From contig SNWL01000006.1 of assembly GCA_004362315.1 (NCBI GenBank), positions 1-64,000 on the forward strand: DNA of 64,000 nucleotides. Reading direction: 5' to 3'. This document shows positions 1 through 64,000 of this stretch, one piece after another (position 1 is the first letter of the stretch; each line of letters opens with the position of its first letter). A model generated the notes under the pieces. It had not been told where the DNA came from and searched no databases. It was given only the letters and a program-made list of their open reading frames with translations. A program made the position numbers and the translations under genes. Source of the stretch: Mycobacterium sp. BK086. Lineage in GTDB: Bacteria; Actinomycetota; Actinomycetes; Mycobacteriales; Mycobacteriaceae.

Positions 1-369
1 TTCCATCACGATCTGACGGATCTCGGATTCCTTCTTCTTCGTGTGCTCACGAAGCGGGAACGCGGTGTTGTCGAACAGGTTCATCGACCCGAACAGCGCA
101 CCGTCCTGGAACATGACGCCGAACAGGGTGCGGATCTCGTAGAGCTCCTTGGCCGAGCACTCGATGATGTTCGTGCCATCGACGATGATCTTGCCCCGCT
201 CGGGGCGCAGCAGACCGATCAGCGACTTCAAGAACACCGACTTACCGGTACCCGACGGGCCCAGCAACACGCTGACCTCACCGGCGGGGATATCGAGGGT
301 CACGTCCTCCCAAATTCGCTGGGAACCGAACGACTTCGTCAACCCCTCGACCTGAATAGCAATACCCAC
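1..369 (-). CDS. mceG: MceG (Mkl) ABC transporter ATPase, N-terminal part, cut by the window edge
   Basis: This is the ATPase that powers Mce/YrbE lipid and sterol importers at the inner face of the membrane. Only the first 123 codons are present. They begin at a GTG and show a Walker A motif GPSGTGKS at residues 37-44, followed by the Q-loop segment (MFQDGALFG) and the stretch PLREHTKKKESEIRQIVME, all very close to M. tuberculosis Mkl (Rv0655) as I recall it. The Walker B, signature motif and C-terminal extension lie outside the window. It follows the MPT51-like gene by 22 bases on the same strand, at the far end of the mce series. Known mceG genes are generally unlinked to mce operons, so the position is unusual. 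The family is certain; whether it is the only mceG of the genome is unknown. Confidence 0.9.
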   Translation of the reverse strand, partial: MGIAIQVEGLTKSFGSQRIWEDVTLDIPAGEVSVLLGPSGTGKSVFLKSLIGLLRPERGKIIVDGTNIIECSAKELYEIRTLFGVMFQDGALFGSMNLFDNTAFPLREHTKKKESEIRQIVME

Positions 370-391
370 GCCAGATCCCCACTGTGACTTT

Positions 392-1291
392 CTATTTGAT
401 GGAAGCGGTCAGATCGCCGGACATCGAGGCGAGCTGGCCCGCCCACGTACTCCAGTCATGCTGACCACTGACCGGAAAATCGAAGTGCCCGTTGCGCCCG
501 CCTATCGTGCGGAAGTTCGCATAGAAGGAGCGGTTACTGCCCTGGGCTTGATCGCAGTATCCGACCATCGCCGCCGGATCGCTGCATGTCAGCGTCTGCG
601 GACTGAATATCCACAGCCGAGTGTTGTTGTCCACCAGCAGTTGTGAATGCACGTACGGGTCATGCCACTTCCACCGGCCGAACTGAGCAGGACCCCACAT
701 CTGGTTGGTGTCCACCCCGCCGAAGGTCATCATCCCGTCATGCAGGGCACCGTTGATGAACGTGTTCGACGGGTACAAGAACCCCGACATCGATCCCGCA
801 TAGCGAAACCGGTTCGGGTAGAACGCAGCAAGAGTCAACGCCGCGGTGCCGCCCTGGGCAGCACCGACAACAGCGTGCCCACCGGCCACCAAACCCTTGT
901 TGGCGGTCAGCCAATCCGGTAACTCGCTGGACAGGAAGGTCTCCCACTGTTTGGAGCCATCCTGTTCCCAGTTCGTATACAGGCTGAACGCTCCGGCGGC
1001 CGGGGCCACCACCGACACACCCTTACCTGCGAGAGTGTCCATGGCATGGCCCGCACTCACCCAGTTGCTGACGTCGGGTCCCGCATTGAACGCATCCAAC
1101 AGAAACACCGCATGCGGACCGCCCGATTCAAAGGCGACCGGGATGTCGCGGCCCATCGCCGCCGACGGAACCAGCAGATACTCCACCGCAGCAGCACGAG
1201 CGGGCGGCATACCCATCACGGTGCAGGTCATCACGATGACGGTCGCGGCCATGACCGCGACTGCACGCGACTGTCGCAATGAGATCCCCAT
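392..1291 (-). CDS. MPT51/FbpD-like secreted alpha/beta-hydrolase-fold protein without catalytic serine
   Basis: A 299-residue secreted protein with an N-terminal signal peptide (hydrophobic residues about 10-33, ending ARA-AA). It aligns along its whole length with mycobacterial MPT51 (FbpD), a relative of the antigen 85 mycolyltransferases. Shared stretches include MGRDIPVAF, LLDAFNAGPDVSNWV, YTNWEQDGSKQW, GSMSGFLYPSN and GHFDFP. At the nucleophile elbow it reads GAAQGG, so the serine of antigen 85 is missing, as in MPT51; a non-enzymatic, ligand- or matrix-binding role is therefore expected. It lies 6 bases after the VOC gene and just before mceG, in the same direction as the mce genes. 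Why an MPT51 paralogue sits in a steroid/Mce transcription unit is unclear. Confidence 0.88.
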   Translation of the reverse strand: MGISLRQSRAVAVMAATVIVMTCTVMGMPPARAAAVEYLLVPSAAMGRDIPVAFESGGPHAVFLLDAFNAGPDVSNWVSAGHAMDTLAGKGVSVVAPAAGAFSLYTNWEQDGSKQWETFLSSELPDWLTANKGLVAGGHAVVGAAQGGTAALTLAAFYPNRFRYAGSMSGFLYPSNTFINGALHDGMMTFGGVDTNQMWGPAQFGRWKWHDPYVHSQLLVDNNTRLWIFSPQTLTCSDPAAMVGYCDQAQGSNRSFYANFRTIGGRNGHFDFPVSGQHDWSTWAGQLASMSGDLTASIK

Positions 1292-1297
1292 GATCGT

Positions 1298-2191
1298 TCA
1301 GAACCCCATGTTGGCCACAAGTGGGCGACCGGCCGTGTAGCCGAAGACATCATCTAATTCCACAGGCAAGGAGAGGATTTCGAATTCGCACCCTGGGTCG
1401 ACGAAGTATGTTCCGACGATATCGCCGACGTTGGTTATCTGCGTCGTTTGATGGCCGTCGGCCAACAGTCGTTCGATCACCTCGGCGGCAACGCGGCCCT
1501 CTCTTGAACCGAGACCCACGTTGACGATCCCGTAGTCGAAGGTACGTCGCGGTCGCTGCCCTCCGTCCGCGTACCCGGATTCCGGACAGTTGAGGACCTC
1601 GATGGTGAAATTGCCGATGTGGGCGAGGAAGCTGCGCTCTGCTGCCTCACGACCCCGCCACATCGGATCCCGCAGTTCGACCCGGACGCCAAGAGTCTCC
1701 TCGTAGAGACGTTGCGCGGCAACGATGTCGGTCACCCGCTGCGTTGCGTACACCACATCAGGTCCGCGTCGCTCCGTCGCTTCGATGGCCTCAATGGTGA
1801 TACCGGAAAACGGATCCCGGAACGCGATCCGCCGTGATCCCAGCGAGCCCGTAACGGTGGCGTGGGGCTCGGGGCCGAAGTCGGCCAGGCCGCGAAGCAC
1901 CCTGTCGAAATCCGCAACCGCGATACCGATCCCCGCCCACCCGATCTGATCGCCGACACCCAACGGCGCCGGAACGGGATTGGTGTACTCGAACAGTTCC
2001 AACTGAAAGAACGGCCGCGACCCAACCATCCACCACACCAATGCCCGGGCGCTCGGCTCGAGGCCCGCGACGCGCATGGCCTCACCCCACATAGCGCTGC
2101 CGCCGGCATTCGCGAAGCCGAAGAGGTTCTCGAATAGCCGCAGACTGCCGGCCAGATCAGACGTACTGATCGACACCTGGCAGACACTCAT
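1298..2191 (-). CDS. Two-domain VOC (glyoxalase/bleomycin-resistance fold) protein
   Basis: This 297-residue protein appears to be two VOC modules in tandem. The first (about residues 1-135) begins CQVSISTSDLAGSLRLFENLFGF; the second (about 140-290) contains TDIVAAQRLYEETLGV and ends with DPGCEFEILSLP. VOC proteins bind a metal and act as dioxygenases, isomerases or lyases, but the metal ligands are not obvious here, so no reaction is assigned. The ATG lies 4 bases beyond the stop of the KstD-like gene; upstream in-frame codons would run deep into that gene, so this start is preferred. Tight packing between the KstD-like gene and the MPT51-like gene implies cotranscription. A role in processing a ring intermediate is an inference from context only. 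Confidence 0.75.
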   Translation of the reverse strand: MSVCQVSISTSDLAGSLRLFENLFGFANAGGSAMWGEAMRVAGLEPSARALVWWMVGSRPFFQLELFEYTNPVPAPLGVGDQIGWAGIGIAVADFDRVLRGLADFGPEPHATVTGSLGSRRIAFRDPFSGITIEAIEATERRGPDVVYATQRVTDIVAAQRLYEETLGVRVELRDPMWRGREAAERSFLAHIGNFTIEVLNCPESGYADGGQRPRRTFDYGIVNVGLGSREGRVAAEVIERLLADGHQTTQITNVGDIVGTYFVDPGCEFEILSLPVELDDVFGYTAGRPLVANMGF

Positions 2192-2195
2192 CCGC

Positions 2196-3782
2196 TCAGA
2201 CAGCGTGGTCAACGGAGTCCACTGTGGCAGAAGTGTGAGTGTTGTCCAGCATGTCGAGGACGGCACGGTGACTGAAGACCATGCTGGTGCCGATCGGATG
2301 GCCGCCGCCGGGGTACACGCACCCGCTGGGCGCGGCCATCGTGTTGCCGGCCGCGTACAGACCCGGGATCGGCTGACCGGAAGTGTCGAGCACATGTGCA
2401 TGCTCATCAGTCCGCAAGCCACCCTTGGTGCCCAGATCAGAGAGACCGAAGGCGGCTGCATGGAAGGGGCCCCGGGTGATCGCGACCAGCGGCGCTCCAC
2501 CGTCGAAGGCCACCCGGTCGTACGGTTCGTCGCCGCGGCCGAAGTCGTCGTCGACTCCTCGCTCGACGAAGGTGTTGAACCGGTCGACGGTGGCGACCAG
2601 GTTCTCGGCGGGAACGCCGATCAGTCCGGCGAGCTCCTCCAGGGTGTCCGTGCTGTGCCACAGTCCGGCCGCCTCATACAGCGACCGCTCGACCATCGAC
2701 ACGTTGGTGAGGACTACGGGCGGCAGGTCGCCCGCGCTGTCGTCATAGATCATCCAGTACGGCAGGCCCAACGATCCGGCGTCCAGTCCCGCGATCACAG
2801 TGCGGCCCAGTTGATCGTAGGGCTGCGATTCGTTGACGAAACGTTCGCCATTTCGGTTGACGAATATTCCGCCGGTGAACAGCAGAGCGAACGCGGAACG
2901 CCCGTCCGGATGTGTCATGCCCGGCGCCCACCACGCTTCATCCATCAAATCGGTGTCGGCGCCGACTGCAATGCCTGCCTCCAACGCCTGACCGACGTTC
3001 GATCCGGGCCCCATCGCGTCGCGTGCCGCTCCGGGCACGCGATACTTGGCACGCAGTTCGTCGCTGTTCTCAAATCCTCCAGCTGCCAGCAGGATTCCGC
3101 GTCGAGCGCGAACGGCGTACTGTCCACCCTCCGCGGCAGCATCGACGACGGCACCGACGACCCTTCCGTCCTCCACCACCAGCTGAGCGAGAGCTGTATT
3201 CAGGTGCGTCGTCAGGTTCGGATACTGGCGTCCCGCGACCAGCAGGCGCGCTATCAGCGCCCGGCCCCCGATGAAATAGTCGTCAGGAGGTGCGGTCCCC
3301 AGCCGGTCGGTGTCCAGCGGCCCGCGCACGACTGCGCGCAGATCCTCGGCATCAGATACAGCAAGGGGTTCGGGGGCGATATGGCGCTGGCCGTCTCCAC
3401 GGGCCTTGGGCGCGGTACCGAAGTAGTCGGGCCACGGAAAGACCTGAAACTGCAGGTGCTCATCGGCTTCGAGGTACTCGACCAACGGCGCCCCGGAACG
3501 AACGAACGCCTCCTGAAGGGCAACAGGCGTCCGATCCCCGACCACAGACGTGTAGTACTGCAGAGCGTCCTCGACGGTGTCATCGGTGCCGGCGCGCAGA
3601 AGAACTGGATTGGCGGGGAACCACATGCCGCCGCCGGAGTACGCGGTGGTGCCACCGAACTTGTCGGTCGACTCCACCACGACGACGTCGAGGCCCTCAC
3701 GGGCAGCCGTGTATGCACCGGTTAGCCCGCCCGCGCCGGAACCCACTACCAATACGTCACATTCGCGGCGCCAGTCGACCAT
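2196..3782 (-). CDS. KstD-like FAD-dependent 3-ketosteroid dehydrogenase
   Basis: A 528-residue flavoprotein of the 3-ketosteroid delta-1-dehydrogenase/fumarate reductase family. These enzymes introduce the 1,2 double bond into ring A of 3-ketosteroids, a step needed for ring opening. The N-terminus has the Rossmann motif VVGSGAGGLTGAYTA (about residues 12-26), then GGTTAYSGGGMWFPAN. The C-terminus carries GLYAAGNTMAAP and CVYPGGGHPIGTSMVF, the segment that holds an active-site Tyr and Gly in KstD enzymes. Length and motif order fit the family. The ATG is preceded by GGGAG at good spacing. A 118-base gap separates it from the Mas gene and holds a candidate operator, so it may have its own promoter. 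It could act on another 3-oxo substrate than steroid; the family is firm, the substrate is not. Confidence 0.82.
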   Translation of the reverse strand: MVDWRRECDVLVVGSGAGGLTGAYTAAREGLDVVVVESTDKFGGTTAYSGGGMWFPANPVLLRAGTDDTVEDALQYYTSVVGDRTPVALQEAFVRSGAPLVEYLEADEHLQFQVFPWPDYFGTAPKARGDGQRHIAPEPLAVSDAEDLRAVVRGPLDTDRLGTAPPDDYFIGGRALIARLLVAGRQYPNLTTHLNTALAQLVVEDGRVVGAVVDAAAEGGQYAVRARRGILLAAGGFENSDELRAKYRVPGAARDAMGPGSNVGQALEAGIAVGADTDLMDEAWWAPGMTHPDGRSAFALLFTGGIFVNRNGERFVNESQPYDQLGRTVIAGLDAGSLGLPYWMIYDDSAGDLPPVVLTNVSMVERSLYEAAGLWHSTDTLEELAGLIGVPAENLVATVDRFNTFVERGVDDDFGRGDEPYDRVAFDGGAPLVAITRGPFHAAAFGLSDLGTKGGLRTDEHAHVLDTSGQPIPGLYAAGNTMAAPSGCVYPGGGHPIGTSMVFSHRAVLDMLDNTHTSATVDSVDHAV

Positions 3783-3831
3783 TACAAGACTCCCTACCGA
3801 TACGATCCGCGGATGCGGTAACGGTTCTCAG

Positions 3832-3848
3832 TTTCGTCTGGTGGGAAA
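3832..3848 (-). promoter_or_regulatory. Candidate operator, TTTCC...GGAAA family, upstream of the KstD-like gene
   Basis: Read on the minus strand the site is TTTCCCACCAGACGAAA. It matches the site in the OYE/HsaD divergent region (TTTCCCGCCAGCCGGAAA) except for two substitutions and one missing base. It lies about 50 bases upstream of the KstD-like start codon, where an operator or promoter would be expected. Recognition is by similarity to three other intergenic sites in this cluster; no binding protein is known. Confidence 0.5.
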
Positions 3849-3900
3849 AACACCGGCAATCGCATGTCCGCTGAGCGGTAAGACAATTCGGCGCCGCACG

Positions 3901-4482
3901 CTAGACCGGATCGAAACCGGCGACCCGCCAGCGACCATCCACGCGGTCAAGGGTGACACGCACACTGGACGCGGTACTGATCGGCGCATCGTTGCCCACC
4001 GTCACGGCCTGATTGATGAATAGCAGAGCAACAGCATGGTTTTGACTTGCCGACACCGAGGCAGCGGCCGCTACTGTAGCGACAGCGGCGATCTTCTTCT
4101 CATGCGAGCCGGGTATCACAACGTCGTGAACGAGCGATCGGTACGAGTCCAAGAAAGGACCCGCCAACCGGTCCTGCACCGCCGCCAAATCCTTCTCGAC
4201 GGTGTCGGGCTGGTAGGACAGCATCGCAACCGCGATCTGACTCGCCGCCTGCACGGATTCGACGCGCGCCGACTTCTCCTCGCGCAACCGCGCGTCGGTC
4301 CATTTGGCGAATCCCGCAGCCATGGCCAGTATTACGACGATCGCCGGGAGTACGGCATACACCAGTGTCCGCACCAACCGAGGTCGGACGGGTCGTCGAC
4401 GCCCGCCCTCTACCGGCGCGCCGGGCTCCTCGACTACGGGTGACGCGACTTCGTCGACCGCGATGTCGGTAGATATCGTCAT
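3901..4482 (-). CDS. Mce-associated (Mas) membrane protein, second copy
   Basis: A 193-residue protein of the Mce-associated membrane protein type. A charged, proline/arginine-rich cytoplasmic N-terminus (about 1-37) is followed by one membrane helix (LVYAVLPAIVVILAMAAGF) and an extracytoplasmic domain of about 130 residues with NTF2-like character. It ends VDGRWRVAGFDPV, the usual end of this family. Mas proteins are thought to help assemble or stabilise the Mce1-type complexes. The start is the ATG preceded by AAGGA; the longer reading frame upstream overlaps the neighbouring Mas gene and has no ribosome site. It follows the first Mas gene by 31 bases and is the last gene before a 118-base gap. 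Confidence 0.85.
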   Translation of the reverse strand: MTISTDIAVDEVASPVVEEPGAPVEGGRRRPVRPRLVRTLVYAVLPAIVVILAMAAGFAKWTDARLREEKSARVESVQAASQIAVAMLSYQPDTVEKDLAAVQDRLAGPFLDSYRSLVHDVVIPGSHEKKIAAVATVAAAASVSASQNHAVALLFINQAVTVGNDAPISTASSVRVTLDRVDGRWRVAGFDPV

Positions 4483-4513
4483 GGGAATCCTTGGCTTGTC
4501 GCGCAACTGGTGG

Positions 4514-5080
4514 TCAGGGAACGAACTGGACGCTGGAGATCTTGTAAATATCGCCGCTGCGGTCGACCACAATGCGCATCCGCCAACCATGCTTGGTCGG
4601 ATCGGCTCCCTTGTTGGAGATGGCGACTTGAACGGCGATCAGCGCCTGTGCGGACCGGTCACCGTCGGTCGATTCCAGCGCGGCTTCGCTGATGGTGCCC
4701 GTCGACGTTGACTGCGCCTTTGTGACGACGTCGATGAATGGCTGTGACCGACTCTGGAATTCGTCGTGAAACGTACCCGTCGAGCCATCCAGGATCCGCG
4801 CGACATCGGCCTGAGCATGTTGGTAGTCAATGGTCGTCAGGTTCAGGGCGCCCTGCCGGGCGACCTGTAAGAACACCTGGCCCTCGCGGTCCGCTTGCTC
4901 GGATCGATAGGCGTGGAAGCCTTCCCAGCCGGCGATGGTGGCGAGCGCAGCGGCGGTGAGCAGCAAGATCGCCGCGGCCAACCGCGTCGACCTGCTGCGC
5001 CCCCTTGCTGAGATCGGTTCCTCGGCTACGGCCGCAGCATCGTCTAGTTCGACGCCGGCGGCATCAACATCGTCTGCCAC
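4514..5080 (-). CDS. Mce-associated (Mas) membrane protein, first copy
   Basis: A 188-residue single-pass protein: acidic cytoplasmic N-terminus, membrane helix at about residues 33-50 (LAAAILLLTAAALATIAG), then an outer domain that includes DVARILDGSTGTFHDEF, typical of Mas proteins, and ends YKISSVQFVP. It starts at a GTG that overlaps the last 37 bases of mceF; no in-frame ATG lies nearby, so translational coupling to mceF is likely. The two consecutive mas genes are diverged, not recent copies. Function is inferred from the family: an accessory subunit of the Mce transporter encoded just upstream. Confidence 0.85.
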   Translation of the reverse strand: MADDVDAAGVELDDAAAVAEEPISARGRSRSTRLAAAILLLTAAALATIAGWEGFHAYRSEQADREGQVFLQVARQGALNLTTIDYQHAQADVARILDGSTGTFHDEFQSRSQPFIDVVTKAQSTSTGTISEAALESTDGDRSAQALIAVQVAISNKGADPTKHGWRMRIVVDRSGDIYKISSVQFVP

Positions 5081-6528
5081 TTCTTCTCCTTCGGCGCTTC
5101 CTGTCCGATGTCGGCCTGGGTGACCACCTGACCGTCGGGTCCGATATAGGTTCCCGACGCCGCGTCGTATTGCGCGATCGCCAAAGCCGGGCTCGGCGGC
5201 GGTGTCGCCGCTTCCGGTGCCGCGTCGGCTGGGCCGGGTTGGCGTGCCGCGGAGGCCGGCGGAAGCTGCGGGATGTCCTGACCCGACAACGTCGCGTTCG
5301 GGTCACCTTTCCAGTTGTTGCCATCGTTAAGGGGGATGTACTGCTCGTCGCTTTCGCACATGGCGACTGTGGGCGCCCGCTTACCCGGACGCGTCTCGCA
5401 GGGGATGTTGCGCGCGCCGCGAACGTTGCTCTGTGCGTCTTGCGGTATCCGGCAATAGAGATCGCCCTGCGGCCGGTCTGGAGCATCGGTTTCGACCGCG
5501 GTGCGCCGCTGGGAGGGCGGCAGGAAGCCGGTCGTGCACGGCGCCGGAAGGTTCATGTTGAGATTGAAATCCAAGTAGCTGCCGACGTAATCCTGCTTGG
5601 TGCCGTGGTTGGCCACGACGCCACCCTGCGCCATCGCGATACCCTGCGGGACGAGTACCAACAGTTGTTCGATGTCGTTGCGGTAGGTGACCGCAACCTG
5701 GCCGACACTCACCAGGTTCGACAAGAGCACCGGGAGCGTGGGCTTCAACTCCTCGATCAGCTGGCGCGCCTCCTCGGCACCGGGTCCGCCGTTGTCGACG
5801 ATGCCGGCCACCGCCGTGTCATGGTCGCGGAGCTCCCCGGTGATGGTTGCCAGGTGACGTGCCCACGCCTGGATGGCACTGCCGGTGTCAACTTGCGATC
5901 GGAGCAACGGACCCGACTGGTCGATCAGTGTGGTTATCGACATCAGATTCGCCCTGGCGTCGGACGACAAGGTGGTGGATCCCTTGACGATCCGGGCCAA
6001 TTCGGGTCCGAGGTTGCCGACTGCCGCATAGGACTCGTCGACCGCAGTCTTCAAATTGTCGTGCGGAATAGCCTGTAAACCACGGTTCGCGGCGTCGAGC
6101 AGACCGTCGATCGGCGGTGGTACCGAGGTGCGGCTCAGCGGGATGACGTCACCGTTCTTCAGGGGTGGTGACGTGTCGTCCTGAGGCACCAGAGCCACGT
6201 ATTGTTCGCCGACCGCCGATTGGCTGTGCACCTGGGCATCGACGTTGGACGGGATGCGGAAAGTGGTATCGAGCGCGAGATCCGCAGCGACACTGCCATT
6301 CCCGTTGAGATGGACCGAGGTCACCTTACCGACCTGCGTACCCCGATACGTGACGTTGCCGGTGGGGTACAGCCCGCCGGATTGGGGCAGTTCGATGGTG
6401 ACGGTGTAGCGGCCCAGTCCCGCCATCGCGGGGATCTTGATGTAACCGAAGATCATCACCGCGCCTGCGATAAGCGATATCACAGCGAAAATAGCGAGCT
6501 GGATCAGGATTCGCCGACTCACGTGCAT
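5044..6528 (-). CDS. mceF: MceF, Mce family cell-entry/lipid transport subunit
   Basis: The sixth Mce subunit, 494 residues. It has an N-terminal membrane helix (residues 8-30), then the MlaD/Mce domain (about 38-115, beginning YTVTIELPQSGGLYPTGNVTYRG), a long helical region predicted to form the needle or tunnel (about 120-290), and a proline/alanine-rich C-terminal tail with four cysteines near residues 335-400 that could form disulfides outside the membrane. It ends near WQTMLMPPASN, similar to other mycobacterial MceF proteins. It is one base downstream of mceE and overlaps the first mas gene. Six different Mce proteins are believed to form a heterohexameric shaft that carries hydrophobic substrates across the periplasm to the YrbE permease. 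Confidence 0.93.
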   Translation of the reverse strand: MHVSRRILIQLAIFAVISLIAGAVMIFGYIKIPAMAGLGRYTVTIELPQSGGLYPTGNVTYRGTQVGKVTSVHLNGNGSVAADLALDTTFRIPSNVDAQVHSQSAVGEQYVALVPQDDTSPPLKNGDVIPLSRTSVPPPIDGLLDAANRGLQAIPHDNLKTAVDESYAAVGNLGPELARIVKGSTTLSSDARANLMSITTLIDQSGPLLRSQVDTGSAIQAWARHLATITGELRDHDTAVAGIVDNGGPGAEEARQLIEELKPTLPVLLSNLVSVGQVAVTYRNDIEQLLVLVPQGIAMAQGGVVANHGTKQDYVGSYLDFNLNMNLPAPCTTGFLPPSQRRTAVETDAPDRPQGDLYCRIPQDAQSNVRGARNIPCETRPGKRAPTVAMCESDEQYIPLNDGNNWKGDPNATLSGQDIPQLPPASAARQPGPADAAPEAATPPPSPALAIAQYDAASGTYIGPDGQVVTQADIGQEAPKEKKWQTMLMPPASN

Positions 6529-6529
6529 G

Positions 6530-7672
6530 CTATCGCCCCTCGTCGAGGTGGTACGGCACGACTAGCGGATTGGTCGCGGTGTAAGGGCTCGGCATCTGGC
6601 CAATGGTTCGGCCCCACTGCATTTCGAGTTCGGTCAATGCGCCCTCGAACCGCGTACCGGTGAACAATGCAGCGTCCAGGCGGCTCAGGGTCAAGTCGAT
6701 GATGGCGGTCAGATTGCCGTAGTCGCCGCGGAACCAGTTGTCCAGCGTGTCCATCGGGAACGGGTAGGTGGCAATCATCCCGAGCGAGCGGGTCAGCGCG
6801 GGCCCGGAATCAGCCAGTGACTTCAGCACCGGGCCAATGTCTTTGAGCTCCCTGACGAGACTCTCTTTGGTCTGCGCTTCGGAGTCCGCGGCGATGGCGC
6901 TGAATTTGCCGAGCTTGTCGACGGCTTCTGCCATGGCATTACGTTCGTCCTTCAGTACAGCGAGCGCGTCTGGGATCGTTGCCAGCGCGCGATCGACAAT
7001 GGGCTTCTGCGCCGAGAACTTTCCGACAACACGATTGAGACTGTCGGTCGCGGCGATGATGTCCTTGGTCTGGTCGTTGACATTGCGGAAGAAGGTATCG
7101 AGCTGCTGGATCAGGCTGCGCAGGTCTTGTTCCCGACCGCGAAACGCGGTGCTGAACGTCTCGATAACTTCTTGCAGATTCCCGACCCCACCACCGTTGA
7201 GCAACAGGGACACCGCGGCCAACGTCTGTTCGGTGCTGGGGTAGGCGCCCGCGTCGGGCAACGCGATCAGTGACCCTTCGTGCAGCCGGCCCGATGGCGT
7301 GGTGCTGGCAGGCGGGGCAAGCTCGATGTGCAGGGACCCGAATAAGCTGGTCTGCCCGATCTTGACGGTCGCGTTGGCCGGAAGGTTCACATCGCCGTCG
7401 AGGCGCATGGTGACCAGCGCGTGCCAACCTTGACGCTCGATTTTCGTGACCGTGCCGACGTTGACGTCACCGACCCGAACCCGCGAGTTCTGCTGGATGT
7501 TGTTCACGTCGGGCATCTGCGCCTGGATGACGAACGAACCGGGTCCACCACCCTTGGTTCCGGGCATGGGAAGCGAATTGAGGCCTTGCCAGCCACATCC
7601 CGCTGTCGCGCCGATGGTAGCCAGGACCGTGATCAGCGAGCCGGTGATGCGGCGGGACCGATGTCGCGTCAT
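6530..7672 (-). CDS. mceE: MceE, lipoprotein subunit of the Mce transporter
   Basis: A 380-residue Mce protein that starts with a lipoprotein signal peptide: positively charged MTRHRSRR, hydrophobic stretch, and lipobox TAGC with Cys26 as the acylation site. This marks it as the MceE (LprK/LprN-type) subunit. The Mce domain follows (FVIQAQMPDVNNIQQNSRVR, about residues 47-125), then a helical domain. Its ATG overlaps the mceD stop codon by four bases. Lipidation would anchor this subunit at the outer leaflet end of the complex; that is family knowledge, not visible here. Confidence 0.94.
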   Translation of the reverse strand: MTRHRSRRITGSLITVLATIGATAGCGWQGLNSLPMPGTKGGGPGSFVIQAQMPDVNNIQQNSRVRVGDVNVGTVTKIERQGWHALVTMRLDGDVNLPANATVKIGQTSLFGSLHIELAPPASTTPSGRLHEGSLIALPDAGAYPSTEQTLAAVSLLLNGGGVGNLQEVIETFSTAFRGREQDLRSLIQQLDTFFRNVNDQTKDIIAATDSLNRVVGKFSAQKPIVDRALATIPDALAVLKDERNAMAEAVDKLGKFSAIAADSEAQTKESLVRELKDIGPVLKSLADSGPALTRSLGMIATYPFPMDTLDNWFRGDYGNLTAIIDLTLSRLDAALFTGTRFEGALTELEMQWGRTIGQMPSPYTATNPLVVPYHLDEGR

Positions 7673-8994
7673 TTGGGGCTCCCAGAGGGAATCAAGAGAC
7701 CCGCTAATCCGGCTGAGGGGTCGGCAGAAGCCGGGGACGGCGGTCCGGCGTCTGGGCTTTCGGCCGGGAGCGGCGGCGGTGCCGGGTCGACCGCGGCCGG
7801 CGGCGGCACGTCAGCCGGCGGTACGTAATCCGGACGCATCCAGTCTTCGCTGTAGGTCACCTCATTCGGGCGTGCCTGGGTACCCACCATGTTGAAACCG
7901 AACGGCATCAGGTAGTTGTATTGCCGGTTTTTCACAATCGGCGCCAGGTACTGGACACAAAGCTTGGCGGACTGTTCGGCGTTCAGCCGTGACGCGGCCT
8001 GGATCGCACCGCAGATGAAGTTGATCGGATTGCTGAAGTTGGTTCCCGCCAGCACGCCGGTCACCGAGCCCTGTGCGGGCTGATAGATGTTGACGTAGTT
8101 GGCCAGCGTGCTCGGCAGGATGTGCAGCGCCTGCTTGACATCGTCGATGCTGTCACCGAGGGCCGCGGCGATCTCGGAGATCTTTTCCGACGTGGTGCCC
8201 AGGGCCGCGCGGTTTTCGGTAACGAAGCCGTGGACATCGGTGATTGCGGTGTTCAGATCGGTGACCGCGCGGCCCACCTCGTCGGGATCGTTGGCCAATG
8301 ATGCGGTTACGGCAGCGAGGTTTTGGTTGAGTTCGCGCATGAGATCGGCACTGTCGTGCAAGGCCGAAACCAGCACGGCCAGGTTCTTGAGCGTGCCGAA
8401 GATGTCGCCGGAATGGTCGCCCAGGATCGACAGCGCTTGCGACAGTTTGACCACCATGTCGTGAATGTTGGCGCCCTGGCCGCGCAGGTTGTCGGCGACG
8501 GTGTTGACGAATGCCCCCAGCGAGGACACTCCCCCGGGCTCGGTGGGTTGCAACGTCTGGGTGAGTTTCTGGAGTTGCATACGCAGGTCGTCCCATTCGA
8601 CCGGGACGGCGGTACGGTCCTGCGGTATGACCGCGTGATCGGCCAGCACAGGACCCGACGTGTATGCCGGAGCGAGCTGGATGGCGCGCGCCGTGACCAG
8701 CGAGGGCGACAGGATCACCGCCTTAACGTCCGCGGGAATCTTGTATTGGTCATCGACCCAGAACGTGATCTTGGCCCGATGTGGTTGGGGTTCAATTGTT
8801 TCGATCTCACCGACTGGTACACCCAGTATCCGGATCTGGTCGCCGGGATAGATGCCGGTGCTGTTGTCGAAGTACGCGGTGACCCGTGTCTTGGTGATCG
8901 CGTCGGCGGCCCGCAGTCCGACGATCACGCCGACGACGAGTACGACGGCCAGCACCAACGCCAGCCCCAGTTGAATACGGCTGCGCGACTTCAT
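7669..8994 (-). CDS. mceD: MceD, Mce family transport subunit
   Basis: The fourth Mce subunit, 441 residues, with an N-terminal membrane helix (about 8-28), the Mce domain (VTAYFDNSTGIYPGDQIRIL at about 38-57, through residue 120), a helical region and a proline-rich tail. The region FSNPINFICGAIQAASRLN near residue 320 carries the conserved cysteines seen in MceD proteins. It overlaps mceC and mceE by four bases at each end, showing tight translational coupling. Its assignment as D rests on gene order and on this cysteine region. Confidence 0.93.
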   Translation of the reverse strand: MKSRSRIQLGLALVLAVVLVVGVIVGLRAADAITKTRVTAYFDNSTGIYPGDQIRILGVPVGEIETIEPQPHRAKITFWVDDQYKIPADVKAVILSPSLVTARAIQLAPAYTSGPVLADHAVIPQDRTAVPVEWDDLRMQLQKLTQTLQPTEPGGVSSLGAFVNTVADNLRGQGANIHDMVVKLSQALSILGDHSGDIFGTLKNLAVLVSALHDSADLMRELNQNLAAVTASLANDPDEVGRAVTDLNTAITDVHGFVTENRAALGTTSEKISEIAAALGDSIDDVKQALHILPSTLANYVNIYQPAQGSVTGVLAGTNFSNPINFICGAIQAASRLNAEQSAKLCVQYLAPIVKNRQYNYLMPFGFNMVGTQARPNEVTYSEDWMRPDYVPPADVPPPAAVDPAPPPLPAESPDAGPPSPASADPSAGLAGLLIPSGSPK

Positions 8995-10307
8995 GATCCC
9001 GTCCCTGGTGTCGTAGCGGGTACTTCACCGGGGGCCGGCGCATACACGGGAGCCGGTGTCGGCGGTGCGGGCGCGGCACCCGGCTCGGGCGGCGTCGTCG
9101 CAGGCGGGCCGGGAGGAGGTCCACCCGGTGGCGGCGCGGGCAACGGTTCCCGATAGGGGTAGCGCGGATCACCGGGATTGCCCGTGATCGCGTCGGGCAG
9201 CGTCAGATTCGGCGGTCCGCCTTGCCCTGTACGCGGGAACGGGACGGGCAGCGCCGGGGTTGCCTTCTGACCTGTCTGGGGATCGGTCAGCTCCGACGGG
9301 AGTTTGACATTCGGATCCAATCCCAGATCGGAGAACGCGGCGTCGATGAAGGGCTGCAGGAACTGGCCGGGCAGCAGGTTCGCGAGGTAGGCATTGAAGA
9401 ACGGTCCTGACGACACGGATTCACCGAGCGACATCGCGAAGGCGTTGAGCCGGTGAATGGATTCCTGGATCCGCCCCTTGCGATTGGCGATGATGGTCAG
9501 GACGCCGTTGAGCTTCTCCAGCGCGCCGTGCATCTGCTTTCCATTGTCGGCGACAAACCCCGACAACTGCTGCGAAAGACTCGAGACGTGTGCCGAAATC
9601 TGGTCCAGTGCTTGACTTTGAGTGTTGAGCTCAGCCAGCAGCGCGTTGGAGTTCGCGATCAGGCTGACAACCGCGTCGCTGCGGTCGGCAAGTACTTTGG
9701 TCGCTTTGTTCGCATTCGCCAGCAGGTCGCGCAGTCGCTGGTCACGCTGATCCAGCGACTGGGAGAACCGCGCCAGGTTCTGGACCGCGAGTTGCAGGTC
9801 CGGCGGAGTCTGCGCGAATGTCTGCGCCAGAGTGGACAGCGACTCCGACATCTGGCCGGTGTCGATCTGCTGCACCGTGGTGGCGAGATCGCCAAGGGCA
9901 TCGCCCAACTGGTAGGGCGAGGTCGTCCGCTCGAGCGGAATGGGCCCCGACAGATGGCCGTTACCGCGCGGATCGACTTCCAGGATCTTGGCGCCCAAGA
10001 GGCTTTTGGTCTTGATCGCCGCTTCGGTGTGGTCGCCCAGCTCGACGTCGTTGTCGATGGTGAACCTGACAACCACGCGCGCCCCGTCAAGCGATACCTT
10101 GTCCACGCTGCCAACCTGGTATCCGGAAACCTGCACGGCCGCACCGGAAGTGAGCCCTCCAGCATCGGCGAAGTAGGCGGTATAGGTATCCCCCGAATTG
10201 ACCAACGGCAAGTTGTTATAGCCGAGCACTCCGGCGATCACCACACCGGTCGCCAAGACACCGAGCCCACCGACGACCAGCGGATTGCGTTCTTTGAATG
10301 TTTTCAT
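8991..10307 (-). CDS. mceC: MceC, Mce family transport subunit
   Basis: The third Mce subunit, 438 residues. It begins MKTFKERNPLVVGGLG, continues into a membrane helix and the Mce domain (YTAYFADAGGLTSGAAVQVS), a long coiled helical region with many Gln/Ser/Leu heptads (about 150-290), and a very proline-rich tail in the last 90 residues. The start used is the ATG that overlaps the mceB stop as ATGA; a GTG-type start four codons earlier is possible. The low-complexity Pro/Ala/Gly tail is common in mycobacterial MceC proteins and is probably exposed at the cell envelope. Confidence 0.93.
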   Translation of the reverse strand: MKTFKERNPLVVGGLGVLATGVVIAGVLGYNNLPLVNSGDTYTAYFADAGGLTSGAAVQVSGYQVGSVDKVSLDGARVVVRFTIDNDVELGDHTEAAIKTKSLLGAKILEVDPRGNGHLSGPIPLERTTSPYQLGDALGDLATTVQQIDTGQMSESLSTLAQTFAQTPPDLQLAVQNLARFSQSLDQRDQRLRDLLANANKATKVLADRSDAVVSLIANSNALLAELNTQSQALDQISAHVSSLSQQLSGFVADNGKQMHGALEKLNGVLTIIANRKGRIQESIHRLNAFAMSLGESVSSGPFFNAYLANLLPGQFLQPFIDAAFSDLGLDPNVKLPSELTDPQTGQKATPALPVPFPRTGQGGPPNLTLPDAITGNPGDPRYPYREPLPAPPPGGPPPGPPATTPPEPGAAPAPPTPAPVYAPAPGEVPATTPGTGS

Positions 10308-11332
10308 TTCGGCGCGCACCGCCCAGTGTCCTGGCCGGCGACCTTGACGTAGACCGGCTCGCCACCCTTGCCGTTGAGCTTGAGCACCGCATCACACAGA
10401 TAGAAGCTGAAGTAGTCGCCGTAAAGCCCTTGCCGCCCCAGCAGCTTGTACTTGTCGGGCAGGCTGTTCAGGACCTGGTCGAAATATTCGTGATCCGCCA
10501 GCACCGTCGCGGCGGTCCGATCTGTCTGGTTCACAACCTCTTTGAGGGGTGGACGAGCCTGGGACAGCAGGTCTGCCGTACTGCTGGAGACAGCGTCCGC
10601 GTAGGCGAGACCTTTCGCGATGTCGGATCGACGTTCAGACAGCCCCTTGACCAATTCGGACAGTGAGGTCACCGCCTTGTCGAACTTGTCGCTCTGGTCA
10701 CCCAGCGATCCCAGAACAGAATCGAGATTGGTGATCACCTCGCCGATCAACTGGTCGCGGTCGGCCAACGTGCTCGTCACCGCGGCGGTCTGGGTCAGAA
10801 ACGATCCGACGGTGTCACCTTGACCCTGGAAGGCTGAAATCAGCTGCTGGGTAAGAGCATTGACCTGGTCGGGATTCAATGCCCGGAACAGCGGGCGGAA
10901 CCCGCCCGTCAATGCGTCGAGATCCAACGCGGGCGCGGTGCGGGCCAACGGAATCATCGCACCCGGGCGCATCACCGTGGTCGAGCCGGCACCTTCCTCC
11001 AATGCGAGGTAGCGCCCACCGATCAGGTTGTCGTAGCGGATCACCGCACGACTGCCGTCGGTCAGCACCACCGAGGGGTCCACCGAGAACGAGACGATCA
11101 GAGTCGCGTCGCGTTGTAACGCGATCTCTTGGACCTTGCCGACCTCGACGCCCGCGATGCGGACGAAATTGCCGTTGGCAAGTCCGCTGATGTTGCTGAA
11201 TTGGGCTTTGAACACGCGGCTGTCCTGGAACCTGAGCTGGGCGAAGATCGCGAACAGGGCGAGGATTCCCATGGCGCAGACGATCGTGAAGACCGACAGG
11301 CGCACCAGCGCGCCGGCGAGGTTTTGTCTCAC
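10304..11332 (-). CDS. mceB: MceB, Mce family transport subunit
   Basis: The second Mce subunit, 342 residues. It starts at a GTG with AAAGGA at good spacing upstream; reading further upstream would give an unrelated polar N-terminus. Residues 1-35 form the cytoplasmic start and membrane helix (LSVFTIVCAMGILALFAIFA). The Mce domain follows with FKAQFSNISGLANGNFVRIA, and the C-terminus has paired cysteines (FYLCDAVLKLNGKG and ending GRCAPK). It lies 25 bases downstream of mceA. Length and the C-terminal cysteine pattern match MceB. Confidence 0.92.
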   Translation of the reverse strand: MRQNLAGALVRLSVFTIVCAMGILALFAIFAQLRFQDSRVFKAQFSNISGLANGNFVRIAGVEVGKVQEIALQRDATLIVSFSVDPSVVLTDGSRAVIRYDNLIGGRYLALEEGAGSTTVMRPGAMIPLARTAPALDLDALTGGFRPLFRALNPDQVNALTQQLISAFQGQGDTVGSFLTQTAAVTSTLADRDQLIGEVITNLDSVLGSLGDQSDKFDKAVTSLSELVKGLSERRSDIAKGLAYADAVSSSTADLLSQARPPLKEVVNQTDRTAATVLADHEYFDQVLNSLPDKYKLLGRQGLYGDYFSFYLCDAVLKLNGKGGEPVYVKVAGQDTGRCAPK

Positions 11333-11357
11333 GTCATCGTTCCTTTGCTGGCCACAG

Positions 11358-12803
11358 TCATGGGTTCGGTTGTTCTTGGAGCGGGGGTGGTCCACCGAAC
11401 ACCGCGGGCGGCGGCGGTTGCGGCGACATGGTGCCGGGAGCTACCGGCGTGCCCTCCACGGGCACGGGCGGTGGCGCCGGAGCCGGTGGGATCCCAGGCC
11501 ATAACGGCACCCCACCCGGCCCGTAGAGCGGTGCGCCGTAGGGCGGCGCCCCGGGATAGGGCACCGGCCCCGGGGCCGGACCGGGCAGGCACTGCCGAAT
11601 GCTCGGCTTCTGGGGCACCGCGCGGGTAGCCGGCAGATAGTCGGCGTAGCACGGATGTCCGATTCCGGGATTCGGACGAATGTCCACTCCCGTGCCCCAA
11701 CCGGTATTGGTGACCAGCTGGCGCACCGGGAACATCTTCGTGGCATCGGGCAGCGAGCCACAGCCGGGCTTGCCGCCCGGGCCACCCTTGGCAGCGACGA
11801 TCGGCAGGTTCTCGGGATAGGAGTACGGGTCGTCGCCCATCAGGATCGCGGCATCGGCAACGTAGGTCCGCCCGTTACCGCCAATGGCCGCGCGAGCACC
11901 GTTGTCCAGCCACCACTTTGCGCCTTCGAGGGTGCAGGTGTACTCGGGGTTGTACGTGAGCAACAGACCGGTGGTCGGCGCGGCGAGGTTGACCGCACTC
12001 ACCAGATTCTTCTGGTTCGGCGCCAGCAGATCGATCGCCGCCTGCGAGAAGCCCGCCGTGTTCAGCAGCAGCGCGTCCAACGCTGTCGCGTGGCGGGTGA
12101 TGGTTTCGCTTGTCGTGGCTGCGGCGTCCAGCACCCGCAACACATCGGGAGTCGCGGCGTCGTAAACACCGTTCAGCGAGTTGAACAATCGCCAGTTCTG
12201 ATCGATGGTGTCGGCGCGCGGATTGACCTCCCGCAGCACCTGATCGGCGTCGGTGATCGCCTGACCGATCCGTTCGCCCTGGCCCCGGAAACCCTCCGAG
12301 AGAGCCGAGAGCACCGCATTGAGCTTGGCCGGGTCGATCTGGTGGAGGAGGCCCACGAGGTTCTCGAATACGGTGTTGACCTCGGTGGTGACGTTGCGCG
12401 ACACCAGCACTGCGCCGGCCGCCAGCCGCTGGGAGCTCGGATGCTCGGGATAGATCAGGTCGACGAATTTCGCGCCGAAGGCGGTCGTCGCCCGAATCTG
12501 GGCAGACACGTTGGCGGGGATGTACTTGATCTGGTCGGGCGATATTTCCAGGCGCACCCTGACGGGCCCAGATCCCCGGGAGATGCCCGCGACGCGCCCG
12601 ACCGCGACGCCGTTCATCATCACCTTGCCGCCAGATTCCATGACCAGGCCGGCGCGGTCGGCGGTCAGGGTGACCGGCACATAGGAGGTGAACGCGCCGG
12701 TGAACAACGCACCGGATGTTGCGAAGAGGCTGGCGACGACGACAACGAGGATCAATGTCCACCACGCGGGGTGGAGACGGTGGTCTCCGGATCTTGGTTC
12801 CAT
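11358..12803 (-). CDS. mceA: MceA, Mce family transport subunit
   Basis: The first Mce subunit, 481 residues, with an N-terminal membrane helix (WWTLILVVVVASLFATSGAL), Mce domain (about 43-120), helical region, and a segment with conserved cysteines (YTCTLEGAKWWLDNG and later) before a proline/glycine-rich tail. It begins 4 bases after the yrbEB stop. The domain order and the conserved NPEYTC segment near residue 287 fit MceA. Substrate identity of the whole transporter is not readable from the protein, but the neighbouring ring-degradation genes point to a steroid or similar polycyclic compound. Confidence 0.93.
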   Translation of the reverse strand: MEPRSGDHRLHPAWWTLILVVVVASLFATSGALFTGAFTSYVPVTLTADRAGLVMESGGKVMMNGVAVGRVAGISRGSGPVRVRLEISPDQIKYIPANVSAQIRATTAFGAKFVDLIYPEHPSSQRLAAGAVLVSRNVTTEVNTVFENLVGLLHQIDPAKLNAVLSALSEGFRGQGERIGQAITDADQVLREVNPRADTIDQNWRLFNSLNGVYDAATPDVLRVLDAAATTSETITRHATALDALLLNTAGFSQAAIDLLAPNQKNLVSAVNLAAPTTGLLLTYNPEYTCTLEGAKWWLDNGARAAIGGNGRTYVADAAILMGDDPYSYPENLPIVAAKGGPGGKPGCGSLPDATKMFPVRQLVTNTGWGTGVDIRPNPGIGHPCYADYLPATRAVPQKPSIRQCLPGPAPGPVPYPGAPPYGAPLYGPGGVPLWPGIPPAPAPPPVPVEGTPVAPGTMSPQPPPPAVFGGPPPLQEQPNP

Positions 12804-12807
12804 GGCG

Positions 12808-13662
12808 TTACGAGGCCAGGTGGAAGCTGCCGGACTGCCCGTACACGGACAGTGACACCAAGAGGCTGACCGTCACCGCAGACACCAACGATGCCCGCAC
12901 CGCGCGTCCCACCGCCTCGCCCACACCGGCCGGTCCGCCCGAGGCGGTATAGCCGTAGTACGTGTGGATCAGCATGATGACGATGGACATCGCGATCGCC
13001 TGAAGGAATGACCACAGAAGATCGGTCGGGATCAGGAACGTGTTGAAGTAGTGGTCGTAGACGCCGGTGGACTGTCCGTAGACCATTGTGGTGCCCAGCC
13101 GAGCCGCCAGGAACGACATCAGTACCGCGATGCAGTACAGCGGAATGACCACGATCACGCCGGTCAGTACCCGTGTCGACGCCAGGTAGGCCACGGACCG
13201 GATCCCCATCACCTCGAGCGCATCGATCTCTTCGGCGATACGCATCGCCCCGATCTGGGCGGTCGCGCCGGCTCCGATCGTGGCCGCCAATGCGATGCCG
13301 GCTGTTACGGGAGCGATGATGCGCACGTTGACGTAGGCGGAGATGAAGCCGGTCAATGCCTCGACGCCGATGCCCGCGAGCTGGTTGTAGCCCTGAACGG
13401 CGATCAGTGCACCTGCCGACAGCGTCAGGAATCCGACGACGACGATGGTTCCACCGATGAGCGCCAATGCCCCAGTGCCCAAACTCATCTCAGCGATGAG
13501 TCGGACGATCTCGGTCTTGTAGTGAATGACCGCGGTGCCAATGGATCGGATCGTGTGTCCGTAGAACTGGGTCTGGTTCCCGATGCGAATCCATCCGTCC
13601 GCCCACCGCCGGCCCCGGCGCCGAAGCCAGGTGGCGGCCGGGCTCGGCGCGCTGGCCGTCAT
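12808..13662 (-). CDS. yrbEB: YrbEB, MlaE-type ABC permease of the Mce system
   Basis: A 284-residue permease with about five to six membrane segments and the MlaE/DUF140 signature: ATIGAGATAQIGAMRIAEEI followed by DALEVMGI, and late YTASGGPAGVGEAVGRA. The start codon overlaps the yrbEA stop as ATGA. YrbEA and YrbEB together form the inner-membrane channel onto which the Mce hexamer docks, and MceG binds them on the cytoplasmic face. Order A then B directly before mceA is standard. Confidence 0.95.
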   Translation of the reverse strand: MTASAPSPAATWLRRRGRRWADGWIRIGNQTQFYGHTIRSIGTAVIHYKTEIVRLIAEMSLGTGALALIGGTIVVVGFLTLSAGALIAVQGYNQLAGIGVEALTGFISAYVNVRIIAPVTAGIALAATIGAGATAQIGAMRIAEEIDALEVMGIRSVAYLASTRVLTGVIVVIPLYCIAVLMSFLAARLGTTMVYGQSTGVYDHYFNTFLIPTDLLWSFLQAIAMSIVIMLIHTYYGYTASGGPAGVGEAVGRAVRASLVSAVTVSLLVSLSVYGQSGSFHLAS

Positions 13663-14429
13663 CGGGGCCCGCCGAACTGAACCGCAGTGATGATGAGGTT
13701 GATGACGTACAGAGTCACAAAGGAATACACCACGGTCTCGTTGACGGCGTTGCCGACACCTGCCGGTCCGCCACCGACCGAAATGCCCTTGTAGCAGCCG
13801 ATCAAGCTGGCCGCGAAACCGAACAAGCCGGCCTTCACCAGCGACACCACAACATCTTTGAGTCCTGTCAGCAGCGTCAGGCCCGCGACGAATGCGCCGG
13901 GAGTGACGTGCTGGATGTACACCGAAAACGCAAACGAGCCGACCAGAGTCGCCAGCGACACGATCGACGACAGCAGCACCGCCACGACACAGCCGGCCAA
14001 CACCCGTGGCACCACCAGCGACTGCAGCGGGTTGATACCCAGCACCCGCAAGGCGTCGAGCTCCTCCCGGATCGTACGTGCACCGAGGTCGGCGCAAATC
14101 GCAGTGGCCGCGGCTCCCGCCACGACCAGCACGGTGACGATCGGACCCAGCTGGGCCAACGAGATTCCGGCACCCGTTCCGGCGAAATCTGCTGCCCCGA
14201 AATCGAATAGCAAGACGTTGAGGGTGAAGGCCGCCAGCACGGTGAACGGGATGGCGAGCAGCACCGCGGGAACGATCGACACACGGGCGATGAACCAGCA
14301 CTGCAAGAAGAACTCTCGCCAGGCGAACGGCCGTCTCGGAATGAGCAGCAGAGTGTCCAACGCAGTCGCATAGAAGTCACCGATTCCGCGCAACGGCGTG
14401 AGCATCTTGGTGTTCTCGAGCAGTGTCAT
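13659..14429 (-). CDS. yrbEA: YrbEA, MlaE-type ABC permease of the Mce system
   Basis: A 256-residue MlaE-family permease. Conserved features include AAATAICADLGARTIREELD and ALRVLGINPLQSLVVPRVLA, and the late segment GGGPAGVGNAVNETVV. The start chosen is the ATG (MTLLENTKMLTP) that has AAGGGG upstream; about 30 additional in-frame upstream codons have no family similarity. It opens the transporter part of the operon. The 252-base gap in front of it contains a candidate operator, so a promoter for the mce genes may lie there. Confidence 0.94.
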   Translation of the reverse strand: MTLLENTKMLTPLRGIGDFYATALDTLLLIPRRPFAWREFFLQCWFIARVSIVPAVLLAIPFTVLAAFTLNVLLFDFGAADFAGTGAGISLAQLGPIVTVLVVAGAAATAICADLGARTIREELDALRVLGINPLQSLVVPRVLAGCVVAVLLSSIVSLATLVGSFAFSVYIQHVTPGAFVAGLTLLTGLKDVVVSLVKAGLFGFAASLIGCYKGISVGGGPAGVGNAVNETVVYSFVTLYVINLIITAVQFGGPR

Positions 14430-14616
14430 CGCCCGCCCCTTGGCCGTCCGGGTTCGGATCGCTGACTCATGTGACTCCTTGTCTGGCTGCCGCACCACAT
14501 AGGTAGCGCTGCGGGGCAATCACCTTGCCCAGAAGCTGATTTCAACCATTCGATGTGGGCGGTGTTGCCTGCATCACAATCGAGACTAAAAGCGACCCAG
14601 GACGCCGCATAGGCTG

Positions 14617-14634
14617 TGCCCGGTGAGCGGAAAG
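14617..14634 (-). promoter_or_regulatory. Candidate operator, TTTCC...GGAAA family, upstream of yrbEA
   Basis: On the minus strand this reads CTTTCCGCTCACCGGGCA. It shares CTTTCCGC and CCGGG at identical spacing with the site upstream of kshA. It lies in the gap between the crotonase gene and yrbEA, where an mce promoter is expected. The central three bases differ, so this is the weakest of the four related sites. Confidence 0.4.
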
Positions 14635-14681
14635 AATTCTCGAACGCCTTCCGTGTGCTGGAATCACAGCCAGCGCACGGA

Positions 14682-15497
14682 TTACCGCCGGGCTGATCTG
14701 GCCCGAAACTCGTTGACCCGCTGATCGAATTCGGGGGTGCCGAACGAGATGAACTCCTCGGCGAGAGCGTATTCAAGGACACCCAGCGCAGCGCGGCTCA
14801 GGTGCATGTTCATCGCGATCTTCGAGGTGCGCAGGGCCTGCGGTGGTAGCGCCGCAAGCCGCTCACCCAATTCGAGCGCCGCATCAAGAACCAGCGCATC
14901 GTCGACCACCTTCGTCACGAGATTCAGCTTGTCCGCGATCTCGGGTGTGATCCGTTCGCCCAGCAGCACATACTCTTTGGCCTTCATCAGGCCGACCAGC
15001 AGGGGCAACATCGCGGCACCCCCATCGCCGGCGGTCAAGCCCACTGCGACATGGGGATCGGCCAGATAGCTCGATTTACCCATCACCAATAGATCGCTGA
15101 GCAACGCGACCGAGCAGCCCAGACCGACCGCCGCACCGTTGACCGCAGAAACCAGCGGCTTGGGGAAGTTCATGAGTTCGACGAAAACCGACCGCGCCTC
15201 GCTGAACAGCGCGCGCCGCAGCTGGGCGTCGTTGATCATCCGAGTGAACATCTCCATGTCCCCGCCGGCCGAGAACGCCTTTCCCACACCGGTAATCACG
15301 ACAGCGCGTACAGCCTCGTCGACGGCAAGGTGCCGCCATATTTCAGCCAGCGCATGGTGCAGTTCCTCGTTGACCGCGTTGGCGCTGTCGGGCCGATTGA
15401 TCCGGACAACGTGCACTGACCCAAGCTGTTCGACGACCAGCCACGGCGCGAACTGGGAGTATCCGGGCAATGTGTCCGGGAGAGAGGTGGAGGTCAT
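14682..15497 (-). CDS. Crotonase (enoyl-CoA hydratase/isomerase) family protein
   Basis: A 271-residue crotonase-fold enzyme acting on a CoA thioester. Oxyanion-hole segments are SAGGDMEMF (about residue 74) and NGAAVGLGCSVALL. The two catalytic glutamates of classical hydratases are replaced: the GCE position reads GCS, and the QPE position reads DPH. A hydratase activity is therefore doubtful; isomerase, hydrolase or C-C lyase activities are known among such variants. Its ATG overlaps the stop of the HsaC-like gene (ATGA), so both should be made together. Steroid-ring hydrolases of the crotonase family exist in mycobacteria, but equivalence is only suggested by context. Confidence 0.85.
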   Translation of the reverse strand: MTSTSLPDTLPGYSQFAPWLVVEQLGSVHVVRINRPDSANAVNEELHHALAEIWRHLAVDEAVRAVVITGVGKAFSAGGDMEMFTRMINDAQLRRALFSEARSVFVELMNFPKPLVSAVNGAAVGLGCSVALLSDLLVMGKSSYLADPHVAVGLTAGDGGAAMLPLLVGLMKAKEYVLLGERITPEIADKLNLVTKVVDDALVLDAALELGERLAALPPQALRTSKIAMNMHLSRAALGVLEYALAEEFISFGTPEFDQRVNEFRARSARR

Positions 15498-16444
15498 CGG
15501 GTCACATCCTTGAGAGCCGACTCGGCCTTCAGCGCTGCAAGAGGTTCGCTGCCCGACCAGTCGTGACCCCAGTAGCTGTCGGCCGAGATCTCCTCGGCGC
15601 AATAGAAATTGGTGTCCACCTGCCAGCCCTCGGTTCCGAACTCGATATCCCAGCCGCCCGGTGCGCGCACGTAGAAGGACACCATCTTGTCGTTGGTATG
15701 CCGGCCGAGGGTTGAAGACACCGGGAATCCGTGTTGCGCCACCCGGTCCAGCGCGCGCCCGACAGCATCTAGCGTGTCGACCTCGACCATGATGTGGACC
15801 AACCCGGGCGGCCCCACCGAAGGGGCTGGGCACAACGCGAGGCTGTGGTGCCGGCGGTTGATGCCGAGGAACCGCACCCGTTGCGGTGGCACCCCCAACG
15901 GCAGCGGCAGCCGGAAGGCGCCGCGGGGAAGGAAACCCAGAACCTGCGTGTAGAAGTCGAACACGCCGTCAAGGTCTGATACCGGCAACACAACGTGGCC
16001 CAAACCTTGGGAGGCCGTGACGAACCGAGAGCCGAACGGCGTCACCACCGGGCTGTGGTCCAGCAGCGGACCGTGAAAGATCTCCAGTACGGTGCCCGCG
16101 GGGTCGGTGCACGACACAAGCTCTTCCACACGCCGCTGATCGGCTTCGTCCTGGGAGTGGCGCTGGACTTCTGTGCCGTTCTTCTCCAGGGCGACGACGA
16201 CCTCGTCGAGAGCCCCGCCGTCGGCGACCTGCCAGCCCACCGCGAGCAGCCCGTCCGAATCGGCCGGCGTCACCACGATCCGGGCATGGTGCTCGTCCAT
16301 GCGGAGGTAGAGCGCGTCCGGGTCGGGGCCGGTGCCCGGCGCGAACCCGAGGACGTCATGAGCGAACGATCGCCATCGCTCGATATCGGCCGTCTGGATG
16401 CGGATGTAGCCGAGGGCATTGAGCAGGGGTGGCTGAGAAGACAT
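15494..16444 (-). CDS. hsaC: HsaC-like extradiol (meta-cleavage) dioxygenase
   Basis: A 316-residue type I extradiol dioxygenase related to HsaC and BphC. It cleaves a catechol next to the hydroxyls, in steroid catabolism the catecholic 3,4-DHSA. The fold is two VOC-repeat domains. The Fe(II) ligands are visible at His150 (GLGHVVLP), His217 (LVHIMVEV) and Glu268 (DIEFG). Second-shell catalytic residues also appear: His200 (RRHHSLAL), His249 (GRHTND) and Tyr258 (SFY). The family end WGHDW is present. It lies between the crotonase and the HsaA-like monooxygenase, giving hydroxylase-dioxygenase adjacency as in the hsa operon. Sequence differs noticeably from M. tuberculosis HsaC, so a related rather than identical substrate is possible. 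Confidence 0.9.
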   Translation of the reverse strand: MSSQPPLLNALGYIRIQTADIERWRSFAHDVLGFAPGTGPDPDALYLRMDEHHARIVVTPADSDGLLAVGWQVADGGALDEVVVALEKNGTEVQRHSQDEADQRRVEELVSCTDPAGTVLEIFHGPLLDHSPVVTPFGSRFVTASQGLGHVVLPVSDLDGVFDFYTQVLGFLPRGAFRLPLPLGVPPQRVRFLGINRRHHSLALCPAPSVGPPGLVHIMVEVDTLDAVGRALDRVAQHGFPVSSTLGRHTNDKMVSFYVRAPGGWDIEFGTEGWQVDTNFYCAEEISADSYWGHDWSGSEPLAALKAESALKDVTR

Positions 16445-16492
16445 GTTTTCGCCGTCCGTTCGGTTGGGATAGAAGATTCGCCACTTATGTTG

Positions 16493-17674
16493 TTAGATCA
16501 TGAATTTCATCTTGGGCGGCGGATCGATCCCCAACTGGACCAGCGTCGCGGCTTGGTAGACGGTGTTCGGAACGTGGATCACGTGGTTCAGGCCGGCATG
16601 AACGTCGCGCCAGTACCGCTGCACCGTGCCACCGTGTCGAATCGCGTTGCCCCCTGAGCGAGCGAACAGCGCGTCGACGGCGCCCACAGCACGCCAGGCT
16701 GCACGGACTTGTGTGCGACGCCCCAGCGCGCGCTGCTCGAACGTCGGGGTATCGCCGGACGCGACCAGATTCCACATCCGATCGGCATTGGCGAGCAACT
16801 CATTTCGCGCCGCGTCGATGTCGGCGGATGCCTCGCCGATCGCATACAGCACGATCGGATCGTCGCGTACAGCTGCTCCCATCGCATCCGAGCGCGACCG
16901 CTGGTACTCCAGATGCGCGCTCAGCGCACCCTCTGCGGCACCGATGATCGCGGACGTGATACCCAGCGGGAACACATGAGACCACGGAAGCCGATACAGC
17001 GTCTCCTGACAACCCGCGTCAATCTGGGCCTGCCCGTTCAGCACGTGGTCGCCGTTCATCACGCGGTGGTTGGGCACAAAGGCCTCGCGAACGATGAGAT
17101 CCTTGGATCCGGTTCCCCGCAGGCCGACGGTATCCCACGAGTCCGCGACGATCTCATAGTCCGAGCGGGGCAGAATCACGTGCAGCATGGTCGGCGGCAT
17201 CTGAGGTTTGCCGTCGTAGTCGCCGAGCATTGCCCCCAGAATCACCCACCGGCAGAAGTCGGTGCCAGAAGAGAATTGCCATCGACCGCTGAGCCGATAT
17301 CCGCCGTCGACGGGAACCGCAACGCCCTGAGGCGCGTAGGGTGAGGCAACCCAGGTATTGTCGTCCTCGCCCCAGATCTCCTGTCGTACAGCAGGATCAG
17401 CGAATCCGAGCTGCCAGGGGTGCACCCCCACCACGCCACTGACCCACCCCGCGGCCGGATCCAGGGCGGCCAGTCCCATCACCGTCTCGGCGAACTCACG
17501 CGGCGTGGCCTCCTGTCCGCCATACCGTTTGGGTTGCAGCATCTTGATCATGCCCACGTCCCGGAGCAGCGCCGCTGTGCGCGGGGTCAGCATGCACAGT
17601 CGCTCGGCCTCTTGGGCATCGATCCGGATCTGGTCGGCGTTGGACAGTAGCTTCTCGAGCACCGGTGTCGTCAT
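16493..17674 (-). CDS. hsaA: HsaA-like flavin-dependent aromatic hydroxylase (acyl-CoA dehydrogenase fold)
   Basis: A 393-residue group D flavin monooxygenase. HsaA uses reduced flavin and oxygen to hydroxylate the phenolic steroid 3-HSA. Segments shared with HsaA are GWVSGVVGVHPWQLGFAD, IWGED, FSSGTDFCRWV, the stretch VGLRGTGSKDLIV, and RYWRDVHAG; length matches the family (about 394). The ATG used is preceded by GGAG; an upstream in-frame GTG-type extension lacks similarity. The enzyme requires a flavin reductase (HsaB), and none is encoded in this window. It lies directly before the HsaC-like gene and 36 bases after kshA. Confidence 0.85.
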   Translation of the reverse strand: MTTPVLEKLLSNADQIRIDAQEAERLCMLTPRTAALLRDVGMIKMLQPKRYGGQEATPREFAETVMGLAALDPAAGWVSGVVGVHPWQLGFADPAVRQEIWGEDDNTWVASPYAPQGVAVPVDGGYRLSGRWQFSSGTDFCRWVILGAMLGDYDGKPQMPPTMLHVILPRSDYEIVADSWDTVGLRGTGSKDLIVREAFVPNHRVMNGDHVLNGQAQIDAGCQETLYRLPWSHVFPLGITSAIIGAAEGALSAHLEYQRSRSDAMGAAVRDDPIVLYAIGEASADIDAARNELLANADRMWNLVASGDTPTFEQRALGRRTQVRAAWRAVGAVDALFARSGGNAIRHGGTVQRYWRDVHAGLNHVIHVPNTVYQAATLVQLGIDPPPKMKFMI

Positions 17675-17710
17675 GGCATCACTCCTTCGTTCGGGCTGTC
17701 GCGTCAACGC

Positions 17711-18868
17711 TCAGACGCCAGCAGGCGCTTGATTGGGTGCGGCCATATTCGCGGCCATCTCCGCGTCCCACTTGGACTGGGCAATGTTCAAGTCGACTTC
17801 GAATTCGAAGCGGTTCACCATCTCTGGCAAAACGTCCTCTTCGTCGACATAGAACTGCTCGTACCAGCGACGCAGCTGATATACCGGGCCGTCCTCTTCA
17901 CAGAGCAGCGGGTTGTCCACCCGCGCCTTGTTGCGCCATATCTGGACGTCCTGCATGAAGGCGTCACCCAAGCTGTCGGCGAACTGGGTCGCCATCGCGC
18001 CGGCTTCGTCGTCTGACATGCCGTCGTGCTTCTTCGCGATCGCCCCCCACTGCAGGACAAACGAATTGGGGGTGACCGGGTAGTGGCAGTTGATCAGAAG
18101 GCCCTCGGAGGCAACCCCGCTCGAAGCCAGGGTCTGGCCGTTGACCATGTAGGCCGGTCCGTAGTACGTCGCCGACGACTCCATCAGGAGCCCTTCTTGT
18201 CCGTAATTGCTGTCCAGTTCGATGTCGGGACGGCCCGTCGCTGCCATGAATTGCGATGCGACATGCTTTTCGAAGACGTTCTTGAAGAACGTCGGCTTAA
18301 CCAGATGCACGTAGAAGAAGTGCGCCATGTCGACGACGTTGTCGATCAGCTCGCGACAGTTGGTGCCCTCGACGAGCAGGGAGTTCCAGCTCCAATCAGT
18401 CCATTCCGAGGAGCCGTAGGCGTCGATGACCGGAATGTCGACCGATTCGGGGGGCGGTCGCCTGCGCGGATCGTTCCAGATGAAAACGAGCCCGTTGCGC
18501 TCCATGGTGGGCCACGCCTGGGTGCGCGCCGTCCGCGGTACGCGTCGCGAATACGGAATATTCAAGCACTTTCCGTTACCGCCCCAGCGCCAATCGTGGA
18601 ACGGACAGGCGATGCCATCGCCTTTGATCGTGCCCTGTGCCAGGTTTCCGCCCATGTGCCGGCAGAAGGCGTCGAGAGTGTTCAGTGTCCCATCAGATGA
18701 CTCGAATACGACCAAAGATGTTCCAAACGCATCGATTTGGTGTGGACGGCCATCATGGAAGGTTTTCGCCAGACCAAGGCAGTGCCAGCCTCGCGCGAAG
18801 CGCTCGGGGTTGGTTCCGCCGTCAATCTGTCGAACTTCGTCGGAGAATGCATCCGCATCCGTACCCAC
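17711..18868 (-). CDS. kshA: KshA-type Rieske oxygenase, 3-ketosteroid 9-alpha-hydroxylase
   Basis: A 385-residue Rieske non-heme iron oxygenase. KshA hydroxylates C9 of 3-ketosteroids, which together with KstD opens ring B. The Rieske 2Fe-2S ligands are Cys69-His71 and Cys88-His91 (CRHMGG, CPFHDW). The mononuclear iron site is in NVVDMAHFFYVH (His183, His188) with an acidic ligand in the later MQDVQIW segment. SNYGQEG, INCHYPVTPNSFVLQWG and YQLRRWYEQFYVD match KshA closely. A GTG start is used. Electron supply needs a KshB-like reductase, not present here, although a related stand-alone ferredoxin is encoded about 15 kb away. The 192-base gap upstream contains a candidate operator. Confidence 0.92.
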   Translation of the reverse strand: MGTDADAFSDEVRQIDGGTNPERFARGWHCLGLAKTFHDGRPHQIDAFGTSLVVFESSDGTLNTLDAFCRHMGGNLAQGTIKGDGIACPFHDWRWGGNGKCLNIPYSRRVPRTARTQAWPTMERNGLVFIWNDPRRRPPPESVDIPVIDAYGSSEWTDWSWNSLLVEGTNCRELIDNVVDMAHFFYVHLVKPTFFKNVFEKHVASQFMAATGRPDIELDSNYGQEGLLMESSATYYGPAYMVNGQTLASSGVASEGLLINCHYPVTPNSFVLQWGAIAKKHDGMSDDEAGAMATQFADSLGDAFMQDVQIWRNKARVDNPLLCEEDGPVYQLRRWYEQFYVDEEDVLPEMVNRFEFEVDLNIAQSKWDAEMAANMAAPNQAPAGV

Positions 18869-18952
18869 TGTTCACTCCATTCACTTCACTGCATCGGGGT
18901 GAGCTCATCGCTTCCCAATATCGTGCGCACCGCGTAAACGCATTTCCATAGA

Positions 18953-18971
18953 CTTTCCGCCAGCCGGGAAG
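18953..18971 (-). promoter_or_regulatory. Candidate operator, TTTCC...GGAAA family, upstream of kshA
   Basis: The site reads CTTTCCGCCAGCCGGGAAG on the plus strand and is an imperfect palindrome. It shares the core CCGCCAGCCGG with the site in the OYE/HsaD divergent region. It sits about 85 bases upstream of the kshA start in the only sizeable gap between the 19-21 kb genes and kshA. Confidence 0.5.
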
Positions 18972-19060
18972 AGTGGTTGCGATGGTGCCGTGAGCATTAC
19001 GGTGAGTCGGCTCAGATGAACGGCGCTGCGTGGTTTGAGGTTTCGATGTGGCAGCTGAGG

Positions 19061-19888
19061 TCAGCGGCCGTCAAAGACAGGCTCGCGGCGGTGCACGACG
19101 GCCGACAGGCCCTCCACGCAATCGGCCGTTCCCGCCAGCCGAACCTCGGCGTTCGCCTCCTGAATCAAAGCAGCTGCGACGCTCGAACCCAGACCGTTCC
19201 ACAACAGGCGTTTGGCCTCGGCGACAGCGAGCGGTGGTGCTTGGGCGAGTGAATTCGCCAGCGCCAGCGCCTCATCGAACACATCGTCGTCCGGGACGAC
19301 TCGGGTGACCAGACCGATCCGTTGGGCCTCGTCGGCGTCCAGTGTCGGATTGGCCAGGACGAGCTCGACCGCCTTGCGGAACCCCACGAGGTGCGTGAGG
19401 GTGACCGTGAGCCCGCCGTCGGGAACCATCCCGACGCCGATGGCACCGGACCTGAATTTCGCCGTCCGCGCAGCGAGAACGAAGTCGCAGCTGCCCACCA
19501 ACCCGAGGCCGCCGCCTCCGGCCGCGTAACCCTGGACGGCGGCGATCACGGGAACGTCGAGCGCGATGATCGCCGCTGTCACCGCCTGAAACCAGCTGGA
19601 TACCTCTTTGACGTGATCGGGTAGTGCGCCACTGTGTACCAGGAAGTCGTTGACATCTCCCCCGGCGCAGAAGTTCCTGCCGAGCCCACGCAAGACCACC
19701 GCCCGAACCGTTCGTGATCCGTGGCACGTCAACAGCGCGGTGTGGAACGCGGTCAACAGCTCCAGATTCATCGCATTGGCCGCTTCGGGCCGGTTGAGCG
19801 AGATCACCGCAACACCGTTGTCGAGCCGCTCAAATATGACCGCGGCTGAGATCGGCTCCTTACCAGCACTATTCACTGTTCCCACCAC
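19061..19888 (-). CDS. Crotonase (enoyl-CoA hydratase/isomerase) family protein
   Basis: A 275-residue crotonase. CoA-binding and oxyanion-hole segments are FCAGGDVNDFL and QGYAAGGGGLGLVGSCDF. The usual catalytic Glu pair is absent (GGGL in place of GGCE and RSG in place of QPE), but an Asp follows in VPDGGLT, a position used by some isomerases. Start is a tandem GTG GTG, 3 bases after the stop of the oxidoreductase gene, so the pair is cotranscribed. Reaction is not assignable beyond acting on an acyl-CoA. Confidence 0.85.
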   Translation of the reverse strand: MVGTVNSAGKEPISAAVIFERLDNGVAVISLNRPEAANAMNLELLTAFHTALLTCHGSRTVRAVVLRGLGRNFCAGGDVNDFLVHSGALPDHVKEVSSWFQAVTAAIIALDVPVIAAVQGYAAGGGGLGLVGSCDFVLAARTAKFRSGAIGVGMVPDGGLTVTLTHLVGFRKAVELVLANPTLDADEAQRIGLVTRVVPDDDVFDEALALANSLAQAPPLAVAEAKRLLWNGLGSSVAAALIQEANAEVRLAGTADCVEGLSAVVHRREPVFDGR

Positions 19889-19891
19889 TGC

Positions 19892-21073
19892 TCATCTCGC
19901 TGCCGGCGTGGTGACCACGCACCGCGTCCCGCGGTAGATCGTCGCCATGCACTTGTTGCAGTGGATGCACAACGACGGCGTCATGCGATCACTGTGGATC
20001 CGGTTGATGAGATCGGGCTCGCGAAGCAACGCGCGGGCCATCGCGACGAAGTCGAACCCCTCGTCCATTGCGAGGTTCATCGCTGCGAGGTTGGTGACGC
20101 CGCCGAGGAGTACCAAAGGCAGCCCGACTTCGGCCCTGACCATCCGGGCCTGAGCCAGGAGGAACAACTCGTGAAAAGGGTATTCCTTCAGGAACAGTCC
20201 CCCGAACAGCTTCAACCCCAACCGAACCAGCGGGGACATCGCTTCCCCCCATTCCCGGATCGGCGCCTCGCCCCGGAACAGATACATCGGGTTGATCAGC
20301 GAACTGCCCACGGTCAGTTCGACAGCATCGAGCGAGCCGTCTTCCTCGAGCCACTTGATCGTCTGGATCGCCTCGTCGATGTGCAGTCCGCCCATGACGC
20401 CGTCGTCCATGTTGATCTTGGCGAGCACCGCACAGCGCGACCCGACCGCGGCCCGTACCGTCTCGGCCGTCTGGCGCGCGACTCTCGCACGATTGGCCAG
20501 TGACCCGCCGTACTCGTCGCGCCGCCGATTGAGCAGCGGGCTCAAGAACGAGCTGGTGAAATAGTTGTGGCCGAAGTGGATTTCGATTGCATCGAAGCCG
20601 ATATCGGCGGCCATCCGTGCGGCCGCACCGTGTGCCAGCCGGATGCGCTCGATATCGGCGCGGGTGGCAGCCTTGACCATCTTCAAGCTCAATGGGTTGA
20701 CGAGGATCGACGGTGCCAGCGCCCGGTATCCGGTCAGCGCTTGATTTCCGACTGCCCCCGCATGGCCGATTTGCGCGGCGGCCGCGGCCCCCTCGGCGTG
20801 GATGGCATCGGTCAACCGCTGCAGCCCCGGTAACGCTTCAGGCCGCATCCAGATCTGTCCATCCTCGGTGCGCCCTTCGGGCGCCACCGCAAGATAGGCC
20901 ACCGTCGACATCCCGACACCGCCGGCACTGACGGCCCGGTGATAGTCAATCAGTGCGTCCGAGACGAGCGCACCCGGTGTCATCCCTTCGAACGTCGCGG
21001 CCTTGATGACGCGATTGCGCAGACTTATCGGCCCGAGTTGCGCAGGTGCCAACACGTCGCGACGAATTGTCAT
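19892..21073 (-). CDS. Old-yellow-enzyme family NAD(P)H:flavin oxidoreductase (dienoyl-CoA reductase-type N-terminal half)
   Basis: A 393-residue FMN TIM-barrel enzyme. It shows AQIGHAGAVG, HFGHNYFTSSFLSPLLNRR and the RDEYGGSLANRAR phosphate-binding region, all typical of the OYE/2,4-dienoyl-CoA reductase group. The C-terminus carries a cysteine cluster CIHCNKCM...C resembling the 4Fe-4S site of dienoyl-CoA reductases, but the protein stops there and lacks the FAD/NADPH half (full enzymes are about 650-670 residues). The start is the ATG with GGAG upstream. It is the first gene of the leftward series and divergent from the HsaD-like gene. A role in reducing an unsaturated ring or acyl-CoA intermediate is plausible. 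Confidence 0.85.
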   Translation of the reverse strand: MTIRRDVLAPAQLGPISLRNRVIKAATFEGMTPGALVSDALIDYHRAVSAGGVGMSTVAYLAVAPEGRTEDGQIWMRPEALPGLQRLTDAIHAEGAAAAAQIGHAGAVGNQALTGYRALAPSILVNPLSLKMVKAATRADIERIRLAHGAAARMAADIGFDAIEIHFGHNYFTSSFLSPLLNRRRDEYGGSLANRARVARQTAETVRAAVGSRCAVLAKINMDDGVMGGLHIDEAIQTIKWLEEDGSLDAVELTVGSSLINPMYLFRGEAPIREWGEAMSPLVRLGLKLFGGLFLKEYPFHELFLLAQARMVRAEVGLPLVLLGGVTNLAAMNLAMDEGFDFVAMARALLREPDLINRIHSDRMTPSLCIHCNKCMATIYRGTRCVVTTPAAR

Positions 21074-21189
21074 GGGGGCTGGCTCCGTTCGTGGCATATC
21101 GCCGTCGCGACGACTCAGTGTCGTCGCGCTGATCGCAAGGGCGTAGCTCGTGATCATGCTAGGCAGGAGCGGGTACGTGGAATCAATCG

Positions 21190-21209
21190 TTTTCCCGCCA
21201 GCCGGAAAC
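21190..21209 (+). promoter_or_regulatory. Candidate operator, TTTCC...GGAAA family, in the divergent OYE/HsaD region
   Basis: TTTTCCCGCCAGCCGGAAAC is the best palindrome of a four-member set: arms TTTCC and GGAAA surround GC-rich centre bases. It lies between two divergent genes that belong to the same pathway, so one protein bound here could control both. A second short palindrome CCTGCGCAGG follows at 21219-21228. Confidence 0.55.
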
Positions 21210-21277
21210 GTGATTTCCCCTGCGCAGGCGAATCAGTAGCTTCGATTCGGCAGTATCGAGCGTGTGAACGGAGTCTT

Positions 21278-22132
21278 GTGCCATCTCAATTGCTCAGCTA
21301 CGAGGCCACCAGTCGGCAGACGTCCGGCGCCTATCCAATGCACTACCACGAAGCCGGTGACGGGTCGCCCCTGTTGCTGCTGCATGGGTCCGGTCCCGGC
21401 GTCAGCGCATGGTCCAACTTCGCAGCCAACCTGCCCGTGTTCGCGCAGACCTTCCGGACACTGTGCCCCGACATGCCCGGCTTCGGTGCGAGCGCGCCTG
21501 TCCCGTGGACGGACGCCTACTCCCGAGTCGCCGCCGATGCGATCCGGTCGTTTCTCGACGATCTGGACATCGACTGCATCGACATCGTCGGTAATTCGAT
21601 GGGCGGCAACGTCGCTGCCGAATTCGCGCTGGCTCACCCGCACCGTGTACGCCGCTTGGTCTTGATGGGCCCGGGTGGACTTGCGGTGAACTCGTTTTCG
21701 CCCGCGCTCAGCGAGGGTGCACGTCGTCTGTTCGAGTTTCTGGCAGCACCCAGTCGAGAACGAATGGTGGCGTGGGTCGAGACAATGGTCAGCGACAGAT
21801 CTTTGATCACCGACGAGCTCATCGACGAACGGATGGCAAATGCCATGCGCCCCAATGTCGTGGCCACCACCGCGGAGATCTTCGCGACCTTTGACAACCC
21901 GGCGCTCAATACTCTGCCACCGTTGTGGGCACGGGCCCGCGAGATCTACCATTCCACGTTGCTGATCTGGGGTCGCGACGATCGAATGCTGCCCTACGAA
22001 GGTGGGCTCTTCCCCTTTCGCCAATTGCCGAAAGCGGAGCTCCACGTGTTCTCCGACTGCGGGCACTGGGCTCAGGTCGAGCGCAAACAGGATTTCGAAC
22101 GCGTCGTCTCCGAATTTGTCACGCGCACTTGA
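21278..22132 (+). CDS. hsaD: HsaD-like meta-cleavage product (C-C bond) hydrolase
   Basis: A 284-residue alpha/beta hydrolase. HsaD/BphD enzymes hydrolyse the C-C bond of extradiol ring-cleavage products, the step after HsaC. The oxyanion segment LLLLHGSGPGVSAWSNF is diagnostic of this group. The triad is Ser107 (GNSMGGN), Asp234 (WGRDDRML) and His263 (DCGHWAQ), at the family positions. The start is a GTG with GGAG six bases upstream; the open frame extends much further upstream but that part has no similarity and covers the divergent control region. It is divergent from the gene series that encodes the matching dioxygenase, and precedes the PadR regulator. Confidence 0.9.
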   Translation: MPSQLLSYEATSRQTSGAYPMHYHEAGDGSPLLLLHGSGPGVSAWSNFAANLPVFAQTFRTLCPDMPGFGASAPVPWTDAYSRVAADAIRSFLDDLDIDCIDIVGNSMGGNVAAEFALAHPHRVRRLVLMGPGGLAVNSFSPALSEGARRLFEFLAAPSRERMVAWVETMVSDRSLITDELIDERMANAMRPNVVATTAEIFATFDNPALNTLPPLWARAREIYHSTLLIWGRDDRMLPYEGGLFPFRQLPKAELHVFSDCGHWAQVERKQDFERVVSEFVTRT

Positions 22133-22179
22133 GTCAGGTATTTCAATGCGCGAGATACCTTCCACCCAAACATATTTCG

Positions 22180-22208
22180 GTACATGAAACATGGAATGGC
22201 CGATGTAC
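22180..22208 (+). promoter_or_regulatory. Inverted repeat GTACAT-N17-ATGTAC before the PadR gene
   Basis: Perfect six-base arms GTACAT (22180-22185) and ATGTAC (22203-22208) lie about 30 bases upstream of the PadR start. PadR regulators commonly bind ATGT/ACAT dyads and repress their own gene, so this is a reasonable autoregulatory operator. A -10-like TATAAG at 22226 would place transcription start almost at the ATG, suggesting a leaderless mRNA. Another dyad, GGTAT...ATACC, lies at 22137-22159 just after the HsaD stop. Confidence 0.45.
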
Positions 22209-22239
22209 AGCGGGCAATGCCGCAGTATAAGGTTACCCA

Positions 22240-22929
22240 ATGACTGAAGTACGCCCTGCGGAGGACGAATACCCGTCCCTCACAGCGAACGGCTGGACCG
22301 TGCTGGGGATCGTTTCCTACAGTAACGAGCTGACCGGATACCAGCTGAAGAAGTGGGCTGATTTCGGCCCGGGATTCTTCTACCTGCATCCCTCGTTCAG
22401 TCAGGTCTACTCCGAGCTCAAGCGCCTAGAAGAAATGGGCCTCGTAGCATCGCGCGAGGACACCACCGACGAATCGAAGTCACGCAGCAAGCGGCTCTAC
22501 CGAATTACCGAATCAGGGCGGCAGGCGCTTCGTAGCTGGTCGAGAAATGCGCCCGTCGAGATGCCGGTTCTCAAGCATCCGATGCTCATGCGCGTCATGC
22601 TCGGCAATTTCAATGCGCGTGAAAACCTTGAGCAAATGCTCACCGAATACATCGAGCGGTCAGACCTGCAATCGCGGCAGGCCGCGCACTACGCGCAGGT
22701 CGCTGCGAGCGATCCGTTCTTCGCCTACGTCTGGATCTCGCTGCGCTGGGCCGAACGCTATTACGCCGCGGAGCGCACCCTGGCGCAAGAACTGCTGAAA
22801 GACTTGGATCTAGCCGTTGCGCGATTCAAAGACACCGGCACCGTCCCCGACTGGTTCCAGGCCCCTCCGCTGTCGGGCGAGCTCGACGGCGAACCCGACG
22901 CCCCGCCGAATCGCGGCCGGCCGCGCTAA
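22240..22929 (+). CDS. PadR-family transcriptional regulator
   Basis: A 229-residue PadR regulator. The N-terminal winged helix (about residues 15-90) contains VLGIVSYSNELTGYQLKKW and FSQVYSELKRLEEMGLV, the typical PadR recognition and wing region. The C-terminal half (NLEQMLTEYIERSDLQSRQ and following) is the helical dimerisation domain of subfamily 2. Ligands of this subfamily are aromatic or hydrophobic molecules. It is the only regulator gene physically inside the 1-23 kb cluster and so is the first candidate to bind the recurring TTTCC...GGAAA sites, or only its own promoter. Its stop codon overlaps that of the convergent acyl-CoA synthetase. Confidence 0.9.
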   Translation: MTEVRPAEDEYPSLTANGWTVLGIVSYSNELTGYQLKKWADFGPGFFYLHPSFSQVYSELKRLEEMGLVASREDTTDESKSRSKRLYRITESGRQALRSWSRNAPVEMPVLKHPMLMRVMLGNFNARENLEQMLTEYIERSDLQSRQAAHYAQVAASDPFFAYVWISLRWAERYYAAERTLAQELLKDLDLAVARFKDTGTVPDWFQAPPLSGELDGEPDAPPNRGRPR

Positions 22930-24509
22930 ACCAGGCCGCCCGACATCTGTTGCCGTAGTAGTTGCTTGTGAACCTTGCCGCTCGCGGTGTACGGCAGCTC
23001 GGCCACGGCCACGATCCGTTCCGGGCATTTGTGCGCCGCCAGTCCGCGTGCCTTGAGGAAGTCGACGGCTGCGATGTTGTCTGGCGAAACACCCTCTGAC
23101 AAAATGAGAATGGCCGCGACCCGCTCTCCCATCCGGTCGTCGGGGTAGCCGATCACTGCGACATCGCAGATATCCGGGTGTTGGCGAAGGTGGTTCTCGA
23201 CTTCCAGGGTGCTGATGTTCTCTCCACCTCGAATGACGATGTCTTTCAGTCGCCCACGGACCGTGATGGCGCCTGAATCGCTGACACTCGCCAGATCTCC
23301 GGTACGGAAGTACCCGTCGTCGGTGAACGCGGACGCGTTGAGGCCCGCGTCGAGATAGCCGAGAAAAAGCTCCGGCCCTTGGACGACAAGCTCGCCGACA
23401 CCATCTTTCTCGTTGATCAAGTGGCCGCTCGACGGGCTCAGAGGCGTCCCGTCTGTCGTCGAGCACAGTTCGAGAGTCGCGTGCGGACCCGACACGCTGT
23501 ACGTCGGCATCTCGCTCGAACCGTAAGTGCGAGTGACCAATGCGTCCAGCACGTGTGTTCCCTGGGCCACGAGATCCGGCGGGACATCGGCGCCGCCGCA
23601 CAAGAACAACTTCAGACTGGAACCGGTACCTCGACGCCGGTATTCATCCACCAGCCCGTGCAGGAACGGCGTCGCGCCAAGGCTCACCCGGCAGTGGTCG
23701 CGCTCGATGATCCCTGCCGCCGCGCTCGCATCCCAGACGTCGAGAAGCGATACGCTTTGCCTCAGCAGCGTCGGCAGATAGATGCCGTAGACGATTCCCG
23801 TGAGGTGTCCAACCGGTGAGGCCATGAAGAAGCGGTCGTCGTGCCCGAGAGTGAATTCCCGAATGATCGACCGCATTTCCCACAGCACCGTTTGATGGCT
23901 GTGCAGAACACCTTTGGGTTGCGACGTTGTTCCCGATGTGTACAGCAGCAAGCAGATGTCTGCTGGGTCGCCCACGGCGTTGACGGGTCCGGCGCCTGCG
24001 GCCAACTCGTCGAAACCGATGAACCCAGCCGGTAAGGAACCTTGGGGACGGACGACGACGACCAAGGGTGGCCGAGCCATGGTCGACGTGACCTCGGACA
24101 ACATCTTGACGTAGTCGAATCCTCGAAAGACGTGTGGAATGACCACCGCACGAGAGTCCGACTGGTCGAGGATGAAGGAAAGCTCCGCGCGCCGGTAGGT
24201 CGTGACCACCGGGTTCACCACACAACCCGCCCACGTCGCTCCGTGAATCGCCGGCACCGCCTCATGCCAGTTCGGCAACATCACCGTGACCACGTCATGC
24301 CGGTGCACACCGCGCATCGTCAATCCCGCGGCCACAGCGTTGACATCGTCGCGGAGTTGCCGGTAGGTGATATCGCCGCCGCCGGTTCGCACCGCGATCT
24401 GGTCGGGCGCCGATGACGCGGCGCGGTCGAGGAACGAAGACACCGTGCGTTCCTCCCAATACCCCGCGGCTAGATAGTCGACATCAGACCGGCGGGTGGC
24501 CAGCAGCAT
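22926..24509 (-). CDS. fadD: FadD-type acyl-CoA synthetase (AMP-forming)
   Basis: A 527-residue ANL-family ligase that activates a carboxylic acid to its CoA thioester via an acyl-adenylate. Visible motifs: P-loop YTSGTTSQPKG, the A5 motif YGSSEMPTYS, YFRTGDLA, the hinge RLKDIVIRGGENIS, and the catalytic C-terminal Lys in YTASGKVHKQ. The ATG used has AAGGAG five bases upstream; a GTG two codons earlier is too close to that site. It is divergent from the first fadE pair, which suggests it activates the acid that those dehydrogenases then oxidise. Substrate is inferred to be a steroid side-chain or ring-remnant acid. Confidence 0.9.
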   Translation of the reverse strand: MLLATRRSDVDYLAAGYWEERTVSSFLDRAASSAPDQIAVRTGGGDITYRQLRDDVNAVAAGLTMRGVHRHDVVTVMLPNWHEAVPAIHGATWAGCVVNPVVTTYRRAELSFILDQSDSRAVVIPHVFRGFDYVKMLSEVTSTMARPPLVVVVRPQGSLPAGFIGFDELAAGAGPVNAVGDPADICLLLYTSGTTSQPKGVLHSHQTVLWEMRSIIREFTLGHDDRFFMASPVGHLTGIVYGIYLPTLLRQSVSLLDVWDASAAAGIIERDHCRVSLGATPFLHGLVDEYRRRGTGSSLKLFLCGGADVPPDLVAQGTHVLDALVTRTYGSSEMPTYSVSGPHATLELCSTTDGTPLSPSSGHLINEKDGVGELVVQGPELFLGYLDAGLNASAFTDDGYFRTGDLASVSDSGAITVRGRLKDIVIRGGENISTLEVENHLRQHPDICDVAVIGYPDDRMGERVAAILILSEGVSPDNIAAVDFLKARGLAAHKCPERIVAVAELPYTASGKVHKQLLRQQMSGGLV

Positions 24510-24694
24510 CGTCACTCCTTAACATCCAGCAGCAACCAAGTTGTGCAAGAACAGTTTCCACCGTTGGATGTTGGCCGCAAACCACCTTCCCGGTAGGCGG
24601 TCGACAGATACGTGGCATCCACGCCGTGTCGTATTATAGACAACTGTTTAACTCTTTAGTCCATAGCGCTACACCATCAAACTCGAGGAGCCCG

Positions 24695-25900
24695 ATGACG
24701 CGAGACACTGTCGGGGCGACCGGGGATGGGCCCGGCCACTACGCCACCGATACCGCAGCCTTCCAGCGCGACTTGCGCCGTTATCTCACCGAGCTGGACT
24801 GGGCCGATCAATGGCGCGGTACCGCCGCCGGCACCTCCGAAGAAATCCTTGCCGCGCACGGCCAGATCCTCGCGCGACTGCACGCCGACGGCTGGAATCG
24901 CTACGGTTGGCCTGAGTGGACAGGTGGATTGGGCGGCAACGAGATTCATCGCGCGGTCTTCTATGACGAACTCGCAACCGCCTTGCTTCCGGTACCCGAT
25001 CAGCAGTGGACGCTGGAGACGCTGGGCCCCGCACTCATCCGTTTCGCTCCGCAGTTGGCCGAGGAGCACCTCGGTGCCTACCTCCGCGGTCGCGAGTGGT
25101 GGGGACAGGGCTTTTCCGAACCCGAGGCCGGGAGCGACCTCGCCGCCCTGAGAACCCGGGCCCTCGACGACGGAGCCGGTGGGTTTGTCATCAACGGCCA
25201 GAAGATTTGGACCAGTCAAGGGTCGACCGCCACGCGTTTCCTGGTCCTGGTCCGAACGGGCGATGCCGACAGCCGGCACCGTGGATTGACGATGGTGCTG
25301 GTGGATGCCAACACACCGGGTGTGACGGTCCGCCCGATCGCGCTCGCGAGTGGGCGCCGCGAACTCGCGGAGGTGTTCTTCGACGATGTCCGCATTCCCC
25401 GCGAGAGATTGGTCGGCGATCTCGGGGCCGGCTGGGCGGTGGCGATGTACCTGATGCAGTACGAACGTGGAATGTACGGTTACGCAGTGCTATCGGCCGG
25501 TCGCGCCCAACTGAGCCGGCTGCGGACCGCCATGGTTCGGCACGGCGCGAGCGCTGCGGAGAAGGAGCGGTTCGGTCAGGTGTACGTGGCGGCGATGGCC
25601 GCGTCAGCGCGTGGCGCCGCGACCGTGCGTCAGCTGGCCGCCGGGGTGGCACTGGGGCCCGCCAGCAGTGTGGACAAGCTGTTGTTCAGCAAGGTCGAGA
25701 AGGACATCAACGATCTGGTGTTGGACGTCCGGCGCGATTGGATGATCGCGTCACCCGATCCGGCGGGCAATCACGCGGTCGATGAGGCGCGGGCCCATTG
25801 GTGGTACACCCGGGCCGCCACCGTCATGGGCGGAACGGCAGAGATACAGAAGTCCATCATCGCCGATCACGTTCTCGGGCTGCCAAAGGAGACGAAGTGA
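24695..25900 (+). CDS. fadE: FadE acyl-CoA dehydrogenase, subunit with GGTAE motif (pair 1)
   Basis: A 401-residue acyl-CoA dehydrogenase-fold protein that introduces an alpha-beta double bond using FAD. It has the FAD/substrate loop FSEPEAGSDLAALRTRA (about residue 142) and GQKIWTSQG, and the C-terminal FAD motif VMGGTAEIQKSI. It lacks the RxQFG motif in the middle helices, which is found instead in the next gene. This split is the hallmark of mycobacterial steroid dehydrogenases that work as alpha2-beta2 heterotetramers. Start ATG has GAGGAG upstream, and a -10-like TATTAT lies near 24632. Stop overlaps the next start. Confidence 0.9.
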   Translation: MTRDTVGATGDGPGHYATDTAAFQRDLRRYLTELDWADQWRGTAAGTSEEILAAHGQILARLHADGWNRYGWPEWTGGLGGNEIHRAVFYDELATALLPVPDQQWTLETLGPALIRFAPQLAEEHLGAYLRGREWWGQGFSEPEAGSDLAALRTRALDDGAGGFVINGQKIWTSQGSTATRFLVLVRTGDADSRHRGLTMVLVDANTPGVTVRPIALASGRRELAEVFFDDVRIPRERLVGDLGAGWAVAMYLMQYERGMYGYAVLSAGRAQLSRLRTAMVRHGASAAEKERFGQVYVAAMAASARGAATVRQLAAGVALGPASSVDKLLFSKVEKDINDLVLDVRRDWMIASPDPAGNHAVDEARAHWWYTRAATVMGGTAEIQKSIIADHVLGLPKETK

Positions 25901-26886
25901 CCACGACAGCGATCGACGAATCCTGGCCGATGATCGAGGCCGAGGTTTTTCGCATCTTCGATCAGATTGCCGCTGAAGGCGCCGGTGTTCCCGTTGCTTT
26001 GCACGATCGGCTGACCGAACTCGGTTGGTCGGATATCGAAGGCGCCTATCCCGCTTCGGCGTGCGACGATTTGCTGCTTCGGGCTCAGGCCAAGTCACTG
26101 GCTCACACCGACTGCCTGGATCGTCTGATGCTGCGAGAGCTGGCCGGGGTTCTTCCTGAGCGCGTCGACGGACTCATCCTGCCCACGATCGCCGACGGAC
26201 CCTCCCCGACAGGCACCGCACCGCACGTCGAAGGCATCGCGACCGGGACCGTGACCGGCCGGGTCGCAGTCCCGGTCGCTGGGCCAGCGAACACGGTCTT
26301 GATCGGGACCACCGACCTCGACGCACTGCACCGGCGGCGGTTCGACACCTTTGATGCCTCGGTGTGCTGGACATACGTCAGTGGGACGATAGATCCGGTT
26401 GTGGACGCGACTGGTCCGTGGCGATCAGCGGTTCGTGCGGCTCATGGCGCGCTGGCCACCGAGCTTCTCACCCTGACGGAGTCGATGTTGGACATCGCCA
26501 TCGAACATGCCTGCAGCCGAGTGCAATTCGGCTCGCCGGTCGGCGCATACCAGTCACCGCGCCATGCTCTGGCCGAAGCGTCGGTAGCACTGGAAGGTGC
26601 GCGCGCTCTGCGCAATGAGGCGCGCGACCGGGGCGACGAGTTCGCCGCGTCGATTGCCAAAGCGTCAGCCGGCCGAGCGCACCGGTTCATGTCCGATGTG
26701 GCAATGCAGGTGTGCGGCGCGATCGGCCTGACTGCGGAGCACCGACTTCACCGCTACGTTCAACGCGGATTTCACCTCGACGCCCTGCTCGGCTCGTATC
26801 GACACCTCGAAGCGGCACTGGCTCAGACGTTCTTCGCGGAGGAGGGCCCGGACGCGGCGGTCCCCACCGTCGTGACCTGGTGTTGA
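25897..26886 (+). CDS. fadE: FadE acyl-CoA dehydrogenase, partner subunit (pair 1)
   Basis: A 329-residue shortened acyl-CoA dehydrogenase subunit. It starts at a GTG overlapping the preceding stop (GTGA). It keeps the RVQFGSPVGAYQSPRHALAE helix, which contributes to the FAD site across the dimer, but lacks the FSEP-type loop and the GGT(A/N)E motif. The N-terminal domain is reduced relative to a typical 380-400 residues. By analogy with FadE26-27 and FadE28-29 type pairs it should be active only with its upstream partner. FAD stoichiometry of the complex is predicted to be half of an ordinary homotetramer. Confidence 0.87.
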   Translation: MTTTAIDESWPMIEAEVFRIFDQIAAEGAGVPVALHDRLTELGWSDIEGAYPASACDDLLLRAQAKSLAHTDCLDRLMLRELAGVLPERVDGLILPTIADGPSPTGTAPHVEGIATGTVTGRVAVPVAGPANTVLIGTTDLDALHRRRFDTFDASVCWTYVSGTIDPVVDATGPWRSAVRAAHGALATELLTLTESMLDIAIEHACSRVQFGSPVGAYQSPRHALAEASVALEGARALRNEARDRGDEFAASIAKASAGRAHRFMSDVAMQVCGAIGLTAEHRLHRYVQRGFHLDALLGSYRHLEAALAQTFFAEEGPDAAVPTVVTWC

Positions 26887-26929
26887 CGGCGCGCAACGAC
26901 TGACGCACAGGCGCCGGCAATAGCGGTCT

Positions 26930-26951
26930 GTAATATGGTTAGTTGTATTAC
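26930..26951 (+). promoter_or_regulatory. AT-rich dyad GTAATA-N10-TATTAC, candidate GntR operator
   Basis: Perfect six-base arms lie 35 bases upstream of the GntR start codon and before its GGAGG ribosome site. The left half resembles AT-rich sites in front of two other fadE units of this cluster (TAATAAG-type cores). FadR-group GntR proteins often autoregulate through such dyads. AT-rich promoters can resemble each other by chance, so this is tentative. Confidence 0.4.
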
Positions 26952-26985
26952 CCATTCGCTCTTGTCACGCAACGGAGGACCCGCG

Positions 26986-27726
26986 ATGGAGGTCAGCAGT
27001 CTTCGCGAGCCCAAGATGTCTGGTCGGGTTGCCGATGTACTGCGAAAGATGTTCATTCGCGGGGAAATTCCCGAGGGCACAAAGCTTCCGCCCGAAGCTG
27101 AGCTCATGGCGCAGTTCGGAGTTTCACGCCCCACTCTCCGCGAAGCATTCCGCATTCTGGAATCACAGTCGCTGATCGAGATGGAACGCGGGGTGCGCGG
27201 CGGCGCCCGCGTGACGCGACCGACCCGGGAAACACTCGCCGGTTACGCGGGCCTGCTTCTGCAGTACGACGGCGTCACACTGCGTGATGTCTACGACGCG
27301 CGTGCGGTCCTCGAGACCCCGATCGTGGCGCAGCTCGCCAAGGACCGCGATCCAGCGGTCATCGCCGAACTCGAGGCGATCGTGGCGCAGGAGGGCAACC
27401 AACCCACCGGCGAAGAAGGCTTCGCGAACCAGACGGGGTTTCACGCAGCCATCGCGCGACTCTCCGGAAATCAGACGCTCCAGATGCTGTCCGAAATGCT
27501 TCACCACATCATCGAGAAGGCGAATCGGTCGATGCAACCGACAGAGGGGGCCCGCGCGGACCGGGCGCTGCGACGCTCGGCGAAGACCCACGCAATGGTT
27601 CTCGAGCTGATCAAGGCGGGCAACGCCGACGAGGCCGCCCAATTGTGGCATCGGCACCTTGTCAAGGCCGAGGAGTACGTGCTAGCCGGCTCCGAATCAT
27701 CCACCGTCGTCGACCTTCTGGACTGA
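26986..27726 (+). CDS. GntR-family (FadR subgroup, FCD domain) transcriptional regulator
   Basis: A 246-residue regulator. The N-terminal winged helix (about 10-80) contains LPPEAELMAQFGVSRPTLRE and AFRILESQSLIEMERG, the classical GntR signature. The C-terminal FCD domain (about 95-240) is helical and has the metal/ligand-type histidines (TGFHAAIARLSGN, HRHLVKAEEY). ATG is preceded by GGAGG. It sits 3' of the first fadE pair in the same direction and convergent with the thiolase gene. FCD regulators usually respond to small acids or acyl-CoAs, so control of the surrounding beta-oxidation genes is likely. Confidence 0.92.
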   Translation: MEVSSLREPKMSGRVADVLRKMFIRGEIPEGTKLPPEAELMAQFGVSRPTLREAFRILESQSLIEMERGVRGGARVTRPTRETLAGYAGLLLQYDGVTLRDVYDARAVLETPIVAQLAKDRDPAVIAELEAIVAQEGNQPTGEEGFANQTGFHAAIARLSGNQTLQMLSEMLHHIIEKANRSMQPTEGARADRALRRSAKTHAMVLELIKAGNADEAAQLWHRHLVKAEEYVLAGSESSTVVDLLD

Positions 27727-27727
27727 C

Positions 27728-28888
27728 CTAACCCTTGACGCTGGAGAGCACCGTGACCGCTGACACCGCGGTTGGGCCACCAATGTTGTGTGCCAGTGCA
27801 ACTCGGGCACCGTCGACCTGATTCTCGGCCTGGCCTCGAAGTTGGTTGAACAGTTCGTAGCATTGCGCGACGCCGGTCGCGCCCGGTGGGTGGCCTTTGG
27901 CCTTCAGTCCGCCACTCGGATTCACCGGGATTGGACCACCCACGTAGTGATCGCCCTGTTCGACCAACTTGTAGGCCTCGAAGCGGTCGGCGAACCCGAG
28001 ATCCTCGTAGGTGATCAATTCGACTCCAGTGAAGCAGTCATGCAGTTCGGCGACGTCGATGTCCGCCGGCACGCAGCCGGCCATCGTCATCGCGGCTTTC
28101 GCGGCCTTGACCGACGGCGCGAAGCTGGTCAGGTCGGACTTATGTTGATGCATAACCCGATCCATGCCGAGCCCGACGCCGCGCACCCACACGGGCCGGT
28201 CGGTGTAGCGATCGGTCAGCTCGTCGGCGACCAAGATGACCGCGGCCGCACCATCGCTCTGAGGGGTGCAGTCGTACAACCCGAACGGCTCGACGATGAT
28301 CGGCGCCGCCAGTACTTGTTCAACGGTGATCTCATACCGCAGCTGAGCCTTCGGGTTGCGCAGTGCATGGAAGTGGTTCTTCACCGCCACCATCGCCATA
28401 TGTTCTTTCGTGGCTGGTGACTCATGCAGATAGCGGTTCACGTGGAGTGCGAAGTTGGCGGGCGCCACGAGACCGAGCGGAAAGTCCCACGCGGTGTCCC
28501 TGGTCATCGCCGACCACTCCCAGAACGTGCCGTCTGTGGACGTTTCCCTCACCTTGTCGGCACCAACCACCAGGGCTACGTCACAGTAGCCGGAGGCGAT
28601 CGCGAGGCTGGCATTGCGAATCGCATCGTTGCCTGTTGCACAGGCATTTTCAATGCGCGTGACAGGTATGTCGACGAGGTCGAGCGTGTCGGCGAGAATC
28701 CCGGCCGGAAAACCGTCGGTGGTGGAGAGCTCGCCGATCCACGCGGCCTGGATCTCGGATTTCGTGATGCCCTTGTCAACGCTGCCGACACAGTCGGCGT
28801 AGGCCTGCGGGATCAGATCCTTGATACCCAGTTCGAAGTGCTCGGCGAACGGGGTCATCCCCGCACCCACGATGGCGACACGTCTCAT
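27728..28888 (-). CDS. Thiolase-family protein (SCP2-thiolase/Ltp type)
   Basis: A 386-residue thiolase. The nucleophilic Cys83 is in ENACATGNDAI; further active-site motifs are HDCFTGVE, the loop NPSGGLKAKGHPPGATG and the end motif AHNIGGPT. This subgroup includes SCP-x-like thiolases and steroid retro-aldolases (Ltp2), which act with a DUF35 partner. Its ATG overlaps the end of the preceding gene, which does carry a DUF35 domain. Expected reaction is C-C cleavage of a beta-keto- or beta-hydroxyacyl-CoA at the end of a beta-oxidation round. Which of the two is not decidable from sequence. Confidence 0.88.
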   Translation of the reverse strand: MRRVAIVGAGMTPFAEHFELGIKDLIPQAYADCVGSVDKGITKSEIQAAWIGELSTTDGFPAGILADTLDLVDIPVTRIENACATGNDAIRNASLAIASGYCDVALVVGADKVRETSTDGTFWEWSAMTRDTAWDFPLGLVAPANFALHVNRYLHESPATKEHMAMVAVKNHFHALRNPKAQLRYEITVEQVLAAPIIVEPFGLYDCTPQSDGAAAVILVADELTDRYTDRPVWVRGVGLGMDRVMHQHKSDLTSFAPSVKAAKAAMTMAGCVPADIDVAELHDCFTGVELITYEDLGFADRFEAYKLVEQGDHYVGGPIPVNPSGGLKAKGHPPGATGVAQCYELFNQLRGQAENQVDGARVALAHNIGGPTAVSAVTVLSSVKG

Positions 28889-30141
28889 GCCAGTACCTTC
28901 CGTTCAGTAGCAGCACTCGCTGCGGCATGCAGCGGCAAGAAAGCCTGCCCGTAGTCGGGTATTCCTGCGCGAGTGGCGATCTTGCGCAGGACGATCGAAC
29001 CGGGCTCCCCGATCAGAATCTGGCCCGCCGGAACTCCGGTGACCTTGAGCAGTACCCGCACCGGACTGTCGTCGAGTGCCACCAACGCCAACGAGTACGG
29101 ACTGTGCAGATCCGGAACCGGCAGGGAGATCGTGGTGTGGCTGTACACCGTTCCGGTGCGCGGCAGCGGCTGGCGCCGGTAATCGCTTGCCAGTACGCCG
29201 GTGGAACTCACCCTGGCTCGCGGCGGAAACTGCGGCTGGGCATCGATTCCTGGTTGCTCATCGAATACCGCTGCTTCCCAACGCAATTTGGGATCGAATG
29301 CCCGCGCGTATGCGGCGAGCGAGATGGGGATGCCGTTGCCAGCGGTGGAACGGCTTGCCGGCACCGCGATACTGTCGCGCTCGTCCCGGCAGATGCGTAC
29401 CGCACCGGGGGTCAGGTCAGCGACGGTGATGCAAGCCTGCTCCAACCCGATGACGAGCCCCGCCATGTCAGCTTCGATCGCGTCGGCCAGCACGCGGACC
29501 ATCCCAGCCGCGGATGGTTTCGGATCCGCGGCAGCGTTACCCGTCTTGATCGTCGAGCCCAGATCTGCTTGTGCAGCACCACATATTGCGACGACTGCTG
29601 AGTCGGCAGCCAAGCCTAGACGCCCCAGCGCCGACCTGACTCCCACCTCTCGCTGCAACCGGGGATCGCGGTACCGGTGTTCGGTTCCGTCGGACCGGCG
29701 TGCGATGACGGGCAGGCTGCCAGTGTGCCGGGCCACGAACGTCAGCGCTGCGCCCCGGTCGCCGACGAGTACGGCACCCGCCCCCGCCGCGGTTGGCGAA
29801 TCGTCGGCGGCGATGACAAGGGTGCCCGGGCGTGCGGCGAGGATCTCATCGATCACAGCCGGCCCGTTTCCGAGGACCTCTGCCACCGGCAGGTCCGCAC
29901 CCAAGGACAACCCGGCCAACAACACCGCGGCATTACCGCCTTCGATGAGCGGGAAGTCGCGCGAAACGAAGACGACCCTCTGCGCGGTCCCGTGTGGGTC
30001 CGCCGCCCTGCCCGCCGCCACGGCCATCGTCAGCGCATCCTCGTCGTGGCCTCGAACGCGTCGGATTCCCTTGTCACCCTGGGTGTGCCACGGCGGCAGG
30101 TAGGTGCCGATCGACTCAACTCTCACGCTGGCTTGCGCCAC
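28885..30141 (-). CDS. HMG-CoA-synthase-like domain fused to DUF35 OB-fold domain
   Basis: A 418-residue two-domain protein. Residues about 1-290 resemble the thiolase-fold HMG-CoA synthase/ketoacyl synthase III group at the N-terminus (VRVESIGTYLPPW, then GHDEDALTMAVAAGRAA), but no catalytic Cys segment is seen. Residues about 300-410 form a DUF35 OB-fold domain (RTGTVYSHTTISL, VTGVPAGQILIGEPGSIVL). The zinc-ribbon cysteines that normally precede DUF35 are replaced (PPRARVSSTG). The GTG start has GAGGTGG upstream. It overlaps the thiolase gene by four bases. Thiolase, HMG-CoA synthase and DUF35 proteins form one complex in archaea, so a scaffold or CoA-channelling role for the thiolase is an attractive inference. 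Confidence 0.75.
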   Translation of the reverse strand: MAQASVRVESIGTYLPPWHTQGDKGIRRVRGHDEDALTMAVAAGRAADPHGTAQRVVFVSRDFPLIEGGNAAVLLAGLSLGADLPVAEVLGNGPAVIDEILAARPGTLVIAADDSPTAAGAGAVLVGDRGAALTFVARHTGSLPVIARRSDGTEHRYRDPRLQREVGVRSALGRLGLAADSAVVAICGAAQADLGSTIKTGNAAADPKPSAAGMVRVLADAIEADMAGLVIGLEQACITVADLTPGAVRICRDERDSIAVPASRSTAGNGIPISLAAYARAFDPKLRWEAAVFDEQPGIDAQPQFPPRARVSSTGVLASDYRRQPLPRTGTVYSHTTISLPVPDLHSPYSLALVALDDSPVRVLLKVTGVPAGQILIGEPGSIVLRKIATRAGIPDYGQAFLPLHAAASAATERKVLA

Positions 30142-30180
30142 GATTCCACCTCGATCGCATATCCGGATTCCGAGCAATAG

Positions 30181-30202
30181 GGTATATAGTTAGCTTATTA
30201 TG
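30181..30202 (-). promoter_or_regulatory. AT-rich motif and promoter in the divergent thiolase/fadE region
   Basis: On the minus strand it contains TAATAAGCTAACTATATA, sharing TAATAAG and TATATA at equal spacing with the site before the fadE gene at 36799. On the plus strand TATAGT at 30185 could be a -10 element placing the transcript start a few bases before the GTG of the next gene. It overlaps that start codon, so binding of a regulator would block both directions. Confidence 0.4.
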
Positions 30203-31410
30203 TGGCAAGTCATGAATCCCTCGGAGCGGCCGTCGACCGGGAAATCGCTACGGTGAGCACGTTCGACGCATTCTGCGCCAACGACGCCGAGTTGAAGTCT
30301 CTGCGTGCCGGTATCCGCCGATTTTTGATCGCTGACCGGGAACAGTTCGGGTGGCTGCCGGCCGTCGATGGCTGGCTCGGCGCCTGGGACCCGCGGTTCA
30401 GCGTCCGCCTTGCTGCCGCCGGGTTTGTCGGGCTGACGATCCCGCGGAACTACGGTGGCCACGGCTTGAGCCATCTCCACCGCTACGTGGTCACCGAGGA
30501 ACTACTCATCGCGGGGGCGCCTGTCGCCGCGCATTGGTTCGCCGATCGTCAGGTCGCGCCGGCTCTGTTGGCGTACGGCAGCGAAGACCAGCGAAGCCGG
30601 CTTCTCCCGGAAATTGCCTCCGGCCGTTGCTATCTGGCGATCGGAATGAGCGAGGACATCGCAGGCTCCGATCTCGCTGCCGCGCAATGCCGCGCCACCG
30701 CAGTCGACGGCGGCTGGCGGATCAACGGGACAAAGTCCTGGACCAGTGGCGCGCACCACGCCCACGAGTTGGTCGTACTTGCCCGCACCAGCGGCCCCGA
30801 TGCCGCCGAGCGCCACGCTGGCTTCAGCCAGTTCCTCGTCCCCCGCGAAACACCGGGAATCACGGTGCGTCCCATCCTGCAGATGTCGGGCGAACACCAC
30901 TTCAACGAAGTGGCTTTTGACGACGTCCACGTTCCCGACACCGCCGTTCTCGGCCAGGTCGGACGCGGATGGCATCAGGTCACCGCCGAACTGTCCTTCG
31001 AGCGCAGCGGTCCAGAGCGGTTTCTCTCCACATCGCCATTGCTTCTTGCCATCATCCGCGCGATCTCGCACCATTCCGCCGATGCCGGCACAGCCGCCGA
31101 TGTGGGACATCTTCTGGCGAAGGTGATTTCACTTCGCCAGCTATCGTTCGCCGTGGCCACTACTCTCACCCGAGGAGCCGACGCGACTCTGCGCGCTGCG
31201 CTGGTCAAAGATCTGGGGACTCGATTCGAACAGCAGTCGGTCGAATTGGCGGCCGACCTCGCGGAGACAGTCGAATCGCTGGGCGAGGCGGGCGACGACA
31301 TCGCTCGGATGCTGATGGTCGCGCGTCTTCACGCGCCGATGTTCACGTTGCGCGGTGGAACCAACGAAGTGTTACGCGGCGTAGTCGCCCGCGGGATGGG
31401 ATTGCGATGA
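30202..31410 (+). CDS. fadE: FadE acyl-CoA dehydrogenase, subunit with GGTNE motif (pair 2)
   Basis: A 402-residue acyl-CoA dehydrogenase. The loop MSEDIAGSDLAAAQCRA and GTKSWTSGAHH correspond to the usual FSEP/GSD and WxSxG elements, and the C-terminus has LRGGTNEVLRGV. It lacks RxQFG, which the next gene supplies, so the two form a pair. The start is uncertain: GTG at 30202 has no ribosome site and would be nearly leaderless, while GTG at 30253 has GGGAA in front; the protein would then be 385 residues. It is divergent from the HMGCS-like/DUF35-thiolase unit. Confidence 0.88.
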   Translation: MASHESLGAAVDREIATVSTFDAFCANDAELKSLRAGIRRFLIADREQFGWLPAVDGWLGAWDPRFSVRLAAAGFVGLTIPRNYGGHGLSHLHRYVVTEELLIAGAPVAAHWFADRQVAPALLAYGSEDQRSRLLPEIASGRCYLAIGMSEDIAGSDLAAAQCRATAVDGGWRINGTKSWTSGAHHAHELVVLARTSGPDAAERHAGFSQFLVPRETPGITVRPILQMSGEHHFNEVAFDDVHVPDTAVLGQVGRGWHQVTAELSFERSGPERFLSTSPLLLAIIRAISHHSADAGTAADVGHLLAKVISLRQLSFAVATTLTRGADATLRAALVKDLGTRFEQQSVELAADLAETVESLGEAGDDIARMLMVARLHAPMFTLRGGTNEVLRGVVARGMGLR

Positions 31411-32546
31411 CAGCGGCATGGTTGGGCAGCGGAGTCGCCGGCCATAGTAAGTCCAAAGATCACGGCGACGAACATGCCGAATTGCGGGCACTGGTCAAGG
31501 ATGTGTGTTTCCGTTCCGCTCCAGCTCACGGCGAACGGCCGCGACGGCCCCAGATGTTCGATGCGGTGCTGTGGCAGTCTCTGGTCGACGCCGGTCTGAC
31601 TCGACTGACGAGTTCCGCTGATGCGGGTGCCAGTCCTCCAGACGCGGCGGTTGTGTTGCACGGCGTGGCCCGATACAGCGGCGCAGTGCCTATCGCGGAG
31701 ACAGATGTCATCGGCGGCTGGCTGGCGACCGTCGCCGATCTCCCGGTGTCAGTGGACGACGCGTTGACGGTCGGGATAGCCGAGCCAGAGGACTACCAAC
31801 GACGCGCGGGCCGATTCGAGGGAACAGTGACCGCAGTCCCGTGGGGCGGGATCGCGACGGTCATCCTCGGTATACGTCACCGCGACAAGTTACTTGTCGC
31901 CGCACTCGACTCTGTGACAACCACTTCCGACTACAACCTCGCGGGAGAGCCTCGCCCCTCGGTGTCGTTCGATGTCCAAGAATCGGCATTCTCGGTGGTC
32001 GACGGCATGCTGGCAGAGGAGCTCATTCGGCGGGGTGCGTGGGCGCGTTGCGTGCAGATCATCGGAGCATTGGACGCAGCAAGCGAGCTCACGGTGGCCT
32101 ACACCCAGCAACGTCGTCAGTTCGGACGCCCGCTGAGCGCGTTTCAGGCGGTTCAGCATTCGCTCGCGCATCTTGCCGGAGAGCTCGAACGTGCCCGCGC
32201 AGCAGTGGTTCTCGCGGTGGCGGCCGCCGCTGACCACGGCTTCGGCAGCCCCCAGGCCGACTATGCCGTCACGGCGGCGAAGGTGACGCTCGGCCAGGTG
32301 GTCGACAGCGTGGCGACCACGGCTCACCAGCTGCACGGCGCCATCGGCGTGACGCTCGAGCACGACTTGTGGTTGTCCACGACCCGAGCACGCACCTGGC
32401 TCACCGAATACGGCAGCACGAATCACTATGCCCGCCGCCTGGGCGCGGCCACGATGCGTACCTGTGTCGCGGGCGCCGACCTGTGGGACGGTGCGACCGG
32501 AACACGCCTAGATGGCTGGACCGGCACGCGAAAGGGAGAGACCTAG
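31407..32546 (+). CDS. fadE: FadE acyl-CoA dehydrogenase, partner subunit (pair 2)
   Basis: A 379-residue partner subunit. ATG overlaps the preceding stop as ATGA. It carries QQRRQFGRPLSAFQAVQHSL (about residue 235) and the late HQLHGAIGVTLEHDLWL helix, but no FSEP or GGTNE motif. The N-terminal domain is weakly conserved. It should form a mixed tetramer with its upstream neighbour. Its last four bases overlap the stop of the convergent CAP-domain gene. Confidence 0.87.
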   Translation: MTAAWLGSGVAGHSKSKDHGDEHAELRALVKDVCFRSAPAHGERPRRPQMFDAVLWQSLVDAGLTRLTSSADAGASPPDAAVVLHGVARYSGAVPIAETDVIGGWLATVADLPVSVDDALTVGIAEPEDYQRRAGRFEGTVTAVPWGGIATVILGIRHRDKLLVAALDSVTTTSDYNLAGEPRPSVSFDVQESAFSVVDGMLAEELIRRGAWARCVQIIGALDAASELTVAYTQQRRQFGRPLSAFQAVQHSLAHLAGELERARAAVVLAVAAAADHGFGSPQADYAVTAAKVTLGQVVDSVATTAHQLHGAIGVTLEHDLWLSTTRARTWLTEYGSTNHYARRLGAATMRTCVAGADLWDGATGTRLDGWTGTRKGET

Positions 32547-33022
32547 GCCGGGTGTCCGTAGACCGCAACCAGGACGCTGCGGTCCAGGCTGTTTTCCGAC
32601 CACACTCCCATCAGGGTATTGGCGCAGTCCCGCATGATCGCGACCGCTCTCGGATCGGCGAACCACTGATGAAGGACGTCGAGATTATTGATGGCCAAGG
32701 ATGGATTGATGGCGACGGTCTCGGTGACTGTGCCTCGGAAGCCGGCCGCGTCGGCACGGTGTTGAGGTGTCGATCCGTCTGATCCGATATCGCTATCAAG
32801 GGACCGATTGGTCATCAGGTCGTCGGTGTGCACCTGTGCGGCGCGCTGCAGGTGCGGGTTCACCCTGACGTCATTGGTGCATCCGGCTTGGTGCTGGGCC
32901 GCGTACACGTTGGCGACAACACTCTCGTTGAGTCGCCTGTTGTCCGCGTGCGCTGCCGGCACGGCCGCGCACAATGGAAACAAGACAGCGCAACAGACTC
33001 CGATCGGCCTGCCGTAGATCAT
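32543..33022 (-). CDS. Small secreted CAP/SCP-domain protein
   Basis: A 159-residue exported protein. Residues 1-26 form a signal peptide ending AHA-D. The mature part resembles the CAP (SCP/PR-1) fold: LNESVVANVYAAQHQAGC, HLQRAAQVHTDDL, and the closing VWSENSLDRSVLVAVYGHP. Two cysteines (Cys48 and Cys133) could pair. CAP proteins of bacteria bind lipids or sterols in some cases, which would fit a steroid-using neighbourhood, but no function is shown. It may be cotranscribed with nothing else: the DUF732 gene lies 20 bases upstream on the same strand. Confidence 0.75.
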   Translation of the reverse strand: MIYGRPIGVCCAVLFPLCAAVPAAHADNRRLNESVVANVYAAQHQAGCTNDVRVNPHLQRAAQVHTDDLMTNRSLDSDIGSDGSTPQHRADAAGFRGTVTETVAINPSLAINNLDVLHQWFADPRAVAIMRDCANTLMGVWSENSLDRSVLVAVYGHPA

Positions 33023-33042
33023 TGGTGATCCGTCCTTCGCAT

Positions 33043-33420
33043 TCAGGTTGGTGCGAGCCGGTAGCCGGCCGCGGAGTTCCGCAGCTGCCAGATGTTCGCG
33101 GGGCAGAGTTCGTTGGCGGCCTGGGTGATCAGATACGACGCCTGGAAGTCGTCAGAGGTGTCGAAGTGTTGCTTGTTGTCGATGACCAGCTGCGCGTAGG
33201 AAACGCCCTGCCCGATCTGGTCACAAATGCCTCGCCCGTACGACAACGCATCGTCAGCACTGCTGAAGTTATAGCCCGGACGGACAGTCACATTCACCAG
33301 ATAAGCGATGGCATCCGCGTGGGCGGTACTGGAAAGGAATACACCCGCCGAACTCAACATCGCAGCCGTCGCCGCCACCTTTGCCACCGAACGCTTTCCA
33401 CGGTTGACAGAGCCAGACAT
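33043..33420 (-). CDS. DUF732-type small secreted protein
   Basis: A 125-residue protein with an N-terminal signal peptide (SVAKVAATAAMLSSAGVFLS, cleavage after STAHA). The mature 90 residues have the DUF732 pattern: ADDALSYGRGICDQIGQGVS, then ASYLITQAANELCPANIWQL, with two cysteines likely to bridge. DUF732 proteins are small secreted mycobacterial proteins of unknown function. It is followed on the same strand by the CAP-domain gene, so both may be exported together. Confidence 0.82.
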   Translation of the reverse strand: MSGSVNRGKRSVAKVAATAAMLSSAGVFLSSTAHADAIAYLVNVTVRPGYNFSSADDALSYGRGICDQIGQGVSYAQLVIDNKQHFDTSDDFQASYLITQAANELCPANIWQLRNSAAGYRLAPT

Positions 33421-33483
33421 GTCACCACCAATCTGAAAATCAGCTATCCGAGTTTCGTCTCGTCGTACCCGCTGCCATGAAAG

Positions 33484-34233
33484 TCACCGTCCCGCAAGCC
33501 GGGCCGCAAAACTCGGCGATTGTAAAGACGCCACCTGGGGACCGATCTCAATGTCCTTCGCACTCAGGTGATGATCGCTATCCAGGAATCCGGGTATTGC
33601 CGTGGCTCGCATCGAGGCCTTGGTGGCGAGCACGACATCACGGGGCGCCCCGGCCGGACCCGCGGCCAGTTGAATCGCACCGGCGAGAGGATCGTCGTCG
33701 ACACGCAATGCCAATCCATATCGAACCGCATCCTGTGCGTCGAAGCGGGCGCCGAACAACAACGCCGCCCGAGCGACCTGCGGGCCGACAGCTCGTTGCA
33801 GCATCCACGTCGCACCGCCGCCGGGGTGGATCCCCAGCTTCTGAAAGCGAGCATCGAAAACGGCACGCGGGCCTGCGATTCGAACATCGGCGGCCATGGC
33901 GAGGTTCAATCCGGCTCCAACCGCGGCGCCGTTGACCGCTGCGATTGTCGGCAAAATCGACCTGCCTATGGCCATGAAACCCGCATAGAGGCGCTCGAGA
34001 TCGTCTTCGGTTGCGCGGCTGAGCACCGCGAGGTCGCCACCCGCGCAGAATGCGGCACCGGCTCCGGTGACGACGATTGCGTGAACTCCCTCATCAGATT
34101 CCGCGCGGGCGAGGGCAGTACAGAGTTGCGCCGACATCTCATGGGTGACCGCGTTGCGGCGATCCGGATCGTTCACCGTCAGGACAGCGACGCGGTCAGC
34201 GACGTCGTATCGCACCACTGCGTCATCAGTCAT
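33484..34233 (-). CDS. Crotonase (enoyl-CoA hydratase/isomerase) family protein
   Basis: A 249-residue crotonase. Segments [12 protein letters not shown] and [20 protein letters not shown] form the CoA and oxyanion sites. The hydratase glutamates are missing: GLN replaces GCE, and [14 protein letters not shown] occupies the second position. The same variant pattern occurs in other mycobacterial EchA proteins, so it is a real subgroup rather than decay. The ATG lies within the last eight bases of the ferredoxin gene, showing coupling. It closes a four-gene unit that begins with the IclR regulator. Confidence 0.87.
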
Positions 34234-34513
34234 CGTAGGTCACCACCACGTCGTCAGACGTTGTCACCGCCTGGCATGCCAGCACGTATCCTTCGGCCAG
34301 ATCAGCGGCGTCCAAGATTTGGTTGTCCTTCATCTCTGCTGTGCCCCTGAGGATCCGACAGACGCAGGCACCGCAGGAGCCTTCGCCGCACGAGTATGGG
34401 ACGTCGATACCAGCCTGGGTCAGCGCATCAAGCAGAACGGTGCCGCGCGGCCACGCAGCGCAATGTTCCTGGCCGGCAAGCCGGATCGTGACGTTGGTGG
34501 GTGTGGCGTTCAT
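34226..34513 (-). CDS. Stand-alone 2Fe-2S ferredoxin resembling the KshB C-terminal domain
   Basis: A 95-residue plant-type ferredoxin. Ligands are Cys42, Cys47, Cys50 and Cys80 ([12 protein letters not shown] then VLACQA), spacing C-x4-C-x2-C-x29-C. The surrounding residues, including DILD/QILD-type and VTYD at the end, resemble the ferredoxin domain at the C-terminus of KshB, the reductase of 3-ketosteroid 9-alpha-hydroxylase. Here it is not fused to the FAD/NAD reductase domain. It could deliver electrons to the KshA encoded at 17.7-18.9 kb or to another oxygenase. Spacing to the small upstream gene is only 3 bases. Confidence 0.88.
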
Positions 34514-34516
34514 CGA

Positions 34517-34783
34517 TCAGGTCGCCTCGTCGCCGAAGAGTTCCGACTCGCTGCCCCGGTGCGGCGCCACCCTTATTACCAAGTTGGCGATGTTGAGCTC
34601 GATGGAGGTTCGTAGCGTGCGACAGCTCGGAATCACCATGCTGCGTTCCCCTTTCGCTGCTCTGCGCGCGAACTCGATGCAGATGGCCTCGGCATCGCCC
34701 TGCCACTGCACACACATCTGGTTGTCGGTGTACCGCTCGACCAGCACCACGTTCTCGCAGTCACTGCACGCAATCTCGGTCAT
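34517..34783 (-). CDS. Small conserved-looking protein of unknown function with N-terminal CxxC
   Basis: An 88-residue protein that I do not recognise. It has Cys6-x2-Cys9 near the N-terminus (EIACSDCENVVLVERY) and further cysteines at about 24, 35 and 54, with no membrane segment or signal. Start is an ATG inside the stop of the IclR gene (TGATG), and its stop is 3 bases before the ferredoxin ATG. Strict coupling to a ferredoxin and the number of cysteines hint at metal binding or an accessory role in electron transfer; this is inference only. Codon use is similar to neighbours, so it is likely a real gene. Confidence 0.65.
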   Translation of the reverse strand: MTEIACSDCENVVLVERYTDNQMCVQWQGDAEAICIEFARRAAKGERSMVIPSCRTLRTSIELNIANLVIRVAPHRGSESELFGDEAT

Positions 34784-35520
34784 CAAATCGCTATCGCACG
34801 ACGACCGAGCTTGGTGTAGATCATCGCGCCGGTCCTTCGCACCAGGTGGATCGTCTGCTCGTTCATCGACATCTGATCCAGCGCGCCACAGATGGAGATC
34901 GCCGCGACGACATCGCCTTTCACGCCCACCGGTGCGCCCACGCAGCCGATTCGTGGAATCGCCTCGCCCCGATCGAACGCGACTCCGCGCTGTCTAATCG
35001 CGGCCAGCTCCTGCCGGGTGGGTGAAGTATGCGGATGCGCAGCCGCAACGGGATCGCACCATTGGTCCAGCGAGTTGGCCAGCAGAACCTTTCCGACGCT
35101 GGTCGGCGCCGCGGGCCGCCGACCACCCACCCGGGTGTCGATACCGGCATCCACCAGTCCCTCGAGCTTCTCCAGATAGAGCACGTCCGTACGCTGCAAT
35201 ACCGCAAGGTGGACGGTCAGACCCGTCAACCGCCGCAGCTCCCGCATGTGTGGCAATGCCGCCGCATGCAGTTGATCCTGCTGCACCACAAGCGATCCCA
35301 ACTCCAGCAGGCGCAGTCCTAACTGATACCGGTGCCCGTCGCGGCGGATCCACCGCAACTTCACGAGTTTTTCGAGCATGCGGTGCGCGGATGAACGGGG
35401 AACACCCGTGCGCCGGGCAATCTGCGAGAGCGTGAGTTCGCTGGGACCGTCGAACGCCGTCAGGATGAGATCGGCACGATCAATCCCGCTCGCCGCGCAT
35501 TCCTGCAGCTCAGTCGCCAT
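34783..35520 (-). CDS. IclR-family transcriptional regulator
   Basis: A 245-residue IclR protein. The N-terminal helix-turn-helix contains LTLSQIARRTGVPRSSAHRM and LEKLVKLRWIRRDG. The C-terminal ligand domain shows the family's LRRLTGLTVHLAVLQ, PTSVGKVLLANSL and GCVGAPVGVKGDVVAAIS segments. The ATG is preceded by GGAGGG at good spacing; a GTG eight codons upstream is less likely. It heads an operon with the small CxxC protein, ferredoxin and crotonase. IclR proteins of aromatic and steroid pathways bind pathway acids, so local control is likely. Confidence 0.92.
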   Translation of the reverse strand: MATELQECAASGIDRADLILTAFDGPSELTLSQIARRTGVPRSSAHRMLEKLVKLRWIRRDGHRYQLGLRLLELGSLVVQQDQLHAAALPHMRELRRLTGLTVHLAVLQRTDVLYLEKLEGLVDAGIDTRVGGRRPAAPTSVGKVLLANSLDQWCDPVAAAHPHTSPTRQELAAIRQRGVAFDRGEAIPRIGCVGAPVGVKGDVVAAISICGALDQMSMNEQTIHLVRRTGAMIYTKLGRRAIAI

Positions 35521-35691
35521 GGTTCCCTCCGTCTTAGCCGGCACCAGAACACCTGTTGTCGGCCGAGCCTATATTACTAGCAGGTATAAAACAATCCGCG
35601 GTTTCGACTGAAATCGCGTCGGCACTCGCCCGACATAGCGCCTCTAACAGGGGTAATCCGCCGGAGACTTCTCACGAGGGTATTCCTAATA

Positions 35692-35711
35692 GGTCTAAAT
35701 GGTCTAAGACC
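35692..35711. repeat. Repeated GGTCTAA with overlapping palindrome GGTCTAAGACC
   Basis: GGTCTAA occurs at 35692-35698 and again at 35701-35707. The second copy belongs to a perfect odd palindrome GGTCTAAGACC (35701-35711). The element lies in the 221-base gap between the end of the SDR gene and the IclR start. It may be an IclR operator or the stem of a terminator for the SDR gene; the short stem argues against the latter. Confidence 0.35.
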
Positions 35712-35741
35712 CAGAGTCAATGCCGGCAGCACCGGCGCCGA

Positions 35742-36611
35742 TCAGGAGGAGGCCGGCCGATCGGCGAGGTAGAAGTTGGGCACGAGATCGTCCTCGCTCG
35801 TTGCGAGCCGGTAGTCATCCAAGCTGTCGATGCCTTCCTCCAGGAGCACCTCGGCGTCGGTAAGCAAGCGCCCCGTGCATTCCGCCGCGGGGCGCGTGAC
35901 CAACGCATGCAGCGCATCGGCCATGATCTGGGTGTCCCGAGCCTGAGCTCGGACCACGTCGGCGCCCATCGCGACCATCAACCCCGTGCTCGCGACCGTC
36001 GTCTCCGGCCACAGCGCATTGACTGCGATCGGTATCGATGCGAATTCCTCGGCCCACCCGACGGTCAACAAGCTCTCGGCATACTTGCCCACCGTGTGGG
36101 CGACATGTGCGCCCAACCATTCCGGCGCCAGGTTCAACGGCGGTGAGACGTTCACAATGTGGGCGTTGTCCGACTTGCGTAGATGCGCCAACGCACTGTG
36201 CACCAACGCATATGGGCCTTCGACATTGACCGCCAGCAAGCGCCGGAAGACCTTCGGGGCGAGCGCGGGCGTCTTCCTGAGATCGAGCGCGCCTGCGTTG
36301 TTGACAACGACGTCGATCGCACCGAAAGCCGCCGCGATCTCGTCCACGGCCGTGCTGACGGCTTCTGGGTCACGCACATCGCAGCCGATCGCCAACGGCC
36401 GGCCTCCGGCGTTGCGCACCGCTTGAGCGCTCTCAGCCAGAGTGCCGTCGATCTTGGGGTTCGGAGTTTCGGTCCGGGCCAACAGGGCAACGTTCGCGCC
36501 ATCGGAGGCGGCACGGATCGCGATCGCCCGGCCGATCCCCCGGCTGGCGCCGGTCACGACGACAACACGATCCTTCAACGAACGCTGTGGTCGGTATGGA
36601 GATCGATCCAC
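35742..36611 (-). CDS. HSDL2-like short-chain dehydrogenase with altered catalytic tyrosine
   Basis: A 289-residue SDR resembling the dehydrogenase domain of HSDL2 (hydroxysteroid dehydrogenase-like 2). Cofactor motifs TGASRGIG (residues 20-27) and VVVNNAGALD are intact. The stretch VNVSPPLNLAPEWLG matches HSDL2 closely and holds Ser156. The catalytic YxxxK, however, reads H-T-V-G-K: His172 replaces Tyr and Lys176 is kept. ALWPETTVAST matches the family end of the fold. No SCP2 domain follows. A GTG start is used. It is divergent from a fadE gene. With the Tyr gone, it may be a binding or regulatory protein, or use His as acid/base. Confidence 0.85.
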   Translation of the reverse strand: MDRSPYRPQRSLKDRVVVVTGASRGIGRAIAIRAASDGANVALLARTETPNPKIDGTLAESAQAVRNAGGRPLAIGCDVRDPEAVSTAVDEIAAAFGAIDVVVNNAGALDLRKTPALAPKVFRRLLAVNVEGPYALVHSALAHLRKSDNAHIVNVSPPLNLAPEWLGAHVAHTVGKYAESLLTVGWAEEFASIPIAVNALWPETTVASTGLMVAMGADVVRAQARDTQIMADALHALVTRPAAECTGRLLTDAEVLLEEGIDSLDDYRLATSEDDLVPNFYLADRPASS

Positions 36612-36661
36612 CGACGGCCTGCCTCTCTATGGGTCTGCAGTGTGCAGTGCAACACTATACA

Positions 36662-36681
36662 TATAACTATTTAGCTAGATA
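36662..36681 (-). promoter_or_regulatory. AT-rich motif upstream of the HSDL2-like gene
   Basis: TATAACTATTTAGCTAGATA on the plus strand; its reverse shares AGCTAA and TA-rich flanks with the motif at 30181-30202. It lies 51 bases upstream of the SDR start codon in the divergent SDR/fadE region. It is either a -10 region or a low-quality copy of the AT-rich operator; the match is weak. Confidence 0.3.
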
Positions 36682-36743
36682 GCGTCTGCGAGCCCGGCGG
36701 GCAGGCCGCAGAGGTGTTGAGCCGTTGCGTAATCGATCAACAC

Positions 36744-36764
36744 GTTATATATATACCTTATTAC
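36744..36764 (-). promoter_or_regulatory. AT-rich motif and probable -10 region before the fadE gene
   Basis: On the minus strand it contains TAATAAGGTATATATATA, matching the site at 30181-30202 in TAATAAG and TATATA at the same spacing. It directly abuts the GGAGGG ribosome site of the short leader frame before fadE. TATATA also offers -10 hexamers in both directions, so promoter and operator probably coincide. Confidence 0.42.
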
Positions 36765-36781
36765 GGAGGGAGTCCACGACC

Positions 36782-36799
36782 ATGCCAAGAACCAGCTGA
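36782..36799 (+). CDS. Five-codon leader frame coupled to fadE
   Basis: ATG CCA AGA ACC AGC TGA encodes MPRTS and ends in TGATG, where the last A is the first base of the fadE ATG. The only strong ribosome site of the region (GGAGGG, 36765-36770) is spaced for this leader (11 bases) and not for fadE (28 bases). This suggests that ribosomes load on the leader and restart at fadE. An alternative is that fadE is translated by another mechanism and the frame is accidental. Confidence 0.4.
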   Translation: MPRTS

Positions 36800-37956
36800 T
36801 GAACAGCCTGACCGCATACGAGAAGCAGGAACTGGGACGATCCACCCGGCTGACCTGTGAGCGGTTCGCCACGCTGGACCGGGTCCGTGAGGTGAGCTAC
36901 CAATTCCCTGACCTACGGGTACGAGGATTCGACGCGCAGCTATGGCGATTGTTGTGCCAGCAAGTCGGTATCGCCACGATCGCGGTGCCCGAGCACGCCG
37001 GCGGGGCCGGCTATGGCACTGCCGCGTTGAGTGCGGTCGCCCATGAACTGGGCAGATCCCTGGCACCGGTGCCGTTTGTCGCATCGCTGGTACTGGCAAC
37101 CGGACTGCTCATCGACTGCGACAACCCGGACGCACCGGGAGTCGGCGGTGACATTCTTAAGGCCTTGCTCGACGGCGAACACACGGCGGCCGCCGTGCTC
37201 ACCGAGGACGGCGGACTCTGGCACCGCGGCGCCATCGCCATGGCCGCGGTGACGGACGGCGAACCCGGAGCAAGACTGAGCGGAGTCGCCCGACATGTCC
37301 TACACGGCGGTGCTGCCGAGCACCTCGTCGTCGTCGCGAGCACGGACGGCGAAGCCGGGGTCTACCTCGTCTCAGCCGCTCAATCCGCGGTAACCGTTCT
37401 CCCCGAACGGGTTCTGGATCCGACCAGACCGATGGCGACGGTTCGGTTCGACAACGCCCACGGCACCCGACTCAATCCAACGCAGCCAGTGGACACAATC
37501 ATCGAGCGCCGCATGCATCAGGCAATCGCGATTCTGGCGGCCGAACAGGTCGGTGCCAACGAGCGAGCACTGGAGATCGCGGTCGAATATGCCAACACCC
37601 GAGAGCAATTCGGCAGAGCCATCGGCAGCTTTCAAGCGATCAAACACCGTTGCGCCGACCTGCTGGTGGAACTGGAAATGTCGCGCTCGGCGTGCCAAGC
37701 CGCACTCGAAGCTGTCGACGACGACTCGCTGGGTTCGGCGGCCGAAGTCGAATGGCGTTGCAGCATGGCCAAAGCCGTGTGTTCGGAATCGCTACGCAAT
37801 GTCGCGCACCAGAACCTGCAGATACACGGCGGCGTCGGCTTCACATGGGAGGACTCGGCGCACCTCTACTTGAAGCGGGCCAGAACCGACGAAGTTCTCT
37901 TCGGTACACCGGCGCAGCACTGGGACCGCATCTCGGTCGCCGCCGGCGTGCACTGA
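36799..37956 (+). CDS. fadE: FadE acyl-CoA dehydrogenase, partner subunit (pair 3)
   Basis: A 385-residue subunit. It carries NTREQFGRAIGSFQAIKHRC (about residue 270) and the late LQIHGGVGFTWEDSAHLYLK segment, but lacks FSEP and GGT(A/N)E, so it is the RxQFG partner of the next gene. In this pair the order is reversed compared with pairs 1 and 2. It starts within the TGATG that ends a five-codon leader frame. A 39-base gap separates it from the second subunit. Confidence 0.88.
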   Translation: MNSLTAYEKQELGRSTRLTCERFATLDRVREVSYQFPDLRVRGFDAQLWRLLCQQVGIATIAVPEHAGGAGYGTAALSAVAHELGRSLAPVPFVASLVLATGLLIDCDNPDAPGVGGDILKALLDGEHTAAAVLTEDGGLWHRGAIAMAAVTDGEPGARLSGVARHVLHGGAAEHLVVVASTDGEAGVYLVSAAQSAVTVLPERVLDPTRPMATVRFDNAHGTRLNPTQPVDTIIERRMHQAIAILAAEQVGANERALEIAVEYANTREQFGRAIGSFQAIKHRCADLLVELEMSRSACQAALEAVDDDSLGSAAEVEWRCSMAKAVCSESLRNVAHQNLQIHGGVGFTWEDSAHLYLKRARTDEVLFGTPAQHWDRISVAAGVH

Positions 37957-37995
37957 CCGACCACTGACAATGCTGCATAAGGACATCGCCACACA

Positions 37996-39144
37996 ATGAT
38001 TGACACCGACGCGTGTGATCTCGATGAAATGCGAAGCACGATTCGTCAATTCCTCAGCGAATCACCTCGCCCAACGGGTCTGCGCAACTACGGGCCCACT
38101 CCCACACCCGACGATGTGCAGCCCGGTCGGCAATGGCACCAGTATCTGGCCGCGCACGGCTATGCCGGTCTGCACTGGCCCACCGAGTACGGAGGGTCCG
38201 ACGCTCCGGTCCCGGTCCAGGCGCTCTTTGCCGAAGAATGCGCCCGGGCCGACGTGCCGCGCCAATTAGCAATGACTGCAATAGATCTCGTCGGGCCGGT
38301 GTTGATCAACTACGGAACCGATACGCAGAGGCAGCGCTACCTCGAACCGATCCGGCTCGGCGACGACATCTGGACTCAGCTGTTCTCCGAACCGGGTGCC
38401 GGATCCGACTTGGCCGCTGTGCGCACCAAGGCCGAACGAACACCGGATGGCTGGCGGGTTACCGGACAAAAGGTCTGGAGCTCTGGAGCAATGTCGGCCG
38501 AGTACGGCATTCTGCTCGCCCGTACCAGTCCGGACGGCCATCGCGGCTTGAGCATGTTCATCGTGCCGATGGACGCGGCAGGCATCACGGTCCGTCCCAT
38601 CACACAGATCGACGGCGAGAGCAAGTTCAATGAAGTCTTCCTCGACGAGGTTGCGCTGCAACCAGATGCACTGATCGGCGACGTCGGCCAAGGCTGGAGC
38701 ATCGCGATGTTGACCCTGAGCCGCGAACGACTCACTCTGGGCTGCCAGGCGGTGGCGATGTTCAAACGCCACCAACGCATCGTCGAAGCAGCGCGCAAGC
38801 GCGGCAGACTGGATCCCGTCCTGGCTCGCACCATGACCAAGATCTGGGCCCGGATGTGGCTGCTCCGATTTACCTGGCAGCGCGCCGTCGCCGGCGAAGA
38901 TATGGCCTCGCCGGCCTTTTCGGTACTCAAGATCATGACTTCGGAAACTGATCGAGACCTCTGTGATCTCGCCACTGATGCGTTGGGCACCGACGCCTGC
39001 ACCGAGCCCGGGAGTGAGGATGGCGCCGAACTGGTGCACGCCATGCTCGTGGGACGTGCGCAGACAATCTTGGGCGGCACCGCCGAGATCCAGCGAAACA
39101 TCCTGAGTGAACGCCTGCTTCGCATGCCCAAAGAGCCGCGATGA
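37996..39144 (+). CDS. fadE: FadE acyl-CoA dehydrogenase, subunit with GGTAE motif (pair 3)
   Basis: A 382-residue acyl-CoA dehydrogenase subunit. It has LHWPTEYGGSDAPVPVQALF, LFSEPGAGSDLAAVRTKA, GQKVWSSGAMSAEYG and the C-terminal ILGGTAEIQRNILSERLL. RxQFG is absent and present in the preceding gene. The complementary motif pattern of the two adjacent genes supports a heteromeric enzyme. The SDR gene follows after 37 bases on the same strand, giving a dehydrogenation then hydroxyacyl oxidation order. Confidence 0.9.
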   Translation: MIDTDACDLDEMRSTIRQFLSESPRPTGLRNYGPTPTPDDVQPGRQWHQYLAAHGYAGLHWPTEYGGSDAPVPVQALFAEECARADVPRQLAMTAIDLVGPVLINYGTDTQRQRYLEPIRLGDDIWTQLFSEPGAGSDLAAVRTKAERTPDGWRVTGQKVWSSGAMSAEYGILLARTSPDGHRGLSMFIVPMDAAGITVRPITQIDGESKFNEVFLDEVALQPDALIGDVGQGWSIAMLTLSRERLTLGCQAVAMFKRHQRIVEAARKRGRLDPVLARTMTKIWARMWLLRFTWQRAVAGEDMASPAFSVLKIMTSETDRDLCDLATDALGTDACTEPGSEDGAELVHAMLVGRAQTILGGTAEIQRNILSERLLRMPKEPR

Positions 39145-39181
39145 GGCCGCCATACGCCACTGAATATCCGGGAGGACGTCG

Positions 39182-40090
39182 ATGAATACATCGCTTCGCA
39201 ACTGTGTGGTTCTCGTGACCGGCGGGGGTCGCGGAATCGGCCGAAGCCACTGCCTCACACTGGCAAGCCTCGGGGCCGCCGTTGTCGTGAATGATCCGGG
39301 CGTAGCCCGCGACGGTAGCGAGCAGGCCGCCGGTCCCGGACCCGCGGAAGCAGTGGCGGCCGAAATCACTGCGGCCGGCGGCCGCGCTATCGCCCACACC
39401 GGCTCAGTGGCCTCGTGGAGCGATGCCGCCGACATGGTGGAAACCGCGGTTCAGACCTTCGGCACCCTCACCGGAATCGTGAACAATGCTGGCATCCTGC
39501 GAGACTCGCTGGTCGCCAGCGCAACCGAGGCGGACTGGGACAGCGTCATCGCTGTTCATCTCAAAGGCACATTCGCCGTCACCCACCACAGCTGCGCCTA
39601 TTGGCGGGCCGAGGCCAAAGCGGGCCGCCAGATCGACGCCCATATCGTCAACACCGTCTCCGGTTCCGGCCTCTGGGGAAACGTAGGTCAGGCTGCCTAC
39701 GGCGCCGCGAAGGCCGCGATCGCCAATCTCACGCTCATCACTGCCATGGAGGCACAGCGCTACGGCGTTGCAGTGAATGCTATTTCACCGCTCGCACGGT
39801 CCCGCATGACCGATGTTCTCTTCGCCGGCAGGCCGGACGACCCGGCGCTGGACCCGTCACGCAGCTCGCCTGTCGTGGCCTGGTTGCAGTCACCCGAATC
39901 ATCCTGGCTCACCGGACAGATCCTGCGTATCGACGGCGGGATACTCAGCCGCATCAAGGGCTTCACCGAGTCCGCCCGGTACCAGGCGCGCGACGGAGAA
40001 GCGCTCGAGTACGACGAGATAGATTCCGCTGTCCGATGGCTGTGGGACACACTGCCGCGCGGATTGGCGGGCCCGTTGCCGAGGCGCTGA
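39182..40090 (+). CDS. Short-chain dehydrogenase, MFE-2 (3-hydroxyacyl-CoA dehydrogenase) type
   Basis: A 302-residue SDR. It has TGGGRGIGRSHCLTLASLGA at the N-terminus, the insert VVNDPGVARDGS found in the peroxisomal multifunctional enzyme type 2 dehydrogenase group, NNAGILRD, Ser in NTVSGSGLWG and the catalytic YGAAK. These enzymes oxidise 3-hydroxyacyl-CoAs, including steroid side-chain intermediates. Position after a fadE pair fits the third step of a beta-oxidation cycle. The preceding sequence GGAGGACGTCG gives a good ribosome site before the ATG. Confidence 0.9.
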   Translation: MNTSLRNCVVLVTGGGRGIGRSHCLTLASLGAAVVVNDPGVARDGSEQAAGPGPAEAVAAEITAAGGRAIAHTGSVASWSDAADMVETAVQTFGTLTGIVNNAGILRDSLVASATEADWDSVIAVHLKGTFAVTHHSCAYWRAEAKAGRQIDAHIVNTVSGSGLWGNVGQAAYGAAKAAIANLTLITAMEAQRYGVAVNAISPLARSRMTDVLFAGRPDDPALDPSRSSPVVAWLQSPESSWLTGQILRIDGGILSRIKGFTESARYQARDGEALEYDEIDSAVRWLWDTLPRGLAGPLPRR

Positions 40091-40132
40091 TCGCGCGGAT
40101 CACAACGCCGCCCGTTTCGTGCTCCCCGAGAA

Positions 40133-40972
40133 CTAGGCCGGGAAATCGGCTCCACGAGAGAGTGTTTCGTTCGCCCGGATGTCGGCCAGGCTCTGCTGCA
40201 GTGCATCGACCACGGCGTCGTATCCGCCACTGCCCAGGACCAGCCGACGCGGAGGCGGATCCTGGGCCATCGCCGCGATCACCGCACGGACACCGCGGCG
40301 CGGATCGCCAGGTTGCGTCCCGTCCTGCTCGACAAAAGAGGCGCGTACCTGCTCCAGCATGTCGTGGTAGTCCGGAATCGCCTCCGTGATGGGCTCGTTC
40401 GCGAACCCGGCGTAGGCGTTCGTGCGGAACGCTCCCGGTTCGACCGCCAACACGGAGATGCCCTGCGCGGCAACCTCGTCGCGCAGCGCATCGGTGACAG
40501 CCTCGACGGCGAACTTCGTCGCGCTGTAATAGCCGAATCCGGGTGCAGCGATGAGCCCGGCAACCGAGGACACGTTGACGATCCACCCGTCCCCGCGGGC
40601 GCGCATCCCCGGCAGCACCGCGCGCGTCACGGACAACACCGCGAAGAAGTTCAGCTCGAACATCGCCCGCACCGAGGACTCGTCCATCCCCTCGATCGAT
40701 CCGTACCAGCCGCGGCCAGCGTTGTTGACCAGCACGTCGATCCCGCCGAAGCGCTCCTCGGCCGCGCGCACCGCGCGCAAAATCTGTGCGGCGTCAGTGA
40801 CATCCAGCGGCAGGACGAGAACGCGGTCGCCGTACTGGTCCGCCCACGCCAGCAGCTCCTCAGGACGGCGAGCCGTGAGTGCTACGCGGTCCCCCGTCTC
40901 GAGCGCCGCGTCGGCGAACGCCATTCCGAAGCCGCCGGGCGTGCCACCGGTGATGAACCATCGACGCGTCAT
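40133..40972 (-). CDS. Short-chain dehydrogenase/reductase of the classical type
   Basis: A 279-residue SDR, with the cofactor motif TGGTPGGFG near the start, LDVTD, NNAGRGWYGSIEG, Ser in VNVSSVAGLIAAPG and the active YSATK. It resembles the oxidoreductases found with MerR/TetR regulators in actinobacteria. The ATG overlaps the stop of the NTF2-like gene (ATGA), so it is the second gene of a two-gene unit controlled from the MerR divergent promoter. Substrate is unknown. It is convergent with the MFE-2-type SDR, leaving 42 bases between stops. Confidence 0.88.
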   Translation of the reverse strand: MTRRWFITGGTPGGFGMAFADAALETGDRVALTARRPEELLAWADQYGDRVLVLPLDVTDAAQILRAVRAAEERFGGIDVLVNNAGRGWYGSIEGMDESSVRAMFELNFFAVLSVTRAVLPGMRARGDGWIVNVSSVAGLIAAPGFGYYSATKFAVEAVTDALRDEVAAQGISVLAVEPGAFRTNAYAGFANEPITEAIPDYHDMLEQVRASFVEQDGTQPGDPRRGVRAVIAAMAQDPPPRRLVLGSGGYDAVVDALQQSLADIRANETLSRGADFPA

Positions 40973-41307
40973 GGCTCGATCACCAATCGGCTGATCAGTG
41001 CGCCGTCCAGCGCGAAGCGGTAGCGCAGGTCGGCGACCCCGCCGGGGAAGTCGCCCTCGAGGTGCTGCCTGGCCTCGACGGTCGTGTCGGTCGCAGTCGC
41101 ACCCATGAACTCCGTCGTATAGGTGTACTCGGCGGCCGCGGCGGTCAGCCACGCGCCGATCTCGTCACGACCCGTGTAGTCGCGGCCCTCGTCGGTCACG
41201 ACGGCGTCCGGGGTGAACGTGGCGAGCGCTCGGTCGACCTCTCGGGCGTCGAGTGCGGTCAGAAACGTCTTGGTGTTATCCGGGAGTGCATCCCATTCGT
41301 TGGTCAT
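40969..41307 (-). CDS. SnoaL/NTF2-like small protein
   Basis: A 112-residue protein of the SnoaL-like NTF2 fold: FLTALDAREVDRALATFTPD at the start, VTDEGRDYTGRDEIGAWL, and the closing VADLRYRFALDGALISRLVI. Such proteins are small cyclases, isomerases or binding proteins. It is the first gene of the leftward unit, and its promoter would give a transcript starting at or next to its ATG. The MerR regulator is divergent from it. Confidence 0.82.
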   Translation of the reverse strand: MTNEWDALPDNTKTFLTALDAREVDRALATFTPDAVVTDEGRDYTGRDEIGAWLTAAAAEYTYTTEFMGATATDTTVEARQHLEGDFPGGVADLRYRFALDGALISRLVIEP

Positions 41308-41322
41308 GGCCCCACGGTGGAG

Positions 41323-41344
41323 CTTCCCCTAGGGGGAGGGTCAA
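41323..41344 (-). promoter_or_regulatory. MerR-type promoter/operator for the NTF2-SDR unit
   Basis: On the minus strand a TTGACC -35 hexamer is followed at once by a palindrome CTCCCCCTAGGGGAAG. This is the layout of MerR-controlled promoters, where the operator fills a 19-base spacer. Counting 19 bases gives CACCGT as the -10 region. The transcript would start close to the ATG of the NTF2-like gene, hence a leaderless mRNA is possible. Confidence 0.6.
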
Positions 41345-41370
41345 GCCGGGCCGGCACTCTCGCCGCAATG

Positions 41371-41401
41371 TTGACCTTGCCCTAGGGGGAGACTGCACGA
41401 T
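41371..41401 (+). promoter_or_regulatory. MerR-type promoter/operator for the merR gene
   Basis: TTGACC at 41371-41376 is followed by the palindrome CTTGCCCTAGGGGGAG and, with a 19-base spacer, by CACGAT. The design mirrors the divergent promoter 30 bases to the left. Autoregulation of the MerR gene is expected. The AGGAGG ribosome site at 41431 belongs to the merR start. Confidence 0.6.
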
Positions 41402-41442
41402 GGCCATACAAGACGAACCGCGGCTCACACAGGAGGGATGCC

Positions 41443-42267
41443 ATGGGCGCACAGGTTTCGATCGGTGACTTCTCGGTGATGACGAGCCTGAGCAGGAAGG
41501 CGCTCCGGCACTACCACGACATCGGCATTCTCGAACCCGCCCATATCGATTCCCATACCGGCTATCGCTTCTACGACACCAGCCAGGTCGATCACGCGCA
41601 CATCATTAGACGGTTCCGATCTCTCGGCATGTCGATTCCCGATATCAAGGCGCTGCTGAGCACAGAAGACGCCGCGAGCCGCACCGACATCATCACCACC
41701 CATCTCGCACAGATGGAGGTGCAACTGCAGCAGACGCGTGACACCGTGGGCGCACTGCGCGAGTTACTTGCGCCCGTGCGCGCCCCCGCCCACGTGGAGT
41801 TGCGCCATGAACCTGCCCTCGCCGTGTGGTCCATCGGCGCCACCATCGAGATCGCCGAGATCGACAGCTGGTTCGAAGCGGCGATGAGAACACTCAGCAA
41901 CGCCGTTGAGACGGCAGCGGGGTCCGGCGCCGCGGCCGCACCGGGCGGAGTCTACGACCGAGCCCTGTTTACCGAATCGCGCGGCGAGGCAACCCTATTC
42001 GTACCCGCGCCACAATCTTCGGGCATTCCCGAGGGCGTCCGTGCCGCGGTATTACCGCAGGCCGACTTCGCGGTGCTCACCCACGTCGGCACTCATGAAG
42101 GTATGGACCGCAGCTACGGGGCGCTGGGCACCTACGCAAACGAACATCTGATCAGCGCCCAGGGACCAATCCGCGAACACTACATCGGCGGCCCGCCCTC
42201 AGATCCGACAAAATTCACCGCCACCGAGATCTGCTGGCCAATCTTCCGCACCACACCCCAGCCATAA
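41443..42267 (+). CDS. MerR-family regulator with GyrI-like effector domain
   Basis: A 274-residue BmrR-like regulator. The MerR winged helix is at residues 1-75 (IGDFSVMTSLSRKALRHYHD, GYRFYDTSQVDHAHIIRRFR), followed by a coiled coil (about 80-110) and a GyrI-like ligand-binding domain (about 120-274, with VLTHVGTHEGMDRSYGAL and EICWPIF). Such proteins sense hydrophobic or cationic molecules and activate divergent genes by untwisting promoters with 19-base spacers; two of these promoters are seen upstream. ATG has AGGAGG in front. Confidence 0.93.
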   Translation: MGAQVSIGDFSVMTSLSRKALRHYHDIGILEPAHIDSHTGYRFYDTSQVDHAHIIRRFRSLGMSIPDIKALLSTEDAASRTDIITTHLAQMEVQLQQTRDTVGALRELLAPVRAPAHVELRHEPALAVWSIGATIEIAEIDSWFEAAMRTLSNAVETAAGSGAAAAPGGVYDRALFTESRGEATLFVPAPQSSGIPEGVRAAVLPQADFAVLTHVGTHEGMDRSYGALGTYANEHLISAQGPIREHYIGGPPSDPTKFTATEICWPIFRTTPQP

Positions 42268-42279
42268 TGAGCGCAGTCG

Positions 42280-43551
42280 TCAGGTGAAGAACTCGATGAT
42301 CTGCACCTGAAGCTCACCGACCACGCCGCCGAGCACCGCGCCGACCGCGATCATCAGCGGTTCGTCGTCCTTGAACACCGGCCGCAGGATCGACTCGTAC
42401 TCTTCCTCGGTCAGCTGACTCATCTTCTCGATGACCACGTGCTCCAGATCCAGTGCGTTCACCGCGTACTCCTGCGCCTCGAGCAAGGTATCCGGTAGCC
42501 GCTCCAACACCAGGGTGACCACGCGGTCCTTCATTGCCCGGTATCGCTTGGTGCCGACCGCCAGGGTGACCATCGGTCGCGCAACCCCGGTCTGGGCGTC
42601 GATGGCGGCATCGATTTCCTTGGCCGCCAACGCGAATAATTTGTCCGAGCCCGGGCCTTTGATGATCGCGTCGAACATCAACTCGGGTGAGAACAGATCC
42701 TCGGCCAGGATCTTCGCGTAGTCGCGGGTGATCTTGTCGCGCTCGGCATGCAGCAACCCCTGAAAGGGAATGAATCCCAGGAACTTTCGTGGCCTCATCG
42801 GCCGGAAGAGCATGTTCAACGCGATGTAGTCGCTGATGAAGCCGACCGCGAAACCGAATGCGGGCATGATCCACGGGTTCTTGAACAGCGCCCACGCCAC
42901 CATCTGGACCAGACCGATCACCAGACCGAAGTAGATACCGCTGCGCCGCACGAACGCCATCGCATCGGTGGTGACGCTGCGCATCAACTTGACGAGCTTC
43001 TCCTTGTTGCGCACCAGCGCCGTCACAGCCATGAAGTGCAGATCGAGATAGCGCGGAAGGTCGGCCTTCATCTCAGTCAGCATGTTCTCGACGATCTGGG
43101 GCGCCTGCTTGTGCATGCGCTCCTGGATCCCGCGTCGGGCGGACTCCGGCAGCGCGTCCCACAGGCCCGGGCGAATCTCGTCGGCAAGGTCACGTGAGAT
43201 GTCGTCGACCGCTTCGGCGAGCGGAGCCCGTAGCGCATCGACCGCGTCGTTGGCGTCGATGCGGTCCAGCAGCTCTTCGGGTTTCAGCAAGTTGGCGGTC
43301 AGTAGATCGATGGTCTTCGAGCCGACCTTGCCCGCTCGCCGTGGCACGATCCCCTGCCATCCGAACGGACCCCAGCCCTTGAATTCGATCGGCCGATAGA
43401 GCATTTCGAGCGCGACGATTTTCGTGCTCCACCCGACGAAGGCCGCGACGAACGGCATCGACAGATACACCAGCCAGTAGGCGCTGAAGTCGGCCTTGAT
43501 CTCGGTCCAACTCGACAGGGCGAGCAGCACGACGGGCGACGCGGAGCTCAC
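42280..43551 (-). CDS. DUF445 family membrane protein
   Basis: A 423-residue protein with two membrane segments near the start (about residues 18-40) and at about 205-245 (GLVIGLVQMVAWALF and the next helix), plus a final hydrophobic stretch (MIAVGAVLGGVVGELQVQII). The repeated motif ALEMLYRPIEFKGWGPFGWQ and ALNMLFRPMRPRKFLGFIPF marks DUF445. Function is unknown. The GTG start overlaps the stop of the upstream gene (GTGA), so they are coupled. It is convergent with merR, with 12 bases between stops. Confidence 0.9.
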   Translation of the reverse strand: MSSASPVVLLALSSWTEIKADFSAYWLVYLSMPFVAAFVGWSTKIVALEMLYRPIEFKGWGPFGWQGIVPRRAGKVGSKTIDLLTANLLKPEELLDRIDANDAVDALRAPLAEAVDDISRDLADEIRPGLWDALPESARRGIQERMHKQAPQIVENMLTEMKADLPRYLDLHFMAVTALVRNKEKLVKLMRSVTTDAMAFVRRSGIYFGLVIGLVQMVAWALFKNPWIMPAFGFAVGFISDYIALNMLFRPMRPRKFLGFIPFQGLLHAERDKITRDYAKILAEDLFSPELMFDAIIKGPGSDKLFALAAKEIDAAIDAQTGVARPMVTLAVGTKRYRAMKDRVVTLVLERLPDTLLEAQEYAVNALDLEHVVIEKMSQLTEEEYESILRPVFKDDEPLMIAVGAVLGGVVGELQVQIIEFFT

Positions 43552-44225
43552 TGACCGACATCTCCCGTGGCGGCCGCCCACAGCGATGCGCCCAGCGACG
43601 ACAGCGACAGCGTCGACTTGTCGATCTTGGCGGTCAGCGGACCTCGCGACGCAGTCTTGATGGCCGCGAGCACCGACGTCTCGGCCATCAGCACTTCGTA
43701 TTCAGTGGCCAGCGAAGGGTCTTCGGGTCCCGCTTCGACCAGTCCGAGTGACAGCAGGTGGCTGACGTATTGCGGAACCATCTGCGGCAGGGCCACATTC
43801 GCGGTCCGCCCGACGAGCGAGGCGTGCTCCAAGGCCGCACGGCCCGGAACACGTGGACTGAGCCAGGTGTAGACGTTCACCATCGGCGACGACGACCCGT
43901 CCGACAGCGCACCCAGGATGCGCGCCTCGTCGGCGACCAGTTGGTCGAGCAGGTGATGGTAGAGCTCGACCTGACTTCCCCTGGTGTTCTGGTCGAGGGC
44001 GCGGTCCAACAGCCGGCCCATCTTGCCGGCCAGCGAGTCGGGGTCTGGTGCTGACGGCTTCTCGGGTTCGGCATCCTCGAGCGCCTCGGCGGGGTCCAGG
44101 GAATCGAGTCCGGACCGGATGGCACCGACGACTTGCTCCTCGGCCCAGCTGTACGCGTCGAGACCCATACGTGCGGCGTCCACCGCGCGCCCGATCAGTC
44201 CGCGGGGGTCATATGAGAATGCCAT
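43548..44225 (-). CDS. Protein resembling DUF4393 (Abi-alpha)
   Basis: A 225-residue soluble protein. The central part (LLDQLVADEARILGALSDG, then VPQYVSHLLSLGLVE) and the end (KSTLSLSSLGASLWAAA) fit the DUF4393/Abi-alpha pattern, which was named after an abortive-infection component but is widespread in chromosomes. No signal peptide or membrane helix is seen. The ATG chosen begins MAFSYDPRGLIG; a GTG 13 codons earlier is also possible, and neither has a clear ribosome site. It overlaps the DUF445 gene. Family assignment is by memory of the pattern and moderate. Confidence 0.6.
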   Translation of the reverse strand: MAFSYDPRGLIGRAVDAARMGLDAYSWAEEQVVGAIRSGLDSLDPAEALEDAEPEKPSAPDPDSLAGKMGRLLDRALDQNTRGSQVELYHHLLDQLVADEARILGALSDGSSSPMVNVYTWLSPRVPGRAALEHASLVGRTANVALPQMVPQYVSHLLSLGLVEAGPEDPSLATEYEVLMAETSVLAAIKTASRGPLTAKIDKSTLSLSSLGASLWAAATGDVGQ

Positions 44226-44307
44226 CCGCAAAAAATAGCGCGGCAGACGTGTCAGAAGATGCACACCACGATGATCGCGACCCTGAACGGATCACACAGC
44301 GGGTCGG

Positions 44308-45156
44308 TCAGAACCCGAAGTAGACCGCAGCCATGTCGTCGCCACCATGGCCGGCTTCACTTGCCGCATCGAACGCAGCACGAACTCCATCGACCAACGC
44401 GGTGGACAGACCCGCGTCCGCGATCGCGTCTCGAATCAGTCCGGTGTCCTTGCGGACCCCATCGACGCTGAACTGCGGAGCGTAGGACTCCTCGATGATC
44501 GACCTGCCCTTCACCTGCAAGTAGGTCGAGCCCGCCGGGGCTCCATCGAGCGCGTCGAGCATCAACTGCGGGTCGACGCCGAGTCCCTTCGCCAGCGCGA
44601 ACGACTGACCGACGGCCGCCGTCAGAGTGCTGATCCACGCGTTGCACACCAATTTGAGCTTTGACCCGAGTCCGGGCTCGTCGCCCACCCAGATCGTCTT
44701 CACTGCCATCGCGTCCAACGCCGGCTGCACCCGGCCGCGCAGAACTGGATCGCCCGAGGCCAGCATCACGAGCTTGCCCTGCTCCGCGGGGCCCTTGGTA
44801 CCCAGCACCGGACAGTCCAGGAAGGCGACACCATGCTCGGCGGCCACCGAGGCAGTCTGCTCGGCGCCCTCAACGCCAACGGTCGCGCATTGCACGAACA
44901 CCGCGCCACCCTTCATCGCCGGCAACACCGCCGTCATCACGTCCAGCGTCGCGGCGGCGTCGAACAGGACCGCCAGAACAACGTCGGCCTCCGCGACAGC
45001 GCCGATCGGGTCGAGCGCAACGGTGGCGCCGTCGTCGGCCAGTGGCTCCGAGCGTTCGACAGTGCGGTTCCAGACGGTGACGTCGATGCCTTCCCGCAGC
45101 ATCGACCGCGCCATGCCGGCTCCCATGGCACCTGTCCCCAAGACCGCGACTCGCAT
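44308..45156 (-). CDS. 3-hydroxyisobutyrate/beta-hydroxyacid dehydrogenase family protein
   Basis: A 282-residue NAD(P)-dependent enzyme. The N-terminal Rossmann domain starts MRVAVLGTGAMGAGMARSML, with WNRT as the cofactor-specificity loop (Arg suggests NADPH). The substrate motif LDCPVLGTKGPAEQGKL is close to the family DAPVSGG.. segment, and the catalytic Lys lies in LGSKLKLVCNAW. These enzymes oxidise or reduce beta-hydroxyacids or short aldehydes. A second ATG three codons upstream is possible. No clear partner genes adjoin it. Confidence 0.88.
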   Translation of the reverse strand: MRVAVLGTGAMGAGMARSMLREGIDVTVWNRTVERSEPLADDGATVALDPIGAVAEADVVLAVLFDAAATLDVMTAVLPAMKGGAVFVQCATVGVEGAEQTASVAAEHGVAFLDCPVLGTKGPAEQGKLVMLASGDPVLRGRVQPALDAMAVKTIWVGDEPGLGSKLKLVCNAWISTLTAAVGQSFALAKGLGVDPQLMLDALDGAPAGSTYLQVKGRSIIEESYAPQFSVDGVRKDTGLIRDAIADAGLSTALVDGVRAAFDAASEAGHGGDDMAAVYFGF

Positions 45157-45196
45157 GGTCACCATTCTGCAATGGGGTCTGCGGTGACCTGACGTC

Positions 45197-46690
45197 CTAC
45201 CCTCTCAGCACCGATGCCGGGATGGACGACGCCGCGACGGGGGTGAATCGCGGGTTGTTCCTTGCCGATTCGTCAGGCAATGAGCCCGAGTCGATGACGA
45301 CGGCGGTGGCACTACCGTGATCGCCGTCGATGTCCACGGTTTCACCGCCGGAGCCGTACACACCGTCACAGCCGGTCAGGCAGCGGCCGGTGACCGGGTC
45401 GACGGTGCCGGTGAACATGTCGTTGATCCAGCCGGCCATCAGCCATTGCACCCCTGGCGGATTCTGTGGCTGCGGGAACCCGGCGAAGAGGTAGGCCACG
45501 TTCTGGAGCAGTGGGTTGCCGCCGAGCATGGAATCCATGTGGACACCACCCTTGACGACGACACCGATGAACTGCCCCGGCCGGGCCGCCGCGAGATCGG
45601 GGATCGCCGTGCTGAAGGAGTTGAAGCTGTTCGGCGGTGCACCCAGCTGATAGATCGGAACATAGTCGGCGGGATCGTTGCCGTTGCTGAGCTCGAGCTG
45701 GTTGAGGCGGTCGATGGCGCTCGGCATGACGCCCGCGGTCACCACTCCGTCCAGCAGCACCACACCGGCAAGGTGGTTGGGGGCATCCTGGCCGTCGGCA
45801 CGGCGCGCCACCAACCCCTCGGCGTAATAGCCGGCGACGGGAGTGACCAAGCCCCCGCCCGCCGAGTGGCCGGCGAGCACAAACTCTTCCGGCACGGCGA
45901 AGCTCTCGCGGCCGGCCTTCAATGTGGCTGTCGTCAAGCTGACGTTCAGGGCTTCTCGGTCCGGGTCGAGAAACAGTTGGGCGAGTGCCCTGTGCATGCC
46001 GTCGCCGCCGAGCGACATGCTCCTCGTCCAGTTGGGACTCAAGGTGGTCACCACGACCACGCTGTTGGTGCGCTCCGCCAGATACGACGCGGTGTAGCTG
46101 TACATCGGGCCGGTGGCCCCGAATCCGTGCTGAAGGTAGATCAGCCGCTCCGGTGTGCCGTTCGTCGGGAAGTACCAGTCGGCCGCGACCTCAGTGCCCG
46201 GGGCGACAACCAGCGTCGAACTACTCTCCTGGATCGAACCGCGAAGTTGGCGGGGCACGATCGGCGGGCCGTCAATGATTTGGGCCACGATGCCGATCGC
46301 GTCCAGCACGGGCGAAAGCACCGCGTTCACCAGTGGAGTTAAGGCGTTCACCAGTGGCGTGAGGTCGGGCGCAGGCAAGGTGATCGACGCCGCCGAACGG
46401 CTTGGAGCGGTGGATGAAACCGCTTTCGCCACTTGAGAAGTGGTGTCCGTCTTCGTGGCGTCCTTCTCGGCCGTGTGGCGAATGCGGGCCGTGCCCGCGC
46501 GAGCCGGTTTGCCGCGCTGAGAATTCACGGAGGCCGCGGGTTTCTCGCTGCGCGGCGACGACGTCCGTGCCGAGCCGGCATCCGAACCCGCATTGGTATC
46601 GGCGTTGGCCGCACCGGCACCGGCCACCACCGCCGCCGAAACGCCGGCGGTCAGCACGCCGGCCCCGACCCATCCGGATAGCTTCGCCAT
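45197..46690 (-). CDS. Secreted alpha/beta hydrolase with a repetitive N-terminal linker
   Basis: A 497-residue exported hydrolase. It has an N-terminal signal (residues 1-30, ending AANA-D), a polar Ser/Ala/Thr/Arg linker (31-105), and a short tandem LTPLVNALTPLVNA that may form an amphipathic helix. The catalytic domain spans about 150-490, with oxyanion segment LQHGFGATGP and nucleophile Ser276 in LAGHSAGGGLV. Late His in GDHGSATAV could complete the triad, and a Cys pair lies in GRCLTGCDG. It resembles lipase/esterase-like PE-type hydrolases of mycobacteria but lacks the PE domain. It is likely to act on lipid esters at the envelope. Confidence 0.82.
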   Translation of the reverse strand: MAKLSGWVGAGVLTAGVSAAVVAGAGAANADTNAGSDAGSARTSSPRSEKPAASVNSQRGKPARAGTARIRHTAEKDATKTDTTSQVAKAVSSTAPSRSAASITLPAPDLTPLVNALTPLVNAVLSPVLDAIGIVAQIIDGPPIVPRQLRGSIQESSSTLVVAPGTEVAADWYFPTNGTPERLIYLQHGFGATGPMYSYTASYLAERTNSVVVVTTLSPNWTRSMSLGGDGMHRALAQLFLDPDREALNVSLTTATLKAGRESFAVPEEFVLAGHSAGGGLVTPVAGYYAEGLVARRADGQDAPNHLAGVVLLDGVVTAGVMPSAIDRLNQLELSNGNDPADYVPIYQLGAPPNSFNSFSTAIPDLAAARPGQFIGVVVKGGVHMDSMLGGNPLLQNVAYLFAGFPQPQNPPGVQWLMAGWINDMFTGTVDPVTGRCLTGCDGVYGSGGETVDIDGDHGSATAVVIDSGSLPDESARNNPRFTPVAASSIPASVLRG

Positions 46691-46785
46691 TTGCGCCCCC
46701 GTCGCTCAATCCGCGAGTAGCTGGATGCTAACTCGCTGAATCGCGTCACCAACGGGGTTTTCTCCGCATCCGCTATCGAATACAG

Positions 46786-46798
46786 CGCCAATTTGGCG
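46786..46798. promoter_or_regulatory. Palindrome CGCCAA-T-TTGGCG in a divergent promoter region
   Basis: A perfect six-base inverted repeat around a central T lies in the 162-base gap between the secreted hydrolase and the TmpA-like gene, about 55 bases from the latter's start. It has the size of a TetR/LacI-type operator half-set. No regulator gene is adjacent, so its user is unknown. Confidence 0.35.
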
Positions 46799-46852
46799 AG
46801 ATGACCGTAGATTTCAGTCGCAAACAATCGGCCATCGATTCGAGGAGCCCGC

Positions 46853-48214
46853 GTGGATCGGTCGGTGTCGCCCCAAGTCGCGAACGGCACACAGAACGCC
46901 GAGGAGTCGAACTTCGCCCCGCCGCCCGGTGGCCGCGGTCGGCTGATGCTCTACGCCACCCTCATCGTCGGCGTCCTCGCGATCAACGCGATCGTGCTCG
47001 TCATCGGCATAGCCGCCGGGTGGTGGGCGGACAGCGCGGTGAGCCTGCAGCTGATCGCCGCAATCGCGCAGGTGAATCTGCTCGTAGCGGTCCTGCATCG
47101 CCAGCAGTGGATGGTGAGCCTCATCGGTTTCCTGGCGACCAATGCGCCGAAGTCGTTGCCGCTCGCCATCCGCTGGCGTCTTGCGCAGTACTACCACTTC
47201 GGCGGCGTGCACATCGGGGCGGCGATCGCCGGAACACTCTGGTACGTCGCCTTTCTGTTCTGGATCTGGCCGGCGTTCTACGACGGCAAAGCCGACATCG
47301 ACGATTTCAGCGCGGTCCTGGCGACGGTCGTCGTCGTGACGATGGTCGTGATGTGCATCCTGTCCGCACCCGATCTACGCACGAAACACCATGAGCTGTT
47401 TGAATTCTCGCACCGCTTCGGCAGCTGGACCATCCTGGCGATCGCCTGGGCCAACACCTTCGCCCTCGCGCTGCTGCACTCCAAGGAATACGGCCACCTG
47501 GCCTACGCCAACGCGGTCGCCCACTCCCCGGTGTTCTGGATGCTCGTCCTCACGACGTTCTTCGCCGCCTGGCCGTGGATTCTGCTGCGCCGGGTTCCGA
47601 TTTCAGTCGAATGTCCCAGCGACCACATGGCGATTGTCCGCCTGCACTCCAAGCGCACCCCGCCGATCGGCACGACCCGATCGATCAGTCGTCATCCGTT
47701 GCAGAGCTGGCACCCGTTCGCCTGCGTTCCCGCGAAGGCGGGTGAGGACGGCTACCGGATGATGATCTCCCGAGCTGGCGAGTGGACCAGCGCGTTCATC
47801 GACAATCCGCCGTCGCATATCTGGGTGCGGGGTATCAGCACGCCTGGCGTGGCCAATGCGAAACGGCTCTTCAACCGCGTCCTCTACATCGCGACCGGCA
47901 GCGGTATCGGACCGATCCTCGGCCATCTGCTCACCGACACCCAAGGGGCGAAGCTGGTGTGGGTCACGCGGACCCCGAGGGAGACCTTTGGGGATGCACT
48001 CGTCGACGAAATCACGTCGGCACAGCCGGACGCCGTTATTTGGAACACCAGGACCCAGGGCAAACCGGACGTGTTCGAGGTGAGCTACCAGGCCTTCGTC
48101 GAAGCAGGCGCGGACGCGGTGATCATCGTTTCGAACCGATCCGTCACCACCGACGTCGTCAGCCGCTTCGAGCGACGCGGCGTGCCGGCGTTCGGGCCGA
48201 TCTGGGACTCCTGA
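46853..48214 (+). CDS. TmpA-like integral membrane oxidoreductase
   Basis: A 453-residue protein with about six membrane helices between residues 30 and 250 (LMLYATLIVGVLAINAIVLV; FSAVLATVVVVTMVVMCIL; SPVFWMLVLTTFFAAWPWI). A cytoplasmic C-terminal domain (260-453) resembles a ferredoxin-reductase module: HPLQSWHPFACVP and, for nucleotide binding, YIATGSGIGPILGHLL. This architecture is that of fungal TmpA-type membrane flavoproteins and related domains of NRPS-like enzymes. Several histidines in the membrane part (YYHFGGVHIG, ELFEFSHRFGSW) could bind heme. The GTG start has GGAG upstream. Function in mycobacteria is unknown; a membrane redox role is inferred. Confidence 0.65.
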   Translation: MDRSVSPQVANGTQNAEESNFAPPPGGRGRLMLYATLIVGVLAINAIVLVIGIAAGWWADSAVSLQLIAAIAQVNLLVAVLHRQQWMVSLIGFLATNAPKSLPLAIRWRLAQYYHFGGVHIGAAIAGTLWYVAFLFWIWPAFYDGKADIDDFSAVLATVVVVTMVVMCILSAPDLRTKHHELFEFSHRFGSWTILAIAWANTFALALLHSKEYGHLAYANAVAHSPVFWMLVLTTFFAAWPWILLRRVPISVECPSDHMAIVRLHSKRTPPIGTTRSISRHPLQSWHPFACVPAKAGEDGYRMMISRAGEWTSAFIDNPPSHIWVRGISTPGVANAKRLFNRVLYIATGSGIGPILGHLLTDTQGAKLVWVTRTPRETFGDALVDEITSAQPDAVIWNTRTQGKPDVFEVSYQAFVEAGADAVIIVSNRSVTTDVVSRFERRGVPAFGPIWDS

Positions 48215-48291
48215 GGCGTCGTGTCGATCATGGTGATCGCGTCCCGCGAATATTGAACTGACACCGCCGGATCCGCCGGATACTGTTCTGC

Positions 48292-49689
48292 GTGCTGATT
48301 TCCATCTCGACCACACACGAACCTGCGACCGACCTCGGCTACCTGCTGCACAAGCATCCCGATAAGGCACAGTCGTTCACCGTGGCCGCTGCACGCAACG
48401 CCCACGTCTTCTATCCGGTAGCCACCGAAACCGAATGCACGGCAACGCTGTTGCTCGACATTGATCCGATCGCCCTCGTTCGCGGCCGCAGCGAGACCGC
48501 CACGTTGGATAGCTACGTCAACGACCGGCCGTACGCGGCAGGCTCAATGATGTCGGTCGCCATCGGATCGGTCTACCGCACCGCCATGAACGGTGTCAGC
48601 CCGAAGCAGGACCTGGCCGACACCGCCATCCCCCTCGTCATCCACCTGCCCGTCGTTCCGTGCCGAGGTGGGCCGGAGCTGGTCGAGAAGCTTTTCGGGC
48701 CACTCGGCTGGCAGGTCACGGCCACCACGATTCCCATGGACCCCCAGTTTCCGCAGTGGGGCGACGCCCCTTACCTGGATGTCCGGCTCACCGGCACGCT
48801 CCGGCTGGCCGACGCACTCAAGCAGGTCTACGTGCTGCTGCCAGTGCTCGACAACGCCAAGCACTACCGAATCAGCGAGGACGAGGTCGCCAAACTCCTG
48901 CGCACCGGCGACCGGTGGCTGCTCGAACACCCCGATCGCGAGTTCATCGTCGCCCGATTCCTGCGCTATCGCGGACGCTACGTCCAGAGTGCGCTCGCCC
49001 GACTGGCCGAAGCCGACGGCGTCGACGAGACGGCAGTCGACGACGCGCTCGACGCTCCGCGCGTCACCGAGGAGCCCGCGCGCAAGGTGCCACTGGCACT
49101 GCAACGCCGCGACGCGGTGCTCGCGTTGCTCCGCGACTGCGGCGCCCACCGTGTTGTCGACATGGGTTGCGGCGGAGGGGCATTGCTGCGCGAGCTTGCC
49201 AAGAACGCCCAGTTCACCGAGGTGGTCGGCACCGATGTCTCAGCCCGCGCGCTCGAGACGGCCGCACGAAGTATCGACCGGCTGTCTGACCGGCTCAAGG
49301 ACCGCGTATCGATCCGGCAGTCGGCACTCACCTATGTCGACCCCGCTCTGACCGGTTACGACGCAATGGTGTTGATGGAAGTCATCGAGCACGTGGACCC
49401 CGAACGGCTGACCGCGCTCGAGCGCAGCGTATTCGGCTATGCCAAGCCCGGTTTCGTGATCGTGACGACACCGAATGTGGAGTACAACGTTCGCTTCGAA
49501 ACACTGCCCACCGGGCAGTTCCGCCACCACGACCACCGTTTCGAGTGGACGCGCGCCGAGTTCAGCCGATGGGCGACCCGCGTTGCCGACCGCAACGGCT
49601 ACACCGTGCGGTACGTACCGATCGGAGACGACGATCCCGAGGTCGGCCCACCGACGCAGGCCGCGGTGTTCGAAGTGTTGCGCCAATGA
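48292..49689 (+). CDS. hen1: Hen1, 3'-terminal RNA ribose 2'-O-methyltransferase
   Basis: A 465-residue bacterial Hen1. The N-terminal half (about 1-240) is the domain that stimulates the Pnkp ligase; the C-terminal half is a SAM methyltransferase with VVDMGCGGGALL. The Hen1-specific metal site is visible as EVIEHVD (Glu363, Glu366, His367) plus the FRHHDHRFEW segment at 410-419. It methylates the 2'-OH at the 3' end of cleaved RNA so that, after ligation, the site resists a second cleavage. Stop overlaps the pnkp start as ATGA, giving the canonical two-gene RNA repair operon. The start follows a 77-base gap after the TmpA-like gene. Confidence 0.95.
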   Translation: MLISISTTHEPATDLGYLLHKHPDKAQSFTVAAARNAHVFYPVATETECTATLLLDIDPIALVRGRSETATLDSYVNDRPYAAGSMMSVAIGSVYRTAMNGVSPKQDLADTAIPLVIHLPVVPCRGGPELVEKLFGPLGWQVTATTIPMDPQFPQWGDAPYLDVRLTGTLRLADALKQVYVLLPVLDNAKHYRISEDEVAKLLRTGDRWLLEHPDREFIVARFLRYRGRYVQSALARLAEADGVDETAVDDALDAPRVTEEPARKVPLALQRRDAVLALLRDCGAHRVVDMGCGGGALLRELAKNAQFTEVVGTDVSARALETAARSIDRLSDRLKDRVSIRQSALTYVDPALTGYDAMVLMEVIEHVDPERLTALERSVFGYAKPGFVIVTTPNVEYNVRFETLPTGQFRHHDHRFEWTRAEFSRWATRVADRNGYTVRYVPIGDDDPEVGPPTQAAVFEVLRQ

Positions 49690-52217
49690 CGCGCATCGAC
49701 ATCCCCGACATGTCGCTGGTGGTACTGGTCGGCGCGTCCGGCTCCGGCAAGTCGACGTTCGCGCGCAAGCACTTCGCGCCGACCGCGGTGCTGAGCAGTG
49801 ATTTCTTCCGAGGCCTGGTCGCGGACGACGAGAACGACCAGTCCGCGACCCAGGACGCATTCGACGCGCTGCACTACGTGGCAAGCAAGCGACTGGCGGG
49901 TGGCCGAGTCACCGTCATCGACGCGACCAACGTCCAGCAGAGCAGCCGAGCTGGACTCGTGAAGCTCGCCCGCGAGTACCACGTCCTCCCCGTGGCGATT
50001 GTGCTCGACATGCCGGAGTCGCTCTGTGTAGAACGCAACGCTGCGCGCGGGGATCGCGACTTCGGCAATCACGTCATCCGCCGCCAGCGCGCGGATCTGC
50101 GCCGGTCGCTGAAAAGCCTTGCGAAAGAGGGATTTCGTCGAACCTACGTGCTGCGCAACCCCGACGAGGTGGACGCCGCCGAGGTCTCCATCGAACCACT
50201 GCTGAACGACAAGCGTTCGGAGACAGGACCGTTCGATGTCATCGGCGACGTGCACGGCTGCCGGATCGAACTCGAGGCGCTCCTGGTCGAACTCGGCTAC
50301 GTTCTCGCCCGCGACGACGAGGGCCGCTCGGTAGGCGCGTGCCATCCCGAGGGCAGGCGCGTCGTGTTCGTCGGCGATCTCGTCGACCGCGGTCCGGACA
50401 CTCCCGGCGTGCTTCGGCTCGCGATGGGCATGGTCGACAACGGTGACGCCATCTGCATCTGCGGCAACCACGAGGACAAGCTCAGCCGCGCGATGCGCGG
50501 CCGCAAGGTCACAGTGAGTCACGGGCTGGCCGAATCACTCGAGCAGCTCGGCGCGGAATCCGACGAATTCCAGTCTCGGGTACGAGATTTCGTCGGTGAC
50601 CTCGTCGCCCATGTTGTGCTCGACGACGGCAACCTGGTCGTCGCGCACGCCGGACTCCCGGCGTCCTACCACGGCCGCGCCTCTGGGGCGGTCCGCAGTT
50701 TTGCGCTCTACGGCGACACCACCGGTGAGACCGACGAGTATGGACTGCCGGTGCGCTACCCGTGGGCCGATGACTACCGAGGCCGCGCGATGGTGCTGTA
50801 TGGCCATACTCCGACCATTGACGCCGCGTGGGTCAACGGGACCATGTGCCTCGACACCGGGTGCGTGTTCGGCGGGCGCCTGACTGCTCTGCGCTATCCG
50901 GAGCGGGAAGTGGTGTCCGTTGCCGCGCAAAAGGTTTGGTATGAGCCGATCAAACCGCTCACACCTGTACAGCCACTCGGTGGAGTCGGCAGGCGCGAGC
51001 CGGACATTCTCGAACTCGGCGATGTGCTGGGCAAGCGCATCGTGACGACTCGCCAGCACGGTCGCGTCACCGTTCCCGCCGAGCGGGCGGCCGCGGCGCT
51101 CGAAGTGATGAGCCGCTTCGCCGTCGACCCGCACTGGCTCGTCTACCTGCCGCCGACGATGAGCCCGCCCGCTACGTCGACGGAGGCCGGGCTGCTCGAA
51201 CATCCCCGCGAGGCGTTCTCGGCCTACCGTGCCGACGGCGTCGAGCGGGTGCTGTGCGAGGAGAAGCACATGGGCTCGCGTGCGGTCGTACTGGTCTGCC
51301 GAGACTCCGCACAGCGGCGGTTCGGCATCGCCGGCCGGGGCATGGTCTACACGCGCACGGGGCGCCCGTTCTTCTCGCCCGAGCAGACCGAGGCGATGCT
51401 CGCACGCGTGCGGTCGGCGATCGGCGGGCTGTGGGACGAGCTCGACACCGACTGGCTGCTGCTCGACGCCGAGCTGCTGCCGTGGAGCGCGAAGGCCAGT
51501 GGCCTGTTGACAAGCCAGTACGGACCTGTCGGCGCCGCGGCGGTCGCCGGGCTGGCCGCGTCGCTCGACGCACTGACTGACGCCGATGCGCGCGGCGTCG
51601 GGGTCACCGCGCTTCGAGATGACATGAGCGTCAGGGCCGCCAACGCCGCCGCCTACCGCGACGCCTACCGGCGGTATTGCCGGCCCACCGATGGCCTGGA
51701 CGGCGTGACGCTCGCACCATTTGCGCTGCTCGCCGCCGAGGGTCGGTCGTTCGCGACCGAGCCGCACAGCTGGCACCTCGACATCGCCGATCGGCTGGTG
51801 TCCGGTGACCCCGAACTGTTCACGCCGACTCGGCGGCTCGAGGTCGACACGACATCAGAAGCGTCGGTACAGAACGGGATCGACTGGTGGACCGAGCTCA
51901 CCGCGGCCGGCGGTGAGGGCATGGTGGTCAAGCCGCTGGCCAACCTGGTGCGGGGAGCCGGCGGGCTGGTGCAACCGGGAGTCAAGGTGCGCGGCCGGGA
52001 GTATCTGCGCATCATTTACGGCCCCGACTACACCGAGCATCTCGATCAGCTGCGGCAGCGTTCGCTGCGGCACAAGCGGTCGATGGCATTGCGCGAGTAT
52101 GCGCTCGGCCTCGAGGCATTGGACCGGCTGTCCGAGGGTGAACCCCTGTGGCGCATCCACGAATGCGTCTTCGCGGTGCTGGCGCTGGAGTCCGAGCCCG
52201 TCGATCCGCGTCTTTGA
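49686..52217 (+). CDS. pnkp: Pnkp, polynucleotide kinase-phosphatase-ligase
   Basis: An 843-residue three-domain RNA repair enzyme. The 5' kinase has the P-loop GASGSGKST (residues 16-24, Lys22). The metallophosphatase domain shows GDVHG (Asp188, His190), GDLVDRG (Asp231) and GNHE (260-263). The C-terminal adenylyltransferase has EEKHMGSRAV with the nucleotide-accepting Lys527. Kinase and phosphatase heal broken tRNA ends, and the ligase seals them together with Hen1. Length matches the C. thermocellum protein (about 870). All catalytic residues checked are present, so the enzyme should be active. Typical substrates are tRNAs cut by ribotoxins. Confidence 0.95.
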   Translation: MTRIDIPDMSLVVLVGASGSGKSTFARKHFAPTAVLSSDFFRGLVADDENDQSATQDAFDALHYVASKRLAGGRVTVIDATNVQQSSRAGLVKLAREYHVLPVAIVLDMPESLCVERNAARGDRDFGNHVIRRQRADLRRSLKSLAKEGFRRTYVLRNPDEVDAAEVSIEPLLNDKRSETGPFDVIGDVHGCRIELEALLVELGYVLARDDEGRSVGACHPEGRRVVFVGDLVDRGPDTPGVLRLAMGMVDNGDAICICGNHEDKLSRAMRGRKVTVSHGLAESLEQLGAESDEFQSRVRDFVGDLVAHVVLDDGNLVVAHAGLPASYHGRASGAVRSFALYGDTTGETDEYGLPVRYPWADDYRGRAMVLYGHTPTIDAAWVNGTMCLDTGCVFGGRLTALRYPEREVVSVAAQKVWYEPIKPLTPVQPLGGVGRREPDILELGDVLGKRIVTTRQHGRVTVPAERAAAALEVMSRFAVDPHWLVYLPPTMSPPATSTEAGLLEHPREAFSAYRADGVERVLCEEKHMGSRAVVLVCRDSAQRRFGIAGRGMVYTRTGRPFFSPEQTEAMLARVRSAIGGLWDELDTDWLLLDAELLPWSAKASGLLTSQYGPVGAAAVAGLAASLDALTDADARGVGVTALRDDMSVRAANAAAYRDAYRRYCRPTDGLDGVTLAPFALLAAEGRSFATEPHSWHLDIADRLVSGDPELFTPTRRLEVDTTSEASVQNGIDWWTELTAAGGEGMVVKPLANLVRGAGGLVQPGVKVRGREYLRIIYGPDYTEHLDQLRQRSLRHKRSMALREYALGLEALDRLSEGEPLWRIHECVFAVLALESEPVDPRL

Positions 52218-52244
52218 CCAACGGGGACACGCCATAATCCGTCG

Positions 52245-52622
52245 ATGACGTCAATCTCGCGGCTATCAGGAACCGACAAGCTGCTCTGCGGCATCTACGC
52301 AATTCTCGCGGTCGCTGCGCTGGTATTCGTGTTCGGGAACACCGTCGCCTATATGCTCAGCGACGGCAATGGCGGCGTGACGGGATTCTTCGCCGCCGGA
52401 TACGTCAACTACGCAACCTCTTCGCTCACCAACGACTTGCTCATCGTGGGCGCCGCGGCGCTCGTGTTGATGATCGCCGAAGCCCGTCGACTCGGAATCC
52501 GGTACGTGTGGGCCTACGTCGCCGCCGGCTTCTTGATCGCCATCAGTGTGGCGTTCCCGCTGTTCCTGATCGCCAGGCAACTCAAGCTGGCAGCAGGCAC
52601 GGACAGCGGATCATCCAGCTAG
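52245..52622 (+). CDS. DUF2834-like small membrane protein
   Basis: A 125-residue protein with three membrane helices (about 15-36, 60-78 and 87-111). The conserved part NYATSSLTNDLLIVGAAALV, EARRLGI and SVAFPLFLIARQ fits DUF2834. Function is unknown. It follows pnkp by 27 bases but has no obvious link to RNA repair. Its stop overlaps the end of the convergent SMP-30 gene by twelve bases. Confidence 0.8.
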   Translation: MTSISRLSGTDKLLCGIYAILAVAALVFVFGNTVAYMLSDGNGGVTGFFAAGYVNYATSSLTNDLLIVGAAALVLMIAEARRLGIRYVWAYVAAGFLIAISVAFPLFLIARQLKLAAGTDSGSSS

Positions 52623-53477
52623 TTGCCGATCGTCGAACCGTGTTTCCGGAAGGCCCTGGACGCCCACGTCGACCAGAAAAACCGCGCCGGCCAACGGTTC
52701 GGTGTCGGGGATATCCGGCAGGGCCGAGGTGATCGCCAGCGTGCGCAGATCACTGCCGACGAAGATGCAGCTGGTCGGCCGGGAGACGGGCACGTCGATT
52801 TCGCGATCCACTCGCCCATCGGGGGTGTACCGAATGACTTTGCGCCCTTCCCATTTCGCCGACCACACGCATCCGTCCGCATCGACCGTGAGGCCGTCGG
52901 GGTCGGCAGGCCTGGTGTCGGTCGCGAAGATCCGTCCGTTGCGGATCTCCCCGGTCGCCGCGTCGTAGTCGAAGACGCGGATCGATCCTGTCGCGGAGTC
53001 CGCGTAGTACATCAGCGCGCTATCCGGCGCCCAGCCAAGCCCGTTGGAGACGGTGACACCGTCGAGCTCCGCATGAGGCCGGCCGTCATGAAGGCGGTAT
53101 AGGTGAGCGGCCGGCTCGGTTTCGGGCTCGTGCATCGTGCCGAACCAGAGCCGTCCCTGGCGGTCGGTCTTTCCGTCGTTGGTTCGTAATTCGGACGTAT
53201 CCCAGTCGCCCTGCCACGTCACCTGCCACCCGGCGCCGTCATGCACATAGAGGCCGTCGCGGCACCCGGCCAGTAGGCCGCCGGAGCAGGTCTTCACAAC
53301 GAAACCCACCTCGCCAGGGGTGGGCAGCGTGCTGATGTCTCCAGAGCCGAGGCGGGCCGAATGGACGGCGCAGCCCAAGCTGTCCACCCAGTAAAAGGTC
53401 TCGTCCTCGGCGTCCCACCACGGCCCCTCACCGAGCGCGTCGCGATGATCGGCAAGAACATGCAGTGTCGGTGGCAC
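52611..53477 (-). CDS. SMP-30/gluconolactonase family protein
   Basis: A 288-residue beta-propeller lactonase-type protein. Metal-binding positions of SMP-30 are recognisable: Glu in LGEGPWWD, Asn in LRTNDGKTDRQGRLWFGTM, Asn in VSNGLGWAPD, and Asp in DPDGLTVDADG. SMP-30 proteins hydrolyse lactones of sugar acids or other lactones. The start is a GTG with AGGAGGGAG nine bases upstream, a very strong ribosome site; longer frames upstream would run into the divergent lipoprotein gene. Calcium or zinc dependence is family knowledge. Confidence 0.9.
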   Translation of the reverse strand: MPPTLHVLADHRDALGEGPWWDAEDETFYWVDSLGCAVHSARLGSGDISTLPTPGEVGFVVKTCSGGLLAGCRDGLYVHDGAGWQVTWQGDWDTSELRTNDGKTDRQGRLWFGTMHEPETEPAAHLYRLHDGRPHAELDGVTVSNGLGWAPDSALMYYADSATGSIRVFDYDAATGEIRNGRIFATDTRPADPDGLTVDADGCVWSAKWEGRKVIRYTPDGRVDREIDVPVSRPTSCIFVGSDLRTLAITSALPDIPDTEPLAGAVFLVDVGVQGLPETRFDDRQLAG

Positions 53478-53626
53478 TTCGAGCTCCCTCCTGACGGTCG
53501 ACGACAGCACATACTCCCAGCTCAGCGCCAAAAGTTCTTGGTGAGAAATCCGTGAAGACGCCTCGTCCACCCGTAGGATCTGCGAGCGTGTCAATTACTG
53601 GGGTCGCTCTGACGAAGGTTGGGACC

Positions 53627-54490
53627 ATGCGCACTCGAATTCTCCCTTTGTTGGCGATTGGGTTGATCGTGGCGGGATGCGGTGGCGGCGGCGAGGAAAA
53701 GGGCGACTCATCCGGCAGTCCGGCAGCGTCAGGGACTCCAAATGCCAAGGGCCCCGACGAGACTGGCACAGCGGACGCCGGCGGCAAGATGATCGTCACC
53801 TACGAGGACGCCACCAGCCCCGAAGCGATCAACGGCAAAAAGCTGTTGCAGGACAACAAGGTTCTCGAAGACCTCGCCGCCGATATCAACCAGACGCTGA
53901 AGCTGCCCATCGACATCCCCCTGCTGGGATCGCAGTGCGATACGCCGAACGCCTTCTGGAACCCGAACAAGAAGACCGTCACCATCTGCTACGAGGATGC
54001 CGACCTGAGCCAGAAGATCTTCGTCAAGGCCGGCGACAAGGATCCTGACACGTCGGCCATCGGCTCCGAGGACGCGACGTTCTATCACGAGGCCGGCCAC
54101 ATGGCGGTCACCCTCTACAACTTGCCGATCACCGGCAGGGAAGAGGACGCTGCCGATCAGCTCTCCGCCTACATCCTCCTGACGCCCGGCGACAGCGGCA
54201 AAGTCGATTCGGAGTCGGTCCAGGCCGTGAAGGATTTCGCGCGGACATTCGCCGCGTATGCGGAGCTCAAGGCTCAGATGGGCGCGAAGGACAATATGGC
54301 CGACGAGCACTCGTTGGACCAACAGCGCGTCTACAACCTGCAGTGCTGGATCTATGGGTCGAACCCCGAGGCCAACGCCGACATCGTCAGTAGCGGAGGG
54401 CTCCCCGAAGAGCGTGCCCAACGGTGCCCCGACGAGTGGAAGCAGATCGCCCACGCCTGGTCGACTCTGCTGGACGACCACTGGAAGTAG
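53627..54490 (+). CDS. Lipoprotein with HExxH metallopeptidase motif (DUF4344-like)
   Basis: A 287-residue exported lipoprotein. Signal peptide and lipobox VAGC with Cys18, then a Gly/Ser-rich linker to about residue 55. The folded domain contains FYHEAGHMAV with zinc-type HExxH (His154, Glu155, His158) and a likely third ligand in GREEDAADQLSAY. This fits the DUF4344 putative metallopeptidase family. Cysteines near 104, 121, 254 and 279 could form disulfides. The start is the ATG followed directly by a classical signal; a 25-codon upstream extension is unlikely. Protease activity is predicted, not known. Confidence 0.82.
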   Translation: MRTRILPLLAIGLIVAGCGGGGEEKGDSSGSPAASGTPNAKGPDETGTADAGGKMIVTYEDATSPEAINGKKLLQDNKVLEDLAADINQTLKLPIDIPLLGSQCDTPNAFWNPNKKTVTICYEDADLSQKIFVKAGDKDPDTSAIGSEDATFYHEAGHMAVTLYNLPITGREEDAADQLSAYILLTPGDSGKVDSESVQAVKDFARTFAAYAELKAQMGAKDNMADEHSLDQQRVYNLQCWIYGSNPEANADIVSSGGLPEERAQRCPDEWKQIAHAWSTLLDDHWK

Positions 54491-54591
54491 CCCTGAGTAG
54501 TCGGGTACTGCATTTTCCGTTCGTCCTTGACGGCGCCGCCGAATACGGCGCACTGTGATCCTTGTCATAGCAGGGAGAAGGGCGACGTCAA

Positions 54592-55692
54592 ATGACCACG
54601 AAGGACAAGTACACGGAAGTACCCCAACCCATGTCGTGGGAGGCCGCCAGCGGTGGCGACGCCCGCTTCACCTGGGAGTACGACGAGGGACGCGCCCGAC
54701 TTCTGTCGCTGTATCAAAAGGGCAAGGACAAGCAGTGGGATGCCCAGTCGCGCATCGACTGGTCTCAAGACGTCGACCCGATGAACCCGGTCGGATTGCC
54801 CGACGAGTTCCATCCGCTGTTCGGCAGCCCGATGTGGGATGCCGCCGACGAGGGACGGCGCGCCGAGATGCGTCAGCACTTCCAGTCCTGGCAGTTCTCG
54901 CAGTTCCTGCACGGGGAGCAGGGGGCGATGGTGTGCGCGGCCAAGATCGTCGAGGTCGTCCCGGACCTCGATGCGAAGTTCTACGCGGCCACCCAGACCA
55001 TGGACGAAGCCCGGCACGTCGAGGCGTTCTCCCGGTTCCTGCAAGAGAAGGTCGGGCTGGCCTATCCGATCAACAAGCACCTGACCTCACTGCTCGAAGA
55101 CACCCTGCGCGACTCCCGTTGGGACATGCCCTACCTCGGCATGCAAGTCCTCATCGAAGGGCTCGCACTGGCCGCGTTCGGCGTGCTCCGTGACATGGCG
55201 GCGCCGGACTCACTGGCCAAGCAAGTGCTGGCCTATGTCATGCAAGACGAGGCGCGGCACGTCGCCTTCGGCCGAATCTCGTTGAAGGACTATTACGCCG
55301 CGCTGACCGATGTCGAGCGGGCCGAGCGTGAAGAATTCGTGGTGGACGCGTGTTATCTGATGCGCGACCGGTTCCGTGGCGAAGAGGTTTTCGAAACCCT
55401 TGGCATGAACGTCAAGGAGTGCGCCGAGTGGGTCGACACGTCGCCGTTGATGATCCAGTTCCGCTCACACCTGTTCAGCCGCATCGTGCCGATCGTCAAG
55501 GATATCGGCCTGTGGGGCGACAAGGTGCAGAAAGCCTTCCGGGACATGGGCGTTCACGATATGGCCGACTTCGACATCGAGACCCTGATGAAGGCCGACG
55601 AGGATCAGGCCGAGGATCTGGACAAAGCCCACGCCGAGATGGCCGTCCGCGCCGCGGAGGTCGACGAGGCGATCGCGGCAGGAATGAACTAG
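54592..55692 (+). CDS. Diiron ferritin-like oxygenase/reductase-type protein
   Basis: A 366-residue four-helix diiron protein. All six ligands of a carboxylate-bridged site are in place: Glu109 (HGEQGAM), Glu139 and His142 (DEARHVEAF), Glu189 (LIEGLA), Glu220 and His223 (DEARHVAFG). This pattern is seen in ferritin-like oxygenases and N-oxygenase relatives. Substrate is unknown. Start ATG has AGGGAG upstream. Its stop codon overlaps that of the convergent NRPS gene (CTAG), so the two are neighbours but transcribed towards each other. A role as tailoring enzyme of the NRPS product is a possibility without proof. Confidence 0.85.
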   Translation: MTTKDKYTEVPQPMSWEAASGGDARFTWEYDEGRARLLSLYQKGKDKQWDAQSRIDWSQDVDPMNPVGLPDEFHPLFGSPMWDAADEGRRAEMRQHFQSWQFSQFLHGEQGAMVCAAKIVEVVPDLDAKFYAATQTMDEARHVEAFSRFLQEKVGLAYPINKHLTSLLEDTLRDSRWDMPYLGMQVLIEGLALAAFGVLRDMAAPDSLAKQVLAYVMQDEARHVAFGRISLKDYYAALTDVERAEREEFVVDACYLMRDRFRGEEVFETLGMNVKECAEWVDTSPLMIQFRSHLFSRIVPIVKDIGLWGDKVQKAFRDMGVHDMADFDIETLMKADEDQAEDLDKAHAEMAVRAAEVDEAIAAGMN

Positions 55693-58600
55693 CCCAGCAC
55701 CATCTTCCGGATGTGCTCGGTGATCGCGGTTCCCATCTCGGCGATGGTCTCCGGCCGATAGTTGGGCAGGGTGTAATACAGCGTCACGCGGAAGACGCCC
55801 TGTAGCAGCGATGCATAGACGTGTAGGTGGTAGTCGGCGAGATTGTCGGCCCCGACGGCGTTCGGCAGGTCGAGCAGGGCGGGTGCGGCGGCGTGGAAGA
55901 GTTCGCCGTCATAGTTGTCCCACGCGTCGCCCACGTAGTTGAGCAGGGTTCGCACCGTGTCGAAGCGTGCGAGTTCGACGGCCCGCGGGTCATCGGAGAA
56001 GTACCGTAATGCGCTGTGCGCCAGACCATTGTCAGGAATGGCCTGATACTGCTCGCCGACGTGCTCCAGCACTTTCGCCGACGCGCCAACCGGACCGTCC
56101 GGCAACGCGATCGTGATCGGCGTATGAGTGGTGAACCAGCCAACCGTGCGCGACACGTCGGCACCTCGGATACACCGCTCACGGCCATGAGCGGCCTTGT
56201 GGAACACCAGGTTTCGCTGACCTGACCGCTCGTTGGCAACCAGGGCCAGCGCAGCGACGACGGCGTGGATCAGCGTCGTCTGGAACGCACCGCCAAGACG
56301 TTCCCACGCCGCATCGACCTCTGCGGCCGACAGCACCTCGAAAGGCTGTCCCGTCACATCACGCTGCCGCGCCGGCGCATCCGCATCGTCCTCGGGCATC
56401 GGATGCGCATCCTGTGCCTGGCTCAGCCAGTACTCCCACTGCGCGGTGGCGCCCGGCCCACCCGCGTAATCGACCACGCTGTCGACCCATTGGTGGAAGG
56501 GGGTGGTCGGCGCGGGCAACGTGGCCTCGCCGCCCTGCGCCAGCGCCACATACGCAAGCCGCAGGTCTTCGACGGTGATCTGCAGCGAAATGGCATCCGA
56601 GATCAGGTGATGCATCGCCAGGAAGAAGTGGTGGTTGTCGCCGTGGGGGTCAGTGAACACCGCGGCCGTCATCACCGGGCCTGCGGTCACGTCGAGGGTG
56701 TCGTGCAGGCGCGTCACCTCGCGTTCGATGTATGCGAAGTGGTCGTCCTCGGATCCGGCCGGCAATGCGAACTCATGGATCGGCACGGCGAAGGCGTTGT
56801 CGTCGTCGGCGTAGCGCGCGTCGTCGCCGGGCGCGAACCGCAGCCGCAACGCAGGGTGATGGTCGATGACTGCGCGGAATGCCTTGTCCAGCAGCACTGC
56901 ATCCAGTGGCTCGGCCAGGCGTGCGATGAACGGCACATTGAACTTGTTCGGATTCGCGCCCGCCCAGCTGAAGTAGTAGCGCTGCATCGGGCTCAGCCGG
57001 GTCGGCCCCTCGGGAACCGGCGCGTGCGCCTCGGCCGGTTGCGCGGTGCGCGCGTACCGGGCCAGCGCTTCCAGTGTCGTGTGCTCGTACACATCAGCGG
57101 GAGTCAGGGAGTACCCGGCTTCCCTGGCCACGATGCTGACCCGGGCGGCCAGCAGCGAGTCGCCGCCGACCTCGAAGAAATCGTCGGTGACACTGATCGC
57201 CTCCACCCCAAGGGTTTCGCGCCAGATCGCGACGAAGACCTCCTCGACCTCGTCGCGCGCTTCGACGATATCGCCGCGCGCATCGAAATCTTCCGGCAGC
57301 CGCAGCCCCCGGCGATCGAGCTTGCCGTTGGGCAGCCGCGGCATATCGTCGAGCGGAAGGAAGTACGACGGCACCATCCAATCCGCCAGCCGTTCGGCGG
57401 AGAACTCGCGCAGAGCGTGCGCGTCGGGGTATTCGACGCCGTGCTCGCCGACATAAAAGGCGACCAGCCGACGGCCACGCTCAGAATCAATGGCCGCAAC
57501 GGCACATTCACGAATAGCGGGGTGGGTGGCCAGGGTGGCTTCGATCTCGCTCGGCTCGATCTTGAACCCGCGCAGCTTGATCTGGAAATCCCGCCGGCCG
57601 ACATAGTCGATATCGCCGCCCTCACGCAGCACCGCGATGTCCCCGGAACGGAACAGCCGAGCGTGTTCGGTGTCCCCCTCCGCGGCAAAAGGATTGGGGA
57701 TCCACTTCTTGGCGGTCAGGTCCGGCTTGTTGTGATAGCCGCGGGCCAGGCCGGGCCCGGACACGCACAGCTCACCCTCGACGCCAACGTCGACCTGGTT
57801 CAAGTCCTCGTCGACGATGTGGATGCGCATGCGGCCCAGCGGTTTGCCGATCGAAACGATCTCCCCGCGCACCGCGTCGGCGTCGATCACGCAGCACGTC
57901 GCGTCGGCGGCCATCTCGGTCGAGCCATACAGGTTCAGCAATACGGCATCGGGGGCGAGTTCGCCGATACGGCGGGCCAATTCACTCGGCAGCCGCTCCC
58001 CCGACGCGGTGACAAAACGCAACCTGTCCAGCTGGACGCCGGTGTGGCTCGCAGCGCCGATGAGCGCTGCCAACAGCGACGGAACTACCACCAGCCGGGT
58101 GACACCCGTGGTGGACAGCATGTCCAGCAGGGCCAGCGGGTCGCGCGCCATGCTGTCGTCGGCGATGACGCACGGAATGCCCTGCAGCAGGCCGCCGAAC
58201 ATCTCCCAGATCGAATCGACGAAATTCAGTGCAGTTTTGGCGCAGGTCAGTTCGTCGGCGGCGAACGGGAACGTCTCCCACATCCACTCGAATCGACTCA
58301 GGATCGCGCTGTGTGGTCCCAGCACGCCGTTGGGCTTGCCCGTCGATCCGGAGGTGTAGATGACGTAGGCCAGCGGATCCGGGCCGCCGATTTCAGCTCG
58401 AGTCGTCCGACCGGACGATTGTGTCGAAAGCTCGTCGACACACAGCACTTTGGTGCCCGAGTCGCTGAGGAAGGCGAGCCGGTCCAACAGCGGGCGGGTG
58501 GACAGCACCAGCGCGGCGGCGCTGTCTTCGAGCATGTAGGCCAGCCTGCTCGGCGGATAGGACGGATCCAGCGGCACCCATGCACCGCCGGCCTTCAGGA

Positions 58601-58844
58601 TTCCCAGCGCGCCGGCGGTGGCCTCGATGCTGCGGCCGATCGCGAGTCCGATCATCGTGTCCGGCGGCAGTACCGACGCCGCAGCCAGCCCATGGCTGGC
58701 CAGGATCGCGTCGGCGATGTTCTCGGCGAGCGCGTCGAGCTCGGCGAAAGTGACTTTCTCAGAACCCGAGATGAGGGCCACGGCGTCGGGTACACGATCG
58801 ACACAGTCTTCGAAGATCTGGTGTATCAACGGCTTCCGACTCAC
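55689..58844 (-). CDS. One-module non-ribosomal peptide synthetase (A-PCP-C)
   Basis: A 1051-residue synthetase. The adenylation domain (about 1-500) has YIYTSGSTGKPNG, NLYGSTEMAAD, YHNKPDLTAKKW, FRSGDIAV and LPNGKLDRRG, so all core motifs are present. The A4 region NFVDSIWEMF contains Asp235-equivalent and Trp239-equivalent, compatible with an alpha-amino acid. The carrier domain has FFEVGGDSLLA (about 555-600) with the phosphopantetheine Ser. The C-terminal part (about 640-1051) is a condensation-type domain with MHHLISDAIS, where the usual final Gly of HHxxxDG is Ala. There is no thioesterase. GTG start with AAGGAG upstream. An MFS transporter gene precedes it by 17 bases. The product is unknown. 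Confidence 0.88.
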   Translation of the reverse strand: MSRKPLIHQIFEDCVDRVPDAVALISGSEKVTFAELDALAENIADAILASHGLAAASVLPPDTMIGLAIGRSIEATAGALGILKAGGAWVPLDPSYPPSRLAYMLEDSAAALVLSTRPLLDRLAFLSDSGTKVLCVDELSTQSSGRTTRAEIGGPDPLAYVIYTSGSTGKPNGVLGPHSAILSRFEWMWETFPFAADELTCAKTALNFVDSIWEMFGGLLQGIPCVIADDSMARDPLALLDMLSTTGVTRLVVVPSLLAALIGAASHTGVQLDRLRFVTASGERLPSELARRIGELAPDAVLLNLYGSTEMAADATCCVIDADAVRGEIVSIGKPLGRMRIHIVDEDLNQVDVGVEGELCVSGPGLARGYHNKPDLTAKKWIPNPFAAEGDTEHARLFRSGDIAVLREGGDIDYVGRRDFQIKLRGFKIEPSEIEATLATHPAIRECAVAAIDSERGRRLVAFYVGEHGVEYPDAHALREFSAERLADWMVPSYFLPLDDMPRLPNGKLDRRGLRLPEDFDARGDIVEARDEVEEVFVAIWRETLGVEAISVTDDFFEVGGDSLLAARVSIVAREAGYSLTPADVYEHTTLEALARYARTAQPAEAHAPVPEGPTRLSPMQRYYFSWAGANPNKFNVPFIARLAEPLDAVLLDKAFRAVIDHHPALRLRFAPGDDARYADDDNAFAVPIHEFALPAGSEDDHFAYIEREVTRLHDTLDVTAGPVMTAAVFTDPHGDNHHFFLAMHHLISDAISLQITVEDLRLAYVALAQGGEATLPAPTTPFHQWVDSVVDYAGGPGATAQWEYWLSQAQDAHPMPEDDADAPARQRDVTGQPFEVLSAAEVDAAWERLGGAFQTTLIHAVVAALALVANERSGQRNLVFHKAAHGRERCIRGADVSRTVGWFTTHTPITIALPDGPVGASAKVLEHVGEQYQAIPDNGLAHSALRYFSDDPRAVELARFDTVRTLLNYVGDAWDNYDGELFHAAAPALLDLPNAVGADNLADYHLHVYASLLQGVFRVTLYYTLPNYRPETIAEMGTAITEHIRKMVLG

Positions 58845-58861
58845 TATCGGGTCTCCTTGGA

Positions 58862-60112
58862 CTAGGTGTCGAGCTGTGCCGTGCGGCTCTTGAGCGGCAG
58901 CGTCGCCAGTGCTGCACTGACGGCCAGCACCACGACAGCGATGATGAACGGCGTGACGTAACTGATGGCGCTGAGGAATCCGGCGGCGACCGACGACACC
59001 GCCCACGCCAGGGCGTTCACCGAACCGCTGATCCCGAGGATCCAGCCCTGACGGTCGGCATCGACAGCATCGGAGAACTGAGTCAGTATCGCGCCGAAGG
59101 CAATTGACACCGTCGCGGCAACCGGTATCGCAACGGTCCACATGACGCCGAGGTCGGCCCAGAACACCGCCGCCGCCATCAGAACCACCGTCGCCCACAA
59201 CGACCAGATGGTCAGCGAGCGGGCGGAGTAGTGCTTGCTGAGCCAGGGCAAGAAGAGACCGTAGGCCAGGCAGAAGCCGACGCCGAGAAGCGCCAGCATC
59301 AGCGTCACCACGCTGGTCTCCACGTCGAAGCGTTCGTACAGCAGCGACGGCAGGAACAGAAAGAAGGCGCCCCACGCCATCTGCATCAGAGCGAAAACGA
59401 AGACCAGGCGACGGATCGCGGAATCGGCGAACGCCGCACGGAACCCGCGCACGCCCATCCAGAGATCGACCTTGCCCTGACCCTGCACGGGCGGGCGGGA
59501 ATCCCGATAGCCGAACAGCACCAGCACGATGCCTGCCGCAGCCAGAACCGCGGTGACCACCAGGGGGATCACCAGATCGCTGACGACCACGTTGTCATCC
59601 CAGGACATCAGGCCGCCGAGAAGAGGTCCGGCGACGAAGCCCAGTGAGGACGCCAGCAGGGCCAGGCTCAGTGCCAGCGGCTTGCGGTCCTCGGTGCTGA
59701 CATCCACCGCGGCGGCCTGGGCGACGGGCTGACTGCCCGCGGTCGCCCCGCCCAGCATGCGTCCCAACAGCAGGAGCACAACGAAGTTCGTCAGGATCGC
59801 GGCCCCGATGAGGACGAAGCTCGCGATGGCGCCGGCCAGGCAGACCAGCAGCACGATGCGGCGCCCCTTGCGGTCGGAGACCTCGCCCAGCACCGGCGCC
59901 ATATAAAGGAGCATCAGCTCGAAGATCCCGATTGCCACGCCGTAGACGACATATCGAGTGTCTTCGCTTGCCGTCGCCATCAACACCGGGTGGTCGCTGA
60001 GCAGCGCCGCCGACAAAATCGGCACGACGATCGTGTAGCTGATGCTGTCGATCAGAATAACGACCAGCAGCGGTAACAGACGCAAGAGCAGGCGCGGCAG
60101 TGTCAAGCGCAT
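58862..60112 (-). CDS. MFS transporter
   Basis: A 416-residue major facilitator protein with twelve predicted membrane helices. It has the motif A region GEVSDRKGRRIVLLV after helix 2 (about residues 75-92) and GRMLGGATAGSQPVAQA in helix 4, resembling drug:H+ antiporters of the TetA/DHA1 group. It is followed after 17 bases by the NRPS gene, so it probably exports that peptide product or handles its precursor. Direction of transport cannot be determined from sequence. Confidence 0.88.
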   Translation of the reverse strand: MRLTLPRLLLRLLPLLVVILIDSISYTIVVPILSAALLSDHPVLMATASEDTRYVVYGVAIGIFELMLLYMAPVLGEVSDRKGRRIVLLVCLAGAIASFVLIGAAILTNFVVLLLLGRMLGGATAGSQPVAQAAAVDVSTEDRKPLALSLALLASSLGFVAGPLLGGLMSWDDNVVVSDLVIPLVVTAVLAAAGIVLVLFGYRDSRPPVQGQGKVDLWMGVRGFRAAFADSAIRRLVFVFALMQMAWGAFFLFLPSLLYERFDVETSVVTLMLALLGVGFCLAYGLFLPWLSKHYSARSLTIWSLWATVVLMAAAVFWADLGVMWTVAIPVAATVSIAFGAILTQFSDAVDADRQGWILGISGSVNALAWAVSSVAAGFLSAISYVTPFIIAVVVLAVSAALATLPLKSRTAQLDT

Positions 60113-60214
60113 CCTCCGTTGACCGAATTGCGGCTGCGCGCCGACATTAACACCTGTCGATGCAGGCCGTGCCGCTTCGAGATCCTCCGGAGGACGCGCT
60201 ACTGCCTGCCGCGG

Positions 60215-61054
60215 TTACCAGACCCGCACGTAGTCGACGAGCATCTGCGCCGGGTAGGTGCCCGGCCGCGGATCGCCGCCGCCCGAACCGCTGACAGCCA
60301 GGTTCAGCACCGGGAACATCCGGTAGTCGGGGAAGTTGAACGGCCAGTCATCGAGGGAATTCGCCGGGACCGTGAAGTACGGCTCCGCGCCGTCGACATA
60401 GTCCTGCCAGAAGTACATCCCGGTGTCGTTCCACGTGACGCGCCAGGTGTGCCAATTGCTGTCCACGGGGTGCGGCTGAGTCGCGAAGGACGTGCCATCG
60501 AGGCGGGCGTGGACCGTCGTTCCGGACGGCCACTCACCGTTGCCGTACCACTCGACCAGGTCAACTTCGCCGCCCACCTCGGGGTGATCGTTCATCAGCC
60601 ACCAGGCCGGCCAGGCGCCCGCGGTCAGGCAGTCGAATTTGATCCTGGCTTCCCAGGTGGTTCCTATTCCGCCCCACCAGTTTCCGACGACCTTGCCGCT
60701 GACGTACTTGTTCTTGTTGTCGCGCGTCGCGCGGATGACCAGATTGGACTTGCCGTCCAGGAACACGTGCTCACGGTCGTCGCGGTACTGCCCCATGTTC
60801 TCGGGCCGATCCCAGAACACCGGGTTCTTGATGGTTTCGCGCCTTTGGGCCATATGCCACTTCGCCCCGTCGGGGGCCGAACCGGCCGGACCGTCGAACT
60901 CGTCGTGGAACAGATAGGCCGGGGCCGGACCAGCGTTGGGCGCCGGCGCTTGCGGGCGGGTCGGGGTCGCCCCCGCCGTGGGCATGGGCAGCGCGGCAGC
61001 GAGCGCACCGAAGCCCGCCAACTGCATCAGACTTCGACGATCAATATCAGGCAC
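60215..61054 (-). CDS. GH16 family secreted beta-glucanase-like protein (Rv0315 type)
   Basis: A 279-residue glycoside hydrolase family 16 protein. It carries a Tat-like signal (DRRSLMQLAGFGALAAALP), then a Pro/Ala linker and the jelly-roll domain from about residue 48. The catalytic ExDxxE is GEVDLVEWYG (Glu163, Asp165, Glu168). Stretches such as GGIGTTWEARIKFDCL, WPAWWLMND, VTWNDTGMYFWQDY and VLNLAVSGSGGGDP match Rv0315 of M. tuberculosis closely. Predicted to cleave beta-1,3-glucan outside the cell. Single gene with no obvious operon. Confidence 0.93.
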   Translation of the reverse strand: MPDIDRRSLMQLAGFGALAAALPMPTAGATPTRPQAPAPNAGPAPAYLFHDEFDGPAGSAPDGAKWHMAQRRETIKNPVFWDRPENMGQYRDDREHVFLDGKSNLVIRATRDNKNKYVSGKVVGNWWGGIGTTWEARIKFDCLTAGAWPAWWLMNDHPEVGGEVDLVEWYGNGEWPSGTTVHARLDGTSFATQPHPVDSNWHTWRVTWNDTGMYFWQDYVDGAEPYFTVPANSLDDWPFNFPDYRMFPVLNLAVSGSGGGDPRPGTYPAQMLVDYVRVW

Positions 61055-61549
61055 GGGCTAAACCATAGAGGCGAAACCTCCCAGCCGGTGGACCTGGGGT
61101 CGGTGCCGCGACACCTTTGCCGTTAACCTTCCGTTTCCACTGCATCAAAAGGGCACTTGAACTGCGCAAACGCGTCTTCACCCGGCAGTCGTCGAGCCAG
61201 CAAAGCACTGTGCTGTGTCGCGACGGCGCGGCAATAAACCCCCACTGAGCAGGCCGGTCCATGTCTCGCAAATATTGACGCCGCCACGCCGAAAGCCGCC
61301 TGAGCGATCCGCTAAGCCCTGCCGGGGAGTACAGGCAACGACGGCAGCACTCACCGGCGGCAGCGCAAACATGCGATGACCTCGCACTCTGGGCCGGCCT
61401 CGGCAGTGCGCACACGCTCTAAACAGCGCGTTAAGTAACCGGGACGTCGGCCAAGGGCAAGCATTTCGAACCGTGCCATTCACTGTTTGGGGTGGCCCTG
61501 ACCTGGCCGGTCGTCTACCATGCCCTTGAACCAGCGAAGGGGTCAGCAA
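61055..61549. other. Intergenic region, 495 bases, possible structured RNA
   Basis: No convincing coding frame is present. Short frames on both strands have poor codon use and no ribosome sites. The part at about 61305-61390 contains GCCGGGGA and AGGCAACGACGGC and later GATGACCTCGC, which can pair locally (GCCG with CGGC). It bears a weak resemblance to parts of the ydaO (cyclic di-AMP) riboswitch pattern found before secreted-protein genes in actinobacteria. The likeness is too weak to call. The gene downstream at 61550 encodes a secreted protein. Confidence 0.25.
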
Positions 61550-62998
61550 ATGGGGTCGAACAAGTACGTCGGTTACGTCGGTGGGGTCGCTGTTGCGGTC
61601 GGGGTAGGCGCGGCCATTGCCGCGGCGAGCCAAGGCGTAGCAAGCGCCGATACCGGCAAATCCGATTCGTCGAGCGCGTCAGACTCGGCAAAGTCCGATG
61701 CGGGACCCAAGAAGTCCACAACCGGCAACTCCAAGCGCGTCAAGCCGACCTCCACGCTGAACGACAAGCCGAGTAGCGCAGCGGCTTCCGACACCAGTGC
61801 CGTCGCCGCGAAGACTACGAGCGCCAAGACCACCGCCGTGGAGTTCGAGGCCGCCCAGGTCGACAGGCTCAAGGGCTTGTTCACCGGGCACGCGGCGCCG
61901 AGGCCGGCCGCGGTCACCCCGTCGACGCCCACTGAAACCACCGCAGCGGTGACCGCCGCCGCCACGCCGACCGCCGCCGCCACCGTCAATCCCGCGACGG
62001 CCTTCTGGAACCCGTTCCGGTGGATGCCGCCCGAGCCCGCGCCGCAGGACATGCCCGGCCCGATCTGGACCCTCGAACAGTCCTTCATGGCCGTGTTCCC
62101 GAACGGCGTAAAGGCTGTCGCCCGTGAAGGATTCGAGCTCGGTTACCGTCTGACGCAGATGATCCCTTGGGTCAACATCATCGTCCCGGTGACCAACATC
62201 ATCACCGAGCTGCCCGATGCATTCGCCGGTGACAAGGCGGCAGCCCAGCGGGTGATCAACAACCTGATCGTGACGATCCACCCGATCGCGGTGCTGTACT
62301 ACGGCTACAACGAGCTTGCCGACGTCCTGAACCTGGAAGCACCGGCCCTGCAGTTGCAGAGCTGGTTCATCGGCTCGTTGTGGAATCTGTTCGACCCGTT
62401 TGCGTTGCTGCACAACCGCGGCGAGTCCGGATTGCCGTTGTCGACAACGACCCCGCCGCCGGACCAGGTCACCCCGGAGGCTGCCACCACCACGCAGCTC
62501 GCCGCAGCGGTCACGCCGACGGCCAGCGCGGCAGCGTTGCCGACCATCGATTGGCCCGAGACGTCCGATCCGTTCCGGGCCGACGATCCCAAGCCGTTCG
62601 GGATGCCCACCGCGGTGTACAACACCGAAAAGGGCTTGGTCGCAATGTTTCCCACCGAGGTGCGGCCGATCGTTCGCGAGCTCTACGAGGCCAGCTGGCG
62701 GATCTCGCAGATGGTCCCCGGCCTGAGCGCCGCGGTGCCGATCGCCGAGCTGCTGCCCGCGCTCTACCAGGCGGCCATCGGCCACCGGGACACCGCGCAG
62801 GTCGCGATCAACAACGTGCTGCTGGCCACCACGGCACTGTCGATCCTGTACTACGGCTACGACCAGCTCGCAGACCTGCTGAATGTCGAAGACCAGGCAC
62901 AGGCCCTGAAGGTCGAGATCTACGCCGCGGTGTGGGATGAGGCCGACCCCAACGGCTACCTGCACGTCCCGGGACACTCGGGGCTGAAAACCGTCTGA
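61550..62998 (+). CDS. Secreted protein with low-complexity linker and internal duplication, unknown function
   Basis: A 482-residue exported protein of unknown function. Signal peptide residues 1-33 (VGYVGGVAVAVGVGAAIAAA, ending ASA-D) precede a Ser/Thr/Ala/Lys/Pro-rich stretch (35-150). Two homologous units follow at about 152-296 and 340-480: each has a PxW/Y..E.....FP segment, then an LxQM(I/V)P stretch, an INN(L/V) helix, the motif LYYGY(N/D)(E/Q)LAD and an end with LH..G.SGL. A second linker (297-338) separates them. No catalytic motif is seen. The start is the ATG with AAGGGG upstream rather than the one ten codons earlier. Confidence 0.8.
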   Translation: MGSNKYVGYVGGVAVAVGVGAAIAAASQGVASADTGKSDSSSASDSAKSDAGPKKSTTGNSKRVKPTSTLNDKPSSAAASDTSAVAAKTTSAKTTAVEFEAAQVDRLKGLFTGHAAPRPAAVTPSTPTETTAAVTAAATPTAAATVNPATAFWNPFRWMPPEPAPQDMPGPIWTLEQSFMAVFPNGVKAVAREGFELGYRLTQMIPWVNIIVPVTNIITELPDAFAGDKAAAQRVINNLIVTIHPIAVLYYGYNELADVLNLEAPALQLQSWFIGSLWNLFDPFALLHNRGESGLPLSTTTPPPDQVTPEAATTTQLAAAVTPTASAAALPTIDWPETSDPFRADDPKPFGMPTAVYNTEKGLVAMFPTEVRPIVRELYEASWRISQMVPGLSAAVPIAELLPALYQAAIGHRDTAQVAINNVLLATTALSILYYGYDQLADLLNVEDQAQALKVEIYAAVWDEADPNGYLHVPGHSGLKTV

Positions 62999-63281
62999 GC
63001 TTCCGGTAAGCCCACCGTCGTTTCCGCAAATCGATAGGGCGGCTTGATAACTAACGGCTGAGGCCGTGTTTGGGCGAATGTTCGCGCTGCGCTGTCGGCA
63101 TTGACGGCGGCGTCGCGCGAATTCAGCAACCGTTCGTGCGGTTGCGATCACGTCCTGAGCCGCGATCCCCGCACACGCTCCCAGATGCGGACCAGCCGTT
63201 CTAGCCCCAAGATCGAAGAGTTACGGCAGAGTGTCCTCACGCCCAACTCTGCCCGATTGGTCGCCGAATCAAGGGAGCGGT

Positions 63282-64000
63282 ATGAAGCTGCGCAACGTCA
63301 TTGCCGTGGGAAGTGTCGTGGCAGTAGCCACTTTCGGTGTCGCCGCCTGCGGCGGAAAGGGGGGTGGCGGCAGCCAGGGCGGGGACATCAATGTGTCCAT
63401 GACGTCGTTCCCCGACTACGTCGACCCTCAGCTGTCCTACACGCTCGAAGGCTGGGAAGTCCTGTGGAACGTCTACACCCCGTTGCTCACCTACAAGCAT
63501 CAAAAGGGTGATGCCGGTACCGATATCGTTCCCGGCCTCGCCAAGGACATGCCTGCGATCTCCCCCGACGGCAAGACCTACAAGCTGACATTGCGGCCGA
63601 ACATGAAGTACTCCGATGGCACGCCGATCAAAGCCTCGGACTTCACCTACGCGATCAAGCGCCTGTTCAAAGCCGACTCCGGTGGCTCGGTCTTCTACGA
63701 AGGTATCGTCGGGGCAACGGATTTCGCCGATGGCAAGGCGGACACGATCAGTGGGATCGTGACCGACGACAACACCGGCGACATCACGATCCAGTTGGAC
63801 AAACCCAACGGGACATTCAACAGTGTGCTGGCACTGATGTTCGCCGCGCCGGTCCCGCAGACCACCACGCTCGACAAGGATGTGACCAACAATCCGCCAC
63901 CCGCGAGTGGCCCGTTCGTGATCACCAAAGTCAACGCACCGAATACCCTTACACTGGAACGTAATCCACAGTTCAAGACGGTCAAGGACGCCGGGGCCAG
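63282..64000 (+). CDS. Peptide-type ABC transporter substrate-binding lipoprotein, N-terminal part, cut by the window edge
   Basis: The first 239 codons of an SBP family 5 (DppA/OppA-like) lipoprotein. A lipoprotein signal with Cys23 (GVAACGG) is followed by a Gly-rich linker, then YVDPQLSYTLEGWEVLWNVY, PGLAKDMPAISPDGKTYKL, and the family-typical LRPNMKYSDGTPIKASDFTY. It should bind peptides or other small molecules and hand them to an ABC permease expected to the right. GGGAG lies before the ATG. The rest, including most of domain II, lies outside the window. Confidence 0.92.
   Translation, partial: MKLRNVIAVGSVVAVATFGVAACGGKGGGGSQGGDINVSMTSFPDYVDPQLSYTLEGWEVLWNVYTPLLTYKHQKGDAGTDIVPGLAKDMPAISPDGKTYKLTLRPNMKYSDGTPIKASDFTYAIKRLFKADSGGSVFYEGIVGATDFADGKADTISGIVTDDNTGDITIQLDKPNGTFNSVLALMFAAPVPQTTTLDKDVTNNPPPASGPFVITKVNAPNTLTLERNPQFKTVKDAGA

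Follow-up and report, generated by a model that had tools for sequence, protein, structure and literature searches.

A putative accessory steroid-type catabolic island with its own YrbE/Mce importer, and a linked second mceG, in Mycobacterium sp. BK086

Gene content of the window

The window analysed here comprises the first 64,000 nucleotides of contig SNWL01000006.1 (C4 below) of the Mycobacterium sp. BK086 assembly GCA_004362315.1, and its genes were called from Pfam, NCBIfam and PDB searches of the ORFs (Table 1). Its reverse strand holds a leftward series encoding YrbEA/B, MceA-F, two Mas-like proteins, a KstD1-like enzyme, KshA, and HsaA-like and HsaC-like enzymes, with an HsaD-like gene diverging from it, and the family and structure matches thus bear out the series that the initial annotation had read from the letters. 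The MceG named there is also genuine, matching the structure 8fed_G, which we take to be M. smegmatis MceG, but it is not a complete gene, as the contig ends at window position 1 and leaves just its first 123 codons.

Table 1. Features of the window, with the matches on which each assignment is based
Feature	Position	Strand	Basis or remark
mceG, second copy, 5' 123 codons only	1..369	-	cut by contig end; PDB 8fed_G 223 bits over 1-123
MPT51-like antigen-85 homologue (est)	392..1291	-	PDB 1r88 430 bits; 22 nt upstream of mceG
VOC/glyoxalase-fold protein (glx)	1298..2191	-	PF00903 1.2e-6; chosen start
KstD1-like 3-ketosteroid delta1-dehydrogenase (NCBIfam PRK12837)	2196..3782	-	NF009474 859 bits, cut-off 675; 4c3x 439 bits
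Mas-like (masA)	3901..4590	-	position after mceF, relatives; ORF start probably too far upstream
Mas-like (masB)	4514..5080	-	lies behind mceF, as do its homologues in relatives
MceF	5044..6528	-	PF02470
MceE	6530..7672	-	PF02470, PF11887
MceD	7669..8994	-	PF02470, PF11887
MceC	8991..10319	-	PF02470, PF11887
MceB	10304..11395	-	PF11887, PF02470
MceA	11358..12803	-	PF11887 250 bits; TIGR00996
YrbEB permease	12808..about 13575	-	PF02405 184 bits; start approximate
YrbEA permease	13659..14519	-	PF02405 186 bits
Enoyl-CoA hydratase (ech1)	14682..15473	-	PF00378; start approximate
HsaC-like extradiol dioxygenase	15494..16444	-	2zi8 284 bits; NF045631 361, TIGR03213 371 bits
HsaA-like flavin-dependent monooxygenase	16493..17707	-	2or0 498 bits, 3afe 287 bits
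KshA, 3-ketosteroid 9alpha-hydroxylase oxygenase	17711..18868	-	PF19298 (KshA_C) 283 bits; 4qdc 545 bits
Enoyl-CoA hydratase (ech2)	19061..19888	-	PF00378
Old-yellow-enzyme-type flavin reductase (OYE)	19892..21157	-	PF00724 149 bits; BaiCD model 168 bits vs cut-off 825
HsaD-like C-C hydrolase, divergent	about 21278..22132	+	NF045632 318 bits on ORF 20939-22132; chosen start
PadR-type regulator	22240..22929	+	PF03551
Acyl-CoA ligase (FadD)	22926..24515	-	PF00501 213 bits
Two acyl-CoA dehydrogenase-like genes (acad1, acad2)	24413..26886	+	PF02770, PF00441
GntR/FCD regulator	26935..27726	+	PF00392, PF07729
Thiolase-like and OB-fold (DUF35-type) proteins	27728..30177	-	PF22691, PF01796
Two acyl-CoA dehydrogenase-like genes (acad3, acad4)	30202..32546	+	PF02770, PF00441
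Small protein x33 and DUF732 protein	32543..33420	-	x33 66% in G018
Hydratase, IclR regulator, SDRs, acyl-CoA dehydrogenase pair	33484..40090		right end of shared island

Several assignments needed more than a family match. For the two Mas-like genes Pfam gave nothing useful (masA has no match at all), and their naming follows from their position after mceF and their recurrence there in relatives, masA homologues occupying that place in many of them. The esterase-like gene beside mceG was considered as HsaD and rejected, being MPT51-like by its match to 1r88; in the alignment it has GAAQGG at the position of GLSMSG in antigen 85-C (1dqy). The ORF at 21233-22240 (-) was discarded as a gene because it lies antisense to the HsaD-like gene and has no family match. 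The closest solved structures of the thiolase-like protein are thiolases, the lipid-transfer protein 6ok1 being distant (116 bits), and 3afe, another structural match of the HsaA-like enzyme, is presumably M. tuberculosis HsaA.

Extent and distribution of the island

The initial annotation had taken positions 1-22,929 as the unit. The block shared with two other mycobacterial genomes, G018 and G179, runs instead from about 5 to 40 kb, past that right-hand limit, and the FadD, acyl-CoA dehydrogenase, thiolase, hydratase and SDR genes up to about 40 kb are island members in both. The G018 island is collinear with the window over this block, and that of G179 has the same genes in rearranged blocks; in a third genome, G156 (Mycolicibacterium sp. 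CH28), the match spans mceF to fadD, with no OYE seen, the latter being present in G018 and G179. YrbEB is 93-94% and ech1 75-82% identical in all three, and MceF is 74% identical in G018 and 72% in CH28. Because gene content and order are kept in other species, a chance grouping is untenable, and the window island, from about 5.0 to 40 kb, is an accessory unit found in other species. No Mas, MPT51-like or mceG gene was found beside the G018 and G179 islands. A looser locus in a fourth genome, G331, does carry MPT51-like and Mas genes, so this tail may predate what the three close islands suggest.

The island is patchily distributed among mycobacterial genomes. Of 395 other mycobacterial genomes, 4 encode an orthologue of its KshA (5 of 396 at E<=1e-170, counting the source genome), and outside the genus, among 397 genomes of the order, KshA identity does not exceed 64%. 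The initial annotation had raised the possibility of a movable pathway, which the patchy distribution and a slightly lower G+C content (63.6%, versus 65.0%) would suit; Pfam scans of 50 ORFs up to 55.7 kb, however, gave no integrase, transposase or conjugation gene, and no tRNA was found, the left border lying beyond the contig, so that mobility is at most a possibility. The same 50 ORFs hold no KshB, HsaB, HsaEFG, IpdAB-type or C/D-ring genes, and the locus is thus not self-contained as had been proposed. No common type of KstD is present in the orthologous islands, 34% homologues lying at other positions in G018 and G179.

Within the source genome this is the third steroid-type locus, after a cholesterol-type locus on contig C2 and another steroid and mce locus at C3:411-468k, which holds mce genes, KstD, KshA and two HsaA/HsaC pairs. 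The other KshAs of the genome are 59, 54 and 52% identical to that of the window and the other HsaCs 65, 64 and 51% identical to its HsaC-like enzyme; the HsaC at C2:390338 passes the cholesterol equivalog cut-off (544/450). The initial annotation had suggested a genome search for the main mce/ksh/hsa sets and a second mceG, and would have called this simply the core locus had none appeared; the genome does hold further sets of kshA, hsa and mce genes as well as a second mceG, so that the window locus is not the core one. Three other mce operons of this genome have yrbE permeases that show homogenisation of the kind proposed below for mceG.

A second mceG and its counterparts in other mycobacteria

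The source genome has two mceG genes, a standard copy in the order rplL-mceG-rpoB and the copy linked to the window. The 5' pieces, at the start of C4 and the end of C6, have two upstream contexts, and the 3' pieces, at the starts of C5 and C6, two downstream contexts; the 3' end of the window gene is most likely C6:1-351, the contigs being paired by synteny with the middle unassembled. The 5' pieces agree in every base of a 95-base stretch that begins 9 bases ahead of the start codon, a length close to the assembler overlap seen at other contig ends too. The 3' pieces share 95 identical bases, then show seven differences up to base 309, all silent, and end in diverging tails. In the tree the window gene is sister to the canonical copy of its own genome (99/94) and, judged by its sequence where assembled, it is a near-duplicate of that copy rather than a specialised ATPase.

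That transporter, ring enzymes and ATPase travel together, as first proposed, holds for the importer and the ring enzymes, which are joined in the islands of other species, but not for mceG. At E<=1e-50, a single mceG is present in each of G018, G179 and G331, on a contig other than that of the island, and G156 has one on another contig plus a fragment on a third. As the G018 and G179 islands lack a linked mceG, the gene was ruled out as a member of the conserved island.

A second mceG directly behind an MPT51-like gene recurs in 12 other genomes, at 13 loci in all, and in nine of these cases it is clearly older, with 60-82% third-position identity to the canonical copy of its genome. Several of the MPT51-linked copies, that of the window included, are closest to the mceG of their own genome, which suggests repeated gene conversion or re-duplication. 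A single clade, as expected of one old lineage, was rejected (AU p 4e-6, for a group set by the neighbour gene and with the FastTree tree already known before the test), and the linked copies are polyphyletic. In relatives the match between linked and canonical copies starts at the start codon, ends short of the stop and does not extend to the flanks; in the one-contig genome G252 the two copies are 99.6% identical over 980 bp. At least two mceG copies of at least 300 aligned residues are present in 42 of the 297 genomes sampled. Among the matches listed in our literature search, which left most subscription journals outside its coverage, no title or abstract opening describes a linked or duplicated mceG in Mycobacterium, and the words 'mceG' and 'duplicat' both occur in PMC9882608.

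Instead of an old linked copy overwritten by conversion, the site may have received a duplicate of the whole gene recently, which we consider a serious though less probable possibility. It would account for the near identity with the canonical copy, the missing flank homology in the relatives compared and the lack of a linked mceG at the G018 and G179 islands, and fresh duplication does happen, given that extra copies without mce neighbours are similar within their genome in 4 of 25 cases. The recurrence of the MPT51-like-mceG slot, with most of its occupants clearly older, makes repeated insertion into the same slot less economical than conversion, neither process having been observed. An assembly artefact is very improbable even though all strong mceG pieces of the source genome stop at contig ends and a MAG locus (L060) reads mceF-est-mceG-rpoB, possibly as a chimera, because there are two upstream and two downstream junctions, the 3' pieces differ silently and in their tails, and the same arrangement is contiguous in G252.

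Substrate, proposed route and significance

The window KshA matches solved KshAs over nearly their full length (508-545 bits) and has the KshA C-terminal domain. The KstD-like enzyme retains, in alignment with 4c3x and with a 20-residue tag offset inferred for that structure, Tyr119, Tyr318, Tyr487 and Gly491, the key residues of R. erythropolis KstD1 (PMC5348764). None of the HsaA-, HsaC- and HsaD-like enzymes reaches the NCBIfam cut-off of its cholesterol counterpart (363/450, 361/450 and 318/400), and the HsaC-like enzyme passes the biphenyl-2,3-diol dioxygenase model (371/366), as do two copies on C3, so that a specificity for steroid rings is tentative. On balance the substrate of the island likely has a steroid-type ring system.

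These sub-threshold scores, the biphenyl-diol match and the best model of FadD, a cyclohexanecarboxylate-CoA ligase (394/792, far under its cut-off), would also suit a non-steroid polycyclic terpenoid or bicyclic aromatic acid on whose rings the KshA/HsaA/HsaC/HsaD-like enzymes act. We regard this as unlikely, since the KshA is 52-59% identical to the three further strong KshAs encoded in this genome and resembles the solved ones, the KshAs of R. rhodochrous and M. tuberculosis, at about 60% identity, are both active on 3-ketosteroids (PMC4064121), and the adjacent KstD1-like enzyme keeps its four key residues. It is more improbable still that the island is the M. smegmatis-type C-19+ cluster for androgen degradation: orthologues of the window KshA are very rare, the C3 locus is an alternative candidate, and we know of no mce operon in C-19+. 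That cluster is indeed a second mycobacterial steroid cluster with kstD, kshA and kshB (PMC5962712), and the available text of that source has no word beginning with mce.

Known systems resemble the locus in part. Like the Mce4/cholesterol locus it encodes YrbEA/B and MceA-F with KshA, KstD and Hsa genes, but its Mce proteins are 35-41% (YrbE 59-66%) identical to those on C2, its ring enzymes stay under the cholesterol equivalog cut-offs, and it has PadR, GntR and IclR regulators of its own. In accessory actinobacterial A/B-ring clusters (RHA1 cluster 2, the pRHL1 cluster, C-19+ and the R. erythropolis plasmid pLRE138), KshA and Hsa-type genes likewise stand apart from the cholesterol locus; on pLRE138 a row is annotated as Rieske, acyl-CoA-dehydrogenase family, VOC, FAD and alpha/beta hydrolase proteins, which we read as KshA, HsaA, HsaC, KstD and HsaD types, but no mce gene is annotated in the stretch viewed and its KshA is 59% identical to that of the window. 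In Nocardia, Streptomyces and others an ATPase gene also adjoins yrbE/mce genes, but there mkl lies upstream of yrbEA (PMC1810536), whereas the window mceG is a second copy lying downstream, after the Mas-like and MPT51-like genes. The Mycolicibacterium madagascariense plasmid pJCM13574 carries consecutive yrbE and mceA-F genes, two Mas-like genes and mceG; it differs in being a plasmid, in that no MPT51-like gene was detected upstream of mceG, and in that the annotation of the 29 kb viewed lists no Hsa-type gene.

Taken together, the locus is probably an accessory steroid-type catabolic island with its own YrbE/Mce importer, adjoined by a Mas/KstD1/MPT51-like/mceG tail with a housekeeping-like motor copy. 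Of this, the sequences themselves establish the gene content, two mceG copies that are nearly identical in their assembled parts, the occurrence of the island in two further species and the polyphyly of MPT51-linked mceG. In the order of steps that we infer, the YrbE/Mce complex would import a hydrophobic polycyclic substrate, FadD, the acyl-CoA dehydrogenases, the hydratases and the thiolase/OB-fold pair would trim a carboxylated side chain, ring B would be opened by KstD and KshA, and HsaA, HsaC and HsaD would hydroxylate, cleave and hydrolyse ring A. The products would then join the lower pathway of the host, with KshB and HsaB presumably coming from elsewhere in it. The left tail is of a type seen beside other mce operons. 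Its mceG encodes the same protein as the housekeeping gene where both are assembled, up to the divergent C-terminal tail, and recent gene conversion or re-duplication may be what keeps the two alike; the linked copy could then add local dosage and co-regulation, not a new ATPase specificity.

A 2007 survey gave each mycobacterium one unlinked MceG (PMC1810536), and the MceG of M. tuberculosis is common to Mce1 and Mce4 (PMC9947336). Of the Mce systems, the portions of the literature surveyed name Mce4 alone as importing steroids; according to a 2016 survey, no uptake system for other steroid substrates had by then been identified (PMC4810484), although RHA1 uses CamABCD and CamM for cholate metabolites (PMC8399759). 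The island, which is rare and conserved and encodes an Mce importer of its own, is a new, defined candidate for steroid uptake. More tentatively, and with less than even confidence, mycobacteria may repeatedly carry 'motor-attached' Mce importers, in which gene conversion from the housekeeping mceG repeatedly rewrites the ATPase body in a Mas/MPT51-like/mceG tail. The motor would thereby remain uniform, and the binding proteins would diversify to take new lipids, in this case a non-cholesterol steroid; we rate this lower because the full gene order is present at only 6 of the 13 linked loci. The linked mceG does not fit the view that each mycobacterium has a single, unlinked MceG, and organisms with two copies make ATPase sharing testable.

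Gene content and probable host dependence of the accessory island

Family and PDB matches agree with the initial annotation on the leftward series of importer and ring-cleaving genes, and a match to the HsaD model bears out its divergent HsaD-like gene. The MceG reported with them is likewise matched, but is truncated by the contig end at window base 1, the window being C4:1-64000; the fragment aligns over its whole length (223 bits) with PDB 8fed_G, which we take to be M. smegmatis MceG.

Features of the window, with positions where available
Feature	Position	Strand	Basis
Leftward series, first part: OYE-type reductase, enoyl-CoA hydratase, KshA, HsaA-like, HsaC-like, enoyl-CoA hydratase		-	Pfam, NCBIfam, PDB comparisons
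Leftward series, then: YrbEA, YrbEB, MceA-F, two Mas-like proteins		-	Pfam, NCBIfam, PDB; Mas-like named by position
Leftward series, end: KstD1-like dehydrogenase, VOC protein, MPT51-like antigen-85 homologue, MceG first 123 codons		-	Pfam, NCBIfam, PDB
HsaD-like gene	about 21278-22132	opposite to series	HsaD model
FadD, acyl-CoA dehydrogenase pairs, thiolase, OB-fold protein, hydratases, SDRs, PadR, GntR and IclR regulators	right of HsaD-like gene, to ~40 kb		
x33 (small protein) and DUF732 proteins, inside the island	32543-33420		
Abi_alpha (abortive infection alpha) domain protein	43548-44264		
Hen1 and Pnkp-ligase type RNA-repair gene pair	48292-52217		

Residues Tyr119, Tyr318, Tyr487 and Gly491 of KstD1 are all aligned in the window KstD-like protein, and the KshA enzymes of R. 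rhodochrous and M. tuberculosis, about 60% identical, are both described as acting on 3-ketosteroids (PMC4064121). Judging from its FadD, thiolase, hydratase and dehydrogenase genes, the island would act on a molecule that bears a carboxylated side chain; a steroid or steroid-like acid is the likely compound. According to one review, Mce4 does not import cholate (PMC8399759).

Pfam scans of 50 window ORFs found no flavin reductase (HsaB), KshB, HsaEFG or IpdAB family; the island must therefore lean on its host and is not the self-contained locus first proposed. The missing KshB fits the report that one KshB can serve several R. rhodochrous KshAs (PMC4064121).

Related loci in the genome and the genus

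Three further strong matches each to the window KshA (59, 54 and 52% identity) and HsaC (65, 64 and 51%) occur in the 6.93 Mb, 11-contig genome, which the relatives of its MceF place in Mycobacterium sensu lato, together with 26 MlaE-family permease matches. The region C2:300-400k looks like the cholesterol locus, with a mce operon, KshA, KstD and an HsaC above the HsaC equivalog cut-off (544 vs 450 bits; 361 for the window HsaC). Another mce operon lies at C3:411-468k with PadR, KshA, two HsaA/HsaC pairs and a KstD-like gene 62% identical to that of the window. Since both loci exist in the same genome, the window adds a third importer-bearing locus of steroid type and does not represent the core one. 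The biphenyl-diol dioxygenase model (cut-off 366 bits) accepts HsaC of the window and the two from C3 (371-373) but not the C2 copy (321), and so does not decide the substrate.

The yrbEA-yrbEB pairs of three mce operons in this genome are 87-97% identical in DNA (C3:411780-413420, C7:165303-166943, C8:14093-14893 and the C8 ends; stretches L024, L036, L037, L193), while the mce genes that follow fall to about 71% (C3 vs C7), a pattern that suggests homogenisation of the transporter core. Contig C8 (361,490 bp) looks like a circular replicon bearing mce operons, because the same 89 bases stand at its two ends and the joint seems to be spanned by a yrbEA gene.

The window KshA is matched in 5 of 396 Mycobacterium genomes, its own included (E<=1e-170), at 79% identity in G018, 76% in G179, 73% in G156 and 63% in G331. 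G018 is collinear with the window from mceF to acad6 (5.0-39.1 kb); in G179 almost all of these genes recur along with sdr2 (to 40.1 kb), the side-chain blocks being reordered; and G156 keeps the stretch from mceF to fadD, OYE being absent. In the 21 kb seen of M. llatzerense, the mce operon is accompanied by hsaC and ech1, and a VOC homologue (54%) lies past mceF on the opposite strand. No Mas, MPT51-like or mceG gene stands beside mceF in G018 (2.1 kb of contig), G179 (17 kb) or G156 (17 kb), which speaks against an ATPase travelling with the transporter; both G018 and G179 have KstD homologues at 34%, but away from this place. In G331, whose locus corresponds more loosely, hsaC and yrbEA are separated by an MPT51-like gene, and mceF is followed by Mas-like genes. 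A threshold of E<=1e-162 across the order adds 44 genomes (58-64% identity), all outside Mycobacterium, where a distant version of the island may exist.

G+C content (63.6% for window 1-41200 vs 65.0% for the rest) is weak evidence for foreign origin, since other stretches of the genome span 62.8 to 68.0%. Homologues of x33 lie elsewhere between the Mas-like and MPT51-like genes of mce tails, hinting at a Mce-associated role.

A second mceG and linked copies in Mycobacterium

According to Casali and Riley, each Mycobacterium has a single Mkl apart from other transporter genes, and mkl is linked upstream of yrbEA in other genera (PMC1810536). Among the matches listed in our literature searches, no title or abstract opening concerned linked or homogenised mceG in Mycobacterium. 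Plasmid pJCM13574 of M. madagascariense carries a similar yrbE-mce-Mas-mceG set; a R. opacus PD630 plasmid also has mceG beside a mce operon, but divergent. On M. avium plasmid pP7a (L318), an mceG (80% identical) belongs to a catabolic cluster that also encodes P450 and ring-hydroxylating dioxygenase enzymes, no mce gene being annotated in the 25 kb viewed.

In relatives, the standard mceG position can be located by rplL and rpoB queries. At the C6 end, 95 bases identical to window 284-378 are preceded by an rplL-like gene, by eye presumably rplL; the remaining 3′ mceG sequence opens contigs C5, which runs on into genes that we take for rpoB and rpoC, and C6, which runs on into others. By synteny, the likeliest pairing is C6 end-mceG-C5 start and C4 start-mceG2-C6 start. 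Over their first 95 bases the two 3′ pieces show no difference; seven silent differences then follow up to base 309, after which the sequences diverge. Because 95 bases is the assembler overlap length, seen also at other contig ends of this genome, these identities are lower bounds; about 100 middle codons occur in no contig, as expected of a collapsed repeat. A search for a second mceG, proposed in the initial annotation, thus finds an rplL/rpoB-site copy besides the window copy.

A full-length MceG query was matched in 288 of 297 Mycobacterium genomes (E<=1e-50), at least twice in 51, ours among them, some matches being fragments. From 47 of the 50 others we took 90 stretches with 92 hits, leaving out G078, G171, G182 and, in several genomes, some additional fragments; 42 genomes hold at least two copies with 300 or more aligned residues each. 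Both G007 copies have canonical neighbours, which may reflect contamination. Tandem copies follow rplL in G208 (L228) and G068 (L229), and one contig of MAG isolate RYN_181 (L060) joins mceF, an MPT51-like gene, mceG and rpoB, a join that may be chimeric and have arisen at two copies of mceG.

An MPT51-like gene lies immediately upstream of 13 of 43 non-canonical full copies (12 genomes). The full order mceF-masB-masA-x33-MPT51-like-mceG is found in six (G037, G090, G132, G252, G262, G273), mceF and part of it in G154 and G112, and Mas-x33-MPT51-like at two G291 loci with mceF not detected; G286 has x33 and the MPT51-like gene, and G109 and G187 the latter only, on the mceG strand. Five further copies adjoin mce or Mas genes (G055, G086, G141, G170, G287). 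The remaining 25 show none in the stretches taken (mostly at least 6 kb upstream, less at some contig ends), though G030 and G274 carry an MPT51-like gene downstream.

Possible conversion or renewed duplication of linked mceG

Third-position identity between MPT51-linked and own canonical copies is 89.8 in the window (108 codons), 97.9 in G252, 96.4 and 81.9 in G291 and 85.5 in G286; the other nine range from 60 to 82. For 5 of the 14 MPT51-linked copies, this value is higher than that between the own canonical copy and any other sampled canonical one; the canonical copies sampled all come from multi-copy genomes, so that more closely related species may not be represented. Such an excess also appears in 2 of the 4 copies that are mce-linked but lack an MPT51-like gene and, as a control, in 4 of 25 unlinked extra copies, and is therefore not peculiar to linked mceG.

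An IQ-TREE tree of 26 rows (broken G154 canonical row omitted, our canonical row one third filled) places the window mceG as sister to its own canonical copy (support 99/94), as it does the G286, G252 and one G291 linked copies. A single clade of linked copies was rejected (AU p 4e-6). The starred branches require at least 8 label changes; 10 were found, not fewer than with shuffled labels (mean 8.8).

In G252 (one contig), linked and canonical mceG match over 980 bp at 99.6%, from the start codon and with non-homologous flanks; G291 (978 bp, 99.0%) and G286 (974 bp, 94.6%) follow the same pattern. A fresh duplication into the same slot may account for these matches. Because the same MPT51-like gene lies upstream in all three genomes, the more economical reading is conversion of the ATPase body.
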